In this document: positions 1-64,000 of the stretch, in pieces
Position numbering within the stretch: position 1 is the stretch's first letter
Layout: every line of letters starts with the position of its first letter
From: Providencia rettgeri
GTDB taxonomy: Bacteria; Pseudomonadota; Gammaproteobacteria; Enterobacterales; Enterobacteriaceae
Direction of reading: 5' to 3'
Assembly: GCF_041075285.1 (NCBI RefSeq)
Contig: NZ_CP163512.1
Coordinates: forward strand, 124,001 to 188,000
Length of the DNA stretch: 64,000 nucleotides
Notes under the pieces: generated by a model
What the model was told of the DNA's origin: nothing
Databases searched by the model: none
What the model saw: the letters and a program-made list of their open reading frames with translations, nothing else
Translations under genes and position numbers: made by a program

Positions 1-738
1 AAAGCAGGGTTGAAGATTGTCGCTATCCACCAAGGTATGATGGCGTGCCACAGTAGTGAAGGACAGAGGATTGATGTCAGTTCGCCGTCATTGATTTTAT
101 CCAGTAGCGCCAACTGCTATCAACTCAATAATCAGTTTTATCGCCAGCAGCCCATGAAATACACCATGATTGATATTTCCCCTCAATGGTTAGAACTGCA
201 ACAATTAAATTTACCGGCGTCTTATTATCATCCCTACAAACCGACACTATTGCGTTTGGCAATACCACCTAATGTGTTAGCGATGACACACCAACTCTTT
301 AGCCAGCCGATCCATGCTGCGGTTCGCCAGCTCTATTTGGGGGCTAAAGTCGCTGAAATTACGGCATTGTGCCTGCATCATTCATTATCTCATCAAGAGT
401 CTGTCTCTTTATCCTCATTGAGACAAAGAGATATTGATACTTTGCATATGGCAAAAGAAATATTGATTCAGGAAATGGAATCCCCACCAAGTTTGGATGA
501 ATTAGCTAAACGCTTAGGGCTGAATACCCGTAAGTTGACGCAAGGATTCCGCCAATTATTTGGTAATAGTATTTATGGCTGGTTGCAGGAATATCGCTTA
601 GAAACAGCTTTTCAATTACTCAGTTTAAATGATGCCAATATTTCGACGGTGGCTTATCAAGTCGGGTATACCCCAGCACATTTTTCAGTCGCATTTCGTA
701 AACGCTTTGGCATTTCTCCCAATCAACTCAAAAAATAG
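1..738 (+). CDS. AraC-family regulator, PchR/YbtA type (5' end outside window)
   Basis: The reading frame is open from the first base, so the gene starts upstream of the window; the TTG at position 10 is not a convincing start. About 245 residues are visible. The last 100 form a double helix-turn-helix AraC domain: the first helix pair is around LDELAKRLGLNTRKLTQGF and the second around ISTVAYQVGYTPAHFSVAF, ending in FGISPNQLKK. The N-terminal part resembles the ligand-sensing region of PchR/YbtA regulators, which bind ferric siderophores and activate the adjacent receptor gene. A Fur-controlled TonB receptor lies 109 bases downstream on the same strand, which supports that role. Family is clear; siderophore specificity is inferred. 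Confidence 0.85.
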   Translation, partial: KAGLKIVAIHQGMMACHSSEGQRIDVSSPSLILSSSANCYQLNNQFYRQQPMKYTMIDISPQWLELQQLNLPASYYHPYKPTLLRLAIPPNVLAMTHQLFSQPIHAAVRQLYLGAKVAEITALCLHHSLSHQESVSLSSLRQRDIDTLHMAKEILIQEMESPPSLDELAKRLGLNTRKLTQGFRQLFGNSIYGWLQEYRLETAFQLLSLNDANISTVAYQVGYTPAHFSVAFRKRFGISPNQLKK

Positions 739-806
739 TAAACACTTCGCCGGATAACCAAAGATAAATTCCGGCAGTCGAAAGTATCCCCTGCTATTAA
801 TTGCTA

Positions 807-826
807 AATTGATAACAATTATCATT
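807..826 (+). promoter_or_regulatory. Fur box upstream of the siderophore receptor
   Basis: The stretch AATTGATAACAATTATCATT closely matches the Fur consensus (GATAATGATAATCATTATC). It lies about 20 bases before the receptor start and overlaps the expected promoter. It implies repression of the receptor operon when iron is plentiful. An AAGGG ribosome-binding site follows at about 836. Confidence 0.8.
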
Positions 827-846
827 TAACTTTTTAAGGGTGGGAA

Positions 847-2988
847 ATGCTGTCCGTGTCTAACATCAAATCATTGGGGATCTTCCGTCTTACACCTTGT
901 GCGCTACTGTGTGCAACAGCAAGTTGGTCTTTGATAGCAAATGGCGAACCTGAAGTACAGCCTAAGCATGATGCTATTCAAGTGACGGCATCTTCGGCTT
1001 CAGATGATGATTATCTCGCGCCCGGTGTGACGACATTAGGCAAAATGCCTCTTAAACCACGGGAAGTGGCGCAGTCCGTCAGCGTGATAGACAAAGAGCA
1101 AATCGAAAAACAAAATCTGCAAACCCTTGATGAGGTGATGCAACGTGCAACCGGGGTGACGAGTGCACCTTATGTGAAGCTGACAACTGCTTATTATGTG
1201 CGTGGTTTCCAAATTGATTCATTTGAAATGGATGGCGTCCCTGCGTTATTAGGGAATATGGCGAGTTCACCTCAAGATATGGCGGTGTATGAGCGCGTTG
1301 AAATTTTACGTGGTTCAAATGGATTATTGCATGGTATGGGAAACCCTGCGGCAACAGTCAATATGGTACGTAAGCATGCACCTAAAGAAAATAGGGCTAA
1401 ACTGAGCCTCAGCGCCGGCAGTTGGGATCGTTATCGAGGGGAAGTGGACGTAGGCGGGTTACTGAACGAATCGGGATCGGTGCGCGGACGTTTTGTGATG
1501 GCGTGGGAAGACAGGGATTATTTCTATGATGTATCAGACCAACAAACGCGCTTGATGTACGGTACGGTTGATATTGATATCACTCCTGACACCTTGTTAC
1601 GTCTGGGAGCTCAGTTTCAAACTATCGATTCGGTGACTAACATGGCGGGGGTTCCTTTTGGCAAAGATGGCACAGATTTACATTTACCCCGTAAAACCTA
1701 TTTAGATGTCGATTGGGATCGCTTCAAATGGGATACCTCACGCAGCTTTGCAGGCATTGAGCATCAAATCAATGACGATTGGCAATATAAATTAAACGCT
1801 GAATATCAACATGTTAACGCCAGACTCCTGTATGCAGGGGCGTGGGGTAATATTGATCCGGTAACAGGGGATGGGGCGATGTTGATGGGGGGCGCGTATA
1901 AATTTCGTAATGAGCAAACCAGTTTAGACACCAGCTTAAATGGCAAAGTTGATGGGTGGGGCTTAACGCACGATCTTATTGTTGGAGCGAGCTATTCTCA
2001 CGCCAGTGAAAAGCAGTACAGTGCCGATCTTGATCCCGCTTTAAATGTCCCTGTAAATGTCTATCGCTGGGATCCACACAGTGTACCGAAACCTAAAATT
2101 GGTGCCTACAGTTCAGCGGGAGCAACCAAAACCACCCAAAAAGGCGTATACGGTATGAGCCGCATCAAAGTCGTGGAACCTGTGACGGTGATTGTCGGGT
2201 TGCGCGATAGCTGGTGGGATGTGAAAACACCTACAGCGAACTTCACTGAAAATGGCCGTATTACACCTTACGGTGGTGTGATTTGGGACTTTGCACCGCA
2301 ATGGTCTTGGTACAACAGTTACTCGACAGTATACCAACCGCAAACAGGGAAAACATGGAGCGGTAAAATGCTTAAACCTGTTGAAGGCCAAACTTTAGAA
2401 ACCGGGATCAAAGGGTCATTGTTAAACGGCGGACTAAATTTATCGGGTGCGGTTTATCAAATTGATATCAAAAATAACCCACAAATAGATCCTGAGCACC
2501 CAACGGGTGGTTTCAATAACTATTTTATTAGTGGTGGAAAAGTCCGTAGCCAAGGCTTTGAGCTTGAAGGTATTGGGTATTTATCCCCATTCTGGGACTT
2601 ATCAGTGGGGTATACCTATACAGATACAAAATACCGCAATGATAGCCAGCATCAAGGGGATGCCTACAACACCTTGACACCTCGTCATATGTTGCGTGTT
2701 TGGTCAAACTATGATCTACCTTGGGATGAACGCAAATGGAGCGTAGGTGGTGGTATGCAAGCACAAAGTGCTTATAGCACCAGTAATGGAAATGTGACGC
2801 TGCGACAAGGTGGTTACGCGATTTTCAATGCACGCCTCGGTTACCAAATTGATGAAACATGGACAGCAGCGGTTAACGTGAATAACGTATTTGATCGTCG
2901 TTACTATTCTGGCTTGTTCTCTCCTCAATGGAATAACCGCTATGGTGATCCACGCAATGTGATGTTCACTTTAAAGGCTGATTTCTAA
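847..2988 (+). CDS. TonB-dependent ferric-siderophore receptor
   Basis: This 713-residue outer-membrane receptor imports an iron-loaded siderophore with TonB energy. A signal peptide covers about residues 1-33. The plug domain follows, with [13 protein letters not shown] near residue 77, YYVRGF near 117 and [18 protein letters not shown] near 151. The rest is a beta-barrel ending in the terminal phenylalanine typical of outer-membrane proteins (MFTLKADF). Length fits the FpvA/FhuE/FoxA receptor group. A Fur box precedes it, and the next gene overlaps by one base (TAATG), so the two are co-transcribed. The ligand cannot be read from sequence; the FptX/RhtX-type importer downstream suggests a pyochelin- or rhizobactin-like or xenosiderophore. 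Confidence 0.9.
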
Positions 2989-3239
2989 TGAGATTAGTGA
3001 GTGCCTTGTCGGTGGTTGGAACCATCATGGGTGGTGTCGTGCTATCGATGTTGATAGCACGCTTTTATCCGTCATTAGATCCCGTTAATCGCTTATATGC
3101 TGCTGTCTTTCTGAGCTGTTTAGTGACGATGGGATTATTCGTGTATAACCTGATTGCCCCGACTTGGCAGCGCAAGTTATTACGTAGCTATGGCTGGTGG
3201 CCACTCCCGCTTGCGTTGATGGTAGGAGGCGTATTGTGA
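2988..3239 (+). CDS. Small inner-membrane protein (DUF3649-like) of the siderophore operon
   Basis: An 83-residue, almost wholly hydrophobic protein with about three membrane segments. It starts inside the receptor stop (TAATG) and ends overlapping the GTG start of the PepSY gene, so it is translationally coupled on both sides. Proteins of this size and pattern (DUF3649-like) often lie next to PepSY membrane proteins in siderophore operons. The family resemblance is from memory and the molecular role is unknown; it may help the neighbouring PepSY protein release iron. Confidence 0.65.
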   Translation: MRLVSALSVVGTIMGGVVLSMLIARFYPSLDPVNRLYAAVFLSCLVTMGLFVYNLIAPTWQRKLLRSYGWWPLPLALMVGGVL

Positions 3240-4651
3240 GCCTTAGCAAAACGCCTTCATTAGCACACCGTTTAGCTGTACTGCACCGCAGTGCAGGGGC
3301 ATTTTTCGGCATCTGTTTATTTGTCATTTTATTAAGTGGTTGCTGGAGTTTAGGTAGTGATGCACTGCGCTTATGGTGGAATGGCGAGCCATTATCAGGA
3401 AATATATTACCGTTAAATCAATTGGTTGCTTTGCAAGCAGATGCAAAAATGATCCAATTGCCTCAAGCACACAACCCGATCATCACGTTTTGCCAAGGTA
3501 TGGGGCAATGTACAGCTAGCTATAGTGCTATTACTGGCAAGGCAATCGAACAAGATACTCCAGCGATGTGGTTAGTTACGTTACATAAAAATCTCTTTTT
3601 GGATTTTCCTGGACGTGTTTTCCTGAGTTTATTTGGCTTTGCGTTGGCCGTGCTATTAATCACGGGATGGTTGATTCAACGCAAACGAGTCGCCACGATG
3701 TTGCGTTTACCGAGGCGGACAAACCTACGGCTCTTTTTTTATGATCTACACAGTTGGCTAGGGCTTTGGTGCTACCCATGGCTTATTCTATTTGCACTGA
3801 CAGGGGCGCTCTCTGGATTAGGGGCGCTTGGTACGGTCTCATTGGCACAAAGAGCAGCACCTGAATCCCCTCAAATGATTATGAAAAACCTGATGGGTGG
3901 GGAAGAGATGGTTGAAATTCCCACTTATGTATCAGAAAACACGGTGAAAGCAGTTGTTGGAGCGTTATATCAAATTGCCCCCTCTTTTATTCCTCAACAA
4001 ATTGTATTTCAAGGCGAAAATTGGGTTATTGGTGGCGTGCGAAAGGGGCAGATTTCAACCGCTAATTTTGAACAATATCAATTTGATAGCGCCACAAAAC
4101 AGTTAGTCGGTATCCGGGATTCTTCTTTGCAAGGTGGGTGGACAAGGGCATTTATTGCCGTTCAGCCAGTGCATTACGGGCAATACCAATGGTGGCCTCA
4201 AGCTGAAAATATTGCGACTAGGTTGCATTTTATCGCGGGTATTGGTGCGTTGTTATTAGTTTCTACTGGGTTAGCAATGTGGTGTTGGCGGCGAATGGAG
4301 ATGCTATCAGCTCGCGTGATTGTGGGAAGTTGTGGCGGGCTGCTATTCGCAAGTAGCGCTTTGCTTGCATTGGCACCTTGGTCTTTTTTGTTGTCATCCT
4401 TTGCTTTTTTTCTATGTTGGGGCACCTGTTTGCTGCTGTGTTTGTTGCTTAAAAATGCGCGAACCAGTTTAGCTCTCATCTGCTTGTTATCAGCCTGCCT
4501 GTTGTTTAGTGCGTTTATTGCTTCATGGATTAATCACCCACAGCCATTTTCACGTATTGATCTCTGTATGTTGTGTAGCTCAGTGGGGTTATTTGTCGTT
4601 TTTTTCGCTTGTCAGACGTTGTTATGCACAGCAAAACGTGTTCGGAGTTAA
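3236..4651 (+). CDS. PepSY-associated membrane protein, putative ferric-siderophore reductase
   Basis: The chosen start is GTG 3236, which has a strong AGGAGG site seven bases upstream and overlaps the previous stop; this gives 471 residues. Several membrane segments are visible: residues about 18-38, a pair near 145-205 (with HKNLFLDFPGRVFLSLFG and FYDLHSWLGLWCYPW) and a cluster in the last 150 residues. The histidine-containing helices and periplasmic PepSY-like segment fit the PiuB/FpvG family, which reduces or helps release iron from siderophores. The operon position between receptor and importer agrees. The extra C-terminal helices resemble a fused DUF3325-type unit, which is a guess. 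Confidence 0.75.
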   Translation: MSLSKTPSLAHRLAVLHRSAGAFFGICLFVILLSGCWSLGSDALRLWWNGEPLSGNILPLNQLVALQADAKMIQLPQAHNPIITFCQGMGQCTASYSAITGKAIEQDTPAMWLVTLHKNLFLDFPGRVFLSLFGFALAVLLITGWLIQRKRVATMLRLPRRTNLRLFFYDLHSWLGLWCYPWLILFALTGALSGLGALGTVSLAQRAAPESPQMIMKNLMGGEEMVEIPTYVSENTVKAVVGALYQIAPSFIPQQIVFQGENWVIGGVRKGQISTANFEQYQFDSATKQLVGIRDSSLQGGWTRAFIAVQPVHYGQYQWWPQAENIATRLHFIAGIGALLLVSTGLAMWCWRRMEMLSARVIVGSCGGLLFASSALLALAPWSFLLSSFAFFLCWGTCLLLCLLLKNARTSLALICLLSACLLFSAFIASWINHPQPFSRIDLCMLCSSVGLFVVFFACQTLLCTAKRVRS

Positions 4652-4652
4652 A

Positions 4653-5867
4653 ATGAAAGATCTTTTACAAAATAAGCAGTTAGTTTTGACACTTGGTCTA
4701 CTTTACCTTGCTCAAGGGATCCCAATGGGGATTGCAATGGATGCGCTGCCTACTTTTTTACGCCACGATGGTGGAGAATTGAAGGTGTTGGCTTTTTTGC
4801 CTTTAGTGGGCTTGCCATGGGTGGTGAAATTTTTATGGGCGTCATTTGTGGATAACCACTGGGGGAAAAGACTCGGACGACGAAAAAGCTGGATCATTCC
4901 AATGCAAATTATTGTCACTCTGGCGATGTTTGCACTCAGTACATTGGGGTTATCTGTTGAAAACGCACTCCCTTGTGTGGTGTTGCTATTTATTGCTTCG
5001 TTTGCCAGTGCAACCCAAGATATAGCAACGGATGGCATGGCGGCAGAGCAAGTGAGTGGCACTATGTTATCAAAAATTAATGCCGTACAGATTGCAGGTG
5101 TCATGGCTGGTTTCTTTATTGGCGGTGCGGGTCTAATGATCATGAGCGAAAGTTTCGGGCAGCATATGGCATTGGGGATTTTAGCCTGTGTACCGTTACT
5201 CAGTTTATTTTTTGTATCGTTTTGCCCGTTAAAAAACACGCTAATCCCGGCACATTCCGATGAAAAAGCGAGTCTATTTAAAACGTTTAAACGCCGAGGT
5301 GCGCCGCGTTTATTATTATTAACGTTATTGTCTGCGGTGACGGCGGTTTCAGGGTTTGGCTTGGCTAAATTATTTTTAAACGATGCTGGGTGGTCATTGG
5401 CACAAATCGGTAAGATGGGGATGGCAGGGGGAATGGTTACCTTGGTTCTCGGTTGTGGTGGTGGCGCATGGCTAATTGGTAAAATCGGTGTGTGGCGTGC
5501 ATTTTCGTTTGGCTTATGGTTTGCGCTAGTGTCTTCGTTACTATGGATGTTGCAATCATTCAATGGTGTTTCGATTGGGATGGTGGCACTTTGCATCACC
5601 TTTGGATCATTATCCGCCGGGATCACGTCGGTGGCGATTATGACAGCAGGGATGCAATTTGCATCGCAATATCAACAAGCGGGAACGGATATGACCGCAG
5701 TACAGAGTACGCGAGATATTGGTGAGCTTGTCAGCTCTATGATGTTAGTCGGATTGACGGCGGCAGTTGGCTATACAGGCGGATTTATGTTAGGTGCCTT
5801 TATTGCATTTATCGCTTTAATTGTCACTTTTTCTCATCGACGTTACATGCAACGTATTGAAGCTTAG
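4653..5867 (+). CDS. MFS siderophore importer, RhtX/FptX family
   Basis: The start at ATG 4653 lies one base after the preceding stop, with a GGAG site just upstream, and gives 404 residues. Twelve membrane segments fit a major facilitator. LYLAQGIPMGIAMDALPTFLR near the N terminus and ATQDIATDGMA in the middle are typical of the RhtX/FptX (AmpG-like) siderophore importers, which carry ferric siderophore across the inner membrane as a single-protein alternative to an ABC system. It is the last gene of the operon and is followed by a hairpin terminator. Substrate is unknown. Confidence 0.85.
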   Translation: MKDLLQNKQLVLTLGLLYLAQGIPMGIAMDALPTFLRHDGGELKVLAFLPLVGLPWVVKFLWASFVDNHWGKRLGRRKSWIIPMQIIVTLAMFALSTLGLSVENALPCVVLLFIASFASATQDIATDGMAAEQVSGTMLSKINAVQIAGVMAGFFIGGAGLMIMSESFGQHMALGILACVPLLSLFFVSFCPLKNTLIPAHSDEKASLFKTFKRRGAPRLLLLTLLSAVTAVSGFGLAKLFLNDAGWSLAQIGKMGMAGGMVTLVLGCGGGAWLIGKIGVWRAFSFGLWFALVSSLLWMLQSFNGVSIGMVALCITFGSLSAGITSVAIMTAGMQFASQYQQAGTDMTAVQSTRDIGELVSSMMLVGLTAAVGYTGGFMLGAFIAFIALIVTFSHRRYMQRIEA

Positions 5868-5874
5868 TTTTTAG

Positions 5875-5902
5875 CCCCCTGATTATTTGGCTAATTAGGG
5901 GG
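5875..5902. terminator. Bidirectional terminator between convergent genes
   Basis: The stem CCCCCTGATTA pairs with TAATTAGGGGG (one G-T wobble) around a six-base loop. It sits between the convergent importer gene and the LemA operon, so it can serve both strands. Confidence 0.65.
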
Positions 5903-5906
5903 AGAA

Positions 5907-6314
5907 TTACTTTTTATGGCGTTTTTTTCTTTTAGTTTTGGAAGCTGTGGTTTTTTCTTCAGCTTTTGTTTTGTAAGTCTCTAAAACCATATCAACATAA
6001 CGCTGATTACTTAAAAAGAATGTGATGCAACTGATGATGACAACCAGCCATATTAAGAAGAGCTTGAGTGCATTTTCAATATTAAATAATAAAAATGCCG
6101 GGATGAGGAGCATCATACTAATAAAGATTGAGCATAAAAGAGCGAATGCAATGTAGCTCACAAACTGTTTAAGACCAAGTAAACTGAATATAGGAATGAT
6201 AATAAACAGCGAAAGCAGTGTGCCAAAGGTTGCAATCATAATAATGAAAGCTGGCTCTTCAAGAGAAACCACCCAATCGGTAACACCCAATAAAGAAAAC
6301 GGAATACTGATCAT
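5907..6314 (-). CDS. Membrane protein of unknown function, last gene of LemA operon
   Basis: This 135-residue protein has about three hydrophobic segments (residues 20-45, 50-75, 85-105) and a very basic C-terminal tail, KTKRKKRHKK, expected to face the cytoplasm. It starts inside the stop of the upstream LemA-like gene (TAATG), so the two are translationally coupled. I do not recognise a family. It may be a structural partner of the LemA/GIDE proteins encoded with it. Confidence 0.6.
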   Translation of the reverse strand: MISIPFSLLGVTDWVVSLEEPAFIIMIATFGTLLSLFIIIPIFSLLGLKQFVSYIAFALLCSIFISMMLLIPAFLLFNIENALKLFLIWLVVIISCITFFLSNQRYVDMVLETYKTKAEEKTTASKTKRKKRHKK

Positions 6315-6853
6315 TATTTGGGTTCCTGTTGTGCATAGAGTAACGGGATATCTTTGAAACGGAATAACGATGCGAAAATGAGATTTGGAAATTGATGAAT
6401 TTCCGTATTATAAAGCGTCACGGTCTGATTAAAAAATTCACGCCTATCTGCGATTTGATTTTCTATCTGTTTAACCTGCTTTTGCAGTCCAAGTAACGTA
6501 TTTTTACTAACCAGTTCAGGGTATTTTTCAGCAAGAGCAAAAATAGAGGTGAGATTTTTAGGTAACTGGTTTGTAATGTTAATCTTATTTTTTAATGAGA
6601 GAGCCGCAATAAATTGTTCTCTTTGTTGTAATAATTCTTCAAATACGGCTTTTTCATGCCCCATTGCTTTAGTTGCAATAATGGCTAATTGAGGTAATAA
6701 ATCAACCCGCTTTTTTAATAGTACATCGATATTTGCGAACGCTTTATCACAGTTATTTTTTAAAAATACCATGTTGTTATAAAGATTAATGAAATAACGG
6801 ATCACGATATAAGCAATAACAGAAATAATGAGAAAAAAAATGATTATTTCCAT
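6314..6853 (-). CDS. LemA-family protein (second paralogue)
   Basis: The start chosen is the ATG at 6853, one base after the stop of the GIDE-domain gene, giving 179 residues. One N-terminal membrane helix (about residues 1-25) is followed by a long helical domain with KNNCDKAFANIDVLLKKRVD and LLPQLAIIATKAMGHEK. These match the LemA pattern of an N-terminal anchor plus helical bundle (compare NQFANIDVVLKQRADQIPQL in the paralogue at 7911). LemA proteins are membrane-bound helical bundles of uncertain role. It follows a first LemA and a GIDE-domain protein in one tight operon. Confidence 0.75.
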   Translation of the reverse strand: MEIIIFFLIISVIAYIVIRYFINLYNNMVFLKNNCDKAFANIDVLLKKRVDLLPQLAIIATKAMGHEKAVFEELLQQREQFIAALSLKNKINITNQLPKNLTSIFALAEKYPELVSKNTLLGLQKQVKQIENQIADRREFFNQTVTLYNTEIHQFPNLIFASLFRFKDIPLLYAQQEPK

Positions 6854-6854
6854 G

Positions 6855-7898
6855 TTAGTCTCGGCCCCAAAAAGAGATCTGTTCAAAATGGAATGTGAGA
6901 TAACCATTTTGATAGCTGATTGGTGTGATTAACAGTGTTGCAATGACCAACAGTGCAAGGCAGACTGTAATGACTGCATTACGACGCAATGGGCTCAAAA
7001 TGTTCCATTTTACCACATAATCAGCAGTTGACAGACCAAGTAAGTAATGAGGCGGCTTACGCGTCATGATCAATTTACCGTTCTCAGCGGTGACACTCCC
7101 GATAAGTAAATAACGAACATTTTTTTCAATTAAATATTCGGTATAGCGGCGGTTACCGTCTTCTCTATCAATATGAGGTTCAATTCCCGTATAGACAAAA
7201 TAGTCGGGATCACAGGAAACCGAAATTGACCCTGTATCGTCAGTGATCGTGAAGTCAACTAGGCGTGCTTGGCTATTTTGCAGGTGGTAGCTTTTTTTCC
7301 CTTCTTTATCTTTAGAAATCGAATATTCATAGTAAAAAGATCCAATACAAGACTTGTGACCCAGTTTACTGGTTATTTCAGTCTGGCTCGTGATTGTTCC
7401 TTCGACTTCTGCCAGCCCTATCGCGACAGAGCGAATTTTTGAAGTGGCTAGGTTCTTTTGAAATTTTAAAAATCGTTTTTTCGGTGTATTTTCGAGCGCT
7501 TTAAAAACAAAAAGCAAAGCAAAAGCAATAAAGAAAATGCGGGTATCAATAAAAAAACCCGAAAATAGACAAGATAGGAGGAGCCCAATAAAGGTGACTT
7601 TGACTAATGCGTTAAACTTATTAGTCCCCTCATTTTGTAGGCGAATATATTCTTTATGAGCGCGTTTACTGACCAGTACTAAATTGCGGATCACAAAATA
7701 GGAAATAGCGAGGATCACTAGATAATAAGCTATAACGGCATAGTCACCTTGGTGTGGTGAAATATTATGCCAAGCGCCAAATGCAATACTGAGAAACGGA
7801 ATCGCTCCCCAATTTATTTTTTTATTGAGTGAAAACTTATTATCTAAAAAGAAAATAAGTGCCCCAATACTTGCCCCTAGTAGATAATACATATTCAC
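6855..7898 (-). CDS. GIDE-domain (E3-ligase-like) membrane protein
   Basis: About 347 residues from GTG 7898, which has an AAAGGTG site; ATG 7892 is the alternative start. Four to five hydrophobic segments fill the first 140 residues. A soluble central domain of about residues 150-295 begins with IGLAEVEGTITSQTEI, continues with SFYYEYSISK, FTITDDTGSISV and RYTEYLIEKNVRYLLIG, and is followed by a final membrane helix near 310-330. This order matches the GIDE domain of mitochondrial MULAN-type E3 ligases, but no RING finger is present, so ligase activity is not implied. LemA genes flank it on both sides. Function unknown; an envelope-quality or signalling role is a guess. Confidence 0.6.
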   Translation of the reverse strand: MNMYYLLGASIGALIFFLDNKFSLNKKINWGAIPFLSIAFGAWHNISPHQGDYAVIAYYLVILAISYFVIRNLVLVSKRAHKEYIRLQNEGTNKFNALVKVTFIGLLLSCLFSGFFIDTRIFFIAFALLFVFKALENTPKKRFLKFQKNLATSKIRSVAIGLAEVEGTITSQTEITSKLGHKSCIGSFYYEYSISKDKEGKKSYHLQNSQARLVDFTITDDTGSISVSCDPDYFVYTGIEPHIDREDGNRRYTEYLIEKNVRYLLIGSVTAENGKLIMTRKPPHYLLGLSTADYVVKWNILSPLRRNAVITVCLALLVIATLLITPISYQNGYLTFHFEQISFWGRD

Positions 7899-7910
7899 AA
7901 CGTTGCACCT

Positions 7911-8471
7911 TTACTTAAATTGGATGCCATCATATTTTTTTTCAGCATCAGTAATTTCGAGTAAAGGGAGCGGTGTGAAACGGAAAAAATTGGCAACAAT
8001 GCTATCAGGGAACATTTGGATCGCGGTATTGTATTCGGTTGTTGCATCATTAAAGCCTTCACGGCGCTGCGCAATTTTATCTTCCACTTCGCTCAGTGAA
8101 ATTTGTATTTGTGTGAATTGTTCACCTGAGATGAGGGTTGGATAATTTTCTGCAATGGCAATGATATTTTTTAGCGAATGTCCCATGTCATTAGATGCGG
8201 AAATTTTATCATCCATATTTGTGGCATTGAAGTAACGCTGGCGGGCATCGCTCAGGGAAGTGAATAATGCTTTCTCATGCTCCATTGATTTTTCTACAAT
8301 GGTAACGAGTTGTGGGATCTGATCTGCACGTTGTTTTAAAACCACATCAATATTGGCAAATTGATTACTGACTTGGTTTCGAGTGCTAATAAGGCGATTA
8401 TAAATAGAGATCCCCCAGCCTACGAATATAAATAGTAATACAATTAGAACGATGATAGATATCATTGTCAT
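7911..8471 (-). CDS. LemA-family protein (first paralogue)
   Basis: The start at ATG 8471 is favoured because GAAGG lies seven bases upstream; a TTG further up (8495) gives a longer, less likely product. The 186-residue protein has one N-terminal membrane helix (about residues 3-23), then YNRLISTRNQVSNQFANIDV and LKQRADQIPQLVTIVEKS, the classic LemA signature. The remainder is a helical bundle. It is the first gene of the four-gene minus-strand operon. LemA proteins are widespread but poorly understood. Confidence 0.88.
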   Translation of the reverse strand: MTMISIIVLIVLLFIFVGWGISIYNRLISTRNQVSNQFANIDVVLKQRADQIPQLVTIVEKSMEHEKALFTSLSDARQRYFNATNMDDKISASNDMGHSLKNIIAIAENYPTLISGEQFTQIQISLSEVEDKIAQRREGFNDATTEYNTAIQMFPDSIVANFFRFTPLPLLEITDAEKKYDGIQFK

Positions 8472-8660
8472 AATAAAACCTTCTAAATTAATCAATTAAG
8501 AAAATTTGTAAAGATAACTTAAAGCTATAAAAAAATAATGGGTTATGCAATCAGAAAAGAGAGAATGATTCAGTAATGCAAGGTGATAGCCGTTTGGAAA
8601 GGTTTAAATATTAACAATCAGCTTATTGTTTTTTGATCGGAAGCACAAGCGGGAAAAGCT

Positions 8661-8692
8661 TAAGCTTCCATCCAGTATTTGAATGGAAGCTT
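8661..8692 (-). terminator. Hairpin downstream of hpaC
   Basis: AAGCTTCCAT pairs with ATGGAAGCTT around a loop of about 11 bases, just after the hpaC stop. No strong T-run follows on the minus strand, so termination may be weak. The rest of 8472-8723 is AT-rich and should hold the promoter of the LemA operon. Confidence 0.5.
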
Positions 8693-8723
8693 TTAAGTGC
8701 TATTTAACGTACTGCTTATAGAC

Positions 8724-9242
8724 TTATGCAGTCACTTCTAAGAGTTGATGCATAACAGGATGGAATTTGCGTTTAAAGTAAACTAACCCATGCCCTGTAT
8801 CATTGACAATGATTTGTTTTATTTCAACCATATAGACAGAGTGCGTGCCAATGTCTTGCACTTGTGTGATCTCGCCTTCAAGGTTGGCAAGGGCATTTTT
8901 TAGTAAAGGTTGCTGTAAAATACCGTTATCCCACACATTCCAGCTAAAGCGCTCTTCCATTGTAGAGCCTTTCATCCCCGCAAAATGGCACGCTAACTCT
9001 TCTTGATCATGGCTTAATACATTCACACACAGGCGGCCATTCTTTTGAAACACCGCATTCATTGCACTGTTGCGGTTGACACAGACCATCAAAGTTGGTG
9101 GCGTATCTGTAACGGAACAGACTGCGGTTGCTGTAATTCCACAGCGACCTTCAGCACCATTCGTGGTGACAATGTTCACTGCTGCACCGAGACTTGCCAT
9201 CGCATCTCTGAAACGCAGGCGATGTTCATTTTCTAAAGACAT
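8724..9242 (-). CDS. hpaC: 4-hydroxyphenylacetate 3-monooxygenase, flavin reductase component
   Basis: HpaC is an NADH:flavin oxidoreductase that supplies FADH2 to HpaB. The 172 residues match the family's usual length (E. coli HpaC is about 170). The flavin-reductase fold is seen in FRDAMASLGAAVNIVTTNG, CGITATAVCSVTDTPPTLMV and CVNRNSAMNAVF, and FHPVMHQLLEV closes the protein. It starts 19 bases after hpaB behind an AGGAGG site, so the two are co-transcribed. It is the last gene of the hpaBC unit. Confidence 0.95.
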   Translation of the reverse strand: MSLENEHRLRFRDAMASLGAAVNIVTTNGAEGRCGITATAVCSVTDTPPTLMVCVNRNSAMNAVFQKNGRLCVNVLSHDQEELACHFAGMKGSTMEERFSWNVWDNGILQQPLLKNALANLEGEITQVQDIGTHSVYMVEIKQIIVNDTGHGLVYFKRKFHPVMHQLLEVTA

Positions 9243-9261
9243 ATTGACCTCCTGCTACTGA

Positions 9262-10824
9262 TTACTTCAGCAGCGAATCTAACTGATTAATATCATTGTT
9301 GTTATACAGGTGTGGACGTTTCCATCCGTGTTGATCGTAATCTGATAAACAGCGATCAACCATATCTGTCATGGCTTTCATGTTGCCAGAACCTTGTGCA
9401 TGACGCAGACATTGCAGACGAATTTCGTCTTGGCTACCTGCGTAGTTAATTTCATACAGTTCATGGCGACCACCAAACTCGCTGCCAATTGCATCCCACA
9501 TGAGCTTGAGGATCTTAATACGTTCTACGTGATCCATTCCATTTGAACCACGTACATATTTCGCTAAGTACTTATCAATTTCTGGATTATTCATATCACG
9601 AACGCTTGATGGTAAGTAAATCAGACCACTGGTGACGTTACTTTCAATGATATTCTTAATTTTAGTGTAGGCCATTGGTGCCATAACACGATAAGTCTGG
9701 ATAGCTTGTGTATCTGGTAAGAATGCGCCGCCTTCCCAAGCTTTCGCTTCGGAGGTCATAGCATCAGTCAATGACCAGAACAAGTTACGCCACGCAACCA
9801 CTTCACCCAGATCAGCTTGTACACCACGGAAATCAATAACACCTGTACATTCTAAACTTTTTTGTAACAATCCGGTAATGAAGTCTAATTTAACGGCTAA
9901 ACGGACACAAGCTTGTAATGGGAATAAACGAGCGAATCCGCCTTGTACAGCCCAGTTACGAGCGCGGTCGAAGTCACGATAAATCAATACGTTTTCCCAT
10001 GGGATTAATACATGATCCATTATCAAGATGGCATCATTTTCATCGAAACGGCTTGAAAGTGGGTAATCAAATGGTGCGCCCGTTGCGCCTGCCACTAGTT
10101 CATAAGATGCGCGGGAAATTAGTTTCACACCATCGGCATCCATTGGTGCAACAAACATCAGTGCAAAATCAGGGTTATCACCCATCACTTGTGCAGAGCC
10201 AAAGCCAATAAAGTTATAGTGTGTTAACGCTGAGTTGGTCGCTACCACTTTAGCGCCGCTGACGATAATACCCGCATCGGTTTCTTTTTCGAGTTTGATA
10301 TAAACATCTTTCACTTCATCAGCTGGCTTGTGACGATCAATCGGTGGGTTAACAATCGCATGGTTAAAGTACAAGCCGCTTTCTTGAATGCGTTTGTACC
10401 ATTGGCGAGCGTTATCTGCAAATTGGCCATAATATTCAGGATTTGCACCTAAACAGCTGGCGAATGCCGCCTTATAGTCTGGAGTGCGTCCCATCCATCC
10501 ATAGCTTTGGCGTGACCAATCTGCGATGGCATCACGTTGTTGGCGCAATTCATTTGCGCTCGTTGCGAAACGGAAGAATTTATGTGTGTATCCACCGTTA
10601 CCTGTGTCTGTGTTCCAGCAAAGTTGGTTATGAGTCGTTTTATCGTGGAGCGCATCATATAACTGTCCTATGGAAGCTGCTGAATTACGAAAAGCAGGGT
10701 GTGTGGTGACATCTTTTACGCGTTCGCCATAAATATAAATTTCACGGCCATCTTGTAGGCTTTTTAGGTATTCTTGGCTATTAAAAGGGCGTTTAGCATC
10801 GGAACGGAAATCTTCTGGTTTCAT
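9262..10824 (-). CDS. hpaB: 4-hydroxyphenylacetate 3-monooxygenase, oxygenase component
   Basis: HpaB uses FADH2 from HpaC and oxygen to hydroxylate 4-hydroxyphenylacetate to homoprotocatechuate (3,4-dihydroxyphenylacetate), the first step of the pathway. It has 520 residues, the length of the E. coli W enzyme, with MKPEDFRSDAKRPF at the start and VGVTS-like substrate-loop regions such as ASYELVAGATGAPFDYPLSS. A GAGGT site lies six bases before the ATG. An AT-rich 478-base promoter region separates it from hpaA, consistent with control by HpaA as in E. coli. Confidence 0.96.
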   Translation of the reverse strand: MKPEDFRSDAKRPFNSQEYLKSLQDGREIYIYGERVKDVTTHPAFRNSAASIGQLYDALHDKTTHNQLCWNTDTGNGGYTHKFFRFATSANELRQQRDAIADWSRQSYGWMGRTPDYKAAFASCLGANPEYYGQFADNARQWYKRIQESGLYFNHAIVNPPIDRHKPADEVKDVYIKLEKETDAGIIVSGAKVVATNSALTHYNFIGFGSAQVMGDNPDFALMFVAPMDADGVKLISRASYELVAGATGAPFDYPLSSRFDENDAILIMDHVLIPWENVLIYRDFDRARNWAVQGGFARLFPLQACVRLAVKLDFITGLLQKSLECTGVIDFRGVQADLGEVVAWRNLFWSLTDAMTSEAKAWEGGAFLPDTQAIQTYRVMAPMAYTKIKNIIESNVTSGLIYLPSSVRDMNNPEIDKYLAKYVRGSNGMDHVERIKILKLMWDAIGSEFGGRHELYEINYAGSQDEIRLQCLRHAQGSGNMKAMTDMVDRCLSDYDQHGWKRPHLYNNNDINQLDSLLK

Positions 10825-11302
10825 GTCTACCTCGTTATCTCACAATGAGGGCTTGCATTGATAGGGAACAAAGGTGCAAGCGAAATATGTTAATTTTATG
10901 TTTGTTTTGTGTTTCTTAATTGAATCGCTTTCTGTGCAAGTTTTAAAGAGATTTTCGAAAGGTTTACTGGTACTTTTCGTTGAAATGGAAGGTTTATAAA
11001 AGAAATGTGATCTTATCGATGTTTTGATATTAATATAATAATTATTTTTAATTTTATTTATATATTTATCATAATATTACGTTATATTCATATATTAATG
11101 TTGATTTGTTTTAATAAAATTAATTGTTTATTTTATCATCAATCATTTCACTTTTTGTTATTCTTGTTATGGCTATTTAAGAAAATTAAAACAAAGCAAG
11201 CAAGAGATAAAAATGTTTTTAAAATGTAAAATAAAATTTAATTGCCGCTGAGCATTTCAACGACAATGATGTTTTTCAACTGAATACAGTGCTGCGAATC
11301 GA
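10825..11302 (-). promoter_or_regulatory. hpaBC promoter region (AT-rich intergenic)
   Basis: This gene-free 478-base stretch separates hpaA from hpaB, both transcribed leftward. It is very AT-rich between about 11030 and 11240. In E. coli W the equivalent hpaBC promoter is activated by HpaA with 4-hydroxyphenylacetate and assisted by CRP and IHF; by analogy the control sites should be here. I see no clear palindrome that I would call the HpaA site. Confidence 0.5.
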
Positions 11303-12184
11303 TTAATGGATATTTTGTTCGCGCCAAGTGCTTGGCGAGCAACCCACTAATCGGTTAAAAAAGCGGGCAAAATAGGCAGGATCTTTAAACCCTAGCTGGT
11401 AAGCAATTTCAAAAACAGGGCTATCTGAGAAAATGAGTAGCCGCTTTGCTTCACGTAAAATGCGATCAAAAATCAGCCGCTTAGGTGGTCGATTGGCAAA
11501 TCGGCGGCACATATCTTTGAGGCGAGATTCTGTGACGCCAAGTTTTTTGGCATATTCAGGCACCGCAAGGTGTTCATGGTAATGTAAGTCAATTAACTGG
11601 TTAAACCGTTGGAATAGGCGATGTTCTCCACGAACACCGCTGGTAGGGTGCTCATCCAGCGGGATAGACCTTAAGAGAAAGGTAAAGAGTGCCTGTGCCA
11701 AAGAGGATAAAACCTGATCTTTCCCCACGAAGCTGTTCGCTGATTCACGTGCCATTAAAGCCCAATAATGATTAAAAGTCTCAATATCATCAGGTTTATC
11801 GGCAACGGACAAGCAAATAGCCGGAATATCCACCAAGTCAGGATGAGCAGGGTAAAGGGAGGCAAGTAAAGGTGTGATCAGATCTTGGCGCACAGTGAGT
11901 ACGTGCCCATCCGTGTCTTCTTGGGTAAAAAAAGCATGGGCAACGGACGGTGGCGTTAATATAAACAGTGGTGCTTGGACAGAATAACGTGATTCGTCGA
12001 GCTGCAAAGTGATATGACCAGTAACCAAATAGTGCAATTGGAAGAAACCGTCATGGCGATGTGCTTGCATATCGCGACCAAAAAAGGCCGCCATGTTACC
12101 GAAAGTTTGGTAGTGGACGTCGTCGGTACCTTGGGTTTCGTCGTAGTCTTTACCAATGTCTATATTTGTAATCATGTCCTTCAT
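11303..12184 (-). CDS. hpaA: AraC/XylS-type activator of hpaBC
   Basis: HpaA is the effector-sensing activator of the hydroxylase genes. The 293 residues match E. coli HpaA closely from memory: YDETQGTDDVHYQTFGNMAA, FFGRDMQAHRHDGFFQLHYL (cupin sensor), YSVQAPLFILTPPSVAHAF, and a C-terminal double helix-turn-helix ending in AYQLGFKDPAYFARFFNRL. The start is ATG 12184; a second ATG three codons in is possible. An ERIC element abuts the start, so it may affect hpaA expression. Confidence 0.92.
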   Translation of the reverse strand: MKDMITNIDIGKDYDETQGTDDVHYQTFGNMAAFFGRDMQAHRHDGFFQLHYLVTGHITLQLDESRYSVQAPLFILTPPSVAHAFFTQEDTDGHVLTVRQDLITPLLASLYPAHPDLVDIPAICLSVADKPDDIETFNHYWALMARESANSFVGKDQVLSSLAQALFTFLLRSIPLDEHPTSGVRGEHRLFQRFNQLIDLHYHEHLAVPEYAKKLGVTESRLKDMCRRFANRPPKRLIFDRILREAKRLLIFSDSPVFEIAYQLGFKDPAYFARFFNRLVGCSPSTWREQNIH

Positions 12185-12292
12185 ATTTCGACCTGTAGCG
12201 TTGTTGGCTTCACTGCGCTACTTGGGGAGCATACTTATGTATGCTCCCCAAGATATTGTCGTTTGCCGTGTAGCTGCAACTTGAATTATTTT
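12181..12292. repeat. ERIC-type intergenic repeat 1 (hpaA-hpaX)
   Basis: An imperfect palindrome of about 112 bases beginning TCATATTTCGACC and ending near TTGAATTATTTTG, with GGGGAGCATACTTATGTAT at the centre. The layout and sequence match enterobacterial repetitive intergenic consensus (ERIC) elements. It overlaps the first codon of hpaA. Confidence 0.8.
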
Positions 12293-12381
12293 GAACAATA
12301 TTTAGGAGGAAGCTTAAATAATTTCAATTATTCCAATCCGTTGCAGCACTATATTGAGTAAAGCTAGACAGTTTTTACCGT

Positions 12382-13749
12382 TTACGGTGTTGCTCTTGGG
12401 CGTGAGCTTTTCATTGGGATAGCAATGACTAACAGCGCACCAACCACCAGCAAACCTGCCACAAAATACAGACCTGAGTTAAAGCTACCTGTTTGATCTT
12501 TTAACCAACCAATTAACAGCGGACTGACGGCGGAGCCTATATTACCTGTTGCGTTGATAACCGCAATGCCGATAGCTCGAGCTCGTAAACTGATCGATTG
12601 GTCTGGGGTCGTCCAGAAGACGGCCATCGCTGTGAATGAACCTGTTGATGCCATGATAATACCAATTAGCTGAATAACAGGGTGACTGGTCATTGCAGCG
12701 AGGATCCAACCAGCAGCAGCGAATAAATAGGGTAAGGCGGTGTGCATCTTGCGTTCTTGCAATTTATCTGAACGACGGCTCCAATAGATCATCCCTAAAA
12801 TCGTACAGAATTGCGGTATTGCGGTCAGTAACCCAATCATGGCATTGCTACTGTTTTGGTTGAAGCTCTGCATGATTTGTGGTGTCCAAATATTAATCGC
12901 ACTTAACGTATTGGTTAAACAGAAATAAGCCACGGTATACATTAAGATAATTGGGGTGAAAATCTCTTTCCATAAACTGGTGTTTTGTAGTGCGCTATGG
13001 CTTTTTGCCCCCTGTGGTTGTACAAGTTCCAGTTGGTCTCTATCCATCATTTCTTGCAGTGTGTCTTTGTCTTCTTGCGTCAACCATTTTGCTTTTTTCG
13101 GTGAATCATCAAGATAAAACCACACTACTATCCCCAAAATCACAGATGGGAAACCTTCTAACAGGAATAACCACTGCCAACCTTTTAAGTTTAAAATGCC
13201 ATCCATACCTAAAATATAGCCAGAAGCTAGCGAGCCAAACGCCATGGTGACAGGCATCGCAATCATAAATAAGGCATTTGCACGGGCACGGAAATAGGCA
13301 GGAAACCAGTAAGTCAGGTAAACCAAAATCCCCGGTAGGAAGCCCGCTTCAGCGATCCCCACTAACATCCGCAGAACGTACAAACTGGTTGGCCCTGTGG
13401 CAAACATGGTTGCCGTTGATGCAATCCCCCAAAGTACCATGATGGTGGCTATCCAACGGCGAGCACCGACAATCCCCAACATGATGTTGCTTGGAATACC
13501 GAATATAACGTAAGTAACATAGAATAAAGTGGCGGCTAAGCCGAACATGGTTGAGGTTAGACCGATATCTTTCCCCATAGTAAGACCTGCAAAGCCGATA
13601 TTAATCCGGTCTAAGAAAGAGAAAACAAACAGCACGAATAAAAAGACGATCAGCCGTTTGAATAACTTATTAATCACCTGCTGTTGAGGCTTGGTTAAAT
13701 TCTTATGTTGTTCAGCAGGATTCGTGTTTGCAACTTGTTGATTGCTCAT
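12382..13749 (-). CDS. hpaX: 4-hydroxyphenylacetate permease (MFS, ACS family)
   Basis: HpaX imports 4-hydroxyphenylacetate. The 455-residue protein has twelve predicted membrane segments. DRINIGFAGLTMGKDIGL in the first loop, GAEAGFLPG-like ligand region (VGIAEAGFLPGILVYLTYWF) and WQWLFLLEGFPSVILG are hallmarks of the anion:cation symporter group. It lies in the hpa gene order between hpaI and hpaA as in E. coli W. The start at ATG 13749 has an AGGGCC-type site upstream. Confidence 0.92.
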   Translation of the reverse strand: MSNQQVANTNPAEQHKNLTKPQQQVINKLFKRLIVFLFVLFVFSFLDRINIGFAGLTMGKDIGLTSTMFGLAATLFYVTYVIFGIPSNIMLGIVGARRWIATIMVLWGIASTATMFATGPTSLYVLRMLVGIAEAGFLPGILVYLTYWFPAYFRARANALFMIAMPVTMAFGSLASGYILGMDGILNLKGWQWLFLLEGFPSVILGIVVWFYLDDSPKKAKWLTQEDKDTLQEMMDRDQLELVQPQGAKSHSALQNTSLWKEIFTPIILMYTVAYFCLTNTLSAINIWTPQIMQSFNQNSSNAMIGLLTAIPQFCTILGMIYWSRRSDKLQERKMHTALPYLFAAAGWILAAMTSHPVIQLIGIIMASTGSFTAMAVFWTTPDQSISLRARAIGIAVINATGNIGSAVSPLLIGWLKDQTGSFNSGLYFVAGLLVVGALLVIAIPMKSSRPRATP

Positions 13750-13908
13750 TGTAGGGCCCTCAATGCTTTCTTCTGAAAATTATTATAGGTACAAGGGACG
13801 ACGAGGCAGTCATGGTAGTGTCTGCCCTTTATTGCAACTTTTATATTTCACTCGTTTAGATAAGCTATTTGTTTGTAGGGTAAGGTTTATCTAAATGAGG
13901 TGGTTCAG

Positions 13909-14715
13909 CTAGTACACACTGGGGCTGCTGGACGTGATATTCGAAACCGTTTTGCCAAATTTAGCGGCAAGGGCTTCTGCGGTACGTGCTAGCAGTGTGG
14001 TGTCTACTCCGACAGCAACAAACAGTGCGCCGAGTTTCAGATAATGTTCAGCAACCTCGGGGGCGGCCATTAAAATGCCAGGAGCGAGACCCGCGGCACG
14101 AATTTGAACGATCGCTTTTTCAATTGCGGCTTTGACTTCTGGGTGATTAGGATTACCCGAAAACCCCATGTCCGCACTGAGATCCGCAGGGCCGATAAAC
14201 ACCCCATCAACCCCTTCCACTTTTAAGATCTCCGGCAGGTTATTCATGGCTTCACGCGTTTCGACTTGGACTATCACGCACATTTCATCGTTGGCTCGTG
14301 TTAGGTAATCAGGTACACGATTCCAGCGAGAGGCGCGAGCCAATGCACTGCCAACACCGCGGATCCCAGCAGGTGGGTAACGCATTGCACGTACTGCTTG
14401 TTTCGCTTGTTCGGCATTTTGTATCATCGGCAGTAGTAGTGTTTGTGCACCAATGTCCAGCAGTTGCTTGATGATCACCGGGTCATTCCACGGTGGGCGG
14501 ACAACAGGCTGTGATGGATAAGGGGCGATCGCTTGCAACTGTGATAATGTCGTTTGTACATTGTTTGGTGCATGTTCACCGTCAATCAATAACCAGTCAA
14601 ATCCAGCACCAGCCAGTAATTCGGCACTGTATGGACTGCATAGACCGAGCCATAAACCAATTTGAGGTTGACCATTTTTTAAGGCTTTTTTAAATTTATT
14701 TTCTAAGATGTCCAT
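13909..14715 (-). CDS. hpaI: 4-hydroxy-2-oxoheptanedioate aldolase
   Basis: HpaI is a class II, metal-dependent pyruvate aldolase that splits 4-hydroxy-2-oxoheptane-1,7-dioate to pyruvate and succinic semialdehyde, the final pathway step. The start is ATG 14715 behind an AAGGA site, giving about 268 residues, the expected length. Seen: [15 protein letters not shown], a metal-ligand glutamate in [11 protein letters not shown] and the aspartate in [14 protein letters not shown]. It follows hpaH by 10 bases. Confidence 0.95.
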
Positions 14716-14725
14716 CGTGATTTCC

Positions 14726-15529
14726 TTATACAAAACGGCAGCTTATAGAGCCCATATTGCCGTAATCGACGTGGAATACATCGCCTTTACGCGCAGGAAC
14801 TGGGCGAGTAAATGAACCACCAAGAATGATCTGACCCGCTTCAAGTTGGACATTATGTGGTGCTAATTTATTGGCTAGCCATGCAACCCCGTTCGCTGGG
14901 TGATTCAATACCGCCGCTGCGACACCTGATTCTTCGATTACGCCGTTGCGATAAAGTAGGGCGCTGATCCAACGCAGATCTAAATCGCGAGGCTTTATTG
15001 GTCTGCCTCCTAAAATGACGGCTGCGTTTGCTGCATTATCTGAAATAGTATCGAACACTTTACGTGGGCGATTCGTTTCTGGATCATTGTTATGGCAGCG
15101 GGCATCGATCAGCTCAAGCGCTGGGATCACATAGTCCGTGGCGTTATATACATCAAAGATAGTGCAGTTCGGTCCGCGCAATGGTTTCGCGAGAACAAAG
15201 GCTAACTCAACCTCAATACGAGGAACAATAAAGCGCTCTGTTGGAATATCACTGCCATCATCAAAAAACATATCGTCAAGAAGCGCGCCGTAATCAGGTT
15301 CATCAATTTGTGAACTGGCTTGCATGGCTTTTGAGGTTAGTCCAATTTTATGGCCTTTAAGCATGCGCCCTTCTGCAATTTTTAACCCAACCCATTCCTT
15401 TTGAATGGCATAAGCATCGTCAATCGTCATTTCAGGGTGGTCTAATGAAATCTGGCGAATTTGCACACCTGACTTTTCAGCCTGATTTAGACGTTGGGCG
15501 ATTTGTGAGATTACATCTTTTTGTAACAT
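14726..15529 (-). CDS. hpaH: 2-oxo-hept-4-ene-1,7-dioate hydratase
   Basis: HpaH hydrates 2-oxohept-enedioate to the substrate of HpaI. The 267 residues fit the hydratase/decarboxylase family (MhpD-like). Seen: [20 protein letters not shown], the metal-ligand glutamates in [10 protein letters not shown], and [33 protein letters not shown] precedes the ATG. hpaH and hpaI form a tight pair separated from the gabD block by an ERIC-derived fragment. Confidence 0.95.
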
Positions 15530-15555
15530 CTTAATTTTCCTTTTGCACCTCAGCT

Positions 15556-15612
15556 CGTCATACTTCGAGCGATAACTGCGTTGACCGCCTTGTTATCACT
15601 CGAACTATTTAG
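15556..15612. repeat. ERIC remnant 2 (centre deleted)
   Basis: GTCATACTTCGAGCGATAAC and GTTATCACTCGAACTATTTA are the outer arms of an ERIC-type palindrome facing each other with only a short middle. The central GTATG core is missing, so this is a shortened copy of about 57 bases that still folds. It lies between hpaH and the gabD-like gene. Confidence 0.65.
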
Positions 15613-15671
15613 TGCTAAATTCGATGCTTTAGAAACGATGGCTAAAGCATCATACGAGGTTTCTTTACTGA

Positions 15672-17135
15672 TTAATTAGAAAGACCCCCAAAGCAGAGGT
15701 ATTTCACTTCTAGATAATCTTCAATCCCGTAGCGTGAGCCTTCACGCCCCAGCCCAGACTGTTTAATGCCACCAAATGGGGCGACTTCGTTTGAAATAAT
15801 GCCTTCGTTAATACCCACCATGCCGCTTTCCAGTGCTTCAGCCACGCGGTAAATGCGACCGATATCCCGTGAATAGAAATAGGATGCCAAGCCAAATTCA
15901 GTGTCATTGGCAAGGGCAATGGCTTCTTGTTCATCACGGAATTTAAACAGTGGCGCGAGTGGACCAAAGGTTTCTTCTTTGGCAACTTTCATGGATTTTG
16001 TCACACCGGTGATAACGGTTGGTTCAAAGAATAACCCCCCTAGACTTGCAGGTTTACCCCCTGCAACCACTTTTGCACCGTGCGAAACGGCGTCAGCAAT
16101 ATGCTCAGTAACTTTGTCGATGGCGGCTTGATTAATTAATGGACCTTGCTGGGAATCCGCTTCAGTTGCAGGACCAATTTTTAATTGATTAACGGCCTTG
16201 GCTAGGCGAGCAGCGAATTCATCATAGACACCTTCTTGCACTAAAATGCGGTTTGCACATACGCAAGTTTGACCGCTATTGCGGAATTTTGCCGCTAAGG
16301 CACCTTGAACCGCCGCATCGAGGTCTGCGTCATCAAACACGATAAACGGTGCGTTACCGCCGAGTTCTAATGACATTTTTTTCACGGTGTTGGCACATTG
16401 CTCCATCAATAATTTACCAACACGGGTTGAACCTGTGAATGTAAGCTTGCGCACGATTGGACTTGAGGTCATCACGCCACCAATGGCTTGTGCGTCAGTT
16501 CCCGGAACGATATTAAATACCCCAGCAGGAATACCCGCTTCTTCGCCAAGCGCCGCTAAGGCAAGAGCTGACAGTGGTGTTTCAGCCGCAGGTTTTAACA
16601 CCATCGTACAGCCTGCCGCAAGGGCTGGTCCCACTTTACGCGTGATCATTGCATTCGGGAAATTCCAAGGTGTAATCGCTGCGACAACCCCTACAGGTTG
16701 TTTGATGGTCACAAGACGACGACCTGGTAATGGTGAGGGAATACTTTCCCCATAAACACGTTTACCTTCTTCGGCGAACCATTCGATAAAACTCGCACCG
16801 TAAGCAATTTCACCCATCGATTCTGTCATCGATTTGCCTTGCTCAGCGCTAAGCAGTTGTGCTAACTCCTTTTGGTTATCCATCATCAAACGGAACCATT
16901 TATTCAAGATTTGGCTACGCTCTTTGGCGGTTTTCGCTCGCCAAGCGGGTAATGCTTTTTCGGCTGCTTCAATGGCTTTTTGGGTTTCTACCGCGCCGAC
17001 ATTACTCACTTTTGCAATCACCGTATTATCCGCAGGGTTCGTCACCTCAAACACACTTTTGTTTTGGGCATCAACCCATTGACCATCGATATAAGCTTGT
17101 TGGCGAAATAATGCTGAATTGGTGTTTATGCTCAT
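15672..17135 (-). CDS. gabD: NADP-type succinate-semialdehyde dehydrogenase
   Basis: The 487-residue aldehyde dehydrogenase oxidises succinic semialdehyde to succinate. It matches GabD: ITPWNFPNAMITRKVGPALA, FTGSTRVGKLLM, the general-base glutamate in LELGGNAPFIVFDDADLD and the catalytic cysteine in NSGQTCVCANR. Its presence inside the hpa cluster fits, because HpaI releases succinic semialdehyde. The start overlaps the stop of the upstream MFS gene (ATGA). The classic E. coli W hpa operon has no such gene, so this is a useful lineage addition. Confidence 0.88.
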   Translation of the reverse strand: MSINTNSALFRQQAYIDGQWVDAQNKSVFEVTNPADNTVIAKVSNVGAVETQKAIEAAEKALPAWRAKTAKERSQILNKWFRLMMDNQKELAQLLSAEQGKSMTESMGEIAYGASFIEWFAEEGKRVYGESIPSPLPGRRLVTIKQPVGVVAAITPWNFPNAMITRKVGPALAAGCTMVLKPAAETPLSALALAALGEEAGIPAGVFNIVPGTDAQAIGGVMTSSPIVRKLTFTGSTRVGKLLMEQCANTVKKMSLELGGNAPFIVFDDADLDAAVQGALAAKFRNSGQTCVCANRILVQEGVYDEFAARLAKAVNQLKIGPATEADSQQGPLINQAAIDKVTEHIADAVSHGAKVVAGGKPASLGGLFFEPTVITGVTKSMKVAKEETFGPLAPLFKFRDEQEAIALANDTEFGLASYFYSRDIGRIYRVAEALESGMVGINEGIISNEVAPFGGIKQSGLGREGSRYGIEDYLEVKYLCFGGLSN

Positions 17136-18358
17136 TTTTCGTTTTTCTCCGAAGACACAGACTGGATTTGTGAGCGGATGTTTTTAGCCGATAAACGTTG
17201 GCTTGCAAAACTTAATCCGGCACAGCTAGCCATCACAAGTGTCATAGCAAAAGGGGATTCATCCTGTAAAACAGAAACTGCAACACTGGCCAGTGCTGCC
17301 AATGCAAATTGAATCGAAATCGCAAGAGCGCTGGCACTACCCGCGATTTTGCCGCGATGTTGCAGTAACCGTGACAAACTGTTGGTGCCGATAGCGTTGA
17401 CCATCGATAAGAACAGCACCACAAGAATAACAATTATGGGAAGACTTTGTTGGTAAAAAAGAAGTAAAAGCAGACCAAATGCTAATTGAAACCCACTTTG
17501 CATGGTGAGTATGCGCGTTAAACTGTAAATTTTTAGCAGTTTCACGTTCAACAATACCATTACAATCATCCCCAAAATATTGCAGCCGAACAGTAAACCA
17601 TAATACTGTTCAGATACCCCAAAATAGTTGATGTACACAAACGGTGAACCACTGATAAAGGCAAACATACCAGCAAAAGAGAACGCCATCGTGCCGATAA
17701 TACTCAATGCTTCTCGGTCTGTGAGCACCTGTAGGTAGTTTTTAAACGCCAGACAAATTAAGTTCTCTGACGTGTGCTGATGGACTAGCGTTTCCGGTAA
17801 TAGTAGGAAAATCGTACTCACCGAAATCAGGCCAATAAACGCCAACAAATAAAAAATCGCTTGCCATTGAAAATGAATTAATAAAAAGCCACCCAGTAGT
17901 GGTGCTAGTAAAGGGGCGACCATGGTAACTAAGGTCATTAACGACAGCACTCTGGGGAGTTCATTAGCTGGGTAAACATCCCTCGCTATCGCCCTTGCCA
18001 TTACAATTGCAGCACCGCTACCAAACGCTTGTAATGCTCTGAAGATAATCAATGTATTTGCACTGGTGGCTTGGGCACACAGTAGGCTTGCCACAGTAAA
18101 AATGGCAAGCCCGCTTAACAACATTTTTCGGCGACCCAATAGATCACTGAGTGGGCCGTAAAACAGCATACCGACACAGAAACCTGAAAAAAATGCCCCA
18201 AGGGTGTACTGCATTTGCCCCTGAGTGGCATGTAAATCTATCCCCATTTGAGGTAGAGCAGGAAGGTACATATCGATAGACAATGGTCCAAATGCCACCA
18301 ATGATCCTAATAATGGGATCAGCCAGTGTGGGATGCGTTTATCGAAACTTTTGACCAT
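17132..18358 (-). CDS. MFS transporter, Bcr/CflA subfamily
   Basis: The start chosen is ATG 18358 behind GAGGGC, giving 408 residues; an upstream ATG at 18382 is less likely. Twelve membrane segments are visible. GPLSIDMYLPALPQM in the first helix region and YGPLSDLLGRRKMLL in the first loop are diagnostic of the Bcr/CflA drug exporters. It lies between hpaF and gabD, with an ATGA overlap to gabD, so it is expressed with the pathway. It may export a toxic intermediate or import a related aromatic compound; this is inference. Confidence 0.85.
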   Translation of the reverse strand: MVKSFDKRIPHWLIPLLGSLVAFGPLSIDMYLPALPQMGIDLHATQGQMQYTLGAFFSGFCVGMLFYGPLSDLLGRRKMLLSGLAIFTVASLLCAQATSANTLIIFRALQAFGSGAAIVMARAIARDVYPANELPRVLSLMTLVTMVAPLLAPLLGGFLLIHFQWQAIFYLLAFIGLISVSTIFLLLPETLVHQHTSENLICLAFKNYLQVLTDREALSIIGTMAFSFAGMFAFISGSPFVYINYFGVSEQYYGLLFGCNILGMIVMVLLNVKLLKIYSLTRILTMQSGFQLAFGLLLLLFYQQSLPIIVILVVLFLSMVNAIGTNSLSRLLQHRGKIAGSASALAISIQFALAALASVAVSVLQDESPFAMTLVMASCAGLSFASQRLSAKNIRSQIQSVSSEKNEK

Positions 18359-18385
18359 CGTGCCCTCGCTTTTTAGACTCAACCA

Positions 18386-18769
18386 TCACCCTTTGAATAA
18401 GGCGTGAACATTGTTTTGTTTGTAGTTCAATACGGGATCAAGCTCTTCCATGGTAAATGACAGTGCTAAGTAGCGTTTTGCCATCAAATCCGCAAAATGC
18501 GTTTTGATTAGGTCGAAAATCATTTCTCCTGTTTTTTGTCTGTCTTCAAGAGAGCGACCTGCACCAATTTTTAACGTCATATGCACAAAGGCATAATCTT
18601 GCTTACCGTCTGCCATTTGCCAGGTATCTAACCAAATCGCACGACTACGGATGCCGCCTAATGGGAAAATACCTGTGCCCGCTAGGGCTTCATTCACTTT
18701 GGCAAATAGTTCGGGAAGCTTGGCGTCTTCACGAATATTTTCGGTACATTCTGCATAAAAATGTGGCAT
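18386..18769 (-). CDS. hpaF: 5-carboxymethyl-2-hydroxymuconate delta-isomerase
   Basis: HpaF isomerises 5-carboxymethyl-2-hydroxymuconate in the middle of the pathway. The 127 residues match the small tautomerase-fold CHMI family; the protein starts with the catalytic N-terminal proline after methionine (MPHFYAECTENIRE) and contains AFVHMTLKIGAGRSLEDRQK. The sequence closely follows E. coli HpaF from memory. AAGGAATTGTT precedes the ATG; hpaD lies nine bases upstream. Confidence 0.95.
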   Translation of the reverse strand: MPHFYAECTENIREDAKLPELFAKVNEALAGTGIFPLGGIRSRAIWLDTWQMADGKQDYAFVHMTLKIGAGRSLEDRQKTGEMIFDLIKTHFADLMAKRYLALSFTMEELDPVLNYKQNNVHALFKG

Positions 18770-18778
18770 AACAATTCC

Positions 18779-19660
18779 TTACGCAGTTTCAGTTTGTTTG
18801 TCAGTAATATAGCTTGGCAGTGGGAATACCGCATTAAGTTGCCCTGTACCAGAGCTTGCGAATAAATCGGTTAATATTTCCACTTTCTCAGCGTATTTAT
18901 CCCAACCTAACATGCCAAGTAACATGACAGTGTCGTGCATATGCCCTTCACCGTAGCAGTAATCCGCATATTCAGGCAGCATTTTGCAAAACTCTTGGAA
19001 GCGGCCTTCACGCCATAATTTGACGACGCGTTTATCCATTTGCTCATCAAATTCACGGGTATAACTATTCATCCCATCTTCCGCTTTTTGGTCGTCAATA
19101 AAGCGGTGTGATAACGACCCACTCGCGAGCACAGCAACCGTACCATCGTATTTTTCAATGGCTGTGAGGACGGCTTCACCTAACTTGCGGCTGTCTTCAA
19201 AACTATGTGAAGTACAAAATGCAGAGATAGAAATCACTTTAAAGTGGCGATCGCTATTCATATAGCGCATCGGTACTAATGTGGCGTATTCAAGAGTTAA
19301 GCTTGGAATTTCATGGGCTTGGGCTCTGACACCTAATTTACGCGCTTCTTCACCGATCATTTGACCTAATGCGGAGTTACCATCGTATTCATACTCCATA
19401 TCGCGAATAAAGTGAGGTAGTTCATTACTGGTATAAATACCTTTGAAATGATCAGCGCAATTGATGTGATACGCGCTGTTGACTAACCAGTGGGTATCAA
19501 AAACGATAATGGTATCAACGCCTAATTCACGGCAGCGACGGCTGATTTCTTTATGTCCATCGATAGCGGCTTGGCGGCAACCATGATTTTTACCCGGTAG
19601 TTCAGATAGGTACATGGATGGGACGTGTGTTATTTTTGCAGCTAGAGCTAATTTACCCAT
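18779..19660 (-). CDS. hpaD: 3,4-dihydroxyphenylacetate 2,3-dioxygenase
   Basis: HpaD is the extradiol ring-cleavage enzyme acting on homoprotocatechuate. The 293 residues fit the class III (LigB-type) Fe(II) dioxygenases: KITHVPSMYLSELPGKNHGC carries an iron-ligand histidine near the N terminus, VFDTHWLVNS a second conserved histidine, and ASGSLSHRF the active-site loop. GGGGAAG precedes the ATG. It is the first gene of the hpaD-hpaF-MFS-gabD block, which begins after tandem ERIC repeats. Confidence 0.95.
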   Translation of the reverse strand: MGKLALAAKITHVPSMYLSELPGKNHGCRQAAIDGHKEISRRCRELGVDTIIVFDTHWLVNSAYHINCADHFKGIYTSNELPHFIRDMEYEYDGNSALGQMIGEEARKLGVRAQAHEIPSLTLEYATLVPMRYMNSDRHFKVISISAFCTSHSFEDSRKLGEAVLTAIEKYDGTVAVLASGSLSHRFIDDQKAEDGMNSYTREFDEQMDKRVVKLWREGRFQEFCKMLPEYADYCYGEGHMHDTVMLLGMLGWDKYAEKVEILTDLFASSGTGQLNAVFPLPSYITDKQTETA

Positions 19661-19676
19661 TTTCTTCCCCTTTATT

Positions 19677-19753
19677 TGTCATACTTCACGTTGTAGCGAT
19701 GTTGGCCTTACTCTGCCACTCGAGTCACATACTTATGTATGCGCCTCTTATCC
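19677..19753. repeat. ERIC half-copy 3
   Basis: Starts GTCATACTTCACGTTGTAGC and runs through CACATACTTATGTATGCG to CTCTTATC, where it breaks off and a second copy begins. It is the left half of an ERIC element, so ERIC copy 4 appears to have recombined with or inserted into it. Confidence 0.65.
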
Positions 19754-19858
19754 GTCATACCTCGCGCTGTAGCGATGTTGGCTTCGGGTCACATACTTTA
19801 TGTATGCTCCCCGAGATGCCATCATTTGCTGCCTTGCCACATCATGAATTATTTAGGA
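19754..19858. repeat. ERIC-type repeat 4 (hpaE-hpaD)
   Basis: Starts CGTCATACCTCGCGCTGTAG, carries the core CACATACTTTATGTATGC and ends at ATGAATTATTTAGG. It lies directly next to the half-copy in the 270-base gap between hpaE and hpaD, where it would be transcribed within the hpa operon. Confidence 0.75.
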
Positions 19859-19930
19859 TAAACAATAGCTTGGCTTAATCTGCTATGACGTTGAGTTAAT
19901 AATAATTCACAAAAAGGCTGATAATAAAAG

Positions 19931-21397
19931 CTATACCCCCCAGCGAGGGATATTGTGGTCTCCGTAAGAGATACACACATTCTTCATTTCGGCGAATACT
20001 TCGAAACTGTATTCACCACCTTCACGACCAACACCAGAAGCTTTAACACCGCCGAATGGTTGGCGTAAGTCGCGAACGTTTTGGGTGTTAACAAACACCA
20101 TACCTGCTTCGATACTGCGCGATAATCGAAGGATTTTGCTAACATCTTGTGTCCAAATATAAGATGCAAGGCCATATTCGATATCGTTAGCCATGCGTAA
20201 GCCGTCTTCTTCAGATTTGAACGGGATCAAGCAAGCCACAGGACCAAAGATCTCTTCTTGTGCGACGCGCATACGGTTATCTACATCAGCAAGCACTGTT
20301 GGACGTAAGAAATTGCCACCTTTTAGGTGATCAGGCAGATCCGTTGGTTTATCAGGACCTCCCGCTAATAAAGTTGCACCTTCTTCCATACCTAAACGGA
20401 TATAACCAGAGACTTTGTTCCAGTGTTGTTCACTGATTAATGCACCCACTTGGGTTTTCGGATCGTTCGGGTCACCAACAATCAAACGATTTGCTCGCTC
20501 AGCAAAGCGTTTCACAAACTCTGGATAAATGCTTTCTTGAATGAAAATACGTGAGCCTGCGGTACAACGTTCACCATTGATAGAGAAAATGGTAAATAAA
20601 GCGGCATCCAGTGCACGTTCGATATCTGCATCTTCAAATATCAGAACAGGGGATTTACCACCTAATTCCATTGAGTATTTCTTCAGGCCTGCATTTTGCA
20701 TGATCGTGCGCCCTGTTGTAGTGCCTCCCGTAAAGGACACGGCACGGACGTCATGGTGTTTTACTAATGCATCACCTGCTGTGCTCCCATAGCCTTGAAC
20801 CACGTTTAAAACGCCCGCTGGGATACCCGCTTCAAGAGCTAATTCACCGAGGCGGTTTGCGGATAATGGCGACAATTCAGACATTTTTAACACTGCGGTA
20901 TTACCCAATGCTAAACAAGGTGCTGTTTTCCATGTTGCGGTCATAAACGGCACGTTCCACGGGGAAATCAGCGCACATACCCCTACAGGCTGAACCAACG
21001 TGTAGTTCATCATCTTGTCGTCAACGGGATAGGTGCGCCCGTTCATTTGCTGGCAAATTTCAGCGAAGAATTCAAAGTTGTGTGAAGCGCGAGGGATCAA
21101 CACATTTTTAGTTTGGTGAATTGGCAAACCAGTATCTTTGGTTTCCATTTCTGCGATTTGAGGCACGTTTTCATCGATGAGCTCACCCAAACGGCGCATT
21201 AAGCGAGCGCGCTCTTTCATTGGGGTATTGGCCCACTTCGGAAAAGCGTCTTTCGCTGCGGCAACAGCTTGGTTGATTTCGTCTTGACCGCCAGAAGCGA
21301 CTTCAGCAAGTACTTCCCCAGTCGCAGGGTTCGTCGTTTGGAAATAGTCCTTACTGGCAACGTTTTTACCGTTGATCCAATGATTAATCTTAGTCAT
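19931..21397 (-). CDS. hpaE: 5-carboxymethyl-2-hydroxymuconate semialdehyde dehydrogenase
   Basis: HpaE is the NAD-dependent aldehyde dehydrogenase that oxidises the ring-cleavage product. The 488 residues equal the E. coli enzyme. Seen: ISPWNVPFMTATWKTAPCLA, FTGGTTTGRTIM, the glutamate in YSMELGGKSPVLIFEDADIE and the catalytic cysteine in NGERCTAGSRIFIQ. It starts inside the hpaG2 stop (TAATG), so hpaG1, hpaG2 and hpaE are translationally coupled. Confidence 0.95.
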   Translation of the reverse strand: MTKINHWINGKNVASKDYFQTTNPATGEVLAEVASGGQDEINQAVAAAKDAFPKWANTPMKERARLMRRLGELIDENVPQIAEMETKDTGLPIHQTKNVLIPRASHNFEFFAEICQQMNGRTYPVDDKMMNYTLVQPVGVCALISPWNVPFMTATWKTAPCLALGNTAVLKMSELSPLSANRLGELALEAGIPAGVLNVVQGYGSTAGDALVKHHDVRAVSFTGGTTTGRTIMQNAGLKKYSMELGGKSPVLIFEDADIERALDAALFTIFSINGERCTAGSRIFIQESIYPEFVKRFAERANRLIVGDPNDPKTQVGALISEQHWNKVSGYIRLGMEEGATLLAGGPDKPTDLPDHLKGGNFLRPTVLADVDNRMRVAQEEIFGPVACLIPFKSEEDGLRMANDIEYGLASYIWTQDVSKILRLSRSIEAGMVFVNTQNVRDLRQPFGGVKASGVGREGGEYSFEVFAEMKNVCISYGDHNIPRWGV

Positions 21398-22164
21398 TAC
21401 ATACGCTCCTCATATTCTTTTTCGCTGACAATGGTATTGACTAGTCGGCCAACGCCTTCAACTTCAACAATGACTTCGTCACCCGGCACGACGTCAGACA
21501 GCCCTTTTGGTGTGCCTGTCGCAATCATGTCCCCCGGTTGCAGTGTCATAAAGTCACTGAGGTAAGCAATTAAAAATGGAATATCAAAAATCAAATCTGC
21601 CGTAGTCCCTTTTTGGCGTAACTCCCCATTTACATAGGTATAAAGCGCGAGGTTATGTGGGTCTTTCACATCGTCTTTATCCACTATCCAAGGACCAATC
21701 GGTGTTAATGTATCGCGGCTTTTTACCCGTAAATTCGGGCGATAGTAGTTTTCCAGATAGTCGCGGATCGCATAGTCATTACAGACGGTGTAACCCGCAA
21801 CATAGTCCATTGCATCTTCTTTCGATACTTTGTGTGCGGCTTTACCAATTACCACCACCAGTTCAGATTCATAATGCATATACTCAACATTATCTGGGCG
21901 AACAGACACTTGGCGGTGCCCGGTTAAACTGCTTTCAGCTTTTAAGAAAATTAATGGCTCTTCAGGTGGCTTAAATTCTAATTCTGCGGCGTGGTCTGCA
22001 TAGTTCAAACCTAGAGCAAATAATGTGCCTTGTGCAGGTGGTAACCAAGTCACATCAGGCGAATCCCCTGCAACACGCTCTTTGTTTGGTAATGTGATAG
22101 TCTCGTTATCGCCAACGGTGACGGCATATTCTGTCCCTTTAAAAAGGATTTTTGCATGCTTCAT
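21397..22164 (-). CDS. hpaG2: HpaG2: OPET decarboxylase half of HpaG as a separate protein
   Basis: In E. coli W HpaG is one protein of about 429 residues with two fumarylacetoacetase-type domains. Here the C-terminal domain is a free 255-residue protein carrying HYESELVVVIGKAAHKVS, YAIRDYLENYYRPNLRVKSR and ATGTPKGLSDVVPGDEV. It would decarboxylate 5-oxopent-3-ene-1,2,5-tricarboxylate. It has an extra N-terminal segment of about 45 residues, as stand-alone family members do. It starts in the hpaG1 stop (TAATG) behind GGAGG, so the two halves are made in step. Confidence 0.92.
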   Translation of the reverse strand: MKHAKILFKGTEYAVTVGDNETITLPNKERVAGDSPDVTWLPPAQGTLFALGLNYADHAAELEFKPPEEPLIFLKAESSLTGHRQVSVRPDNVEYMHYESELVVVIGKAAHKVSKEDAMDYVAGYTVCNDYAIRDYLENYYRPNLRVKSRDTLTPIGPWIVDKDDVKDPHNLALYTYVNGELRQKGTTADLIFDIPFLIAYLSDFMTLQPGDMIATGTPKGLSDVVPGDEVIVEVEGVGRLVNTIVSEKEYEERM

Positions 22165-22799
22165 TATTTTCCTCCTGCCGCAACAACGGTATTTTTCAGG
22201 CTAGGAAAGCCTTCTGCTTGGATCACCACTTCATCACCTGGTTGGATAGTGACGCGTTGTTGCGGTGTTCCCATCAGGATCACATCCCCTTGTTTTAAGG
22301 TCGCAAAATCACTAAGGGCAGCAACTAACTCGCTAGCATCACGGATCAAATCTTTTGTTGACCAGCGGTCGACTTCTTTACCATTTATTTGTGTGATGAT
22401 ATCAACTGGCGTATTCAGTGAGGTTTTCACCATTTCGCCAATTGGGCAGAAAGTGTCACGGCATTTTGCTTTGATAGCAGGGCGGTAGAAGGTGTCTTCC
22501 GGCAGGCTCACTTCATTTGCAAGGGCAAATCCAGCAATAAACTTCATTGCATCCCCTTTGCTGACTTTACGTGCATCTTGACCAATCACGAGTGCGAGAG
22601 TGGCGCCACTTTGTACTTCTTCACCCGCAGGGTGCAAAATTTCCTCGCCACAATTGATGCGCGTATTACGCGGTTTAATAAACCACACTGGGGTTTTGGG
22701 TGGGGTTTTATAAGGGGCTTGCTGGAATGCCTCTTGCCAGTGGTCAAGCTGGCTTTGATGATTGAGGGCAACGGCAAATACTGTGCCTTTCATTGACAA
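22164..22799 (-). CDS. hpaG1: HpaG1: isomerase half of HpaG as a separate protein
   Basis: The 211 residues align with the N-terminal domain of E. coli HpaG from memory (VFAVALNHQSQLDHWQEAFQ, YKTPPKTPVWFIKPRNTRI, FYRPAIKAKCRDTFCPIGE, LMGTPQQRVTIQPGDEV). This domain isomerises 2-hydroxyhepta-2,4-diene-1,7-dioate. It is the first gene of the minus-strand hpa operon and is divergent from hpaR. The ORF stops naturally, with a good ribosome-binding site for hpaG2, so this is a split gene rather than a broken fusion. Confidence 0.92.
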   Translation of the reverse strand: MSMKGTVFAVALNHQSQLDHWQEAFQQAPYKTPPKTPVWFIKPRNTRINCGEEILHPAGEEVQSGATLALVIGQDARKVSKGDAMKFIAGFALANEVSLPEDTFYRPAIKAKCRDTFCPIGEMVKTSLNTPVDIITQINGKEVDRWSTKDLIRDASELVAALSDFATLKQGDVILMGTPQQRVTIQPGDEVVIQAEGFPSLKNTVVAAGGK

Positions 22800-23226
22800 C
22801 TCCTTAATGAGAAGAATTCAACTTTTGAGTAATTATTAACATATTAATAAAGTATAATTTTGGAATTAGCAATAGTTTTATAAAATTGTTAATTTTAATT
22901 GTGATCGTATTAACACAATCAGGTTGTTATTGTGTAAGTTATTGTTATTAATATTTTTATTATTTTTTCAACTTTATTTTAATTACATTTATTTAACTTG
23001 GGTTGTGAGTAAAAAATTATTTACTCATTAATATTTTAGGGTTTTTCTTTGAGATTGTTATTTTAGCGTGCTACTCTTTATCAGAGGTAGGTGAAGTGGG
23101 GGAAAATCACAGTAAACTAGGTGTGACTTTTTCAGGGATATACTAAGAAAAGTATCAAAAGCCCGTAACCTCAAAGCACCTAAATTGGGTTCAAATAACA
23201 TTAATTAAGTGGTGAGTTTTAAGCTT
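22800..23226. promoter_or_regulatory. hpaG/hpaR divergent promoter region with HpaR operator candidates
   Basis: An AT-rich 427-base divergent control region. At 22898-22919 ATTGTG and CACAAT form one inverted repeat, and at 22913-22935 ACACAAT and ATTGTGT form an overlapping one around a nine-base spacer. Such dyads fit a MarR-type repressor, and in E. coli HpaR blocks this promoter until 4-hydroxyphenylacetate or a related ligand binds. The assignment to HpaR is inference. No other gene is visible here. Confidence 0.55.
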
Positions 23227-23682
23227 ATGCATGAATCGTTGACAATTGCATTATTGCAGGCGAGAGAAACCGCAATGGGGTTCTTTCGGCCGATATTAAA
23301 GTCGTATAATTTGACTGAACAGCAATGGCGTATTATTCGCGTTTTAGCTGATAACCGTTCAATTGATTTTCATGAGTTATCAGTTCAAACCTGTATTCTC
23401 CGTCCAAGCCTAACGGGGATCCTAACTCGCATGGAGCGCGAAGGTTTAATTTTCCGCTTAAAACCACTAAATGACCAACGTAAGCTCTACGTTTCCCTAA
23501 CGCCAGCAGGGCAGGAACTGTTTGACAAGGCGCGTCAGGAAGTGGAAGAAGGCTATCAAAAAATTGAATTAGCCTTTTCGCCAGAGAAAATGCAGCAACT
23601 GACGGCATTGTTGGATGAGCTAATCACCTTAGAGAGTCCAGATTATAGTGGGATTGTTTCTGAGAAGAGAAAGAGCGCCTAA
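23227..23682 (+). CDS. hpaR: MarR-family repressor of the hpa meta-cleavage operon
   Basis: The start is placed at ATG 23227 because the product then begins MHESLTIALLQARE, as in E. coli HpaR; in-frame GTG codons at 23209 and 23212 would lengthen it. The 151 residues contain LTEQQWRIIRVLADN, the recognition helix region CILRPSLTGILTRMEREGL and the wing LKPLNDQRKLYVSLT of the MarR fold. It represses the divergent hpaG operon. Three tandem ERIC repeats follow its stop. Confidence 0.93.
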   Translation: MHESLTIALLQARETAMGFFRPILKSYNLTEQQWRIIRVLADNRSIDFHELSVQTCILRPSLTGILTRMEREGLIFRLKPLNDQRKLYVSLTPAGQELFDKARQEVEEGYQKIELAFSPEKMQQLTALLDELITLESPDYSGIVSEKRKSA

Positions 23683-23688
23683 TTTTCG

Positions 23689-24022
23689 TCATATTTCGAA
23701 CTCTAGCTGTGTTGGCTTCTTTCGGCTATTTGGGTCACATACTGATGTATGCTCCCCAAACTATCCTCAATTGCCGCCTTGCTAGAGCTCGAACTATTTA
23801 GAAAATTACGGTGTTATCATATTTCGAACTTTAGCTGTGTTGGCTTCTTTCGGCTATTTAGTTCACATACTGATGTATGCTCCCCAAACTATCCTCAATT
23901 GCCGCCTTGCTAGAGCTCGAACTATTTAGAAAATTACGGTGTTATCATATTTCGAACTTTAGCTGTGTTGGCTTCTTTCGGCTATTTAGTTCACATACTG
24001 ATGTATGCTCCCCAAACTATCC
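23689..24022. repeat. Three tandem ERIC elements (third truncated)
   Basis: Copies begin with TCATATTTCGAACT at 23689, 23817 and 23944, a period of 127-128 bases, with nearly identical sequence (CTCTAGC in the first, CTTTAGC in the other two; GGGTCACATACTGATGTATG versus AGTTCACATACTGATGTATG). Each full copy ends GCTAGAGCTCGAACTATTTA. The third stops after CCCCAAACTATCC at 24022, where it joins the toxin fragment. Tandem amplification with a fixed period suggests recent duplication, unlike the single diverged copies elsewhere. Confidence 0.8.
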
Positions 24023-24230
24023 AACATTTTGTAAAAATAGAGTCGGTTCTTGTGCTGAGATATCAGCCGCAGACTCGTTGATACGCCAAGGAGTCAAGCC
24101 AGAAAATATCCGATTTACCCAAGCGGTCAGGCTACGAGAGGTTTGGGGAAAAGATACAATTCCGCTAAAAGCAATAAAAGAAACATGTGACAATTGCCTA
24201 GTTACATGGCCAACAGGAGTAGATAAATGA
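24023..24230 (+). pseudogene. C-terminal fragment of a YwqJ-like deaminase toxin
   Basis: The frame continues from ERIC sequence, but the recognisable protein starts near 24020: NRVGSCAEISAADSLIRQGV then, about 30 residues on, KETCDNCLVTWPTG. A CAE motif followed by CxxC is the zinc-site pattern of the YwqJ and related deaminase toxins of polymorphic systems. The upstream histidine/cysteine arm, the secretion part and any start codon are missing, so this is a stranded toxin tip joined to a broken ERIC copy. The stop overlaps the start of the next gene (ATGA), the usual toxin-immunity junction. Confidence 0.6.
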
Positions 24231-24832
24231 GTATGTTAGATATTAATTGGGAACCTAGCTTTGGTTCGGTTTTTACTTGGTTTGCCATGGATAAAAACGG
24301 AAAAATCGCTGTCATGATTAATAATAGTTTTGGTGATTTACCTAAATCGTTACTGGCGATTGGTAATGTTACAGAACTATTGAATAATTTAAATGAATAC
24401 ATGTGGGAAGAATCAGCAATCTTTGTAAACTATCCTCTGGATAAAGGCGGCTCAGCTATTTTAGATTTATATTCATCATGTCTTTATCGACATCTATCTT
24501 CGAAAAAAGAAGTTGAAGAGTGCATAAAAAACGAGTTAATGACTTCGGGACATTACAGTGATACTAATCTGTCAGTCAATAAAGGCTTTTTTATATATCA
24601 AGCTATAGAGGGCAATAACCCTGGTGATGATTACCCTGTCGGCTATGAGGGGGAAACTAAGATGGGGGATTATTTTCGCTATTTGATGCCGACTATTTAT
24701 GCTTCAATTGAAGATTTTCCCAAAGAGTTACACCATGGAATTGCGGTATCTGATACCATTGATTTCACTGTAGACCAATTATTCGATAACGATAAAATTA
24801 GTGAGTATTTTCCTCGTATGTACCATGATTAA
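24227..24832 (+). CDS. Immunity protein for the stranded deaminase toxin
   Basis: This 201-residue soluble acidic protein starts in the toxin fragment's stop (ATGA). It begins MSMLDINWEPSFGSVFTWFA and has no signal peptide or membrane helix. I do not recognise its family. Its role as a cytosolic immunity protein follows from position and overlap with the deaminase fragment. It is intact although the toxin is not, which repeats the pattern seen at 44-54 kb. Confidence 0.55.
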   Translation: MSMLDINWEPSFGSVFTWFAMDKNGKIAVMINNSFGDLPKSLLAIGNVTELLNNLNEYMWEESAIFVNYPLDKGGSAILDLYSSCLYRHLSSKKEVEECIKNELMTSGHYSDTNLSVNKGFFIYQAIEGNNPGDDYPVGYEGETKMGDYFRYLMPTIYASIEDFPKELHHGIAVSDTIDFTVDQLFDNDKISEYFPRMYHD

Positions 24833-24890
24833 AATCATGGACTATTATACGAATAAATTAAAACATGACATAAGTTAGGAAAGTATCATA

Positions 24891-24926
24891 AGTAACCGCC
24901 ATCTATGCATAAAGATGGCGGTTACT
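24891..24926. terminator. Strong hairpin between immunity gene and betT
   Basis: AGTAACCGCCATCT pairs perfectly with AGATGGCGGTTACT (14 base pairs, eight-base loop). It lies between the convergent immunity gene and BCCT carrier. There is no long T-run, but the position fits a shared terminator. Confidence 0.6.
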
Positions 24927-24972
24927 GAGGTGTAAACTTTAGCCTTTAATATTCAATGCTTCTCTTTTTAGG

Positions 24973-26979
24973 CTACTTACCCAATAAGTGTAAGAAATGA
25001 ATATGTTTTTCGTACTGATCAAGAATATCGTGAATGATCTGCTCTTTTGCCCAGCCCATCACATCGTAGTCTTGTCCACCTTCCTTTAAGTGAATTTCTG
25101 CGCGGTAATAACGTTGTTCTTCGCTCTTTTCTTCATCACTGTCAGTGCCCATACCCGCTAAGGCAAATGAGGGTTGAATATAGTAACGGAGGCGAACTTC
25201 ATAGAGGAAGTTCATATCGTCACCTAAATCCACCTCAAAGCCGATCCTGTCGTCTTTATCTGTGTGAATATGGCAAACAGTTCCTTGTTTAGCTAACTCT
25301 TCTGAAACCATCTCCATTGATGGCTTGACGGCCTCTTCCATAAAACGCTTTACGTGAGCACGTTTAGGAAAATAGACGATATTGCGTAAGCGGCGTTGCC
25401 AAGGGATTGGGTTACGGCTTGCCGTAGGCGCAATAGTGGCTAATTGTTGGCTATCGCGTTTATAGGCATCCACTCGCAGCGCTTTGAACAGTCCATAGAT
25501 AGAAACAAGTAGCACCATCGCAAACGGTAAAGCGCTGGCAATCGTTAGGGTTTGTAGTGCTTGTAAGCCACCAGCAAGCAGCATAGTGATGGCGACAACG
25601 CCCATTAGACCAGCCCAAAAAATACGTTGCCAAATAGGCGTGTTAGAGTCGCCTCCTGAGGCTAATGTATCGACGACCATCGCCCCTGAGTCAGCCGAGG
25701 TAACAAAGAATACCACCACCATCAACATCGCAAAAAATGATAATACAGACGAAAACGGGAAATAAGTAAGAAACTCAAATAAAGCGAGAGACACATCAGC
25801 TTGAACCGTTTCTGCTAATAGTGTTGCGCCTTTATTTTTGATTAAGTCTATTGCGGTGTTACCAAAGAAGGTCATCCACATCAGTGTGAATCCCGCAGGC
25901 ACGAACAGCACCCCCATAACAAATTCACGGATAGTACGACCACGGGAAATCCGTGCGATAAACATACCAACAAACGGTGACCAAGATAACCACCACCCCC
26001 AATATAGCAGCGTCCAGCCACCTAACCAATCGCTTGATTTAGGTTCATAGGCGTATAAATTAAAGGTTTTGGTCACAATCTCAGAAAGATAACCGCCTGT
26101 ATTTTCCACAAACGATTTTAGCAACAGAACAGTAGGCCCTAATATTACGATCAGCACCAATAACAAGAAGGCGAGACCGAGGTTAAGTTCCGATAAAATG
26201 CGAATGCCTTTATCCAGTCCTGAAACCACAGAAAGCGTCGCTAATGCAGTAAAAGTAACAATTAACCCGACTTGCACCATTTCATTCACTGGCCAGCCAA
26301 ATAGGTGATTTAGGCCCGCGTTGACCTGCAATACCCCAAAGCCCAATGAGGTGGCAACACCAAACACTGTTCCCACAACCGCAAAGATATCAACAGCATG
26401 ACCAATAGGACCATAAATACGATCACCGATAATGGGATAGAGCGCTGAGCGCAAGGTGAGCGGCAGCCCGTGGCGATAACTAAAAAACGCTAAAATTAAG
26501 GCGACAATGGCGTAAATAGCCCAAGCGTGTAATCCCCAGTGGAAAAAGGTCAAACGCATCGCTTCTTTTGCCGCTTCAATGGTTTGGGCTTCGCCCACGG
26601 GGGGGTTAAGGTAATGCATTACAGGCTCTGCAACCCCGAAGAACATCAACCCAATTCCCATTCCTGCGGAAAACAGCATGGCAAACCAAGAAACATAGCT
26701 AAAATTTGGCTGTGCGTGGTCAGGCCCCAGTTTTATTTGCCCATAACGGGAGAGTCCCAGATAAGTCACACTCAGTAGGATGATGGCTACAGCAAGGATG
26801 TAAAACCAACTGGCGTTGTTAAACAAGTTTTGTTGAAGATGACTTAGATGAGATTCTGCGACTTTTGGCATGAGGGCGGCAAAACCGACAATAACCAAAA
26901 TGATAAGAGCAGAGCTATAAAACACTGGGGGGCTAATTTTAGAACGAATTTTTTTAGAATCAGTATTAGTTTGACTCAT
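24973..26979 (-). CDS. betT: BCCT-family carrier, BetT-like choline transporter
   Basis: The 668-residue protein has about twelve membrane segments (residues 15-500) and a long hydrophilic C-terminal tail of about 150 residues, as in E. coli BetT (677). Seen: FSAGMGIGLMFFGVAEPVMH and the substrate-site segment WTLLYWGWWLSWSPFVGMFI, with the tryptophan box that binds trimethylammonium groups. It would import choline for osmoprotection. No betAB genes are next to it. Start ATG 26979; alternatives are not obvious. Confidence 0.85.
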   Translation of the reverse strand: MSQTNTDSKKIRSKISPPVFYSSALIILVIVGFAALMPKVAESHLSHLQQNLFNNASWFYILAVAIILLSVTYLGLSRYGQIKLGPDHAQPNFSYVSWFAMLFSAGMGIGLMFFGVAEPVMHYLNPPVGEAQTIEAAKEAMRLTFFHWGLHAWAIYAIVALILAFFSYRHGLPLTLRSALYPIIGDRIYGPIGHAVDIFAVVGTVFGVATSLGFGVLQVNAGLNHLFGWPVNEMVQVGLIVTFTALATLSVVSGLDKGIRILSELNLGLAFLLLVLIVILGPTVLLLKSFVENTGGYLSEIVTKTFNLYAYEPKSSDWLGGWTLLYWGWWLSWSPFVGMFIARISRGRTIREFVMGVLFVPAGFTLMWMTFFGNTAIDLIKNKGATLLAETVQADVSLALFEFLTYFPFSSVLSFFAMLMVVVFFVTSADSGAMVVDTLASGGDSNTPIWQRIFWAGLMGVVAITMLLAGGLQALQTLTIASALPFAMVLLVSIYGLFKALRVDAYKRDSQQLATIAPTASRNPIPWQRRLRNIVYFPKRAHVKRFMEEAVKPSMEMVSEELAKQGTVCHIHTDKDDRIGFEVDLGDDMNFLYEVRLRYYIQPSFALAGMGTDSDEEKSEEQRYYRAEIHLKEGGQDYDVMGWAKEQIIHDILDQYEKHIHFLHLLGK

Positions 26980-27409
26980 AACAACCTTCTTTTGTTTTAT
27001 TTTATTTTGGGCATACCAAAAGCGAAAGCGGTATGCAACGACCTGTCCTTCTTAATGAAACAATGGATAACTGCGAAAAGATCCCCAGAGGGAACGTAAT
27101 AGAAAGAACAATAAAAACGCGTTATACGTGGTGTTGATGACAGTGAAAACTGCCGAAAAAATCATAAATGTCGAGTCTTCGCCACCTTGATAAGTTAAAA
27201 AATAGGCGGTTATACTGCCATGATCAGGGGGAATGATCAACAATCGGGGAAAATAAGATTAGAAAGGTAGGTAAAATATCGTATTGATTATCAAATTATT
27301 AATAGTCAAGATTGATAAAATTACATGTTTTACCAATAAGTTAAGGATGATGGATGAAAGTGGTCATTAACTTGCAATAAATTGCCAATTAGTAGATGAA
27401 AAAGTGATG
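26980..27409. other. Intergenic region upstream of betT
   Basis: A 430-base gap with no convincing gene; a 63-codon frame at 27052-27243 on the minus strand lacks any recognisable feature. It must carry the betT promoter. I see no clear BetI-type operator or other structured element. Confidence 0.4.
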
Positions 27410-27676
27410 TTATCTTAATTGGCTATCCTTACTGCCACGGCGATTATAACCACTAAAAGCGGCTTGTTTTTTGTCTAATTCTGATTGGCATGCAAAGCAT
27501 AATTTCACCCCTAATACCGCCATCCGTCGTGCTTCAGGGATCGGTTCGCCGCACTCTTGGCAAAATAGCGCACTTTCCCCACTATGCAGTTGGCTGCGTG
27601 CTTTCGCAATTGCGTCATCCAATGTAGCATCAATTTGTTCTTGTACCGCATTTTCATTTGCCCAGCCGTTAGCCAT
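27410..27676 (-). CDS. ybiI: DksA/TraR-type zinc-finger protein
   Basis: The 88-residue protein carries the C4 zinc finger CQEC, 17 residues, then CFAC, the exact spacing of the DksA/TraR family. MANGWANENAVQEQIDATLD at the start matches the YbiI subgroup. Family members bind the RNA polymerase secondary channel, but this short form lacks the long coiled coil of DksA, so its function is uncertain. A GAGGT site precedes the ATG. Confidence 0.85.
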   Translation of the reverse strand: MANGWANENAVQEQIDATLDDAIAKARSQLHSGESALFCQECGEPIPEARRMAVLGVKLCFACQSELDKKQAAFSGYNRRGSKDSQLR

Positions 27677-27750
27677 GGCTCACCTCGAACTGTTTAATTT
27701 TCGACCATATTTTACATATGGAGGCAAGAAAAACAATTTCAAGGGGGCAG

Positions 27751-28191
27751 TTAATGGCTTAACGATAAGCTCATAAAAATATGATCCATGCCATCTTCAT
27801 CGTACATTTCCCCTTCGGTTTGATAACCTAAGCTTTGATAGAAGGAAATAGCCGTGTGCTGGGCAGACAGAATAATTTTTTGATACTGATGAGTATTGCC
27901 ATACAGTTGGACAAATTTCATCAATTCTCGACCTAATCCTTTGCCACGATGGGCTTTTTGTACTGCAACACGACCCACTTTGATTAACCCATTATCTAAA
28001 AATATGCAGCGCAAAACCGCCGCAGGTTGTTGGTTTAAATATAAAACGACGTGCAATGCCGAGTCGTCATATTCATCCACATCAATTTCAGCGGGGAACC
28101 CTTGCTCTTGGGTAAATACCTGCTGGCGTAACTCAAAGGCATCTGCCACCAGAGCGGGGTGTGCATGGCCAAGGCTATGTTTGATTTCCAT
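27751..28191 (-). CDS. GNAT-family N-acetyltransferase
   Basis: The 146-residue protein has the acetyl-CoA-binding motif VGRVAVQKAHRGKGLGREL (R/Q-x-x-G-x-G) near residue 75 and FYQSLGYQTEGEMYDEDGM near the C terminus. The N-terminal FELRQQVFTQEQGFPAEIDV is typical of the YjcF/ElaA-like branch. Substrate cannot be told. It stands 75 bases upstream of ybiI on the same strand. Confidence 0.85.
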   Translation of the reverse strand: MEIKHSLGHAHPALVADAFELRQQVFTQEQGFPAEIDVDEYDDSALHVVLYLNQQPAAVLRCIFLDNGLIKVGRVAVQKAHRGKGLGRELMKFVQLYGNTHQYQKIILSAQHTAISFYQSLGYQTEGEMYDEDGMDHIFMSLSLSH

Positions 28192-28199
28192 GGTGAGGT

Positions 28200-28484
28200 C
28201 CTAGGGGCTGTTTATCTTTGCTGCTGATTTTTACCGCTAAAAAAAAGATTAAAAAACAACCAAAAAAATGAATAAATAACTCCGTCGTGCTGACTGACGA
28301 CGATTTGAATCAACTATTTTCCCTAAACACTGCCCTACGGGTTCGATTAAAGCACGTTTCACTCATTTAATGCTGCGTTGAGAGGCTCTTGCCTAGTTCA
28401 CTAGGCGGCGAACCTCTCGCCTTGCCTAAAATGGCTTTAATTCGAATAAAAATCGACCATCAAAGCTCAACAGCCCCTAGGGGC
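28200..28484. mobile_element. MITE-like element with inverted ends
   Basis: About 280 gene-free bases run between CTAGGGGCTGTT at 28201 and its exact reverse complement AACAGCCCCTAG ending at 28480. The similarity of the two ends continues imperfectly for about 34 bases (ATCTTTG..GATTTTTA on the left; the right end reversed gives AGCTTTG..GATTTTTA). The interior contains a hairpin near 28382-28424 (GAGAGG..CCTCTC with CCTAG TTCA CTAGG). These are features of a miniature inverted-repeat element moved by a transposase encoded elsewhere. A second left-type end abuts it at 28478. Confidence 0.55.
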
Positions 28485-28493
28485 TGTTGAGCT
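28464..28493. repeat. Perfect 30-base palindrome at abutting element ends
   Basis: The right end of the MITE-like element and the left end of another copy meet head to head, giving a 30-base perfect palindrome centred on CCCCTAGGGG. The sequence after it (GATTTTTACCGCTAAAAAA at about 28503) repeats the left end at 28227. No matching right end is seen downstream, so the second copy is incomplete. Confidence 0.7.
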
Positions 28494-28636
28494 GTCCCGC
28501 TGATTTTTACCGCTAAAAAAGTAAAGGAATACTTACTATATAACGAGATAGCGGTAGAACAAGGTAAATTGTGTTTCTGTTGATGATGGCAATAGACAAA
28601 AACAGACAATTGTAGGCGAGAAGTCTGCATTTTAGG

Positions 28637-28763
28637 CTGCTGCCAAACATAACATGTTTGGCAGCAGGTTGGATAGATTTTGAAAATAAATGAGGAAAAG
28701 CAATGCATTGCTTTTCGCCTAATAATACAACGTGGGAAAAGCTAGGCTTTTATCCCACGTTGT
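28637..28763. other. Cluster of three strong hairpins, no gene
   Basis: Three perfect or near-perfect inverted repeats lie in 127 bases: 28637-28667 (CTGCTGCCAAACA pairing with TGTTTGGCAGCAG), 28695-28716 (a 22-base perfect palindrome with GAAAAGCAAT arms) and 28727-28763 (ACAACGTGGG..CCCACGTTGT). The gap 28494-28841 has no convincing gene; an 82-codon minus-strand frame here lacks protein-like features. It may be several terminators, a structured RNA or further repeat remnants. Confidence 0.5.
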
Positions 28764-28841
28764 CAACAACCTCAAATGCAGGTGATTTAAAGTAATGAAT
28801 AAGTGAAATAGCTATTTTTTCACTCTCACACTTTTTCAATA

Positions 28842-29165
28842 TTACTTGTTATCTGTTTTTGTATCATTTTCAGCTTTGATGGATTCCGTTTTATCTTTAA
28901 CGTCAGTTGCTAGCTCATCAGCTTTATTGATGGCATCCGTTTTAACCTCTTGACCCAGCTCTGATGCATCTTGTTTCAACTCTTGGGCTTTATTTTTTGT
29001 ATCTTCAGCAAGTTCGTTGGCTTTTTGCTCACCATCAGCCTTTAGTTGCTGGGTTTTCTCTTCAGCTTGCTTAACCGTATCGCTGGGTTTAGATGAATCA
29101 TCACAGCCTGTTATGACAGTCAATAAGCCGACAAAAAGTAATGAAGCGATGACTTTCTTATTCAT
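28842..29165 (-). CDS. Small lipoprotein with amphipathic repeats
   Basis: The start chosen is the ATG at 29165, seven bases after AAGGA, giving 107 residues. A signal peptide MNKKVIASLLFVGLLTV runs into the lipobox ITGC, followed by DD, so retention in the inner membrane (Asp at +2) is predicted. The mature part is a run of 11-residue amphipathic helical repeats (ANELAEDTKNK, ADELATDVKDK), like stress-related LEA or apolipoprotein-like proteins. Function unknown; a membrane-bound stress or spacer protein is a guess. Confidence 0.75.
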   Translation of the reverse strand: MNKKVIASLLFVGLLTVITGCDDSSKPSDTVKQAEEKTQQLKADGEQKANELAEDTKNKAQELKQDASELGQEVKTDAINKADELATDVKDKTESIKAENDTKTDNK

Positions 29166-29468
29166 AAACATGTCCTTAGGGAAAAATGAATTTAAAACCA
29201 TTTATCAGCATTGAGACTCATGCTCATATTTTAATATAGTTGAGTTTAGGGTTTTTATAAAGAGAATAAGCGAATTTTTGAAATATTAAATTAGGGATTT
29301 AATTGGAAGATATGTTTAATTGCTATATTATGTTGAAAATAGATGCTTTTTATCGATTCATAAGTCATAACATCTAAAATCGCGTAAATGGGCTAAACTG
29401 GTTGCAACTTATTGCATAATCAGTAATAAAAATAACGCGTTGGACTAGCTAAATAAAAGGATAGCAAT
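29166..29468. other. Divergent intergenic region, lipoprotein / DUF421 gene
   Basis: An AT-rich 303-base gap between divergent genes. It must hold both promoters. No repeat, operator or RNA gene could be recognised. Confidence 0.4.
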
Positions 29469-30155
29469 ATGACTTACTATTATTCATTTATCATTCTAAA
29501 GTTCCTTATTGGTTTTGCTATTGTTATCACTCATATGAATTTATCTGGGAAAACACAGCTATCCCAAATGACGCCAATTGATTTTATTGGTAATTTTGTT
29601 TTAGGTGGAATTATCGGAGGGGTTATTTATAGTGATACTATACCACTGTATCAATATATAACGATTCTAATAATTGGTGTTTTATTTATTAGTTCTTTGA
29701 ATTTATTAACCAAGAAAGTGAATTTTTTCCGTAATGTGGCGATTGGTAACCCAATACCCATTATCAAAAAGGGGCAATTCATTATGGAAAATATCTTAAA
29801 GAAAAAAAATAAAATCGACATTATCAATATCTCATCACGTATTCATGCCCAGGGGATCCACTCTTTTCAAGAAATTTACTACGCACAAATTGAGCCGGAT
29901 GGGCAACTGACCATTATTTGTGATGAAAAGAATATGCCCTCTGTCATTTTAATGAAAGATGGTGTGATCAGAGCCAGCGAATTAGAGTCGATAGAAAGAG
30001 ACGAGGCGTGGTTAAAACAACAGATTGAATCTCAAGGAATTGAATCGCTCGATGATATTTTCTTGGCTGAATTTTGGCGCGGTGAAGTGAGCTTTATTTT
30101 GCAAGATGGAAAGATAAATCGTAAAGATGCCCATGAGCTGAAAGTCATTGCTTGA
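29469..30155 (+). CDS. DUF421 (YetF-type) membrane protein
   Basis: The 228-residue protein has three N-terminal membrane segments (about residues 8-25, 38-58, 62-80) and a soluble C-terminal part containing GNPIPIIKKGQFIMENILKK. The order of SQMTPIDFIGNFVLGGIIGG then NPIPIIKKGQ fits the DUF421/YetF family, whose biochemical role is unknown. AAAAGGA precedes the ATG. It stands alone. Confidence 0.7.
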   Translation: MTYYYSFIILKFLIGFAIVITHMNLSGKTQLSQMTPIDFIGNFVLGGIIGGVIYSDTIPLYQYITILIIGVLFISSLNLLTKKVNFFRNVAIGNPIPIIKKGQFIMENILKKKNKIDIINISSRIHAQGIHSFQEIYYAQIEPDGQLTIICDEKNMPSVILMKDGVIRASELESIERDEAWLKQQIESQGIESLDDIFLAEFWRGEVSFILQDGKINRKDAHELKVIA

Positions 30156-30185
30156 TATCCTCCCCGCCCTAAAGGCATCCAACTA

Positions 30186-30199
30186 TTAGGGGCTGTTCA
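30186..30199. repeat. Isolated element end (TTAGGGGCTGTTCA)
   Basis: The motif TTAGGGGCTGTTCA repeats the outer end of the element at 28201 and 28478 in the same orientation, between the DUF421 gene and cptA. It is probably a footprint of the same MITE-like family. Confidence 0.35.
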
Positions 30200-30224
30200 G
30201 GGAGGGAGACGGTTTTAAGATAAG

Positions 30225-30259
30225 CAAGTAGATGAAATGTACAGCACTCCATCTACTTG
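30225..30259. terminator. Terminator hairpin downstream of cptA
   Basis: CAAGTAGATG pairs with CATCTACTTG around a 15-base loop between convergent DUF421 and cptA genes. On the plus strand an AT-rich run (TTATATCATTATTTTTTT) follows. Confidence 0.6.
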
Positions 30260-30267
30260 TTATATCA

Positions 30268-31977
30268 TTATTTTTTTAAATCATCGTACAGCATGATTGA
30301 GGATTTATTATCAGGGTCACCGATATAGCGAGGCTGAGGTTTAAATTCAGGGCTAAACAGGCTCTTTTCGGGATCATAACCTGTGTAGTTAAAGCCTGCT
30401 AAGTCAGACCAAGCGTAGATAAAATCCATCGTACTGAATGGACGAGTTGTTTTATCATTTAAATCAAACTGATGTGTGCTTAACCATTCAGGTGATTGCC
30501 ACACAAGGAATGGGACATTGTAGATAACTTTGCTTGGTTTACCTTCACTGCGCCCTAACATTTCATGTGGTGGCGTATCATAGACATCTTCCCCGTGATC
30601 AGAGAAGAAAACTAAAAAACCATTTTCTTTTGAAGAATCAAAGTCTTTAATTAAAGTCGAAACCACATAGTCATTATAATGTTGAGCATTATCATAGGCA
30701 TTGTAGTCTTTAACTTGGTCGCCCTTTAGGTTCGCAGGCACGATGCTATCTTTTTGCGTAAAGACCGCCTTATCTTCTGGGTAGCGGAATTCATAACGCA
30801 TATGGGTTCCTAACAGGTGTACCACGATAAATTTCTTTTCTGCTGGATCCGCAAGTGCTTCTTTGAAAGGTGCAAACACGACATCATCATAGATACGTGA
30901 ACTCTGAGCCATATCATTGTTGAGATAATACTGCTTATCTGTCTGACGAGAGAAGGCTGTCAGTAAAGTATTTCGTTCAGTCATGGTTTGCTGATTAGTG
31001 ATCCAGAATGTTTTAAAGCCCGCTTGCTTCATCATATTCATGATAGAAGGGCGTGAATTAAACAATTCAGGTTCTGTTTGCGTCGCAAATGTGAGAATTT
31101 GCTGTAGTGCTTCAATAGTGTACGGACGCGGAGTCACGACATCATTAAATACTGATAAGTTAGCCGGATAATCTTTTGCTAACTCAGCTAATTCAGGCGT
31201 GGTCGGACGTTGATAACCATACAAACTCATTCTGTCACGACTGGTGGATTCGCCAATCACTAAGACAAAAGTGCGTGGCGTGTTACCATTGGCATCCACA
31301 AAGTTGGCGAGAGGAGGAATTTTACTATTATCGCGGATCAACTCTTCCATATTGGCTAGCTGGTTTTTATAAAGGAAGTAGCCGCTTACAAACTGCCATG
31401 GTGCCGCGTAGGCCAGCTTGCTATTGATATAGGAGGCAACATTCGCCAGTGGTCTATCTTGTTTGATCCCCTTGTTGTAATACGGGACGCCGAACAAAAT
31501 AACCAATATAAGGAAGGAAATTATTATGTTGCCTTTTTTCGGGATATAAACTGGCTTAAGACGTGACCATAGGAAGATTGCAACTAGGGTGTAAGCAAGA
31601 ATGACTCCAACAACTTTAAAGCTAAAGTACTGTTTGAGGAATTCACCGGCTTCATTGGTATTGGTTTCAAACATCACAAACATGACGCTTTGTGATATTT
31701 GGTGGCCATAAACTACAAAGTAAGCCAGTGCAACGACAGAAGACAGCCACAAGATGACCCCTATAACGCCTGCTATCAGTTTAATTTTCCGAGGAAAAAG
31801 TAAGGCAGGTATCAACCATAATGAGCTATAGAGCAGTGAATCTCTTAACCCAATGCTATTACTTTGGCCTGTGGCGACCACATACAGTTGCAATAACGAT
31901 GAGAAATACCAAAAGAAGATTAATAGCCAGAACAGTGATAGCCAGCTAAATTTCTCTGTGCGTGTAGTGTTGAGCAT
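30268..31977 (-). CDS. cptA: Phosphoethanolamine transferase, CptA/EptC type
   Basis: The enzyme adds phosphoethanolamine to the lipopolysaccharide core. The 569 residues compare with 577 in E. coli CptA. Five membrane helices fill about residues 10-190. The periplasmic alkaline-phosphatase-like domain has the catalytic threonine in VIGESTSRDRMSLYGY, metal-site residues in FFSDHGEDVYDTPPHE, and the conserved VVHLLGTHMRYEFRYP. It is monocistronic between terminators. EptA/EptB are less likely because the N terminus (SLFWLLIFFWYFSSLLQLYV) is CptA-like. Confidence 0.88.
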   Translation of the reverse strand: MLNTTRTEKFSWLSLFWLLIFFWYFSSLLQLYVVATGQSNSIGLRDSLLYSSLWLIPALLFPRKIKLIAGVIGVILWLSSVVALAYFVVYGHQISQSVMFVMFETNTNEAGEFLKQYFSFKVVGVILAYTLVAIFLWSRLKPVYIPKKGNIIISFLILVILFGVPYYNKGIKQDRPLANVASYINSKLAYAAPWQFVSGYFLYKNQLANMEELIRDNSKIPPLANFVDANGNTPRTFVLVIGESTSRDRMSLYGYQRPTTPELAELAKDYPANLSVFNDVVTPRPYTIEALQQILTFATQTEPELFNSRPSIMNMMKQAGFKTFWITNQQTMTERNTLLTAFSRQTDKQYYLNNDMAQSSRIYDDVVFAPFKEALADPAEKKFIVVHLLGTHMRYEFRYPEDKAVFTQKDSIVPANLKGDQVKDYNAYDNAQHYNDYVVSTLIKDFDSSKENGFLVFFSDHGEDVYDTPPHEMLGRSEGKPSKVIYNVPFLVWQSPEWLSTHQFDLNDKTTRPFSTMDFIYAWSDLAGFNYTGYDPEKSLFSPEFKPQPRYIGDPDNKSSIMLYDDLKK

Positions 31978-32334
31978 AGTTTTTTTAACTCTTATTTTCT
32001 TTAATCGCTAAGTAATATTGAAAAATAATCGTGAAATCGGTGTTTAGATATACCGCCTAAACTTAAGTTCAAAAAATAGTTTGGTTAGGATGATAAATAT
32101 TTAAGCATTCTTTAATGTTCTGTTTTTCAAGTAAAATGGAATTGAGCTACATTCATTTTAGCTCTTCACCGAGTTGGGTGACTTTCAATTATAGACGATG
32201 TTTTATCATTCATGATCTAAATGGTAAGAAAACGAATTATCGTTTGTTATCGGGCTAAGCGAATTGATATTATCTTTTATTATTCTATGGTATATAAAAA
32301 GTTTTAACGGTTACTGAAAAGGGTGAAATCAGTC
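31978..32334. other. Divergent intergenic region, cptA / potassium channel
   Basis: A 357-base AT-rich gap between divergent genes. It should hold both promoters; nothing else is recognised. Confidence 0.4.
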
Positions 32335-33513
32335 ATGTTAGATAACGGGTTTGTGGCTTTTTTAAAATCATCCTTAACGATTAGGATAGTGCTTTCCCTC
32401 CTTATCATCATTGATGGTTCGATGATTTTAAAACCCGTTTTAAGTGCTTATACTGACTACATTGATTGGCGTGAAAATGGTTTTACCGAATGGTTAAAAT
32501 CGTTAGGATTTATGAAATTATTAGATATTCCGCGCTTTTTACTCGGTATTTCGCTTATTTTTTTGTCTTTATTTATGTTAAATGGTGCACGTATCGCTTG
32601 GGTTTTCTCTTTGTTTTTATTAGGGATCATTTCTTTTGTTGATCTACGAATAGCGCAAGAAAATATTCAGCAAGGTTATTTTTCATTGGCTTTATTTATT
32701 GCGCTGGGGGTGTTTTGGAAACTTTATCATCACCATAGCTTAACCAGTGCAGGGTTCGTAGCAATTACTTGTATTATCTCGTTATTACTCTATTCCATTT
32801 TCGGTACGCTCTATATTGGTAATGAATTCCTACCTGTCGTGAAAGATGGTACGACTGCGTTTTATTTTGCATTGGTATGCATGACCACCGTCGGATTCGG
32901 CGATATTGTCCCTGTAACATTAGATGCGCGAGTTTTTACCGTCACGGTGATCATTTTAGGGATCACTATTTTTACCACTTCAGTGGTGTATGTTGTTGGC
33001 GTATTAGCAAAAGGCACAAAAGACATTGTGCGCAAGAGGTTTTCTTATATGAAAAATCATTATGTGGTGATTGGTAGTACGCCAATGGCGGTCAATGTAT
33101 ATCAAGGGCTGAAAAAACGAGAACTCCCCGTGGCAGTTATTTGCCAAGAAAATCATCGTAGCCATTACCCTGAAAAGGACAATATTGTTACAGGTGACCC
33201 AACCAGTTCAGAGCTACTTGCCGCAGCGAATGTCAAACATGCAAAGTGTGTGCTGATCATGACAGACAGTGATTCACTCAGTACATTTGCCTTATTGGGG
33301 GTGAAGGAATTATCTGGTAGTGATAGTACGGTAAAAACCGTTGTCATGAGCAATCAAGAAAGCAATATGGATAAAATTCGGTTGCTTAAACCCGATATGC
33401 TATTTTCGCTATCCTCCTTAGGTTCTGAAGTTTTGATGCAAGTGCTTTGCGGTGAAGCAATATCGAGTGATTCCATCAGTGATATGCTGTTGAACAAAAT
33501 TGCCAAACCTTAG
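32335..33513 (+). CDS. kch: Voltage-gated-like potassium channel with RCK domain
   Basis: The start at ATG 32335 has AGGGTGA eight bases upstream; GTG 32323 is possible. About 392 residues. Four to six membrane helices span residues 15-220, with the potassium filter in TTVGFGDIVPVT near residue 185. The C-terminal RCK domain starts at HYVVIGSTPMAVNVYQGL. Architecture and length match E. coli Kch (417). It is the gene upstream of ccmA on the same strand. Confidence 0.85.
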   Translation: MLDNGFVAFLKSSLTIRIVLSLLIIIDGSMILKPVLSAYTDYIDWRENGFTEWLKSLGFMKLLDIPRFLLGISLIFLSLFMLNGARIAWVFSLFLLGIISFVDLRIAQENIQQGYFSLALFIALGVFWKLYHHHSLTSAGFVAITCIISLLLYSIFGTLYIGNEFLPVVKDGTTAFYFALVCMTTVGFGDIVPVTLDARVFTVTVIILGITIFTTSVVYVVGVLAKGTKDIVRKRFSYMKNHYVVIGSTPMAVNVYQGLKKRELPVAVICQENHRSHYPEKDNIVTGDPTSSELLAAANVKHAKCVLIMTDSDSLSTFALLGVKELSGSDSTVKTVVMSNQESNMDKIRLLKPDMLFSLSSLGSEVLMQVLCGEAISSDSISDMLLNKIAKP

Positions 33514-33537
33514 AATAAAAAACAGGAAATCAACGGC

Positions 33538-34155
33538 ATGCTAAGTGCACAACAAGTCAGTTGCCTTCGTCAACATCGCATTTTGTTTCAACAACTCAAT
33601 TTTACTGTTCAACCGAGTGAAATTTTGCAGGTTGAAGGGCCTAATGGGGCTGGAAAAACGACGCTTTTACGGATGATGGCGGGATTACTGAAGCCTGATG
33701 AAGGCGATGTGTGTTGGCAAAATCAATCGATTGATAAGTTAAAAGAAGATTTTACTCGCCATCTACTTTATTTAGGTCATAAGCCTGCCGTTAAATCTTT
33801 ACTCACACCGTATGAAAACCTCAAGTTTTATTATCAAATGCACCATAAAGGGCCAGAAGGCGATCGTATATGGCAGGCTTTAGAGGAAGTTTCACTGATT
33901 GGTTTTGAAGATATACCTGTGAATCAACTTTCTGCGGGGCAGCAGCGTCGTGTGAATCTTGCTCGTTTATGGTTAAGTGATGCGCCGTTGTGGATTTTAG
34001 ATGAGCCTTTTACGGCAATTGATGTGGCCGGGGTTGAGCGGCTAACCGCGCGTTTTCATCAACATGCCAAGCAAGGGGGGATTATTTTATTTACCTCTCA
34101 TCAGGCGATGTCAGGGCAATTTGGTTCGTTAAAACTGACGGGCGGGGGTGAATAA
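33538..34155 (+). CDS. ccmA: Cytochrome c biogenesis ATP-binding protein
   Basis: The 205-residue ABC ATPase has Walker A GPNGAGKTTLLRMMAGLL, the signature LSAGQQRRVNLARLWL and Walker B LWILDEPFTAID. These plus the length match CcmA, which powers the CcmABCD release of haem-loaded CcmE. ccmB overlaps its end. Confidence 0.93.
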   Translation: MLSAQQVSCLRQHRILFQQLNFTVQPSEILQVEGPNGAGKTTLLRMMAGLLKPDEGDVCWQNQSIDKLKEDFTRHLLYLGHKPAVKSLLTPYENLKFYYQMHHKGPEGDRIWQALEEVSLIGFEDIPVNQLSAGQQRRVNLARLWLSDAPLWILDEPFTAIDVAGVERLTARFHQHAKQGGIILFTSHQAMSGQFGSLKLTGGGE

Positions 34156-34820
34156 TGTTTTGGTTATTAATTAAAAGAGAACTTAAAATAGCCTTTCGTA
34201 GCTTTTCAGAGTTAGTGAACCCGCTATGGTTTTTCTTGATTGTGATAACCCTTTTCCCTCTTAGTATTGGGCCTGAACCACAGCTATTAGCACGGATCTC
34301 CGTAGGCGTTTTTTGGGTTGCGGCGATTTTGTCTTCTTTACTTTCTTTAGAGCGCTTATTTAAAGATGATTATCTCGATGGCTCTCTTGAACAACTATTA
34401 TTAGCGCCTCACCCTTTATTTATTACCGTGTTTGCAAAAGTCATTGCTCACTGGTTAGTAACAGGATTACCGCTGATTTTATTGTCACCGATAGCTGCCC
34501 TTATGTTGTCATTTAGTGGTGAGACGCTAATGGTTTTAGTGGGGACATTATTGCTAGGTACGCCAGTTTTAAGTTTTATTGGTGCAATTGGCGCAGCATT
34601 AACCGTGTCATTAAAAAAAGGCGGTGTATTAGTTAGTTTGCTGGTGCTACCCCTGTATATTCCTGTGTTGATTTATGCGACAGGCACCATGGAAGCCCAC
34701 AGTTTTAAAATGCCATTAGATGGTTATTTTGCTATTCTCGCCGCATTATTTGCAGCAAGTGTTACTTTCTCTCCTTTAGCGATTGCCGCTGCATTGAAAA
34801 TCAATATTAGCAATAGCTAA
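34155..34820 (+). CDS. ccmB: Cytochrome c biogenesis membrane protein
   Basis: The 221-residue protein has six membrane helices; LIKRELKIAFRSFSELVNPL at the N terminus and SLERLFKDDYLDGSLEQLLL are CcmB hallmarks. It overlaps ccmA by one base. Normally ccmC, D, E, F, G and H follow at once; here they are absent and a truncated cdiA begins 78 bases on. Either the remaining ccm genes lie elsewhere or they have been lost by a rearrangement. Confidence 0.92.
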   Translation: MFWLLIKRELKIAFRSFSELVNPLWFFLIVITLFPLSIGPEPQLLARISVGVFWVAAILSSLLSLERLFKDDYLDGSLEQLLLAPHPLFITVFAKVIAHWLVTGLPLILLSPIAALMLSFSGETLMVLVGTLLLGTPVLSFIGAIGAALTVSLKKGGVLVSLLVLPLYIPVLIYATGTMEAHSFKMPLDGYFAILAALFAASVTFSPLAIAAALKINISNS

Positions 34821-34844
34821 AAATCACGATATTTTTCTTTCAAT

Positions 34845-34864
34845 AAGGGCAAATTATTGCCCTT
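34845..34864 (+). terminator. Hairpin after ccmB
   Basis: AAGGGCAA pairs with TTGCCCTT around a four-base loop just after ccmB, followed by AT-rich sequence. It is a plausible terminator and marks the last position before the cdiA breakpoint at about 34895-34907. Confidence 0.5.
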
Positions 34865-34957
34865 CAGGATATTTTCTAGTTATTTTTACTGGTGTAACAA
34901 TGGCTGATCAAAGCCAATACCCTTGAAAATCAACAAGGTAAAATATTCAGTGCAAGA

Positions 34958-37900
34958 ATGGGTAAGCTTGACTTACAAATTCAGCAGGCACTGGATAACA
35001 CCAGTGGAACATTGACGGGTCGCCAAGGTGTGTTTGTTGAAACCCAATCGTTGATTAACCGCACAGGTAAAGTGATTGCTAGCATGGGGAATATCACCTT
35101 AAATAGCCAATCACTTGAGGGGGATAAAGGTGAAATACTGGCAGCTAACACTTTGAATATTCAAAGTGGAACCCTTTCACTTAATCACGCGCTCACCCAA
35201 GCCAATCACATCTTAATGACGGCGAATACCCTTGACCACCAAGGGGGTAAATTATTACAAACTGGCGATAAAACAGGGAAAATTACCTTACAAGGAAATC
35301 TAAATAATCAAGCGGGTGAAATAGGCAGTAATGGCTCCCTTTCATTAACAGCCAATAGTCTCGACAATCGTGATGGACAAGTTATTACCGCAAAAAATGG
35401 TCATCTTAACATTGAGTTAGATAATGAATTATTAAATCAAAGTGGCGCTCTTATTGGTGAGAGTGGGCTGAGCATAGCGGCCAGTGACATCCAAAATCAG
35501 CAAGGGAAACTGGTTGCCCGCCACGGTGATGCAATGTTGACTGTGGCTAATGGTATCAATAACCAAGCAGGCTTAATTGCCGCAGAGCAACTGTTGCAGA
35601 TGCGCAACCAAGCACTACAAAATCAGTTAGGTTACCTGCAAGCCAATACCATTAATATTAATACCTATAACCAACGATTTGATAATACACAAGGTTCGTT
35701 ATTAGCTAAGCAAACATTAGTGCTAAATAGCGGTCAAATTGACAACCAGCAAGGTTCTATTCAATCAGGCAGTAACATGCTGATTGATACTCATGGTGAG
35801 CAGCTCAATAATACGCAAAGTGGTGATAATAAAGGTATTTATGCACAAGGCGAACTGGCTCTAACCACAGGAGACCTCAATAATGAACAAGGTCGTATTG
35901 TGGCGAAAGGCCCGCTTGCATTGAACAGTCAAGGTGTTAACAACCAGCAAGGTTTAGTGGGAAGCCAATCTGGGCTTTCAATGGCAACGCAGCAACTGGA
36001 TAACCGTGAAGGCGTGATCAAAGGCCACTCTGTGAGTATTGATACACAGGGGCAGCGCCTGATCAATTTTGCTAAAAAATCCGAGCAGGGCATTTTTGCT
36101 AGTCAAAACCTAGCGATAACAGTGGGTGAGTTAATTAACCGCCAAGGGCAAATACAAGCGAACCAAATTTCTCTCGATAGCCAGAAAAACCGGGTTGATA
36201 ACACAGAAGGTGAAATTCTTGCTGTTAATCATTTAATGGCAAATACAGGTGCGCTGGAAAACCAACAAGGTCGCCTTCAAGCAGGTCAGCAACTGACATT
36301 AAACACCCATGGTGAAGCAGTTAATAATAGCCATACGCAAAAAAGCGGAGGGTTATTAAGTGGCGGTGGTTTATCGATTAAAAGCGGTAAACTGCTTAAT
36401 CAGCAGGGACAAATTCAAAGTTCAGGCGAGGCATCACTCACCACGACAGGGATTGAAAACCAGAACGGTCAAATTTTTGCTGGCCAGTCAATGGATATCA
36501 ATACGCTGCAACAGGCATTGTTAAATCAGCAAGGGACATTAGCGAGTAATGGCAAGCTCGAACTGAATATTGGGGATTTCAATAATGCCCAAGGGGTAGC
36601 GCAAGGAAAGCTTGGGCTTAGGGTGAAAGCTGCACAGATTGATAACCAAAAAGGGTTATTACTGAGCCAATCTGCGTTACAACTGACAGGAAAAAACCTC
36701 GATAATACACAAGGGGTTATCCAATCACACGGGAATGCAACGCTGGATATTCATCAGCGGGTTGAAAACCAGCAAGGGCAGCTTTTATCTGGTCAAAACC
36801 TGAGCGTGAATACTCAGCAACTCAATAATACGAGCGGTGTTATTCAAGGCCTCAATCGTGTTGAACTCGCGGTAAAACAGCAAATCGAGAATAAACAAGG
36901 CTGGATAAAAGCCAATGAAAACCTAGATGTTTCTGCGGAGTCCATTGATAACAAAAATACAGCTCAAGCAGGTAAAGGCCTTGAGGGGCTAAATGTTAGC
37001 CTTAGAACCACGCGTTTAGATAACCAAAGCGGTGCGGTTCGTGCGGGGCAAGGGATTGAAGCGAATATCGCGCAAAGCCTAAATAACACTCAAGGGATGC
37101 TATCTGCGGGGACGAAACTAAGTCTAACCGACAATGCGCAAGGTAAAGCCTTAGCCGTATCAAATCAGCAAGGGGTGATAGTCAGTAATGGCTCCGCCAC
37201 GATTACGGCGAACCAGCTAACGGGTGAAGGTAAACTTGTCGCACAAAAAGCATTATCACTAACATTCCATCAACTATTTGAAAATACAGGGCGCATTCAG
37301 GCAGGGGAAAACCTAACAGCTAACTTTGCACAAGGGTTTACTAATAAAGGGCTAATTTCTAGCCTTGGCGAGCTGGCTTTAAACACCACGACCGTTATTA
37401 ACCAACTTTCCGGTGAAATCAGTGGGCAAAATACCCGTATTAAAGCCAGTGGTCGGGTACTGAATACGGGGCTTATTGATGGTGTATTGACCTATATTGT
37501 TGCTAATTCCTTAGATAATTTAGGAACAGGTCGTATTTATGGTGATTTCCTCGCTATTGCGGTTAATTCGCTAGTGAATGATAAACAAGGGGACAAAGCC
37601 GCCGTTATCGCAGGACGTAAAGAGGTTAACCTTGCAGTTTCTGACCTTTTAAACCGTGACCACGCTCTGATTTACAGTGATGGCGATTTAGTTATCGGTA
37701 ACCAATTGAACGACCAGCTACAAGCCATTGGTCATGCCAAAAGCGTGAAAAATCACAGTGCTAACATGGAAGCGGCCGGTAACCTCACACTAAAAACCGA
37801 TAACCTTGAAAATAAAGATATCCATTTACAACTGACTGACGATGCAGTGGAAGTGAGCCGTGAGCATTTTAATTGGTACGACTACGGTAATGGGCGACGT

Positions 37901-40900
37901 TATAAAATTCAGCCACGTAATGGAAACCAAACTCGCTATGCCATAAATGAAGATGGCACGCTCAACAAGGAAGTGGGTATTCATTATGAAAAATCCAATC
38001 GCTGGCGGATGTTTGAGTATGGTAAGTGGACTAAATATTTCTATGAATATGACTACGACCGTATCATTTATGAAACACAAGTTGTCAAACGCGATGCAGC
38101 GTTGATCACGAGTGGTAAACATTTGACGATTGATGGGCAGCAACTGAACAATGAAAATTCACGCGTTGTTGCGGGGCAAAACCTGATCTTAACAGGCTAT
38201 GACTTAAACAACGAAGAAGCGCAAGGTATTCGCCGTATTTTTGAAGATGGAAACACCATTTATCGCTATAAGGGCGGTAAAAAATGGAAAACGCGTACTA
38301 GTACATCAAAATACCAAGGAATTAATAGCGAAGAAGATTTAGCGTTACATTTATTAGAAGTTACCGAGAATGCAGGGGACATCAATAAAACGCAGGTAGA
38401 TTCAGTCAAACTTAATCAACTGGTTGGGCAAGCAGAACGTGTTTCTGATGCGGATAGCCAAGAGAACCAAGGCGTAAATGTTACAGAGCAGACGTTAAAA
38501 GAGAGTAAAAATACGCCGTTAGACTTGTTGCCAGGTCAGCAAATAGAAGTAGTACAGTTACCTTCAATTTCAGCCAAAGTGGATGTTAATGACGACAAAT
38601 CGGTTGATCCATCGTTACAAACGGTTGATGCCAATATCGTTAAAGGAACTGATATACAAAGTCAAAGTGATGTAGGTAAAGGGGAAAACATCACTGCGGA
38701 GACTGGCCCTCAAGGAAAAGACAATCTCGATATCGTGATAAGAACCGTCGGGCCAAATACTCAATTACCTGACAATAGCCTATTTAATCTGACACCGGGC
38801 AGTGATAGTCAATACCTGATTGAAACCGACTCGCGCTTTACCAACTATAAAAAATGGTTATCCAGTATTGATATTGTCACCAATGAGCAACTGCATAAGC
38901 GCTTAGGTGATGGTTATTATGAACAGCGTTTAGTTCGTGACCAATTGATTGAAACCACCGGTCAACGTTTATTGGGTAACTACAGTAGTGATGAAGAGCA
39001 GTACCGTGCACTGTTGACTAGCGGTGTAGCATTTGGTCAACAGTTTAATCTCACTCCAGGTATTGCGCTATCGCCTGAACAAATGGCGAACTTAACGACA
39101 GACATTGTATGGATGGTGAATAAAGAAGTCACCCTACCTGATGGTCGTGTTGAGTTAGTCAGCGTACCTCAGGTATATGTCCGAGCACGACAAGGCGATT
39201 TAAACGGTAATGGTGCCTTACTTGCGGGACGCAATGTTTCTGCCAATATGACCGGTAACATCCTCAATAGTGGTGAAATCAGTAGCCGTGAAATAACGGA
39301 CTTACGTGCTGAAAATATTGAAAATAGTGGGCGTATTCAGGGGAAAGATGTCCAACTTGATGCCCTAAAAGACATTAAAAATGTTGGCGGAGAAATCCGT
39401 GGATTAGACAGCGTTTCGCTGTCAGCGGGTCGCGATATCCTTAGTGAAACAGTGCAGCGTGGTGATGGCAAATCACAATGGCTCGATCGCCCAGCCAGTA
39501 TTTATGTCACAGGTGATAACGGTCAGCTTACCTTAAAAGCGGTACAAGATATTAACTTGAACGCCACCGATGTCGGCAATTTAGGGGTGGAAGGTAAAAC
39601 ATCCATTATTGCGGGACGCGATATCAGTTTAGAAACCCGTGATATCAGTTCGGCGTTTGATTACACCCATAACTCTAGCAATTATTATCGTGGCGAAAAT
39701 AGTACTGAAGTTGGCACACAAATTCAAACTAAGGGAGATTTAACACTTTCCGCAGGACAAGATCTTTCTGCGCGTGCAGCGAATGTGTCCAGCGGCGGTG
39801 AATTAGCCGTGAATGTAGGGCGTGATATTAACCTGACCTCTGGCGTGGAAAGTAGTGATTATGCCAAGCACACCAAACACACGGATAAAGGTTTCTTATC
39901 CAGTACCACAAAAGAAACCCATGACGCAGTAAACGAACGCTTGGCTATTAGCAGTACATTTAGCGGCGACAGCGTAAAAATGACGGCGGGTAATGACGTT
40001 AATATCGAAGGGAGTAATGTACTCGGAACCAACGATGTCAATGTTAGCGCTGGAAACCAATTAAATGTGACCACTTCTGATGAGGCCTCTCATGAAACCC
40101 ATATGTCGAAGACTAAAAAATCAGGGCTAATGAGTAGTGGTGGTTTAGGTTTCACCGTTGGCTCAACCTCACAAAAAGTGACTACTGAAACCGACAGCAA
40201 CCAGAAAAAAGGCAGTGTGATTGGCAGCTCGGCAGGCGATGTCACACTGACGGCGGGTGGCGCAGCAAATATTCACGGTAGTGATGTGATTGCGGCGAAG
40301 GATATTAATATCACAGGGAGTGATGTGAATATTACGGCGGCTGAAAACAGCCGAACGGATATAACGACTGTGGAAAGTAAGTCTAGCGGCCTCACGGTAT
40401 CATTAGGTGGTACAGCGGGCAGTCTGTTAGACGGTATGGCGCAGACAGCGAAATCGGCGAAACAGGAAGACGATGGCCAATTAGCGGCACTGAAAGGGAT
40501 GAAAGCGGGTCTGCAAGGTGTGCAAGCAGAACAAGCTGGTGAGCTGGCTGGGCTGAAAAAAGGCGGCAGTGTAAAAGATGCCTTTGGTGTCAACGTGTCT
40601 TATGGCAGTAGCTCGTCAAAATCTACCACTAAAACGCAGCAACATACCGCATCTGGCAGTAGCTTAAGTGCGGGGGATAACATCAACCTCACCGCAACGG
40701 GCAAAAAAGAGGAAAGCCAAGGCAGTATTGCGGTGCAAGGCAGTCAATTAACAGCAGATAAAAACATCACGTTAACCGCCAAAAATGACATCAACCTGAC
40801 CAGTGCTAGCAACACGCAAACGGTGGATGGCAAAAACTCAAGCTCAGGTAGTTCAATTGGTGCGGGTATCAGCTCAGGTGGCTGGAATGTCAATGCCAGC

Positions 40901-43363
40901 GTCAATAAAGGCAGCGGCTTTGAAAAAGGCAATAGTGAGTTTTACACCGATACACAGGTGGATGCAGGTAAACAACTGGCCTTGAACAGCGGTAAAGACA
41001 CTACATTAACGGGTGCGCAGGTCAGTGGTGAAACGGTGAAAGCCAATGTAGGGGGCGATCTAACCTTATCCAGCCAGCAAACGACCGACAAATATGACTC
41101 GAAGCAAAAAGGCGGTAGCCTATCGGGCAGCATTGGCACAGGGTTGAATACCACGGCATCGGTGAATGTGAATAAAACCGAGATGCACAGTGATTATCAA
41201 TCTGTGGATAAACAAACGGGCATCCATGCCGGAAAAGGCGGCTTTGATATCACGGTGGGTAATCATACGCAACTTGACGGTGCGGTGATTGGCAGTACGG
41301 CAGAGGCGGATAAAAACACACTGGATACGGGCACACTGGGCTTTGGGAATATCAAAAATAAAGCCGAGTATAAAGTGGAAAGCCACAGTGGTGGGTTTAG
41401 CACGGGTGGCTCGCCATTTGAAGACCAGTTGGCGGGTAATGCGGCAGGCTCCTTGCTGACCAATGTGAATAACAAGGGCAAAGAGAGCAACACCACCCAT
41501 GCGGCGGTATCGGAAGGTGAGATCATCGTTCGTGATAAGGCGAACCAGCAACAAAACCTCAATGACTTAAGCCGTGATGTGGACAATGCCCATGAGAAGC
41601 TGAATACGATTTTTGACAAAGAAAAAGAGCAAAAACGGATAGAAAAGACGCAGTTAGTGGGCGAGTTAGGTAAGCAGATTACTGATATTGCGGTGACGAA
41701 TGAAAGGATAAAAGCGACTAAGGAAGAAAGGAAAAACTTCGATAAAACGCCAGTCACAGATGATGAGCGGAAAAAAGCGATTGATGCCATCAAAGATCCG
41801 AACTTGAAAGGGGATGAAACGGCTATTCGAGAGGCCATATTGAATGACCGTATTGAGAAAGCAGTTCAAAGCTCGGAATGGGGTGTGGGGGGCGATAAGC
41901 GTCGGATAGTTGAGTCGGGCACAGCGTTAATTCAAGGTTTGGTCAATGGGGATGTGAACAAAGCGGTGGCAAATGCGAGTGCGCCGTATATCGCAAATGA
42001 AATTGCCAAAAATATCGGTCAGGATAATAAAGCGGGTCGATTAACGGCTCACGGAATTGCCAATGTTGCATTAGCGCTGGCAAAAGGTGAAAATGCAGGA
42101 GCACAATCAGTCGGTGCCATGACTGCTGAAGCGGTGGGCATGCTATCGGAAGAGTTGTACAAGAAAAAACCGCATGAACTGACAGAAGATGAAAAAGCGA
42201 CAGTCAGTGCATTCGCGAGTCTGGCCGCAGGCATTGCGGGCGGGTTAGTGGGGGGAGATACATCGAGTGCAGCGAATGCGGCTGAGGCAGGGAAGACGAC
42301 AGTTGAGAATAACTTCTTGAGTCCTGATGATAGAGATGCAAGAGATAAAGCACTTGAAGATCAAAAGGCAGGCAGAAACCTGAAGAAAGCCTCTCAAGAT
42401 ATTATTTATTTATCAGATAAAGATGCTTATACCGATAAGTTAGTCGATCTCTATCGTAAGGGAGAATTAGATAGTAAAGGACAACTTGAATTAACAGAAT
42501 ACCTTGATGCTATTGGGATACAGTTACAGTTAAGAGGTATGAGTGAAAGCGAAGCGAAAAAACAGATAGAAATTATCTTAAAGTATCCTGGTGAATTCAA
42601 AAATGATCGCTCCGCTTATTACGAAGCCTTGGGTCAATTGAGTGCGGAAGAAAAGCATGCATGGCAAGCGGCTATAGGTACGGATGCTTTATTAGCTGGT
42701 CCGGGGCGAGCTAGCCAAATAATGCGATTGGCTTTAATATCAGGTGGATCATATCAAGCAGGAACAGGGATTGGTCAAATTGCAGATGGTAAAATTGCTG
42801 AAGGCTTAATCAATGTTGGTCTTGGTAGTGCAGTTGTATCAGGTGGTTACCTAGGAAATAAAGTTACTACAGGTAAGCCAAATGGTGGAACTACTATATC
42901 GAAAGAGATAACTTATGCAGATGGTATTCATTTCGCTCTGGAGCAGAAAAATCATTTAACCACTTTTGATGGAATAACTAACAAGGGTGTATATGGAACG
43001 CATAATCTGAATCAATTTACTCAAGCAGCATCTGAAAATGGAATAAAGATTATTAGCCAGACGCCAAGTAACATTAAGGGAATTAGTGAAGTTGTGTATC
43101 AAGTACCTAAAAAAAATAGAGAAGGGAACATTATTCCTGGAGAATTTAAAGATAAACTTTATGTTAAAACAGTATATGACCCGAAAGTTTTTCCTGACCA
43201 AAAAATGTTAGATTTAGGTCAGCAAGCTGCTTCCAATGGTTACAAAGATGCGATATCTCAAGGTCGACGCGAGTATCAATCAACCGCAGGAGGGGTAAAA
43301 TTCCAAGTATATTTGGATCAACAAACAGGTAGAGTTAGGAACTTTTTTCCGGTGGCTGAATGA
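34958..43363 (+). CDS. cdiA: CdiA contact-dependent inhibition effector, 5'-truncated
   Basis: 2801 residues from ATG 34958. The frame is open back to 34898 and still reads as filament repeat (ANTLENQQGKIFSAR), so the gene has lost its 5' end: there is no signal peptide, no two-partner secretion domain and no cdiB in the window. Order: FHA-1 beta-helix repeats of about 20 residues (LDNxxGxI pattern) from 1 to about 870; a non-repetitive middle of about 950-1430 that includes HFNWYDYGNGRRY and FEYGKWTKYFYEYDYDR, the expected receptor-binding/YP zone; FHA-2 repeats about 1500-2200 (GRDINLTSG, AGNDVNIEGSN); pretoxin with the PT-VENN region; VENN at 2449-2452; then a 349-residue toxin tip. The tip's NKGVYGTHNLNQF and final VRNFFPVAE suggest an EndoU/BECR-type RNase, unproven. 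The stop overlaps cdiI. In its present form it cannot be secreted by the known route. Confidence 0.85.
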   Translation: MGKLDLQIQQALDNTSGTLTGRQGVFVETQSLINRTGKVIASMGNITLNSQSLEGDKGEILAANTLNIQSGTLSLNHALTQANHILMTANTLDHQGGKLLQTGDKTGKITLQGNLNNQAGEIGSNGSLSLTANSLDNRDGQVITAKNGHLNIELDNELLNQSGALIGESGLSIAASDIQNQQGKLVARHGDAMLTVANGINNQAGLIAAEQLLQMRNQALQNQLGYLQANTININTYNQRFDNTQGSLLAKQTLVLNSGQIDNQQGSIQSGSNMLIDTHGEQLNNTQSGDNKGIYAQGELALTTGDLNNEQGRIVAKGPLALNSQGVNNQQGLVGSQSGLSMATQQLDNREGVIKGHSVSIDTQGQRLINFAKKSEQGIFASQNLAITVGELINRQGQIQANQISLDSQKNRVDNTEGEILAVNHLMANTGALENQQGRLQAGQQLTLNTHGEAVNNSHTQKSGGLLSGGGLSIKSGKLLNQQGQIQSSGEASLTTTGIENQNGQIFAGQSMDINTLQQALLNQQGTLASNGKLELNIGDFNNAQGVAQGKLGLRVKAAQIDNQKGLLLSQSALQLTGKNLDNTQGVIQSHGNATLDIHQRVENQQGQLLSGQNLSVNTQQLNNTSGVIQGLNRVELAVKQQIENKQGWIKANENLDVSAESIDNKNTAQAGKGLEGLNVSLRTTRLDNQSGAVRAGQGIEANIAQSLNNTQGMLSAGTKLSLTDNAQGKALAVSNQQGVIVSNGSATITANQLTGEGKLVAQKALSLTFHQLFENTGRIQAGENLTANFAQGFTNKGLISSLGELALNTTTVINQLSGEISGQNTRIKASGRVLNTGLIDGVLTYIVANSLDNLGTGRIYGDFLAIAVNSLVNDKQGDKAAVIAGRKEVNLAVSDLLNRDHALIYSDGDLVIGNQLNDQLQAIGHAKSVKNHSANMEAAGNLTLKTDNLENKDIHLQLTDDAVEVSREHFNWYDYGNGRRYKIQPRNGNQTRYAINEDGTLNKEVGIHYEKSNRWRMFEYGKWTKYFYEYDYDRIIYETQVVKRDAALITSGKHLTIDGQQLNNENSRVVAGQNLILTGYDLNNEEAQGIRRIFEDGNTIYRYKGGKKWKTRTSTSKYQGINSEEDLALHLLEVTENAGDINKTQVDSVKLNQLVGQAERVSDADSQENQGVNVTEQTLKESKNTPLDLLPGQQIEVVQLPSISAKVDVNDDKSVDPSLQTVDANIVKGTDIQSQSDVGKGENITAETGPQGKDNLDIVIRTVGPNTQLPDNSLFNLTPGSDSQYLIETDSRFTNYKKWLSSIDIVTNEQLHKRLGDGYYEQRLVRDQLIETTGQRLLGNYSSDEEQYRALLTSGVAFGQQFNLTPGIALSPEQMANLTTDIVWMVNKEVTLPDGRVELVSVPQVYVRARQGDLNGNGALLAGRNVSANMTGNILNSGEISSREITDLRAENIENSGRIQGKDVQLDALKDIKNVGGEIRGLDSVSLSAGRDILSETVQRGDGKSQWLDRPASIYVTGDNGQLTLKAVQDINLNATDVGNLGVEGKTSIIAGRDISLETRDISSAFDYTHNSSNYYRGENSTEVGTQIQTKGDLTLSAGQDLSARAANVSSGGELAVNVGRDINLTSGVESSDYAKHTKHTDKGFLSSTTKETHDAVNERLAISSTFSGDSVKMTAGNDVNIEGSNVLGTNDVNVSAGNQLNVTTSDEASHETHMSKTKKSGLMSSGGLGFTVGSTSQKVTTETDSNQKKGSVIGSSAGDVTLTAGGAANIHGSDVIAAKDINITGSDVNITAAENSRTDITTVESKSSGLTVSLGGTAGSLLDGMAQTAKSAKQEDDGQLAALKGMKAGLQGVQAEQAGELAGLKKGGSVKDAFGVNVSYGSSSSKSTTKTQQHTASGSSLSAGDNINLTATGKKEESQGSIAVQGSQLTADKNITLTAKNDINLTSASNTQTVDGKNSSSGSSIGAGISSGGWNVNASVNKGSGFEKGNSEFYTDTQVDAGKQLALNSGKDTTLTGAQVSGETVKANVGGDLTLSSQQTTDKYDSKQKGGSLSGSIGTGLNTTASVNVNKTEMHSDYQSVDKQTGIHAGKGGFDITVGNHTQLDGAVIGSTAEADKNTLDTGTLGFGNIKNKAEYKVESHSGGFSTGGSPFEDQLAGNAAGSLLTNVNNKGKESNTTHAAVSEGEIIVRDKANQQQNLNDLSRDVDNAHEKLNTIFDKEKEQKRIEKTQLVGELGKQITDIAVTNERIKATKEERKNFDKTPVTDDERKKAIDAIKDPNLKGDETAIREAILNDRIEKAVQSSEWGVGGDKRRIVESGTALIQGLVNGDVNKAVANASAPYIANEIAKNIGQDNKAGRLTAHGIANVALALAKGENAGAQSVGAMTAEAVGMLSEELYKKKPHELTEDEKATVSAFASLAAGIAGGLVGGDTSSAANAAEAGKTTVENNFLSPDDRDARDKALEDQKAGRNLKKASQDIIYLSDKDAYTDKLVDLYRKGELDSKGQLELTEYLDAIGIQLQLRGMSESEAKKQIEIILKYPGEFKNDRSAYYEALGQLSAEEKHAWQAAIGTDALLAGPGRASQIMRLALISGGSYQAGTGIGQIADGKIAEGLINVGLGSAVVSGGYLGNKVTTGKPNGGTTISKEITYADGIHFALEQKNHLTTFDGITNKGVYGTHNLNQFTQAASENGIKIISQTPSNIKGISEVVYQVPKKNREGNIIPGEFKDKLYVKTVYDPKVFPDQKMLDLGQQAASNGYKDAISQGRREYQSTAGGVKFQVYLDQQTGRVRNFFPVAE

Positions 43364-43710
43364 ATAATAAACAACTTTTCGAAGACATAGATTATAACAA
43401 TGATCCTGAGTGGGTTATAAAAGAGTTTTTTAACTCTATATATTCTCAGCACAAGTTTTTATGGGCATTGCCATTTATCCTGAAAAGATATGGATGCTGT
43501 GTTAATGAAACTGATTGTACTTTTCCAGATTTAGATGACCCAGATCCTATGTATCATTTTGAAGGAATTATGTTCAGTGTCTATGACGGAGAGGTTATCG
43601 TACCTGAATCTGTAGGTTTTAATTACGTCAGGCTTGCATGTGAAATATATATAAAACTCCATCCGGATGATCAAAAAACAGTCAATAACCTGTTGATGCA
43701 AATACACTAA
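43360..43710 (+). CDS. cdiI: CdiI immunity protein of the main CdiA
   Basis: This 116-residue acidic soluble protein starts within the cdiA stop (ATGA). It begins MNNKQLFEDIDYNNDPEWVI and ends PDDQKTVNNLLMQIH. Position and overlap define it as the immunity protein for the toxin tip directly upstream; it should bind and block that toxin in the cytoplasm. I recognise it only loosely as a ribonuclease-toxin immunity type. Confidence 0.75.
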   Translation: MNNKQLFEDIDYNNDPEWVIKEFFNSIYSQHKFLWALPFILKRYGCCVNETDCTFPDLDDPDPMYHFEGIMFSVYDGEVIVPESVGFNYVRLACEIYIKLHPDDQKTVNNLLMQIH

Positions 43711-43744
43711 GAATGCTCCCTGCTTTACATGGGACTTAACTACC

Positions 43745-43940
43745 TCACTCCTCAGCCAGCCGGATAACCAACTCTCCGGCTTGGCAAGTGAGGGGTTAGT
43801 GGCTTCCTACCTCAAACCCGAACTCCTTCAACCACTTACCGCTAATGGTCAGCTGTGGGCTGGGGTTGGGTTTTCCTCGGTTCGGTAAGTAACCCACTGA
43901 ATATCGTCTGGTTTTTGGGGCTTCTTCTTTAGCGGCTTAT
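43745..43940 (-). pseudogene. symE-like remnant 1 (intermodule)
   Basis: Read on the minus strand the intermodule spells RRYSVGYLPNRGKPNPSPQ, LTISGKWLKEFGFEVGSH then a premature stop, with AGELVIRLAEE in a shifted frame. This is the SpoVT/AbrB-like core of SymE-family proteins. It has no start codon and a frame disruption near 43795. The surrounding 43711-44082 holds nothing else apart from the conserved leader to the VENN codon block. Confidence 0.65.
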
Positions 43941-44082
43941 GTCTGAGTTTTTATATTTAAAGGCGAAAACGCATGTCGGCAAAATCGGCACGGTAGATAA
44001 AAAGCTCTTTGAAAATGTGATGGTAACTGGCTGAATGCACTAGCAAAAAAGGATTTTATCTGCCCGTTTTGCAATGGAATGA

Positions 44083-45042
44083 GTTGTTGTTGAGAATAAC
44101 TATCTTAGCTTCGATGAAGCAAGAGAATTTGATAAGGCAATTACAAAATGCAGAGCTGAAGGAAGTGACTACCAACCAGTTATAGACCATTATTCTAAAT
44201 TAAATAAAATAAACTCAGATAAATACAAAGCAGATTGTGATAGGTATTCACTGAACTGTACTGCCGGGTATGAAAGGTTAAAACTTGATGGTGGGATCTC
44301 AGCAGCAGAAAGGCCGACATGGTTATACGGCTCTTTAGACAATGAAGATGTAAGAAACGCTGTTTTATATGAAAATCAGAAAGATCTCGAATATGGCATG
44401 GGTAAATCAGATAACTGGGATAGGCTGGGAGCATTTGTTGCAGAGCCTGAAAATACATTTGGTTTGCTCGCAGGAGGGAAGACTTTATTCAGTTCGAATA
44501 TATCAACAGGCGCTAAATTAACGGACTCTGGTTTAAGCATGGGCGCTAATGGTGGAGTTCAGCTCTATAATGGAAATACAGGCGATAAATTTGATTATTT
44601 AAACTTCTTCACTTCAGGAGTTACTGGTTGGGGAGGAAGTGGGAAATCACTCCAAACTAACATGGGGCTCAATGTTGGAAATGCTTACCTAACAAGTCAA
44701 GTTTCAGGGCAAGATTCGGAAGCTGCAATGGTTGGCACTGGTTTTGGAACAATGCTTGGTTATGGGCTAGGCTCAGGTATAACAAGTAAAATGGAGGCTG
44801 TCGAAATTAAGAATCATTTCGGGATGTCAGCAAGTAAAAAAGCATTCGAATATAGTGATAAGCCTAGATACTCTAACTTCCTTACGGAAGGAACAAAGTT
44901 TAGCCCTGTACCAGGAATTGTTGGCGGTGGATTAGGTTCGTTTAGTCTAGAATATGGCAACTCGGTTGTAAATTCTAATATTTTAGAGAATAAAAAAACT
45001 ATTGAAGGAAATAAACAAGTAAATGATGGTGAAAACAAATGA
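44083..45042 (+). CDS. Orphan CdiA-CT module 1, intact toxin tip without start
   Basis: An open frame of 320 codons begins at VVVENN (44083) directly after an in-frame TGA and runs to 45042; the only early start is an internal ATG at 44398. It cannot be made unless it is recombined onto cdiA through the VENN region. The first 100 residues (NNYLSFDEAREFDKAITKCR..) are the entry-domain-like part with paired cysteines; the C-terminal half is glycine-rich and mildly hydrophobic (GNAYLTSQVSG, GTGFGTMLGYGLGSGI). Together with a two-helix membrane immunity protein this suggests a membrane-active (ionophore-like) toxin, which is inference. Confidence 0.65.
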   Translation, partial: VVVENNYLSFDEAREFDKAITKCRAEGSDYQPVIDHYSKLNKINSDKYKADCDRYSLNCTAGYERLKLDGGISAAERPTWLYGSLDNEDVRNAVLYENQKDLEYGMGKSDNWDRLGAFVAEPENTFGLLAGGKTLFSSNISTGAKLTDSGLSMGANGGVQLYNGNTGDKFDYLNFFTSGVTGWGGSGKSLQTNMGLNVGNAYLTSQVSGQDSEAAMVGTGFGTMLGYGLGSGITSKMEAVEIKNHFGMSASKKAFEYSDKPRYSNFLTEGTKFSPVPGIVGGGLGSFSLEYGNSVVNSNILENKKTIEGNKQVNDGENK

Positions 45043-45242
45043 AGCCGTCAATACGTTCTTTATTTTTTATAATATTGGCCTGCGCTATAGTTTTTTCAAT
45101 TAGTGCTATATCAGTAGAATGGCTCTTGACTGATAGTTCTATCTTTGACTTGGAATGGAGACGTGGATTTGAGATAGGAAGCATGCTTGGCAGCTGCGTT
45201 GGTGCAGCAATTTGGCTAATGTATAAATTTAATATACGTTGA
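45039..45242 (+). CDS. Immunity protein 1, small membrane protein
   Basis: 67 residues starting in the toxin stop (ATGA). Two membrane helices are clear: SLFFIILACAIVFSISAISV near residues 7-26 and IGSMLGSCVGAAIWLMYKF near 45-63. An inner-membrane immunity protein is what would be needed against a pore-forming or ionophore toxin. No family recognised. Confidence 0.65.
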   Translation: MKPSIRSLFFIILACAIVFSISAISVEWLLTDSSIFDLEWRRGFEIGSMLGSCVGAAIWLMYKFNIR

Positions 45243-45254
45243 GTCCGCGACATT

Positions 45255-46282
45255 ATGCCCGCTACTCAAGGTAGAGTTGTTGTTGAGAATAATGAGCTCA
45301 GTCAAAAAGACTATACTGATTTAGTCCAAAAATTAGTTGATGCAGAAAAACTGGTGCTGATAAAGAAGCAATTTATCAAGAAGCTAGGGATAAAAGTAAT
45401 GCGGAAGATCAGAAAAACCTATCTCCAGATTGTGTCAACGATCCTGCATGCATTTATGCGGTCACAACCAATATAAAAGAAGGTAATAAGGCGGCTAAAA
45501 GCCAAATGCAAAACCTTTTTGTGGATTTAGTTTATGGTCTAAGCTCCGACGAAAGAGCGAAGCTAAATGAATTCATGTTAGAGACAAATTCTGACAGTGC
45601 GCAAAAACTTTATGATGCAATGCCAGATGGCGTGAAAAAAGTTGCTGAAGTAGCGATGATCGTTGCGGATTATCACATATTGCCAAATACAGGTAGTGTG
45701 AATCCAATGGTTGGGATCAAAGGAAAAGGGAATAAGGGAAATAAAGGAAATGAACCAAAGAATACCTCGACACCTAACGGTTCTTCATCTGACCATAAAA
45801 TTATTGAGATAAAATCGGGTGGTAAAGGTGAGTGGAATAAACAACTAAATAAGCCAGAGCCAAATACAGTCTATAAAGTTGATGGTAACAATACCTATAA
45901 GACTGATTCTCAAGGGCGAGTGCAAAGTGTAGAAGCAAAACTTTCATTAAATAAAAATGATAGAAATAGCTATCAGCAATGTAAAGCTGGCAAGTGTGGT
46001 GTTGCGGGTGATGAAGGTGGACATTTAATTGGTACTCGATTTAATGAACCAGGAGAAAAAATTAACATTGTTCCAATGAATTCTAATTTGAATAGAGTTG
46101 AATGGAAAAAAATGGAGAACTTATGGGCAAAAGCTTTGAAAGAGAATAAGCAAGTTGATGTCAAAATTGAGCCTGTATATATAGGGAATAGTGATCGACC
46201 AGCAAAATTCAACGTAAGATATACAATTGAAGGAGAAAGACCGGTGATCAAAAACTTTAATGATGCTCAAGGTGGGAATTAG
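45255..46282 (+). pseudogene. Orphan module 2: NS_2-type nuclease toxin with frameshift
   Basis: ATG 45255 opens a frame through VVVENN (45276 on) NELSQKDYTDLVQKLVDAEK. One base is missing in the A5 run at 45346-45350; reading resumes one frame back (KEAIYQEARDK..) and then stays open to 46282. The toxin domain, from about 45790, shows NTVYKVDGNNTYKTDSQGRV, GVAGDEGGHLIGTRF and KINIVPMNSNLNR, the DNA/RNA non-specific endonuclease (endonuclease NS_2) pattern with its catalytic histidine in GGHLI. Unlike modules 1, 3, 4 and 5 it lacks the symE-like leader and has its own ATG. Confidence 0.75.
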
Positions 46283-46284
46283 AC

Positions 46285-46614
46285 ATGAACGACCAAGTTA
46301 TATACCAAAAAATTGGGCAATTACTTGTTGATTCTGGTCCATCTGATGCTAAAAAAATCATTGTTAGAGCTGAGCTTTTTTGTGAAAGAGATGGTTGTAC
46401 CTATGAGTTTGATTATGTAAATAAAAATAATGAGTTAAATTGGTATGATCCTGATGGTAAAGCTATAAGTGATTTGACTGATACATTAGAAAATTTGAGA
46501 AGTTTTTATATTGATAATATAAAATCGGAAGAAAGTTCATTTTGGCATGGATGTGAAATTACTTTAGACTTAGAAACAATGAAAATTAATATAGATTTTA
46601 AGTACGAAGACTAA
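46285..46614 (+). CDS. Immunity protein 2, YezG-like
   Basis: 109 residues, starting two bases after the nuclease stop. MNDQVIYQKIGQLLVDSGPS, ELFCERDGCTYEFDYVNKNN and the ending HGCEITLDLETMKINIDFKY resemble the YezG (DUF600) immunity family that pairs with NS_2-type nuclease toxins in Bacillus YeeF. The partnership supports the nuclease call. It is intact. Confidence 0.65.
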   Translation: MNDQVIYQKIGQLLVDSGPSDAKKIIVRAELFCERDGCTYEFDYVNKNNELNWYDPDGKAISDLTDTLENLRSFYIDNIKSEESSFWHGCEITLDLETMKINIDFKYED

Positions 46615-46619
46615 AGCAA

Positions 46620-46646
46620 AAGATCCCAATACAAGATTGGGATCTT
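46620..46646 (+). terminator. Terminator after immunity 2
   Basis: AAGATCCCAAT pairs with ATTGGGATCTT around ACAAG, ending in CTT. It lies six bases after the immunity stop. Confidence 0.7.
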
Positions 46647-46663
46647 CCTTGAATGATCTTACT

Positions 46664-46862
46664 CACTCTTCAGTCAACCGGATAATCAACTGTCCGGCTT
46701 GGCGTGTAAGGGTGTAGTGGCTGCCTACCTCAAATCCTAACTCCTTCAACCATTTCATTTACTGCTGATGGTCAGCTGTGGGCTGGGATTGGGTTTTCCT
46801 CGGTTCGGTAAGTAACCCATTGAATATCTTCTGGATTTTTGGGCTTCTTCTTTAGCGGCTTA
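46664..46862 (-). pseudogene. symE-like remnant 2 (intermodule)
   Basis: Minus-strand reading RRYSMGYLPNRGKPNPSPQL then TIS runs into TGA where other copies have GKWLKE; the tail AGQLIIRL is preserved in pieces. No start codon. It is the same symE-like gene as the other intermodule copies, with a different lesion. The rest of 46615-47004 is the shared leader. Confidence 0.6.
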
Positions 46863-47004
46863 TGTCTGAGTTTTTATATTTAAAGACGAAAATGCACGTC
46901 GGCAAAATCGGCACGATAGGTTAAAATGCTCTTTTAAAATGTGTGGTAACTTGCTGAATGTACTAGGAAAAATGGGTTTTTCTGCCCGTTTTGTAATGGA
47001 ATGA

Positions 47005-47687
47005 GTTGTTGTTGAGAATAATGCATTAACTAATGAAGATGCCAAGCCTGGTTGGGGCTTACCAATGACACCGGGCGATAAAATCAAGGCCGAAGCTGAC
47101 CAAAAGATCGCAAAAGAACTTGAAAATAGTTTAGGCAGTATATTTGATTGTTCTTTTGGAATGAGTTGCTCAAATGATATTGATCAGGTAGGTAAAGATC
47201 CGAATGTTGCAAAAAAGCTAACTGCGGAAGAAAAAGAAGCCCTTGGTATTTCTGGCGGTGGTACCGCTGGTACACCTAACGGTTTTGAGCCAGATGATGA
47301 AAAATTTAAACAACAAGAAATTCAAACTACACATAGAAAAAATGAAATTAAGGAACTATTTGAATACGATAATAGTAGATCTGGTATTCAAATTGGAAAT
47401 AGGACTTTAATTGAAATGCCAAATAAAGGTAATGCAAAAATTTTTAGTGGGGCGTCAGAAGCAGAAATCAAACAGTATTTTATTGAATTAACAGGTAATA
47501 AGTCACTACCAGAAGCAAGGGTCGTACCTGGTAAAGGAAATATTTATACAGTTAAAACCCCAAATGGAAGTTTTAACTTGCGTGATTTTTTAACTCAACA
47601 AGTGAAACAGGAAAAGCTTGGACAATTGATATTCCAAGAGGTATAGCCAAGGATGCTGCACCAGTAGAAATAAAATTTTTGAAGTGA
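47005..47687 (+). pseudogene. Orphan module 3: CdiA-CT toxin, frameshifted near the end
   Basis: Starts VVVENNALTNEDAKPGWGLP right after TGA. The frame is open through a linker (GGGTAGTPNGFEPDDEKF) and a toxin domain with QIGNRTLIEMPNKGNAKIFS, ARVVPGKGNIYTVKTPNGSF and NLRDF. A single T is lost in the run at 47586-47591; in the restored frame the protein would finish TSETGKAWTIDIPRGIAKDA and EIKFLK. This terminal pattern is common in polymorphic toxins, but I cannot name the activity. The last 33 residues are lost from the encoded product. Confidence 0.65.
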
Positions 47688-47694
47688 GCCAAAA

Positions 47695-48057
47695 ATGAAC
47701 AAAATTTTACATTTTAAGGAAATTGTTGATGACTCAAGAGGGTTGTGGTTGTCAGGGCTTTTTGGTGCTGTTGTTGGTTGGAATCCAAATAACTCTTTTT
47801 ATGAAAATAAAAATATATTCTTTTCTATAATTGAAGAATTGTTGGATAAGCAGACAATTAAATTTTGTTCCCCTGAAGATCCATTAGGGAAAGTTATTCC
47901 ATATTGGGATACGGACAATAAGAACATTGTTAATTTTCTTAAGCAACATTGGCCTACTAGCGCTAATACTGAAGAAGATGATGATCTAAACTTTTATTTT
48001 TATGACATGCCTGCTGTACTATGGAAGACTGATTCAGGGAAATATGTAGGTTCATAG
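47695..48057 (+). CDS. Immunity protein 3, DUF596-like
   Basis: 120 residues, starting eight bases after the restored toxin end. FSIIEELLDKQTIKFCSPED, QHWPTSANTEEDDDLNFYFY and DMPAVLWKTDSGK resemble DUF596 proteins that accompany MafB/CDI-type toxins. Soluble and acidic; intact. Confidence 0.55.
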   Translation: MNKILHFKEIVDDSRGLWLSGLFGAVVGWNPNNSFYENKNIFFSIIEELLDKQTIKFCSPEDPLGKVIPYWDTDNKNIVNFLKQHWPTSANTEEDDDLNFYFYDMPAVLWKTDSGKYVGS

Positions 48058-48090
48058 TTTTTATTATTTGTTGAAACTAATAATGAAAAA

Positions 48091-48117
48091 GAGCTCCCCG
48101 CCCCACGCAGGGAGCTC
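48091..48117 (+). terminator. Terminator after immunity 3
   Basis: GAGCTCCC pairs with GGGAGCTC, flanked by AAAAA upstream and CTT downstream, about 33 bases after the immunity stop. Confidence 0.6.
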
Positions 48118-48127
48118 CTTGGCAGCT

Positions 48128-48322
48128 TTACTCCCCCTCAGCCAACCGGATGATCAACTGCCCGGCTTGGTGAGTGAGGGTGTAGTGACTGCCCACCTCA
48201 AACCCTAACTCTTGCAGCCACTTACCGCTAATGGTCAGCTGTGGGCTGGGGTTGGGTTTTCCTCGGTTCGGCAAGTAACTCACTGAGTATCGTCTGGTTT
48301 TTTGGGCTTCTTCTTTAGCGGC
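48128..48322 (-). pseudogene. symE-like remnant 3, longest open copy
   Basis: This copy reads without interruption on the minus strand for 64 codons: EEAQKTRRYSVSYLPNRGK, LTISGKWLQELGFEVGSHYT then LTHQAGQLIIRLAEGE and TAA. It is the complete SymE core domain, but a TAA precedes it and there is no ATG, so only an internal GTG could start it. It serves as the reference for the other copies. In E. coli SymE is an SOS-regulated RNA-cleaving toxin; any activity here is doubtful. Confidence 0.65.
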
Positions 48323-48470
48323 TTATGTCTGAGTTTTTATATTTAAAGGCAAAAACACACGTCGGGGGTGTTCGAGTCCAAACATGAAAATGCTCTTTAA
48401 AGAACTTCATTTAACCAACTGAATATACAAACAAAAATGTGTTTCACCTGCCCATTTTGCAATGAAATGA

Positions 48471-49639
48471 GTTGTTGTTGAGAATAACTATCTGACGGGA
48501 GCTGATAAACGAGAAGCAGATGAAAAATATGCTCGTTGTAACGGTGATAAAGATTGCCAATTAAAAGTTGTACGTGAAACTAATGAACTGAGTCAACGTA
48601 AAGATGATGAGTTATTAGCATATAAACAACAGCTAGTTAGAGAAATGGGTAAAGAAATGGAAGCGGCAGTGATCGCTTGCCAAGGTGATATGGAATGCCA
48701 ACGCCAAGAATACGCAACGATAAAAACAGATTATGATAACCGCTATAGAGAACATATGAAAATAGTCACAGAAAATACATCTTTGGGGGATTTGGATTAT
48801 CAATATTATCCAGATAACACACGAGTTGAGAGTGTTATTGATGGAGTTGTGAATACAGGCCCAGAAAAAGCAGTAGATCTTGCTAAAAATGTGACTAACT
48901 ATGTAACTAATCATTCTGCTAGTGAAATGCTTGGTGATACCCTCCAAGTTGGTAAAATAGTTATTGGTATTCCTCAGGAGTGGTTGAGTCAAGATATTCC
49001 CGCTCAGTCATTAGAGAAAGCTTTATTTTCCTTAGGTGTATCAACAGGACATGAAATTGGTGAAGCTACCTTTTACAACATGGTTGGTACATCAGTAGTT
49101 TCTGTTGGCGGGAAAGCTCTTCAGTGGAGCAATGGCAAATGGATCCCTGTAAAAATAGGAAATCTGGAACCAGGAAACCCTTTAAGCACAAGTATAGTAA
49201 GAAATGGTGATAGATTAGTCCTTAATCAGGGTAACTTACCTACATGCGGCCTAATTCGTGTGCAATGGTTATGAATACTTCAGGGCTGAATTATGATCTT
49301 GGAAAGTTAATTACTGATGCTAAAGTTACTCCTCAAGGAGCTAGAATGAACAATTTAGCTTCAGCAATGAGAAACCAAGAACTTGCCGATGCTCGCTTTA
49401 TATCTAGAGTATCTGTTGAGGATCTTGCTGCTGCAACATCAAAAGGAAATCCAGCAATTGTTGCAATGAAGCTTAATAGAGGTGGTCATGCGGTAGTTGT
49501 TGATGGGATTACAGTCAGGAACGGTCAAACTGTTGTTGCAATACGGGATCCTGCATTAGGAAGACAATATTTTACCCCTATTGATGAATTTAAAAATAAA
49601 TATATGGGACAGGCAATAATCACGTCACCAAAAAAATAA
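48471..49639 (+). pseudogene. Orphan module 4: C39-like cysteine peptidase toxin, frameshifted at the catalytic Cys
   Basis: Starts VVVENNYLTGADKREADEKY after TGA and is open to 49274. The linker has paired cysteines (ARCNGDKDCQ, ACQGDMECQ). At GNLPTCG the frame breaks: one C is missing around 49248-49251. Restoring it gives TCGPNSCAMVMNTSG, the nucleophile cysteine region of a peptidase C39/papain-like fold, followed in the second frame by GGHAVVVDGITV (histidine) and IRDPALGRQY (aspartate) up to 49639. The catalytic triad is thus split between two frames. Expected activity: protein cleavage in the target cell. Confidence 0.75.
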
Positions 49640-49651
49640 TAAGGAGAATAT

Positions 49652-50005
49652 ATGAATAGCAAGTGGGATTTATTTTCCTTGCAGGGAAATGTGATTAGGG
49701 AACTAAGCGGCTTTTTGTTTATTACAATGGTTGATGGCTCACTTAAAGGATTTATAGCGGATTCAGATAACATAAATAGTACAGATAAATGTACTAAGAT
49801 AATTTTATCAGAAAGTAATATTAAAAAAATTTTTGAGCAAGATGAAACATTTGGAAGTTTAGTTGGCAGCAAATACTTTTATTTTGTTATGCCCATCATA
49901 TTGAAAGATGTTGTTGTATGCCAAGAAAATCATGAGTTTATATTGATTAAAAGTAGTGTTTTAATATTATTCGAAGATGATATAAAACAAGAAATATTTA
50001 TTTGA
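49652..50005 (+). CDS. Immunity protein 4 (family not recognised)
   Basis: 117 residues after an AAGGAG site, 12 bases from the toxin end. It begins MNSKWDLFSLQGNVIRELSG and contains YFYFVMPIILKDVVVCQENH. No membrane helix or signal peptide is obvious. It is called an immunity protein only from its place after the peptidase toxin. Intact. Confidence 0.55.
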   Translation: MNSKWDLFSLQGNVIRELSGFLFITMVDGSLKGFIADSDNINSTDKCTKIILSESNIKKIFEQDETFGSLVGSKYFYFVMPIILKDVVVCQENHEFILIKSSVLILFEDDIKQEIFI

Positions 50006-50030
50006 TAATAAATCAGTGTCTCTAAAAATA

Positions 50031-50058
50031 GAGATCCCCAGTCCCACACTGGGATCTC
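50031..50058 (+). terminator. Terminator after immunity 4
   Basis: GAGATCCC(C)AGT pairs with ACTGGGATCTC, one bulged base, about 25 bases after the stop. Confidence 0.65.
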
Positions 50059-50068
50059 CTTAGCCGCT

Positions 50069-50270
50069 CTACTCCCCCTCAGCCAGCCGGATAATCAGCA
50101 GTCCGGCTTAGCGGGTGAGAGTAACATTGCTACCCACCGTAAAACCTAACTCACTCAACCATTTGCCGCTGAATGTCAGTTGCTGGTTGGGGTTACCACG
50201 GTTGGGGGGCGTAATCTACTGTATAGTGTCTGGTTTTATCTCTCTCTAAGCTCAAAAACGCACATAGGGA
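50069..50270 (-). pseudogene. symE-like remnant 4 (intermodule)
   Basis: Minus-strand HYTVDYAPQPW ends at a stop, the tail LTFSGKWLSELGFTVGSNVT is in another frame, and a TAA interrupts before AGLLIIRLAEGE. It is more diverged than copies 1-3. It has no start codon. The rest of 50006-50371 is leader sequence. Confidence 0.6.
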
Positions 50271-50371
50271 ATTTTGAGTCCAAATGCCAAAACGCACTGG
50301 GAAAAACGAGTTGTAAGTGACTAAGAAAACTAGAAAAAGTGATTTTATTGGGCTGGGTCGCAATGGAATGA

Positions 50372-51256
50372 GTTGTTGTTGAGAATAACTCAATGGCACT
50401 TGGTGGAAACCTTGGGTTCTTATTTGCTGATATCCCAGATTGTGATGCGAGCTGTAAAGTAGACATAACTAAAGGCATTAATAATGGTAATTTAGTTATG
50501 TCTGGAGCATCGATGGGTGTCATTGCAGCTGGCTACTCATTAGTTATAGCACCAGAAATGATAGCAACTGTTCGAGCTGCTTTAACTGGCTGTAAAGCAG
50601 CACCTGTAATATGCTTAAATGAAGTGGGTATATTTACAGCAGAGGTAGTAACACCGGGAGGAACTGGTGCCGGCGGTGCATTGATTATCGGTAAAACAGC
50701 ACAAGAAGTCTCGACAGTTAAACAAGTAATACAGTCAGAAGCCAAGGCTGGTAAGATTAACTTGAATCAGTTGACGAGTGCGGAGTCAACAGTAATAAAC
50801 TCAGGTAAAGATATCCTTAAGTTGCCTAATGGAAAACAAGGGACAGTCATACAGAATGCATTAGAACCTCATGAATACCAGCAAGCATTAGATATTGTTA
50901 AATATAAGGGTGGTAATTTTAAAGGAGTTGAAAAAGAAAATTTCCAAGGAATAGATGGATAGCTAGATGGTGTTCCGGTCCAATTAAAATTAGTAGAAGG
51001 GCAGAGCATCAACGCTGTTAGGCGCAATATTGTGAGTGGTGCCAAAGATATGCAAAAAGCTGGCTATCAAGGGGATCTATATGTGGATGCATCTAAAACA
51101 GGTGTAAGCATGAAAGAAATGATTGACCACTTTAAATCTGGCTCTCCAGTTAGCAATATCACAAAAGAAGGCACGGTAAATAATATTTACATTAAAACCC
51201 AAGATGGCTGGCTTAATGTTACAAGTGGCTCAATTAGTACCAATGGAGGAAAATAA
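50372..51256 (+). pseudogene. Orphan module 5: toxin tip with in-frame TAG
   Basis: Starts VVVENNSMALGGNLGFLFAD after TGA. The frame is open to a TAG at 50960-50962 and continues in the same frame to TAA at 51254-51256. The stop falls inside GIDG-stop-LDGVPVQLKLVEG, probably once a tryptophan codon. The first part has two long hydrophobic segments (MSGASMGVIAAGYSLVIAP, GAGGALIIG), as CDI entry domains do. The tip with HEYQQALDIVKYKGGNFKGV and QLKLVEGQSINAVRRNIVSG could be a PD-(D/E)XK-like nuclease; unproven. Confidence 0.65.
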
Positions 51257-51705
51257 TGTCTAACGAAATTTTATTTCCAATTAAAAAGCTTCCTCAATTT
51301 GAAGGTATCCTCAATAGTATCGTCGATGGGTTTAATGACTTTTCTTTGTCTACAAAACAATTAACTATAGGTATATCAGCTAAAAAAGGACTAAATTTAC
51401 TTGATAAGTTTATCTATATACACGACCACCAATATGATTATTTTTGTTGGATAAGTTTTAACTTTATTGAAGAAAATCTACGTGATATAGATGATATAGA
51501 GTACCCATATATGGTAAGTGTCTCCACAAGAGGTGAGAGCAACTTAAAGTTTTCAGTTTTAATTTTATATATAATATCTAGCTCATTGAATTCAAGAGTA
51601 ATTTATGATGATGCTTATTTAATCCAAGCTAAAGAGCCTTATCCATCTTCTGAATTAAAACCATTTGTTGAGCGTTACATTCAAGATCTTTACTCTATTA
51701 ATTAA
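51256..51705 (+). CDS. Immunity protein 5 (family not recognised)
   Basis: 149 residues starting in the toxin's TAA (TAATG). It begins MSNEILFPIKKLPQFEGILN and includes DYFCWISFNFIEENLRDIDD. Soluble, acidic, intact. Called an immunity protein from position and coupling. Confidence 0.55.
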   Translation: MSNEILFPIKKLPQFEGILNSIVDGFNDFSLSTKQLTIGISAKKGLNLLDKFIYIHDHQYDYFCWISFNFIEENLRDIDDIEYPYMVSVSTRGESNLKFSVLILYIISSSLNSRVIYDDAYLIQAKEPYPSSELKPFVERYIQDLYSIN

Positions 51706-51708
51706 TGA

Positions 51709-51737
51709 GACGATCCCAGTTCTCTGCTGGGATCGTC
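51709..51737 (+). terminator. Terminator after immunity 5
   Basis: GACGATCCCAG pairs perfectly with CTGGGATCGTC, ending CTT, within 10 bases of the stop. Confidence 0.7.
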
Positions 51738-51747
51738 CTTAAATATT

Positions 51748-51803
51748 TTACTCGTTCTCAACCAGCTGGATAATCAACTGTCCGGCTTGGCGAGTGAGGG
51801 TTG
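51748..51803 (-). pseudogene. symE-like remnant 5 (tail only)
   Basis: Only the last 18 or so codons remain (minus strand LTRQAGQLIIQLVEN then TAA). It breaks at about 51803 and is followed by unrelated sequence leading into a toxin fragment, so a deletion has removed the leader and the VENN part of module 6. Confidence 0.5.
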
Positions 51804-51834
51804 TGTCCACTCCCCACTAGTTGAGATACATTAG

Positions 51835-51993
51835 ATTAGCCAAATTCAATATCATTCTAGAAGAGGCAGGAATGTTGGTAGTTATTATAAAGTCTCCACG
51901 ACAGCACAAAGTGCAATAAAATTTGTAGAACTAAACACATATAAGCCGACGCAAGGTGAAAAAACTACAAAAATTAATAAAACTAAAGAGTAG
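51835..51993 (+). pseudogene. Orphan module 6: last 52 codons of a toxin
   Basis: The open frame reads ISQIQYHSRRGRNVGSYYKV then STTAQSAIKFVELNTYKPTQ and ends KINKTKE, stop at 51991-51993, six bases before the next ATG. There is no VENN, start or entry domain. It is a toxin tip in the immunity-proximal position. Confidence 0.5.
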
Positions 51994-51998
51994 ATATT

Positions 51999-52355
51999 AT
52001 GGAAAAATTTGAATGGATAGCTCGTGCTTTTATGCAGTCAAGTGACACCCAAATAAGTTTATTTCCTGATTGTGTAAATGTGGCAGATCAACTTGCCACA
52101 GAGTGGGAAATAGCATTAGATGACATAAGTTATGAGTTGTTATCTATTGAACAAAGCTTTGCGATTAAAGAGTTTGATGATTATATGTTATCAATCAGTG
52201 GTCCATATAATGTGCGATTTTGGAATAATGAAGCGCTTTCATTAAGTACAGAATGGGAAAAAATGAGAGCACTAGCTAGAAAGGTTGTAGTTAGCATTGG
52301 ATGGTCCGAAACTCCGCCTCCAAAAGATAATTCAATATATATAAATCATAACTAA
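51999..52355 (+). CDS. Immunity protein 6 (family not recognised)
   Basis: 118 residues beginning MEKFEWIARAFMQSSDTQIS, acidic, no membrane helix. It follows a toxin-tip fragment, so an orphan immunity role is inferred. Intact. Confidence 0.5.
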   Translation: MEKFEWIARAFMQSSDTQISLFPDCVNVADQLATEWEIALDDISYELLSIEQSFAIKEFDDYMLSISGPYNVRFWNNEALSLSTEWEKMRALARKVVVSIGWSETPPPKDNSIYINHN

Positions 52356-52406
52356 TAAGTGCTCTTAATCGAATTCCACTATCATACTCGGATCCTATTA
52401 ACTACC

Positions 52407-52555
52407 TCACTCCTCTGCCAACCGGATAATCAACCGTCCGGTTAGCGGGTGAGGGTATAGTGACTTTCGACCTCAAATTTTAAATTCTTCAACCAGCTAT
52501 TATTTATAGTTAGCTGCGGCTGGGAGGTGATACCTCGGGTTGATAAGCAATTAAA
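52407..52555 (-). pseudogene. symE-like remnant 6 (badly decayed)
   Basis: Traces of the minus-strand tail (RLAEE, RTVDYPVG-like) and of the KWLKNLKFEVESHYTL segment remain, with internal gaps; the N-terminal half is lost. The 52356-52604 gap contains only this and a mutated leader ending GAACGAGTTGTTGTTAGAAT, where the VENN codons themselves are damaged. Confidence 0.45.
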
Positions 52556-52604
52556 TGAAGATATTGGTAATAAGTGGTTCATCTATCCATTTTGTAATTG
52601 AACG

Positions 52605-52837
52605 AGTTGTTGTTAGAATTGATATAATAGCTAAGGATAAGAATGGAACTATTAAGTGTCTTGATTACAAGAGATCTTAAAATTGCTTATTCATTAAAAA
52701 TCAAGAAAACGGCTTCTCTGAACTTAAAGCTGAAGGTAGAACTATTGTCGGGAAAGGAATATCTAGGTTTGAGGGGAAATACTAAGATACCTCCAACAGT
52801 AGTTGAAGTTGTTAGGCCAAAAGTAACTGATAATTAA
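52605..52837 (+). pseudogene. Orphan module 7: shredded toxin tip
   Basis: Pieces in three frames read DIIAKDKNGTIKCLDYKRS, NQENGFSELKAEGRTIVGKG with ISRFEGKY, and KIPPTVVEVVRPKVTDN before the stop at 52837. Joined, they look like the C-terminal end of a nuclease-type toxin, but with at least two frameshifts and a stop. The degraded VENN precedes it at about 52606. Confidence 0.5.
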
Positions 52838-52846
52838 GGATGTTAT

Positions 52847-53191
52847 ATGTCAATAGAAGATTTAAATAAAATTGATTTAATTACTGTTACTTGTGATGAC
52901 GTAGAGCCTCCTCAAGCGATATTAGTGATTACAGATCATTTACAATGGTCAGAGTGTACTAATGAGCATCTATATAAATTGCAAGAAAAAATTAATAAAT
53001 ATATAGATTTTGTTGAGAGCGGAGAAATGTTAGAAAAATATCCTGATACATTTTATAAGGATATTGTGTTTAAAATTTTCTTTAAGTATAAAATTCCTTA
53101 TGAGTGTATTGAGTTTATAAAGCGCGTTAGTGAAATATTATTACCTATAAAAATTCAACTGACGTATGAAGAAAAAAATATTATTGATTGA
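52847..53191 (+). CDS. Immunity protein 7, DUF6572-like
   Basis: 114 residues: MSIEDLNKIDLITVTCDD, VITDHLQWSECTNEHLYKLQ, EKINKYIDFVESGEMLEKYP. The pattern (DHL.W..E..LQEK.N.Y..F.ESGE) resembles DUF6572 immunity-type proteins. A paralogue follows at 53381. Intact. Confidence 0.6.
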   Translation: MSIEDLNKIDLITVTCDDVEPPQAILVITDHLQWSECTNEHLYKLQEKINKYIDFVESGEMLEKYPDTFYKDIVFKIFFKYKIPYECIEFIKRVSEILLPIKIQLTYEEKNIID

Positions 53192-53194
53192 ACA

Positions 53195-53380
53195 CTTCAT
53201 ATCATTTTGAAATGATGTAAATACCAGTCTAAACAGGGAGCTTTAATATCAATTTTACTCCTCAGTCAGCCGAATAATCAACTGTACGATGGGGTAAGGC
53301 GGCGCGAGCACCTATATTAAACTATAATATATTCAGGTGGTTACCGCTAAAATGCCAAACCGGGAAAATAGAGGGAATAA
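53195..53380. other. Intermodule remnant 7
   Basis: Between the two DUF6572-like genes about 40 bases (53258-53300) still match the symE-like tail on the minus strand; the remaining sequence has no VENN or toxin codons that I can find. The toxin of this module is gone. Confidence 0.4.
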
Positions 53381-53728
53381 ATGTCAATAGTAGAGACAAA
53401 TAAAGTAGATATGATTGGTATACCAAAAGATAATACAGATATTGTTCTATTAGGCATAACTGACCATCTATATTGGAATAAGGACATACTTGAACATTTA
53501 TATTTACTACAAGAAAAAATTAATAGCTATATTCGTTTTATTGAAAGTAAAGAGGTATATGAGGCTTTCCCTGAATCGAAAGGAATTAATAATTTTTTGA
53601 TAGAAATATTTTTTCTACATGAAATACCATCAGAATGCATTGAATTTCTTGAAAAAGTAAAAGGCGTACTGATTAGCATTAATACTTCATTAAGATATGA
53701 AGTAAATAGTGAATCACCCTTTGTTTAG
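53381..53728 (+). CDS. Immunity protein 8, DUF6572-like paralogue
   Basis: 115 residues with the same layout as the gene at 52847: MSIVETNKVDMIGIPKDNTD, GITDHLYWNKDILEHLYLLQ, EKINSYIRFIESKEVYEAFP and ECIEFLEKVKG. Identity between the two is visible throughout but partial, so they are old duplicates or separately acquired variants. AGAGGGAATAA precedes the ATG. No toxin remains before it. Confidence 0.6.
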   Translation: MSIVETNKVDMIGIPKDNTDIVLLGITDHLYWNKDILEHLYLLQEKINSYIRFIESKEVYEAFPESKGINNFLIEIFFLHEIPSECIEFLEKVKGVLISINTSLRYEVNSESPFV

Positions 53729-53976
53729 TTTACTTGGTTGTTTTATTCAACCACTTGTCGCTGATAACCAGTTGTGGGCTAGGGGGGGGCTCGGTTCGGT
53801 AAATAACCTACTGAAATTTTTCGCTTTTGAACACCTCTCCTTTAGCTATGAAAGTCTGAATTTCGGGTGAAACTATCGCTTTTTTACGGTGAGTTGATAT
53901 AACAACTGTACCGATTGACATTAAAAAAGATATATTAGAAACAACGACGAGTTAATCGTTTTGGGAGCAAAAACAA
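53729..53976. other. Intermodule remnant 8
   Basis: Near 53745-53830 the minus strand still carries symE-like codons (LVISDKWLNK region, PNRAPP-like). A short plus-strand tail TVPIDIKKDILETTTS ending at about 53954 may be the last codons of a lost toxin. Nothing else seen. Confidence 0.35.
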
Positions 53977-54360
53977 ATGCATATTCATTGGTTAGAAAAA
54001 ACAAAAAGCGACTTAATACATCATGGAGCTAGTGATCTTTATTATTTGGTAGAATCATTGATTAAAAAAGAAAAAATGACATATAGGCAATTTGTATATG
54101 ATGCATCATATGGTATCAGTAATGGTGAAGATGAAGGATTTAATTTTGCACTGGATAGTGATTATGATGATCCAAATGACTTTGCGTCTGTTGAGTTTTA
54201 TGTTGGGGGTATGGAAAGTACCGAGATCAGTGTGCCTACTTTTATAGAGTTAATACAATATTTATCAGATAATTATATCCTTGATAATCCGACTGATAAA
54301 ATATCAGTCGAAAAATCAATGTTAAGAATTAGACAGCGCTACAATAAGTTTTTTAAATGA
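53977..54360 (+). CDS. Orphan immunity protein 9 (family not recognised)
   Basis: 127 residues beginning MHIHWLEKTKSDLIHHGASD, strongly acidic in the middle (SNGEDEGFNFALDSDYDDPN), soluble. It is the last gene of the array, after a symE-like remnant, and has no toxin. An immunity role is inferred from context. Intact. Confidence 0.5.
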   Translation: MHIHWLEKTKSDLIHHGASDLYYLVESLIKKEKMTYRQFVYDASYGISNGEDEGFNFALDSDYDDPNDFASVEFYVGGMESTEISVPTFIELIQYLSDNYILDNPTDKISVEKSMLRIRQRYNKFFK

Positions 54361-54544
54361 ATAATTAATCTGCTTTATTTCGACTTTTAAGTGACATATT
54401 CAATCCGTGACTAAATACCATCATTGAGCGGCGACTACCAAAAACTCATTGCTAACGCATAACAGGAAAAATAGATTTATCAGCATAGAGTGCTATAGTT
54501 GATTTGAAGAATGTTATCATTTAGCGCAATTCGAGAGGCCATTT

Positions 54545-54952
54545 ATGAGTTTTTTCCAAGAAATTTTGACTAAAGTCTTCAAACCTGCAGATGTAAAAAT
54601 AGAGAATAGCGCAGATCCCGTCACAGCTATGACAGAGGCAATTAGAGCTAATATTAATATTAGCAATGATGCGATTTCAGATAATAAAATTGATGCCATG
54701 GCTGTTTTAGAGGGCTTAGCAAAAAGTTATCCGCAAAAGCTGAATTGGAAAGTATCGATTGTTGATTTATTAACTTTATTAGGTTTGGATAACAGCTTAA
54801 CTGCACGAAAAAATCTAGCAGCAGAGCTTGGTTATCAAGGCGATACAAGTGATACGGCAACGATGAACGTATGGTTAATTAAAGAAGTTATTAAACAGTT
54901 AGAGCAAGCGGGTGGTAATGTCAGCGAGCTTGTGAAGCAGCTCAAAAAATAA
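54545..54952 (+). CDS. DUF3597-family protein
   Basis: 135 residues starting MSFFQEILTKVFKP, with KIDAMAVLEGLAKSYPQKLN then WKVSIVDLLTLLGLDNSLTA and RKNLAAELGYQGD, the typical DUF3597 core. Proteins of this family are small, cytosolic and of unknown function. A GAGG site precedes the ATG and a strong hairpin follows. It marks the right border of the CDI region. Confidence 0.75.
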   Translation: MSFFQEILTKVFKPADVKIENSADPVTAMTEAIRANINISNDAISDNKIDAMAVLEGLAKSYPQKLNWKVSIVDLLTLLGLDNSLTARKNLAAELGYQGDTSDTATMNVWLIKEVIKQLEQAGGNVSELVKQLKK

Positions 54953-54957
54953 TTATT

Positions 54958-54989
54958 AGTTGTGCCGTAGAGAGCACTACGGCACAACT
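54958..54989. terminator. Terminator after the DUF3597 gene
   Basis: AGTTGTGCCGTAG pairs perfectly with CTACGGCACAACT around AGAGCA, six bases after the stop. Minus-strand reading is followed by a T-rich run, so it may work both ways. Confidence 0.7.
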
Positions 54990-55001
54990 GAAAAGAGGTA
55001 A

Positions 55002-55704
55002 TTAAATAAAAACAGTACACCCTTTATTTCTCAACGCTTCAATCATCTTGGGTTCTCCAATAAAACTATTTCACCGTAAATCGAGTTTAATTATGTTCGG
55101 CAAGTTTATTAAACTATCAGGTCATGTTTTAAGTTGATTGGCACGTAAATCCAAGTATTGGATAGATGCCATTTCACCTATTGGTTCAGGTCGAGAATAC
55201 GAATGGAAGATAATCCAGCAATATCATCATTAAGTTCCGATATATTGTTATTTATCAAATGCATTTCATGTACGTTGGATAATTGAGCGTATTAATTCTT
55301 TAACTCATTGATTTAATTGGTGTAAAACTGTATTTCTGTAAGGTGGTAAGCTGAAAAATCAAAAGGATATTTGCTTTAATTGGTTATCCGTTGCATTGAA
55401 ATAAACCAGTTTTTTAATCGGGATAATGCACTTGATAAAGAACGGATGCCATTATCGCTCAATGCATTAACTTTGCTATTACAGCAGGAATAGAGTCAAT
55501 GTAGTTACAGGAAAGATTGAGAGCAGTTAAGTTTTCACACTGAATTCCTCGATGAGGAAAAACACTGAGCTTATTGTTATAGGCACTGATCAATCTGTAC
55601 TTGAAAGGCGCTAAAATGCATGTATCAATTTCTTCTTGGCAGTTTGAATCCAAATTTAGTTCAAATTCTGAATTTGAACGTTGATGTAACATCACCTTCC
55701 TCAC
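55002..55704 (-). pseudogene. Leucine-rich-repeat protein, heavily disrupted
   Basis: From an ATG at 55704 the minus strand reads MRKVMLHQRSNSEFELNLDS and reaches a repeat LTALNLSCNYIDSIPAVIAK, then stops. Further LRR units appear in scattered frames down to 55002: LSDNGIRSLSSALSRLKN, NNNISELNDDIAGLSSIRIL, YLDLRANQL and LPNIIKLDL, and finally the tail IEALRNKGCTVFI. The repeat pattern LxxLxLxxNxI is unmistakable, with at least five stops or frameshifts. It would have been a small LRR protein of about 230 residues. No gene remains in 55002-55867. Confidence 0.7.
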
Positions 55705-55867
55705 GTTAATGTAAACCTATTATATTAGGTGCAGTTTATCTGTAAAATATTATGACGAATAACATAATAAGACTAAGTAGAATAGTGTTTTAAGGCATTA
55801 ATCGTATCTTGTTTATGATACAGTTTAAGTAAATAACGGGATATCAATACCAATCAAGGTGGCCCAA

Positions 55868-56215
55868 ATGTCTAATATTATAGTATTAGATAATGATAAT
55901 TTTTCACGTACACTGTATAACCCTGAAGAACAAGAGTCAGCGGCTATTGTGGTCTACTTTTCAGCGTCATGGTGTTTACCTTGCCAAAATATGAAGCCTA
56001 TTTTTGAGCAGTTAGCGAACCATTTTGAAAAAAAGGCTATTAAGTTTGGTGTTGTTGATATAGCTCAATCCCCAATTTTAGCCCCCAAATATGGTATTAA
56101 ATCGGTTCCTACTATTGCTGTTTTCAAAGGATCTCGGTTGATAAAAGCGATGCCAGGGGAGTTTTCCTTAAGCAAAGCCATAGAAGCTTTAAACCAAATT
56201 TTTTGTGTTAATTAG
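55868..56215 (+). CDS. Thioredoxin-like protein with CLPC active site
   Basis: ATG 55868 follows AAGGTGG at a good distance; a GTG nine bases earlier is possible. The 115-residue protein has the thioredoxin fold: VVYFSASWCLPCQNMKPIF with the active site CLPC, KFGVVDIAQSP, and the cis-proline loop IKSVPTIAVFKG. Normal thioredoxins have CGPC; leucine in place of glycine should change the redox potential. It has no signal peptide, so it is cytosolic. It lies directly upstream of a TauE/SafE exporter. Confidence 0.85.
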   Translation: MSNIIVLDNDNFSRTLYNPEEQESAAIVVYFSASWCLPCQNMKPIFEQLANHFEKKAIKFGVVDIAQSPILAPKYGIKSVPTIAVFKGSRLIKAMPGEFSLSKAIEALNQIFCVN

Positions 56216-56269
56216 GTGTTGGGTTTAAAGTAACCTTTACCTCATCATGATAAAAATAAATTCATCGTT

Positions 56270-57064
56270 ATGCTGTTATTGATTTTTGAAGGTTTACTCA
56301 TTGGATGTTTGCTGGGATTAACCGGTGCGGGGGGCGGGATTTTAGCAGTGCCTGCCTTAATGGTTAGCCAAAATTGGACTGTTGCGCTGGCCGCACCTGT
56401 AGGGCTTTTAGCAATAACCTTAGCTGCTTTTATTGGTGTCATTCAAGGGCTTATTAATAAAACAATACGCTATAAAGCCGCCATATGGATTGCGATCGTC
56501 AGCATTCCTTTTGCTAAATATGGTATTTATCTTGCTCAAATCATTACGCCTATCTGGCTTACATTAGCTTTTAGCTTAGTGATGCTTTTTGTTGCGTATC
56601 GCACTTTTTTTAGCCAGTTAGCTGAGTTAAATGATGCGCCATGCCAAATTAACCAAGCAACAGGCAAATTTATTTGGAATATTAAAACGGCGTCGATATT
56701 GGGTGTTATAGGCATTATTGCCGGGCTTTTAACTGGATTATTGGGTGTTGGCGGGGGCTTCGTGATTGTTCCAGCGTTACGCAAAGTCTCTAATTTAAAT
56801 ATAAAAAGCATTATTGCGACATCATTAATGGTCATTTTTTGTATCGGTAGTGTGAGTATCTTAATAAATATTTTTAATGGATTTCAATACCCTAAAGAAA
56901 TTAGCTTAATATTTATCATCTCTTGTATAACTGGATTGCTAATAGGGAGATTCATCATAAATTATATATCAGCCAGATGGGTTAAAAATATATTTGGGAT
57001 TTTAATCGTTATTGTTTCTCTCGGGTTACTCTATTCAGTATTTGATGAATTAAATATACTTTGA
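56270..57064 (+). CDS. TauE/SafE-family sulfite/organosulfur exporter
   Basis: 264 residues with about eight membrane segments in two homologous halves; each half starts with a glycine-rich motif, GLTGAGGGILAVPALM near residue 16 and GLLGVGGGFVIVPAL near 155. These are the defining motifs of the TauE/SafE family. Substrate is probably a small sulfur anion. The neighbouring thioredoxin may be co-expressed. Confidence 0.85.
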   Translation: MLLLIFEGLLIGCLLGLTGAGGGILAVPALMVSQNWTVALAAPVGLLAITLAAFIGVIQGLINKTIRYKAAIWIAIVSIPFAKYGIYLAQIITPIWLTLAFSLVMLFVAYRTFFSQLAELNDAPCQINQATGKFIWNIKTASILGVIGIIAGLLTGLLGVGGGFVIVPALRKVSNLNIKSIIATSLMVIFCIGSVSILINIFNGFQYPKEISLIFIISCITGLLIGRFIINYISARWVKNIFGILIVIVSLGLLYSVFDELNIL

Positions 57065-57309
57065 GTGTGTTGTTTAAATATTAACCAGATTAAATTATTC
57101 AATAGGTAATCTAACTGTTTTTATATTTTATGCTATATGTCACTATTTTTAATTTAGTGAGTTATTGTGCCATTAGCGAATAAAAACGATTTATCTTCAC
57201 CTTGAATAAGGTATAATGAATAATCGCATTTTCATCTTCTCTGATAATAGCTTAAATGGATTTTTACTATATCAATCAGGGGCGTCGTTAAAGGTTGACT
57301 AATATAACT

Positions 57310-58317
57310 ATGACAAAACAAGATAGCTCAACAACAATAATTGATATAGCTAAGCGTGCAAATGTTACGGATATTACCGTTTCGCGTGCATTTAATCACC
57401 CTGAAATGGTAAAGAAAGAGACAAGGGACAAAATATTAGCAATTGCTCAAGAGCTCAATTATGTTCCCAATCTTTTTGCCCGAAACCTGAAAAATAAAAA
57501 TAGCCGTATAATTGGTGTGGTTACAGACAGTACATTTAACCCTTTTTATGTGGTGCTCATTCAAACCGTTTCTCGCTTGGCAAAAGAGAAAGGGTATCAA
57601 GTGATGATTTTTGATTCGGATAGCGATGAAAAAGCAGAGAAAACGGCAATCGAGACCCTTGTTAGTTACAAAGCGAGTGGTATTTTGTTATCCCCAGTGC
57701 GTGATGATAAAGCCTACCAACCTAGCTATCTTTCCTTAATTGATCAACATAATGTTCCGTTAGTCTTTGTCGATCGTGCAATTTATGGTCATGAAAAAAA
57801 ATATTCAGGGTTATTTTTAAAAAACTTTGAAATTGGTGCATTAACAGGAAAGTTCCTTAATGAACAAAATAGCGAGAATACATTAATTATTTCTGGTCCT
57901 AAAGATTCAGAAATTAGTTTATCTCGTTTATCTGGAATATATGCAAGTTTTCCAAATAGAAAAAATCTTAACGTCTTATATAGTAGCTATATGTTTAATA
58001 AAAATGATGAAGCTTATTTAAGACAAAAAGTACAAGAACTTTATACGCCAGGTATGTACATTGTTGGTCTAAATGGAATTATTACCGCTGGCATGTATAA
58101 AATTATTGCTGAATTAGGATTGTCATGCCGCTATTTTTCTGTCGATTTACCGCCGTATGCAGACACTTATCACTTATCTATTTCTGGTGTTCATCATGAT
58201 TCAGTTTACCTTGGTGAATTAACTACAGAGTTATTATTTTCAGAAATAGAGCGTGATACAAATAAAGCCCATGAAACGAAACAAATTTTTGTTAATGGTA
58301 AGCTTGTTGTTTATTAA
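57310..58317 (+). CDS. LacI/GalR-family transcriptional regulator
   Basis: The ATG at 57310 is preferred over TTG 57295. About 335 residues. The N-terminal helix-turn-helix reads TIIDIAKRANVTDITVSRAF with the hinge YVPNLFARNLKNKNSRIIGV; the rest is a periplasmic-binding-protein-like ligand domain (NPFYVVLIQTVSRLAKEKGY, GILLSPVRDDKAYQP). It is convergent with the polyol/sugar operon downstream and is its likely repressor, sensing a sugar or polyol. Two perfect palindromes upstream of that operon are candidate operators. Confidence 0.85.
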   Translation: MTKQDSSTTIIDIAKRANVTDITVSRAFNHPEMVKKETRDKILAIAQELNYVPNLFARNLKNKNSRIIGVVTDSTFNPFYVVLIQTVSRLAKEKGYQVMIFDSDSDEKAEKTAIETLVSYKASGILLSPVRDDKAYQPSYLSLIDQHNVPLVFVDRAIYGHEKKYSGLFLKNFEIGALTGKFLNEQNSENTLIISGPKDSEISLSRLSGIYASFPNRKNLNVLYSSYMFNKNDEAYLRQKVQELYTPGMYIVGLNGIITAGMYKIIAELGLSCRYFSVDLPPYADTYHLSISGVHHDSVYLGELTTELLFSEIERDTNKAHETKQIFVNGKLVVY

Positions 58318-58318
58318 T

Positions 58319-58355
58319 AAAGAATAAGAGCTTCTTTAGGACGTTCTTATTCTTT
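58319..58355 (+). terminator. Terminator after the LacI-type gene
   Basis: AAAGAATAAG pairs with CTTATTCTTT, followed by a short T-run. Confidence 0.7.
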
Positions 58356-58432
58356 TTCTGCTATGAGTGCAATATACCTAAATATTCTGTTTTATATTCC
58401 AATATACCTAAATTGTATTAATGATTAAAAAA

Positions 58433-58472
58433 TCGGTTAATTGCGTGTTGGTGGTAGCAGTCAATTAACCGA
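58433..58472 (-). terminator. Terminator of the ABC/dehydrogenase operon
   Basis: TCGGTTAATTG pairs with CAATTAACCGA; on the minus strand the stem is followed directly by TTTTTTAATC, a textbook Rho-independent terminator, 22 bases after the permease stop. Confidence 0.85.
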
Positions 58473-58494
58473 GTATGCTGAAATGCGGGATAAC

Positions 58495-59466
58495 TTAGCG
58501 TTTCATTGAGCTAATAAATGTTGCTCCCCAAATAATCAAGCCTTTCACAATGTATTGAACATAAGGAGAAATACCTAGTAAATTCAATCCATTATTTAAC
58601 ACGCCAAGGATCATTGCTCCAATTAGTGTACCGATGATCATGCCACGCCCACCCGCAATGGAAGCGCCACCTAATACGACAGCAGCAATCGCATCTAATT
58701 CAAAGCCGACTCCAGCATTTGGTTGCCCACTCATGACTCGTGACGTAAAAATTAACCCTGCAAATGCCGCGGTAAAACCACTTATTACATAAACCAACAT
58801 TTTGTAGCGCTCAACTCGAATACCACTTAAGCGAGCAGCTTCTTCATTACCGCCGATGGCATAAATATAACGGCCAAAGGAGACATGGTTTAAGACAACG
58901 TAAAAAATAAGATAAAGGCCAAGCATTAATAAAATAGGGACTTGAATGCCCATTAATTCTTCACGCCCCCAGAAGGCAAATTCTTTAGGTAACCCTGAAA
59001 TTGGATAGCCGCCGGTATAAATTAATGCTAAACCTTTCGCAATAATCATCGCCCCTAATGTGACGATAATTGGTGGCATTTTTCCGTAAGCGGCTAAAAT
59101 TCCGTTTATAAAGCCAAATGCTATTCCTGATAATAAACCCAGTGCAATAGCTGCATAGGGGTCCATACCATAATATTTCATCAAGCCAGCCATTAAGGTG
59201 CCGGATAATGCCATAACTGCACCGACAGATAAATCAATTCCGCCCGTTAAAATGGCAAATGTCATACCGATAGCAATAATGGCGTTAATTGAAACTTGTC
59301 GTGCAATAGTCGAAAGGTTATTTACCGTTAAAAAATGCTCGTTAAAAATGGACATGCAGGTAAATAATAGAATTAAACCAACAAGTGGTAAAAATGCCGG
59401 TATTTTGGTTAATTTAGAAAAATTAAATTTATTTTTAGTTAAAGGAATTGCACTTTGATTAGACAT
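58495..59466 (-). CDS. Sugar ABC importer, permease (RbsC-like)
   Basis: The start is ATG 59466 with AGGG eight bases upstream; the first product is 323 residues beginning MSNQSAIPLTKNK. About eight to ten membrane helices. AIGMTFAILTGGIDLSVGAV and VLGGASIAGGRGMIIGTLIG are diagnostic of the RbsC/XylH/AraH permeases. It is the last gene of a dehydrogenase - binding protein - ATPase - permease operon and would form the membrane pore for the neighbouring ATPase and binding protein. Confidence 0.92.
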   Translation of the reverse strand: MSNQSAIPLTKNKFNFSKLTKIPAFLPLVGLILLFTCMSIFNEHFLTVNNLSTIARQVSINAIIAIGMTFAILTGGIDLSVGAVMALSGTLMAGLMKYYGMDPYAAIALGLLSGIAFGFINGILAAYGKMPPIIVTLGAMIIAKGLALIYTGGYPISGLPKEFAFWGREELMGIQVPILLMLGLYLIFYVVLNHVSFGRYIYAIGGNEEAARLSGIRVERYKMLVYVISGFTAAFAGLIFTSRVMSGQPNAGVGFELDAIAAVVLGGASIAGGRGMIIGTLIGAMILGVLNNGLNLLGISPYVQYIVKGLIIWGATFISSMKR

Positions 59467-59476
59467 AGTCGTTACC

Positions 59477-60961
59477 CTATATAATATTGCCAGCCGCATG
59501 CACCATAATCTGAGTCGAGTTAATATCATCTCCAGTTAACTCAGCGGCAATTTCACCATCACGAAAGACCAAAACTCTGTCGCTCACACCAATAACTTCG
59601 GGTAATTCAGACGAGATCATAATAATCGAAATCCCTTTTTCAGTGAGCGAGCGCATTAGCTGGTATATTTCTGATTTTGCCCCGACATCAATACCTCGAG
59701 TGGGCTCATCAAAAATAAGAATTTTGGCTTGTTTGTTTAGCCAGCGGGCGATAACAACTTTTTGCTGATTACCACCACTTAATGTGGAAACCGCAGTGTG
59801 AGGCTCTGGTGTTTTAACTTTTACTTGAGAAATTAAATCAATGGATAAAGTCAGTTCTTTTTTGTTTTGAATTAAAAATAGTTTTTGAGCATGGTTATTC
59901 AGCCAAATATTTTCTTTAACAGAGAAGGGTAAAACCAAACCTTGGGTTTTTCGGCTTTCAGGTAATAAGCCAATGCCTAATTGCAGTGCTGCGGCGGCAG
60001 ATTTAATTTTGACCTCTTTACCGTTTAAAATAACTTTTTTCTTATACGCTTTGTCTGCGCCGATCATGGCAAGGATAGTTTCGGTTCTTCCTGACCCTAC
60101 AAGGCCCGCTAATCCCAAAATTTCACCTTTTTTCAACTGAATATGATTAATTGGACTATTAGCAAAACGCTGTATTTCAGCATCAAGAATAATCTCTTGT
60201 TGGTTGAATTCTCGTTTGTGTGGATAAATATTTTCCACTTCTCGTCCAACCATCATTTCAATAATGACGTCTAAATCAGTTTCATCCACTTTGCGAGAGC
60301 CAATATATTGGCCGTCACGTAACACACTAATGGTATCGCATATTTCATAAATTTCTTCTAGGTGATGAGAAATAAAAAACATGCCAACACCTTTGGCCTT
60401 TAAATCGCGCATAACATCGAATAAATGATTCGCTTCATTAGGTGTCAGCGTTGCAGTTGGCTCATCTAATACTAAAATTTTGGCATCTAAAGAAAGTGCC
60501 TTCGCAATTTCAACAAATTGTTGCTCCGCAATACTTAAATGGCTAATTGGCTCGTCAATATCGATATTGACACCAAGTTCTGCCAACAGCGCTTGGGACT
60601 TTTGACGCATGAGTTTTCTATCTAATAAACCAAATTTGTTTTTTAGCTCGCGATTTAAAAAGATATTTTCAAATGCATTTAAATAAGGAATTAGGGAAAA
60701 CTCTTGGAAAATAATACCAACGCCTGCTTTGATCGCATCTCTATAATTATGAAATGTGTGCTCTTTGCCTTCTATCAGAATTTTTCCGCTATCAGGCTTG
60801 TGTATTCCACATAAAACTTTCATTAGCGTAGATTTACCTGCGCCATTTTCACCTAATAATGCGTGAACTTCCCCCTTTTCAAGGGAAAGATTAATATTAT
60901 CTAACGCCTTAACCCCAGGGAAAGTTTTACTGACATCTTGTAATGCTAATAATTGCATCAT
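59477..60961 (-). CDS. Sugar ABC importer, ATPase (RbsA-like)
   Basis: 494 residues with two nucleotide-binding domains, as in RbsA/MglA. Domain 1 has GENGAGKSTLMKVLCGI, signature LSIAEQQFVEIAKAL and LVLDEPTATLTPNEA. Domain 2 has the weakened Walker A GLVGSGRTE, LSGGNQQKVVIARWL and ILIFDEPTRGIDVGAK. The start is ATG 60961; a second ATG lies one codon on. A hairpin upstream (61061-61098) separates it from the binding-protein gene. Confidence 0.94.
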   Translation of the reverse strand: MMQLLALQDVSKTFPGVKALDNINLSLEKGEVHALLGENGAGKSTLMKVLCGIHKPDSGKILIEGKEHTFHNYRDAIKAGVGIIFQEFSLIPYLNAFENIFLNRELKNKFGLLDRKLMRQKSQALLAELGVNIDIDEPISHLSIAEQQFVEIAKALSLDAKILVLDEPTATLTPNEANHLFDVMRDLKAKGVGMFFISHHLEEIYEICDTISVLRDGQYIGSRKVDETDLDVIIEMMVGREVENIYPHKREFNQQEIILDAEIQRFANSPINHIQLKKGEILGLAGLVGSGRTETILAMIGADKAYKKKVILNGKEVKIKSAAAALQLGIGLLPESRKTQGLVLPFSVKENIWLNNHAQKLFLIQNKKELTLSIDLISQVKVKTPEPHTAVSTLSGGNQQKVVIARWLNKQAKILIFDEPTRGIDVGAKSEIYQLMRSLTEKGISIIMISSELPEVIGVSDRVLVFRDGEIAAELTGDDINSTQIMVHAAGNII

Positions 60962-61060
60962 ATTGCTTCCCTATATTTCTTAACCGCTTAAAAATGGGTA
61001 ACAAAGTCATCTGGAATAAAGTGATTCCAATATGCATTTAATTATTAATTGTTATGAAGA

Positions 61061-61098
61061 GGTATTGCACCCTGAACACAAGGTACAGGTGCAATACC
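61061..61098 (-). terminator. Attenuator hairpin between binding-protein and ATPase genes
   Basis: GGTATTGCACC pairs perfectly with GGTGCAATACC around a 16-base loop. It lies after the binding-protein stop inside the operon. Such hairpins usually stabilise or partly terminate the message so that the binding protein is made in excess. Confidence 0.65.
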
Positions 61099-61120
61099 AC
61101 ATTAGTCAGTTAGCATTCGA

Positions 61121-62035
61121 TTACCAGTGGAAATCTTTCGCATTTGTTTTGTCGATTAATTTAACATCGATTGGAACTTCTTTTGGTACGTTAGCTCCCC
61201 AATATTTCGCCAGACCCATTGCTAAACCAATACGAACTTGGTCCCGAGGGAACTGGGCTGAAGTTGCAATAAATGGTGAGTTACCCTTGGCAATTTCAGC
61301 AACAGCTTCAGGTGAACCATCAACACTGACCAGTTTTACATCACGACCAGACGATTCGATAGCTGCTAATGCACCCAGTGAGCCTACATCGTTAACACTG
61401 AAAATACCGTTCAAAGTTGGATTCGCTTGCAGCATGTTTTCTGTAACGTTCATCGCCGTATCACGCTCTTGCTTACCATTCAATTTAGTGACAATTTTAA
61501 TGTTTGGATATTCTTTCATTGCCGCTTCAAAGCCACGAACACGTTCGAGGATCGGTACCACTGGAATACCATCTAAAATAGCCACTTCGCCTTTGCCACC
61601 AAGTGCTTCACCTAAGCGTTTACCAGCCATTAAACCCGCATCGTAGTTTTTAGAACCGACGAAAGAGTCAATTGGGCCATTGGCTTGCGCATCAATAGCG
61701 ATGACCACAACTCCTGCTTTTTTCGCTGCCAGTACCGCCGTTTCTGCACCAACGCTATCAGCAGGATTGATTAACAGAATATCGATTTTTTTCTGTAACA
61801 TATCTTCGATATCGCTGGTTTGTTTTGACACATCATGAGCCGCATCAGAAATATACAGTTGAGCTCCCATATCGCCAGTTGCGCTCTCTAACGCTTCTTT
61901 CATCGTGACGAAATATTCGTTGTTTAATTCTTGAAACGACATGCCAACTGAAACGGGTTTTGCCGTAGCGTTGAACGCCATACCTAAGGTCAGGACACTT
62001 GCGGCTACAGCTAATTTTTTGAATTTACTCAACAT
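61121..62035 (-). CDS. Sugar ABC importer, periplasmic binding protein (RbsB-like)
   Basis: 304 residues. A signal peptide MLSKFKKLAVAASVLTLGMA ends near residue 25 (FNATAKP). The rest is a type 1 periplasmic binding fold: VSVGMSFQELNNEYFVTMKE, DAAHDVSKQTSDIEDMLQKK, DILLINPADSVG, IDAQANGPIDSFVGSKNY. An AGGAGA site lies eight bases before the ATG. Together with the dehydrogenase upstream, a polyol such as erythritol, threitol or a related sugar alcohol is a likely ligand. Confidence 0.92.
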   Translation of the reverse strand: MLSKFKKLAVAASVLTLGMAFNATAKPVSVGMSFQELNNEYFVTMKEALESATGDMGAQLYISDAAHDVSKQTSDIEDMLQKKIDILLINPADSVGAETAVLAAKKAGVVVIAIDAQANGPIDSFVGSKNYDAGLMAGKRLGEALGGKGEVAILDGIPVVPILERVRGFEAAMKEYPNIKIVTKLNGKQERDTAMNVTENMLQANPTLNGIFSVNDVGSLGALAAIESSGRDVKLVSVDGSPEAVAEIAKGNSPFIATSAQFPRDQVRIGLAMGLAKYWGANVPKEVPIDVKLIDKTNAKDFHW

Positions 62036-62130
62036 AAGATGTTCTCCTAAAGAGCGTTTAATTATATGTAGGGTCTTAATTGTCTAGTGTTTATTTAAAT
62101 TGTTAATTATTACAAACAGTTAGTGCATGT

Positions 62131-63204
62131 CTATGGCTTGATAACGACTTTAATTGAGTCTGCCGATTTCGCCATGACAAAGGCTTCTTCCCAATCATCA
62201 ATGGAATAGAAGTGGGTAACGATATCGTCAGCGCTCACTAAGCCACGACTAAAGAGATCGATAGCAACCTCATAGCTGTATGGGCCTAAGTGGGCACCGC
62301 GAATATCAAGTTCTTTACGGTCACCAATAATTGACCAGTCAACCGTCGTTTCTTTACCAAATACGCTGAATTCAACAAAACGGCCAAGTTTACGGATCAT
62401 TTCTAATCCTTGGGTCACGCCAACAGGAGCTCCAGTTGCTTCGATATAAACATCGCAGCCGTAACCTTCGGTCATCTGTTTAACTAACTTGATGGCATCT
62501 TCTTTCAGTGGGTTGATCACTACATCAGCCCCCAATTTTTTTGCTAATTCAAGGCGTTCGTCGATAGCATCGATCACAACGAGTTTTTTAGGCGTTTTGA
62601 GTTTAGCTACTTGGATCATGCATAGGCCAAGTGGCCCTGCACCAGCAATGACGACGACGTCATTTAAGTCAATATCACCACGGCGCACAGTGTGAATAGC
62701 GCAGGCCATGGGTTCGATTAATGCGGCGTCTTTATCAGAGAGTTCATCTGGGATTTTGTGAATGATAGCTCGCTCAGAAAAACGCATATATTCCGCCATT
62801 CCTCCATCTGCGACGTCTTTCTGGAACCCATAGATATCATGGGTTTCGCACATCCAGTATTTACCTGATTTACAAAAACGGCACTCCCAGCAAGGGACGA
62901 TTTGTTCTGCGAGGATACGATCGCCAATTTTTAATTTATATTTTTCAGCAGATCCTTCACCCAATTCTGCAACTCTGCCATAGAACTCGTGACCAGGTAC
63001 GACAGGTGCTTTGATCCATGGGTCATCACCCCAGAACATTTGTGCACCATCATTGGCTTTGCAGTCTCCCGCACAGATCCCGCAGCCATCCACTTTAATG
63101 ACAACTTCACGAAAGCCTGCGGTAGGTCTTTTAATATTTTCAAAGCGATAGTCATGGGGTCCATGACAAACAACGGCTTTCATTTTTTCCGGTAGGTTAC
63201 TCAT
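62131..63204 (-). CDS. Zinc-dependent polyol dehydrogenase (erythritol/L-threitol type)
   Basis: 357 residues of the medium-chain dehydrogenase family. The catalytic zinc site shows GCGICAGD and PGHEFYG; the structural zinc site is CWECRFCKSGKYWMC (spacing C-2-C-2-C-7-C). The NAD-binding motif is VVIAGAGPLGLCMIQVAKL. The segment MFWGDDPWIKAPVVPGHEF is typical of erythritol/L-threitol dehydrogenases as I remember them. It is the first gene of the operon and oxidises the imported polyol. Its substrate is the least certain point. Confidence 0.8.
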   Translation of the reverse strand: MSNLPEKMKAVVCHGPHDYRFENIKRPTAGFREVVIKVDGCGICAGDCKANDGAQMFWGDDPWIKAPVVPGHEFYGRVAELGEGSAEKYKLKIGDRILAEQIVPCWECRFCKSGKYWMCETHDIYGFQKDVADGGMAEYMRFSERAIIHKIPDELSDKDAALIEPMACAIHTVRRGDIDLNDVVVIAGAGPLGLCMIQVAKLKTPKKLVVIDAIDERLELAKKLGADVVINPLKEDAIKLVKQMTEGYGCDVYIEATGAPVGVTQGLEMIRKLGRFVEFSVFGKETTVDWSIIGDRKELDIRGAHLGPYSYEVAIDLFSRGLVSADDIVTHFYSIDDWEEAFVMAKSADSIKVVIKP

Positions 63205-63234
63205 GTTCTAAAACCTCTTTCTTGTTGTTAGCCC

Positions 63235-63254
63235 TAATGTTGACGTCAACATTA
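63235..63254. promoter_or_regulatory. Perfect 20-base palindrome, LacI-type operator candidate
   Basis: TAATGTTGACGTCAACATTA is perfectly symmetric and lies 31-50 bases before the dehydrogenase start. A central GACGTC with inverted arms fits an operator for the LacI-type regulator at 57310. Confidence 0.65.
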
Positions 63255-63368
63255 AGCGTTTTTTTATCGCTAAATTGCTTTGATTTTTTAACGCTTAACG
63301 AACAGTTCTGATACGAATGTAAGAAAAATGGTTATTTAATGTTATAAATAAAATAATGCACTTTTAAT

Positions 63369-63384
63369 ATGACGACGTCGTCAT
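63369..63384. promoter_or_regulatory. Second palindrome, operator candidate
   Basis: ATGACGACGTCGTCAT is a 16-base perfect palindrome that shares the GACGTC core with the site at 63235, about 132 bases apart centre to centre. Two such sites could let one tetrameric or paired repressor loop the promoter. Confidence 0.5.
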
Positions 63385-63907
63385 TTTTGAAAGTATGGGA
63401 AGGAAAAATTAAAATTTGTGATTTAACTCTTATTTTTAATTGCCTTCTAGGTACTTTCAATAGGGATGGAAACGTCAATCATGGATTTGTAACGCATTGA
63501 AAAATAGCCAGATAAAATAAAATTTATCTCTCGTTTTAGACTCTTTAAGAAATTAATATGAAGCCGAGTATAATTATTTTAATTGTTTTCAGAAGTGGAT
63601 AATTCATGCAAAAACATTTCAGCTCACATTTTTTGATAAAAGTTTATTTTATTTACATAAAGTAAAGTGATTCAAATCATTAATTAGACGTTATTTTTAT
63701 TTTCTTTTTATTGAGTAAATTGAAAGAGCAGTAGTAAAAGATTGAAATTTGATTTTTATTAAAATTAAGTATGAATACATAAAATTTGAAAGAAAAAAGG
63801 CTTTACTCTGCATTGTATTTAATAAATTCAACCAAGAATAAAGCCAAAAAGTAACAATCAATAATGTCATTTTGTCAGAAATAGGTATTTTTGTGTGGTA
63901 GTAATTA

Positions 63908-63926
63908 GTGGGGGGAGCCCCCACTA
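63908..63926 (-). terminator. GC-rich hairpin after the right-edge gene
   Basis: AGTGGGGG pairs with CCCCCACT around GAG, seven bases after the stop of the partial gene. No clear T-run. Confidence 0.5.
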
Positions 63927-63932
63927 GTCGAG

Positions 63933-64000
63933 TTAAACAATCATTGGCGCAATAATAAATCCAAAGGCAACCCCTGCAATAATTCCGCCTAACCCCGGTA
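63933..64000 (-). CDS. C-terminal end of a membrane protein (cut by window edge)
   Basis: The minus strand is open from the window edge to TAA at 63933 and reads PGLGGIIAGVAFGFIIAPMI then V. It is a glycine-rich hydrophobic helix, so the protein ends in a membrane segment, perhaps a permease or PTS subunit. Nothing more can be said. Confidence 0.5.
   Translation of the reverse strand, partial: PGLGGIIAGVAFGFIIAPMIV

What the first reader, a model, noticed from the sequence alone, without database searches (positions are those of the whole stretch)
43360..54360. Orphan CDI modules decay step by step with distance from cdiA
Seen: going away from cdiA the toxin tips are intact (main, module 1), then carry a single frameshift (modules 2, 3, 4), then a nonsense codon (5), then only a 52-codon tip (6), then shredded pieces (7), then no toxin (8, 9). 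Every downstream immunity frame is open. Inference: new modules enter next to cdiA, older ones are pushed outward, and only immunity is kept, so the array is a time-ordered record and an immunity bank against neighbours' toxins. Orphan cdiA-CT/cdiI modules are known; this graded order is what deserves attention.
Basis: partly seen in the sequence, partly recalled or inferred. Interest (0 to 1): 0.88.

Follow-up and report, generated by a model that had tools for sequence, protein, structure and literature searches.

The report
Disarmed CDI locus keeping immunity genes

Summary
The graded order is in the sequence: module 1's toxin tip is intact, modules 2-5 carry one lesion each, 6-7 keep scraps, 8-9 have none, and all nine orphan immunity frames are open. 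The genome is a Providencia species.

Three things were missed. (1) The "main" cdiA is decapitated: cdiB, the TPS/signal region and about 1,100 codons are gone, though all six relatives occupied at the same chromosomal site have them. (2) The repeated spacer carries a convergent symE; blocks shared between species often start at VENN and end in or just past symE. (3) Four of nine orphan immunities (2, 5, 6, 7) match immunities of armed CdiA loci in other Providencia species at 79-99% identity.

Across the genus, toxin loss rises away from cdiA (p 0.014 without this array), but not monotonically. Module 5 is 98% identical in DNA in three distant species, so position is not age. Toxin loss also goes with loss of delivery (15/18 lost at disabled loci, 8/29 at working ones; few loci, tested after the fact).

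Displacement with immunity retention is already published for Acinetobacter CDI and Vibrio T6SS. This is an informative, disarmed member of a known kind.

The parts
34155..34820 (+). ccmB, left flank of the genus-wide insertion site (ccmA-like ABC gene at 33538-34155)
   Evidence: Pfam CcmB; match in 23 of 24 genus genomes
34893..34901 (.). Deletion junction: ccmB downstream DNA meets the inside of cdiA; 5,387 bases of G012 fall between (cdiB and cdiA codons 1 to about 1105)
   Evidence: blastn to 7 of 7 relatives' cdiA starts at 34901, and the ccmB-side match to G012 ends at 34893; missing part not found elsewhere in the genome beyond three short weak hits (40 of 43 candidates scored)
34958..43363 (+). 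Decapitated cdiA: haemagglutinin repeats, PT-VENN, toxin tip from VENN at 42302; no TPS/signal region
   Evidence: Pfam; six TPS matches in own genome, none in the window; single PT-VENN in the genome
43360..43710 (+). Main cdiI (CdiI_4 / ribonuclease-toxin immunity family)
   Evidence: PF18624, NF033826
43751..43897 (-). symE-like gene/remnant after the main cdiI, part of the about 390-base repeated spacer
   Evidence: tblastn with the SymE-like ORF; repeats
44089..45042 (+). Module 1 toxin tip, intact from VENN (317 codons)
   Evidence: Open frame; 88% aa to an orphan tip in G002, dN/dS 0.09
45039..45242 (+). Module 1 immunity gene
   Evidence: Open; 72% aa in G002
45282..46282 (+). Module 2 toxin in two frames; nuclease half 45506-46282; no symE seen between modules 1 and 2
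   Evidence: PF13930 Endonuclea_NS_2; frames
46285..46614 (+). Module 2 immunity gene
   Evidence: PF04634 YezG-like; 95% aa to the immunity beside the armed cdiA of P. alcalifaciens DSM 30120 (L074, same contig as G016 C65)
46669..46820 (-). symE remnant in two frames
47011..47646 (+). Module 3 toxin, frame change near its 3' end
   Evidence: Compared with the open copy in G011
47695..48057 (+). Module 3 immunity gene
   Evidence: 97.5% aa on a P. rettgeri plasmid (G011 C2 / NZ_CP077318)
48128..48283 (-). symE-like gene
   Evidence: PF08845 SymE_toxin, 50.7 bits
48477..49639 (+). Module 4 toxin in two frames (C39-peptidase-like tip)
   Evidence: PF03412; frames; no match listed in the genus (12 candidates scored per genome)
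49652..50005 (+). Module 4 immunity gene
   Evidence: Open frame
50072..50206 (-). symE remnant
50378..51256 (+). Module 5 toxin with one in-frame stop; open copies exist in G013, G021, G010, G023
51256..51705 (+). Module 5 immunity gene
   Evidence: 98.7% aa to immunities beside armed cdiA in G010 and G023
51835..51993 (+). Module 6 toxin tail, 52 codons, next to a truncated symE (51751-51813)
   Evidence: a 690-base block with the tail and immunity matches the main module of G010 at 79%
51999..52355 (+). Module 6 immunity gene
   Evidence: 79% aa to main immunity of G010, 82% to an orphan in G005; branch dN/dS 0.11
52605..52846 (+). Module 7 toxin pieces beside a degenerate VENN
   Evidence: Block 52612-53283 matches the 3' end of G018's main tip and its immunity at 81% DNA
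52847..53191 (+). Module 7 immunity gene
   Evidence: PF20212 DUF6572; 82% aa to main immunity of G018; branch dN/dS 0.15
53381..53728 (+). Module 8 immunity gene, no toxin seen
   Evidence: PF20212 DUF6572; 45% aa to module 7 immunity
53977..54360 (+). Module 9 immunity gene, no toxin seen
   Evidence: 74% aa at the same place in G006; 62-residue remnant in G012
56270..57064 (+). TSUP-type transporter gene, right flank of the insertion site
   Evidence: Position used across the genus; the family label is recalled, not from a call

Best explanation
This is a CDI (contact-dependent growth inhibition) island of a Providencia species that has been disarmed and survives as an antidote store. Shown: cdiB and the export half of cdiA, present at this site in six relatives, are missing, so neither the main toxin nor any spare can be delivered by the CDI route. 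Shown: the displaced modules behind it mostly run VENN - toxin tip - cdiI - convergent symE, and such stretches are shared between species. Inferred: they move as cassettes, recombining upstream at the VENN-coding stretch and downstream in symE, sometimes at cdiA (pushing the old tip outward) and sometimes inside the array. Shown: all ten immunity genes are open, those with near relatives are constrained, and four match immunities of armed loci of sister species. Inferred: they are kept because they protect against those neighbours. Inferred: toxin tips decay because they are not used, faster once delivery is lost; distal ones have lost most because the array end is on average older, but position is only a loose guide to age.
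For: cdiB (ShlB, POTRA) and TPS/ESPR by Pfam in G012, and homologues in all six relatives at this site but not here; missing part not elsewhere in the genome; one PT-VENN in the genome. SymE by Pfam. Shared blocks: left end at VENN in 20 of 49 (1.7 expected), right end in or just past symE in 24 of 49 (11.9 expected), both in 12. Immunities open 9/9, toxins 1/9; constraint. Matches to armed loci: I2 95%, I5 98.7%, I6 79%, I7 82%. Module 5 at 98% DNA identity in G013, G023 and G010, where ccmB is 74-80%. Toxin loss by locus state: 8/29 at working loci, 15/18 at disabled loci; label permutation over 11 arrays 4/330.
Against: No expression or protection data exist. Pairwise dN/dS averages over times when the genes sat in armed loci, and toxin pieces are as constrained as immunities (0-0.27, one 0.48), so it does not prove selection after orphaning; only the branch values for I6 and I7 bear on that, from three sequences each. 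Immunity is not always kept: G012's I9 is a remnant. The 49 blocks are pairwise and not independent. The locus-state test rests on four disabled arrays, was made after seeing part of the data, and is weaker without this genome (0.05 for VENN-bearing tips, 0.033 for all modules); G009's broken cdiA could be a sequencing error. For five of nine immunities (1, 3, 4, 8, 9) no close armed match was found; for I3 further loci (66-68% aa) were not all examined for arming, and I9's best main match is 45%.
Confidence: 0.6

Rival explanations
1. Conveyor belt: modules enter only beside cdiA, are pushed outward in order, and toxins decay with age while immunity stays, so the array reads as a time record.
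For: Perfect order here; weak trend in other genus arrays, p 0.014; distal I9 shared with G006/G012 at the same end; displaced cdiA 3' pieces before orphan modules in G012, G006 and G015 fit insertion at cdiA.
Against: Module 5 is the most recently shared by dS and module 1 is as diverged as 6 and 7; G005, G002 and G009 mix intact and broken tips; the same module 5 sits as main tip, orphan 1 or orphan 5 in different species; outside Providencia some loci run the other way, e.g. L095, nearest tip 22 codons and four beyond it 255-319 (crude).
Confidence: 0.17
2. Neutral rot: after disarmament everything decays, and the immunity frames survive because they are short targets and the locus is young.
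For: For modules 2-5 alone, four lesions in about 1250 toxin codons predict fewer than two in 495 immunity codons, so zero there is unremarkable (own arithmetic on frames); the 2821-codon open cdiA frame suggests recent disarmament.
Against: In modules 6-9 toxins are gone but four of four immunities are open; divergence of I6, I7 and I9 from relatives is large (dS 0.58-0.83) with dN/dS 0.11-0.16.
Confidence: 0.13
3. Silent armoury: orphan modules are reserves that recombine onto cdiA to change the toxin; immunity is carried along.
For: Orphan toxins at working loci are mostly intact (21 of 29) and constrained, e.g. the G006/G012 orphan at the same place, dN/dS 0.09; relatives of tips 2, 5, 6 and 7 are main tips in other species. 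Model proposed in PMC4927057 (passages read).
Against: Cannot work in this genome now, because there is no cdiB or TPS; eight of nine orphan toxins here are broken or gone.
Confidence: 0.1

Closest known systems
Orphan cdiA-CT/cdiI arrays (PMC3150448, passages read; eleven orphan pairs in E. coli EC869)
   Same: VENN-led toxin fragments, generally without start signals, each followed by cdiI, downstream of cdiA; modules shared between strains from VENN onward
   Different: Here cdiB and the export half of cdiA are lost; most modules are followed by a convergent symE, which recurs in the genus; toxins mostly broken
Stepwise 5'-to-3' displacement of orphan cdi modules with cdiI predominating (Acinetobacter, PMC6336857, passages read)
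   Different: Here divergence data contradict strict order (module 5 recently shared, module 1 old)
T6SS immunity gene arrays by sequential displacement (Vibrio cholerae, PMC5361080, abstract and model section read)
   Same: Old immunity genes kept behind the newest effector, proposed protection against kin
   Different: Different delivery system; the model there has the old effector displaced rather than left to rot in place
T6SS/CDI immunity islet SAIDI-1 (Salmonella Typhi, PMC7400221, passages read)
   Same: Array made mainly of proposed orphan immunity genes against toxins absent from the genome
   Different: This locus shows its origin directly: a decapitated cdiA with toxin remnants
CDI cluster with symE in Proteus mirabilis BL95 (PMC11278526, passages read)
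   Same: SymE-family gene, opposite strand, inside a CDI cluster with orphan modules
   Different: That paper takes symE as not part of CDI; here it recurs after most modules, and the spacer matches in 18 of 24 genus genomes

Membership tests
Orphan cdiA-CT/cdiI module array | Toxin fragment starting at VENN, without its own start, downstream of cdiA | tested here: met
   Modules 1-5 have VENN frames; in the sequence of modules 1 and 3-5 a stop lies just upstream of VENN; module 7 has a degenerate VENN; modules 6, 8, 9 have none
Orphan cdiA-CT/cdiI module array | cdiI-like gene directly after each fragment | tested here: met
   Nine open frames; Pfam families for I2, I7, I8; the other six have no family hit above cut-off
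Orphan cdiA-CT/cdiI module array | Orphan toxins and immunities functional | not testable with these tools
   Needs bench work
Functional CDI system (cdiBAI) | CdiB transporter next to cdiA | tested here: not met
   No CdiB homologue in the G000 stretch, while 14 of 26 loci examined have cdiB, TPS and one open cdiA frame
Functional CDI system (cdiBAI) | CdiA with signal and TPS domain | tested here: not met
Functional CDI system (cdiBAI) | PT-VENN, toxin tip and cognate cdiI | tested here: met
   PT-VENN 65.7 bits and CdiI_4; open tip
Time-ordered displacement array (as in PMC5361080 and PMC6336857) | Age of modules rises with distance from the effector | tested here: not met
   dS to nearest relative: m1 0.59, m2 0.21, m3 0.13, m5 0.01, m6 0.69, m7 0.58, m9 0.83 (immunity genes); m4 and m8 have no close relative; divergence from a sampled copy is only a proxy for age
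Time-ordered displacement array (as in PMC5361080 and PMC6336857) | Toxins lost, immunities kept, more so distally | tested here: met
SymE (PF08845) | Sequence match to family | tested here: met
   50.7 bits against cut-off 29 for 48128-48283; the NCBIfam SymE equivalog is far below its cut-off (17.4 against 132)
SymE (PF08845) | Working type I toxin-antitoxin unit with antisense RNA | not tested
   Several copies here are short or in two frames

The most novel reading that the evidence does not exclude
In Providencia, orphan CDI toxins are held intact by selection as long as the locus can still deliver them, and start to rot when delivery is lost, while immunity genes stay. Loss of cdiB and the 5' part of cdiA then turns weapon loci into immunity-only loci, repeatedly: three of 19 loci classified (this genome, G001, G021) have a cdiA 3' part but no cdiB or TPS. 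symE acts as the downstream homology arm that makes VENN-to-symE a mobile cassette.
Probability: 0.33. Interest if true: 0.6.

Novelty: new member of a known kind. Interest (0 to 1): 0.42.

Why it matters
It is a worked case of how a contact-killing locus may end: the weapon is lost and the antidotes stay. Because the matching armed loci sit in sister species, it makes the old question of why orphan CDI modules are kept (immunity store or toxin reserve) testable with natural isolates. It also warns against reading such arrays as calendars: the most recently shared module sits at position five.

Tried and rejected
Rejected: module order as a clock (dS data). Rejected: relocation of the missing 5' part elsewhere in the chromosome (three short TPS-region hits and the junction itself). 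Rejected: a second VENN-type CdiA in this genome that could use the array (one PT-VENN). Led nowhere: promoter scan (31 found, 42.8 expected from shuffles). The terminator scan gave 11 against 6.6 expected, including minus-strand hairpins just after immunities 2, 3 and 4, at the end of symE. Gradient outside Providencia: all 77 loci were listed, 7 of them Providencia; few of the rest have two or more VENN-bearing orphans in the 10 kb held; by eye there is no consistent trend, and no p value was made. No structure prediction was run. Main tip: no Pfam hit; tip 1: sub-threshold CdiA_helical; tips 3 and 5: no hit, tested on window pieces and on open copies in G011 and G010.

Rows dropped or re-scored before counts. 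G005 module 7, scored intact by the script, was changed to broken by hand, because its end in another frame matches the tail of tip 6; G005 module 8, without a canonical VENN, was scored intact from its open frame; G005's last fragment without immunity was not counted; G009 orphan 1 (an insertion, no VENN) and G012 orphan 2 (truncated immunity) were scored lost; arrays with a single orphan (G013, G015, G001) and G011p were left out of the position test; trailing fragments in G010 and G018 were not counted as modules. G011p's second orphan (short frame beside an IS91 transposase) was counted broken; eight of the 19 classified loci were not scored for orphans (G010, G018, G016b, G016d, G010b, G023b, G008b, G011b), so a short second VENN in G008b (21 codons) and any toxin-less modules there are outside the count. 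L074 and L166 dropped as duplicates; blocks under 450 bases or 82% identity and pairs within one genome not used. The integrity table was discarded because it took frameshifted pieces for immunities. CT1 dN/dS used a wrong frame and was replaced; the negative branch dS for I2 is saturation and was not used.

Full report
WHAT WAS CLAIMED AND WHAT IS THERE. The array at 43360-54360 is real, with the content described: toxin tips intact in the main gene and module 1, one lesion each in modules 2-5, scraps in 6 and 7, none seen in 8 and 9, and all immunity frames open. Scored intact/lesion/lost, the nine orphan modules are perfectly ordered (permutation p 0.0016), and orphan immunities are open 9/9 against toxins 1/9 (Fisher p 0.0004). 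The finer grading is thinner than it looks: modules 2-5 each have one lesion, so the order rests on near-full-length (1-5) against lost (6-9).

THE MAIN GENE IS DECAPITATED. The 2801-codon cdiA has haemagglutinin repeats and PT-VENN but no TPS domain. The genome's six TPS matches all lie elsewhere, and its one PT-VENN is this one. The cdiA-like sequence begins about 80 bases after ccmB. Record titles place the relatives in Providencia (handles were tied to names by equal contig lengths). In the 24 genus genomes held, ccmB was found in 23 and the right-flank gene in 18. By their coordinates the interval between the two is 15-42 kb in seven genomes, this one included, and 0.05-2.4 kb in eleven. 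All six other filled loci have a CdiB homologue (open frame 572-585 codons) and a cdiA open frame of 3,822-3,927 codons; in G012 Pfam confirms ShlB, POTRA, TPS and ESPR. Here the ccmB side matches G012 up to 34893 and the cdiA side matches 7 of 7 relatives from 34901; 5,387 bases of G012 fall between. They are not elsewhere in this genome, apart from three short weak hits at TPS genes. So nothing here can be exported by the CDI route.

THE SPACER CARRIES symE. The roughly 390-base repeat behind several immunity genes holds, on the other strand, a SymE-family frame (48128-48283, PF08845, 50.7 bits; the NCBIfam SymE equivalog is far below cut-off). The matching stretch of a P. rettgeri plasmid is annotated as SymE. 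The spacer matches in 18 of 24 genus genomes. Among 49 pairwise blocks shared between different genomes that end inside arrays, 20 start at VENN (1.7 expected with random placement), 24 end in or just past symE (11.9 expected) and 12 do both; the pairs are not independent. I read this as a mobile cassette: VENN, tip, cdiI, symE.

IMMUNITIES MATCH ARMED NEIGHBOURS. I2 is 95% identical to the immunity beside the armed cdiA of P. alcalifaciens DSM 30120 (G016), I5 98.7% to those of armed second loci in G010 and G023, I6 79% to the main immunity of G010, and I7 82% to that of G018; all these loci have cdiB, TPS and one open cdiA frame. I9 is 45% to a main immunity in G011. I1 matched only beside an orphan tip (G002). 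I3 matched beside an orphan tip in G011 and at 66-68% at loci in G003, G015 and G016 that were not examined for arming, apart from G015's, where no cdiB or TPS was found. I4 had no listed match (one search scored 12 candidates per genome), and I8 only matches at 43-45%. dN/dS to the nearest relative is 0.08-0.27 (I5 0.12-0.49 on few changes; distant pairs up to 0.55); the G000 branch gives 0.11 (I6) and 0.15 (I7). Toxin pieces are as constrained pairwise (0-0.27, one at 0.48), so these numbers alone do not show selection after orphaning.

POSITION IS NOT AGE. dS of immunity genes to the nearest relative is 0.59 (I1; 0.69 for its tip), 0.21 (I2), 0.13 (I3), 0.01 (I5), 0.69 (I6), 0.58 (I7) and 0.83 (I9), with none close for 4 and 8. 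ccmB dS to the two nearest species is about 0.95. Module 5 is 98% identical in DNA in G013, G023 and G010; in G021 a longer block is 91% identical, with tip and immunity 97-99% in protein. ccmB is 74-80% identical to these four. Module 5 is a main tip in G010 and G023, orphan 1 in G013 and G021, orphan 1 and broken in G001, and orphan 5 here. The direction of transfer is not known. At the far end, I9 is shared in place with G006 and survives as a remnant in G012, which fits an older distal end and also shows that immunity can be lost.

OTHER ARRAYS. Scores from cdiA outward (0 intact, 1 lesion, 2 lost): G005 00000010100002, G002 0000101, G009 201122, G012 02, G006 02, G021 02. Without this genome the trend is 33 net of 59 untied pairs, p 0.014 (binary score p 0.024); no single other array reaches 0.05 (hand changes are listed under Tried and rejected). 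So there is a tendency, not a stepwise order.

DELIVERY STATE. Of 26 loci examined, 14 have cdiB, TPS and one open cdiA frame; five have a cdiA that is decapitated (G000, G001, G021) or interrupted (G009, G011b); seven gave no cdiB or TPS match and were not classified further. Eleven of the 19 classified loci were scored for orphans. Orphan toxins are lost in 8 of 29 at working loci and 15 of 18 at disabled loci (Fisher 0.0003; label permutation over arrays 4/330); for VENN-bearing tips only, 5/25 against 7/10 (Fisher 0.015; permutation 6/330). Leaving out this genome gives permutation values of 0.033 and 0.05, and Fisher 0.016 and 0.10. Modules in one array are not independent, and I tested this after seeing part of the data. 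In support, the orphan toxin at the same place in G006 and G012 is intact in both, dS 0.43 against 0.49 for ccmB, dN/dS 0.09; the other orphan-orphan toxin pairs computed give 0.09-0.41.

WHAT IS KNOWN. PMC3150448 (passages; Poole 2011) described orphan modules, sharing from VENN onward, and the immunity-repertoire idea. PMC4927057 (passages; first author Ruhe recalled) set out both the fossil-record and the silent-reserve models. PMC6336857 (passages, Acinetobacter) states stepwise 5'-3' displacement with cdiI predominating. PMC5361080 (abstract and model section; Kirchberger 2017) gives the T6SS version. PMC7400221 (passages) describes an immunity islet in Salmonella. PMC11278526 (passages) notes a symE in a CDI cluster as not part of CDI. 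PMC4231636 (passages) added nothing on decapitated loci. I did not find a VENN-to-symE cassette, or a link between toxin decay and loss of delivery, in the searches made, which cover an open-access library and of which I read only the papers named.

VERDICT. A confirmed observation, an interpretation that is partly right and already in print, and a more telling fact beside it: the locus is disarmed. Confidence in the antidote-store reading 0.6; in the strict time record 0.17.

Noticed in passing
window 34820-56270: The ccmB to TSUP-type gene interval is a genus-wide insertion site: by coordinates 15-42 kb in seven genomes and 0.05-2.4 kb in eleven of the 18 in which both ends were found.
   Followed up: partly
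window 43751-53798, minus strand: symE-like copies become shorter towards the far end of the array, much as the toxins do; none was seen between modules 1 and 2.
   Followed up: partly
G001 and G021 CDI loci (L066/L168, L065/L169): Two further cdiA genes without cdiB or TPS, with other neighbours upstream, still followed by modules.
   Followed up: partly
L166 (NZ_CP077318.1, P. rettgeri plasmid) 12001-13613: A plasmid with a complete cdiBAI carries a module 3 relative as its first orphan, a possible vehicle for module transfer.
   Followed up: partly
window 44089-45042 and G002 orphan 4: Two orphan copies of tip 1 in different species are both intact, dN/dS 0.09 at dS 0.69; no other copy was listed in the genus.
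   Followed up: no
window 52847-53191 and 53381-53728: Modules 7 and 8 carry two diverged DUF6572 immunities (45% identical).
   Followed up: no
G000:C1:684979-685113: A 79% match to part of module 3's toxin lies elsewhere in the genome.
   Followed up: no
G002 18279-19757 and G009 9930-11408 (region coordinates): A block from one VENN to the next is 99.7% identical between two species at different array positions.
   Followed up: no
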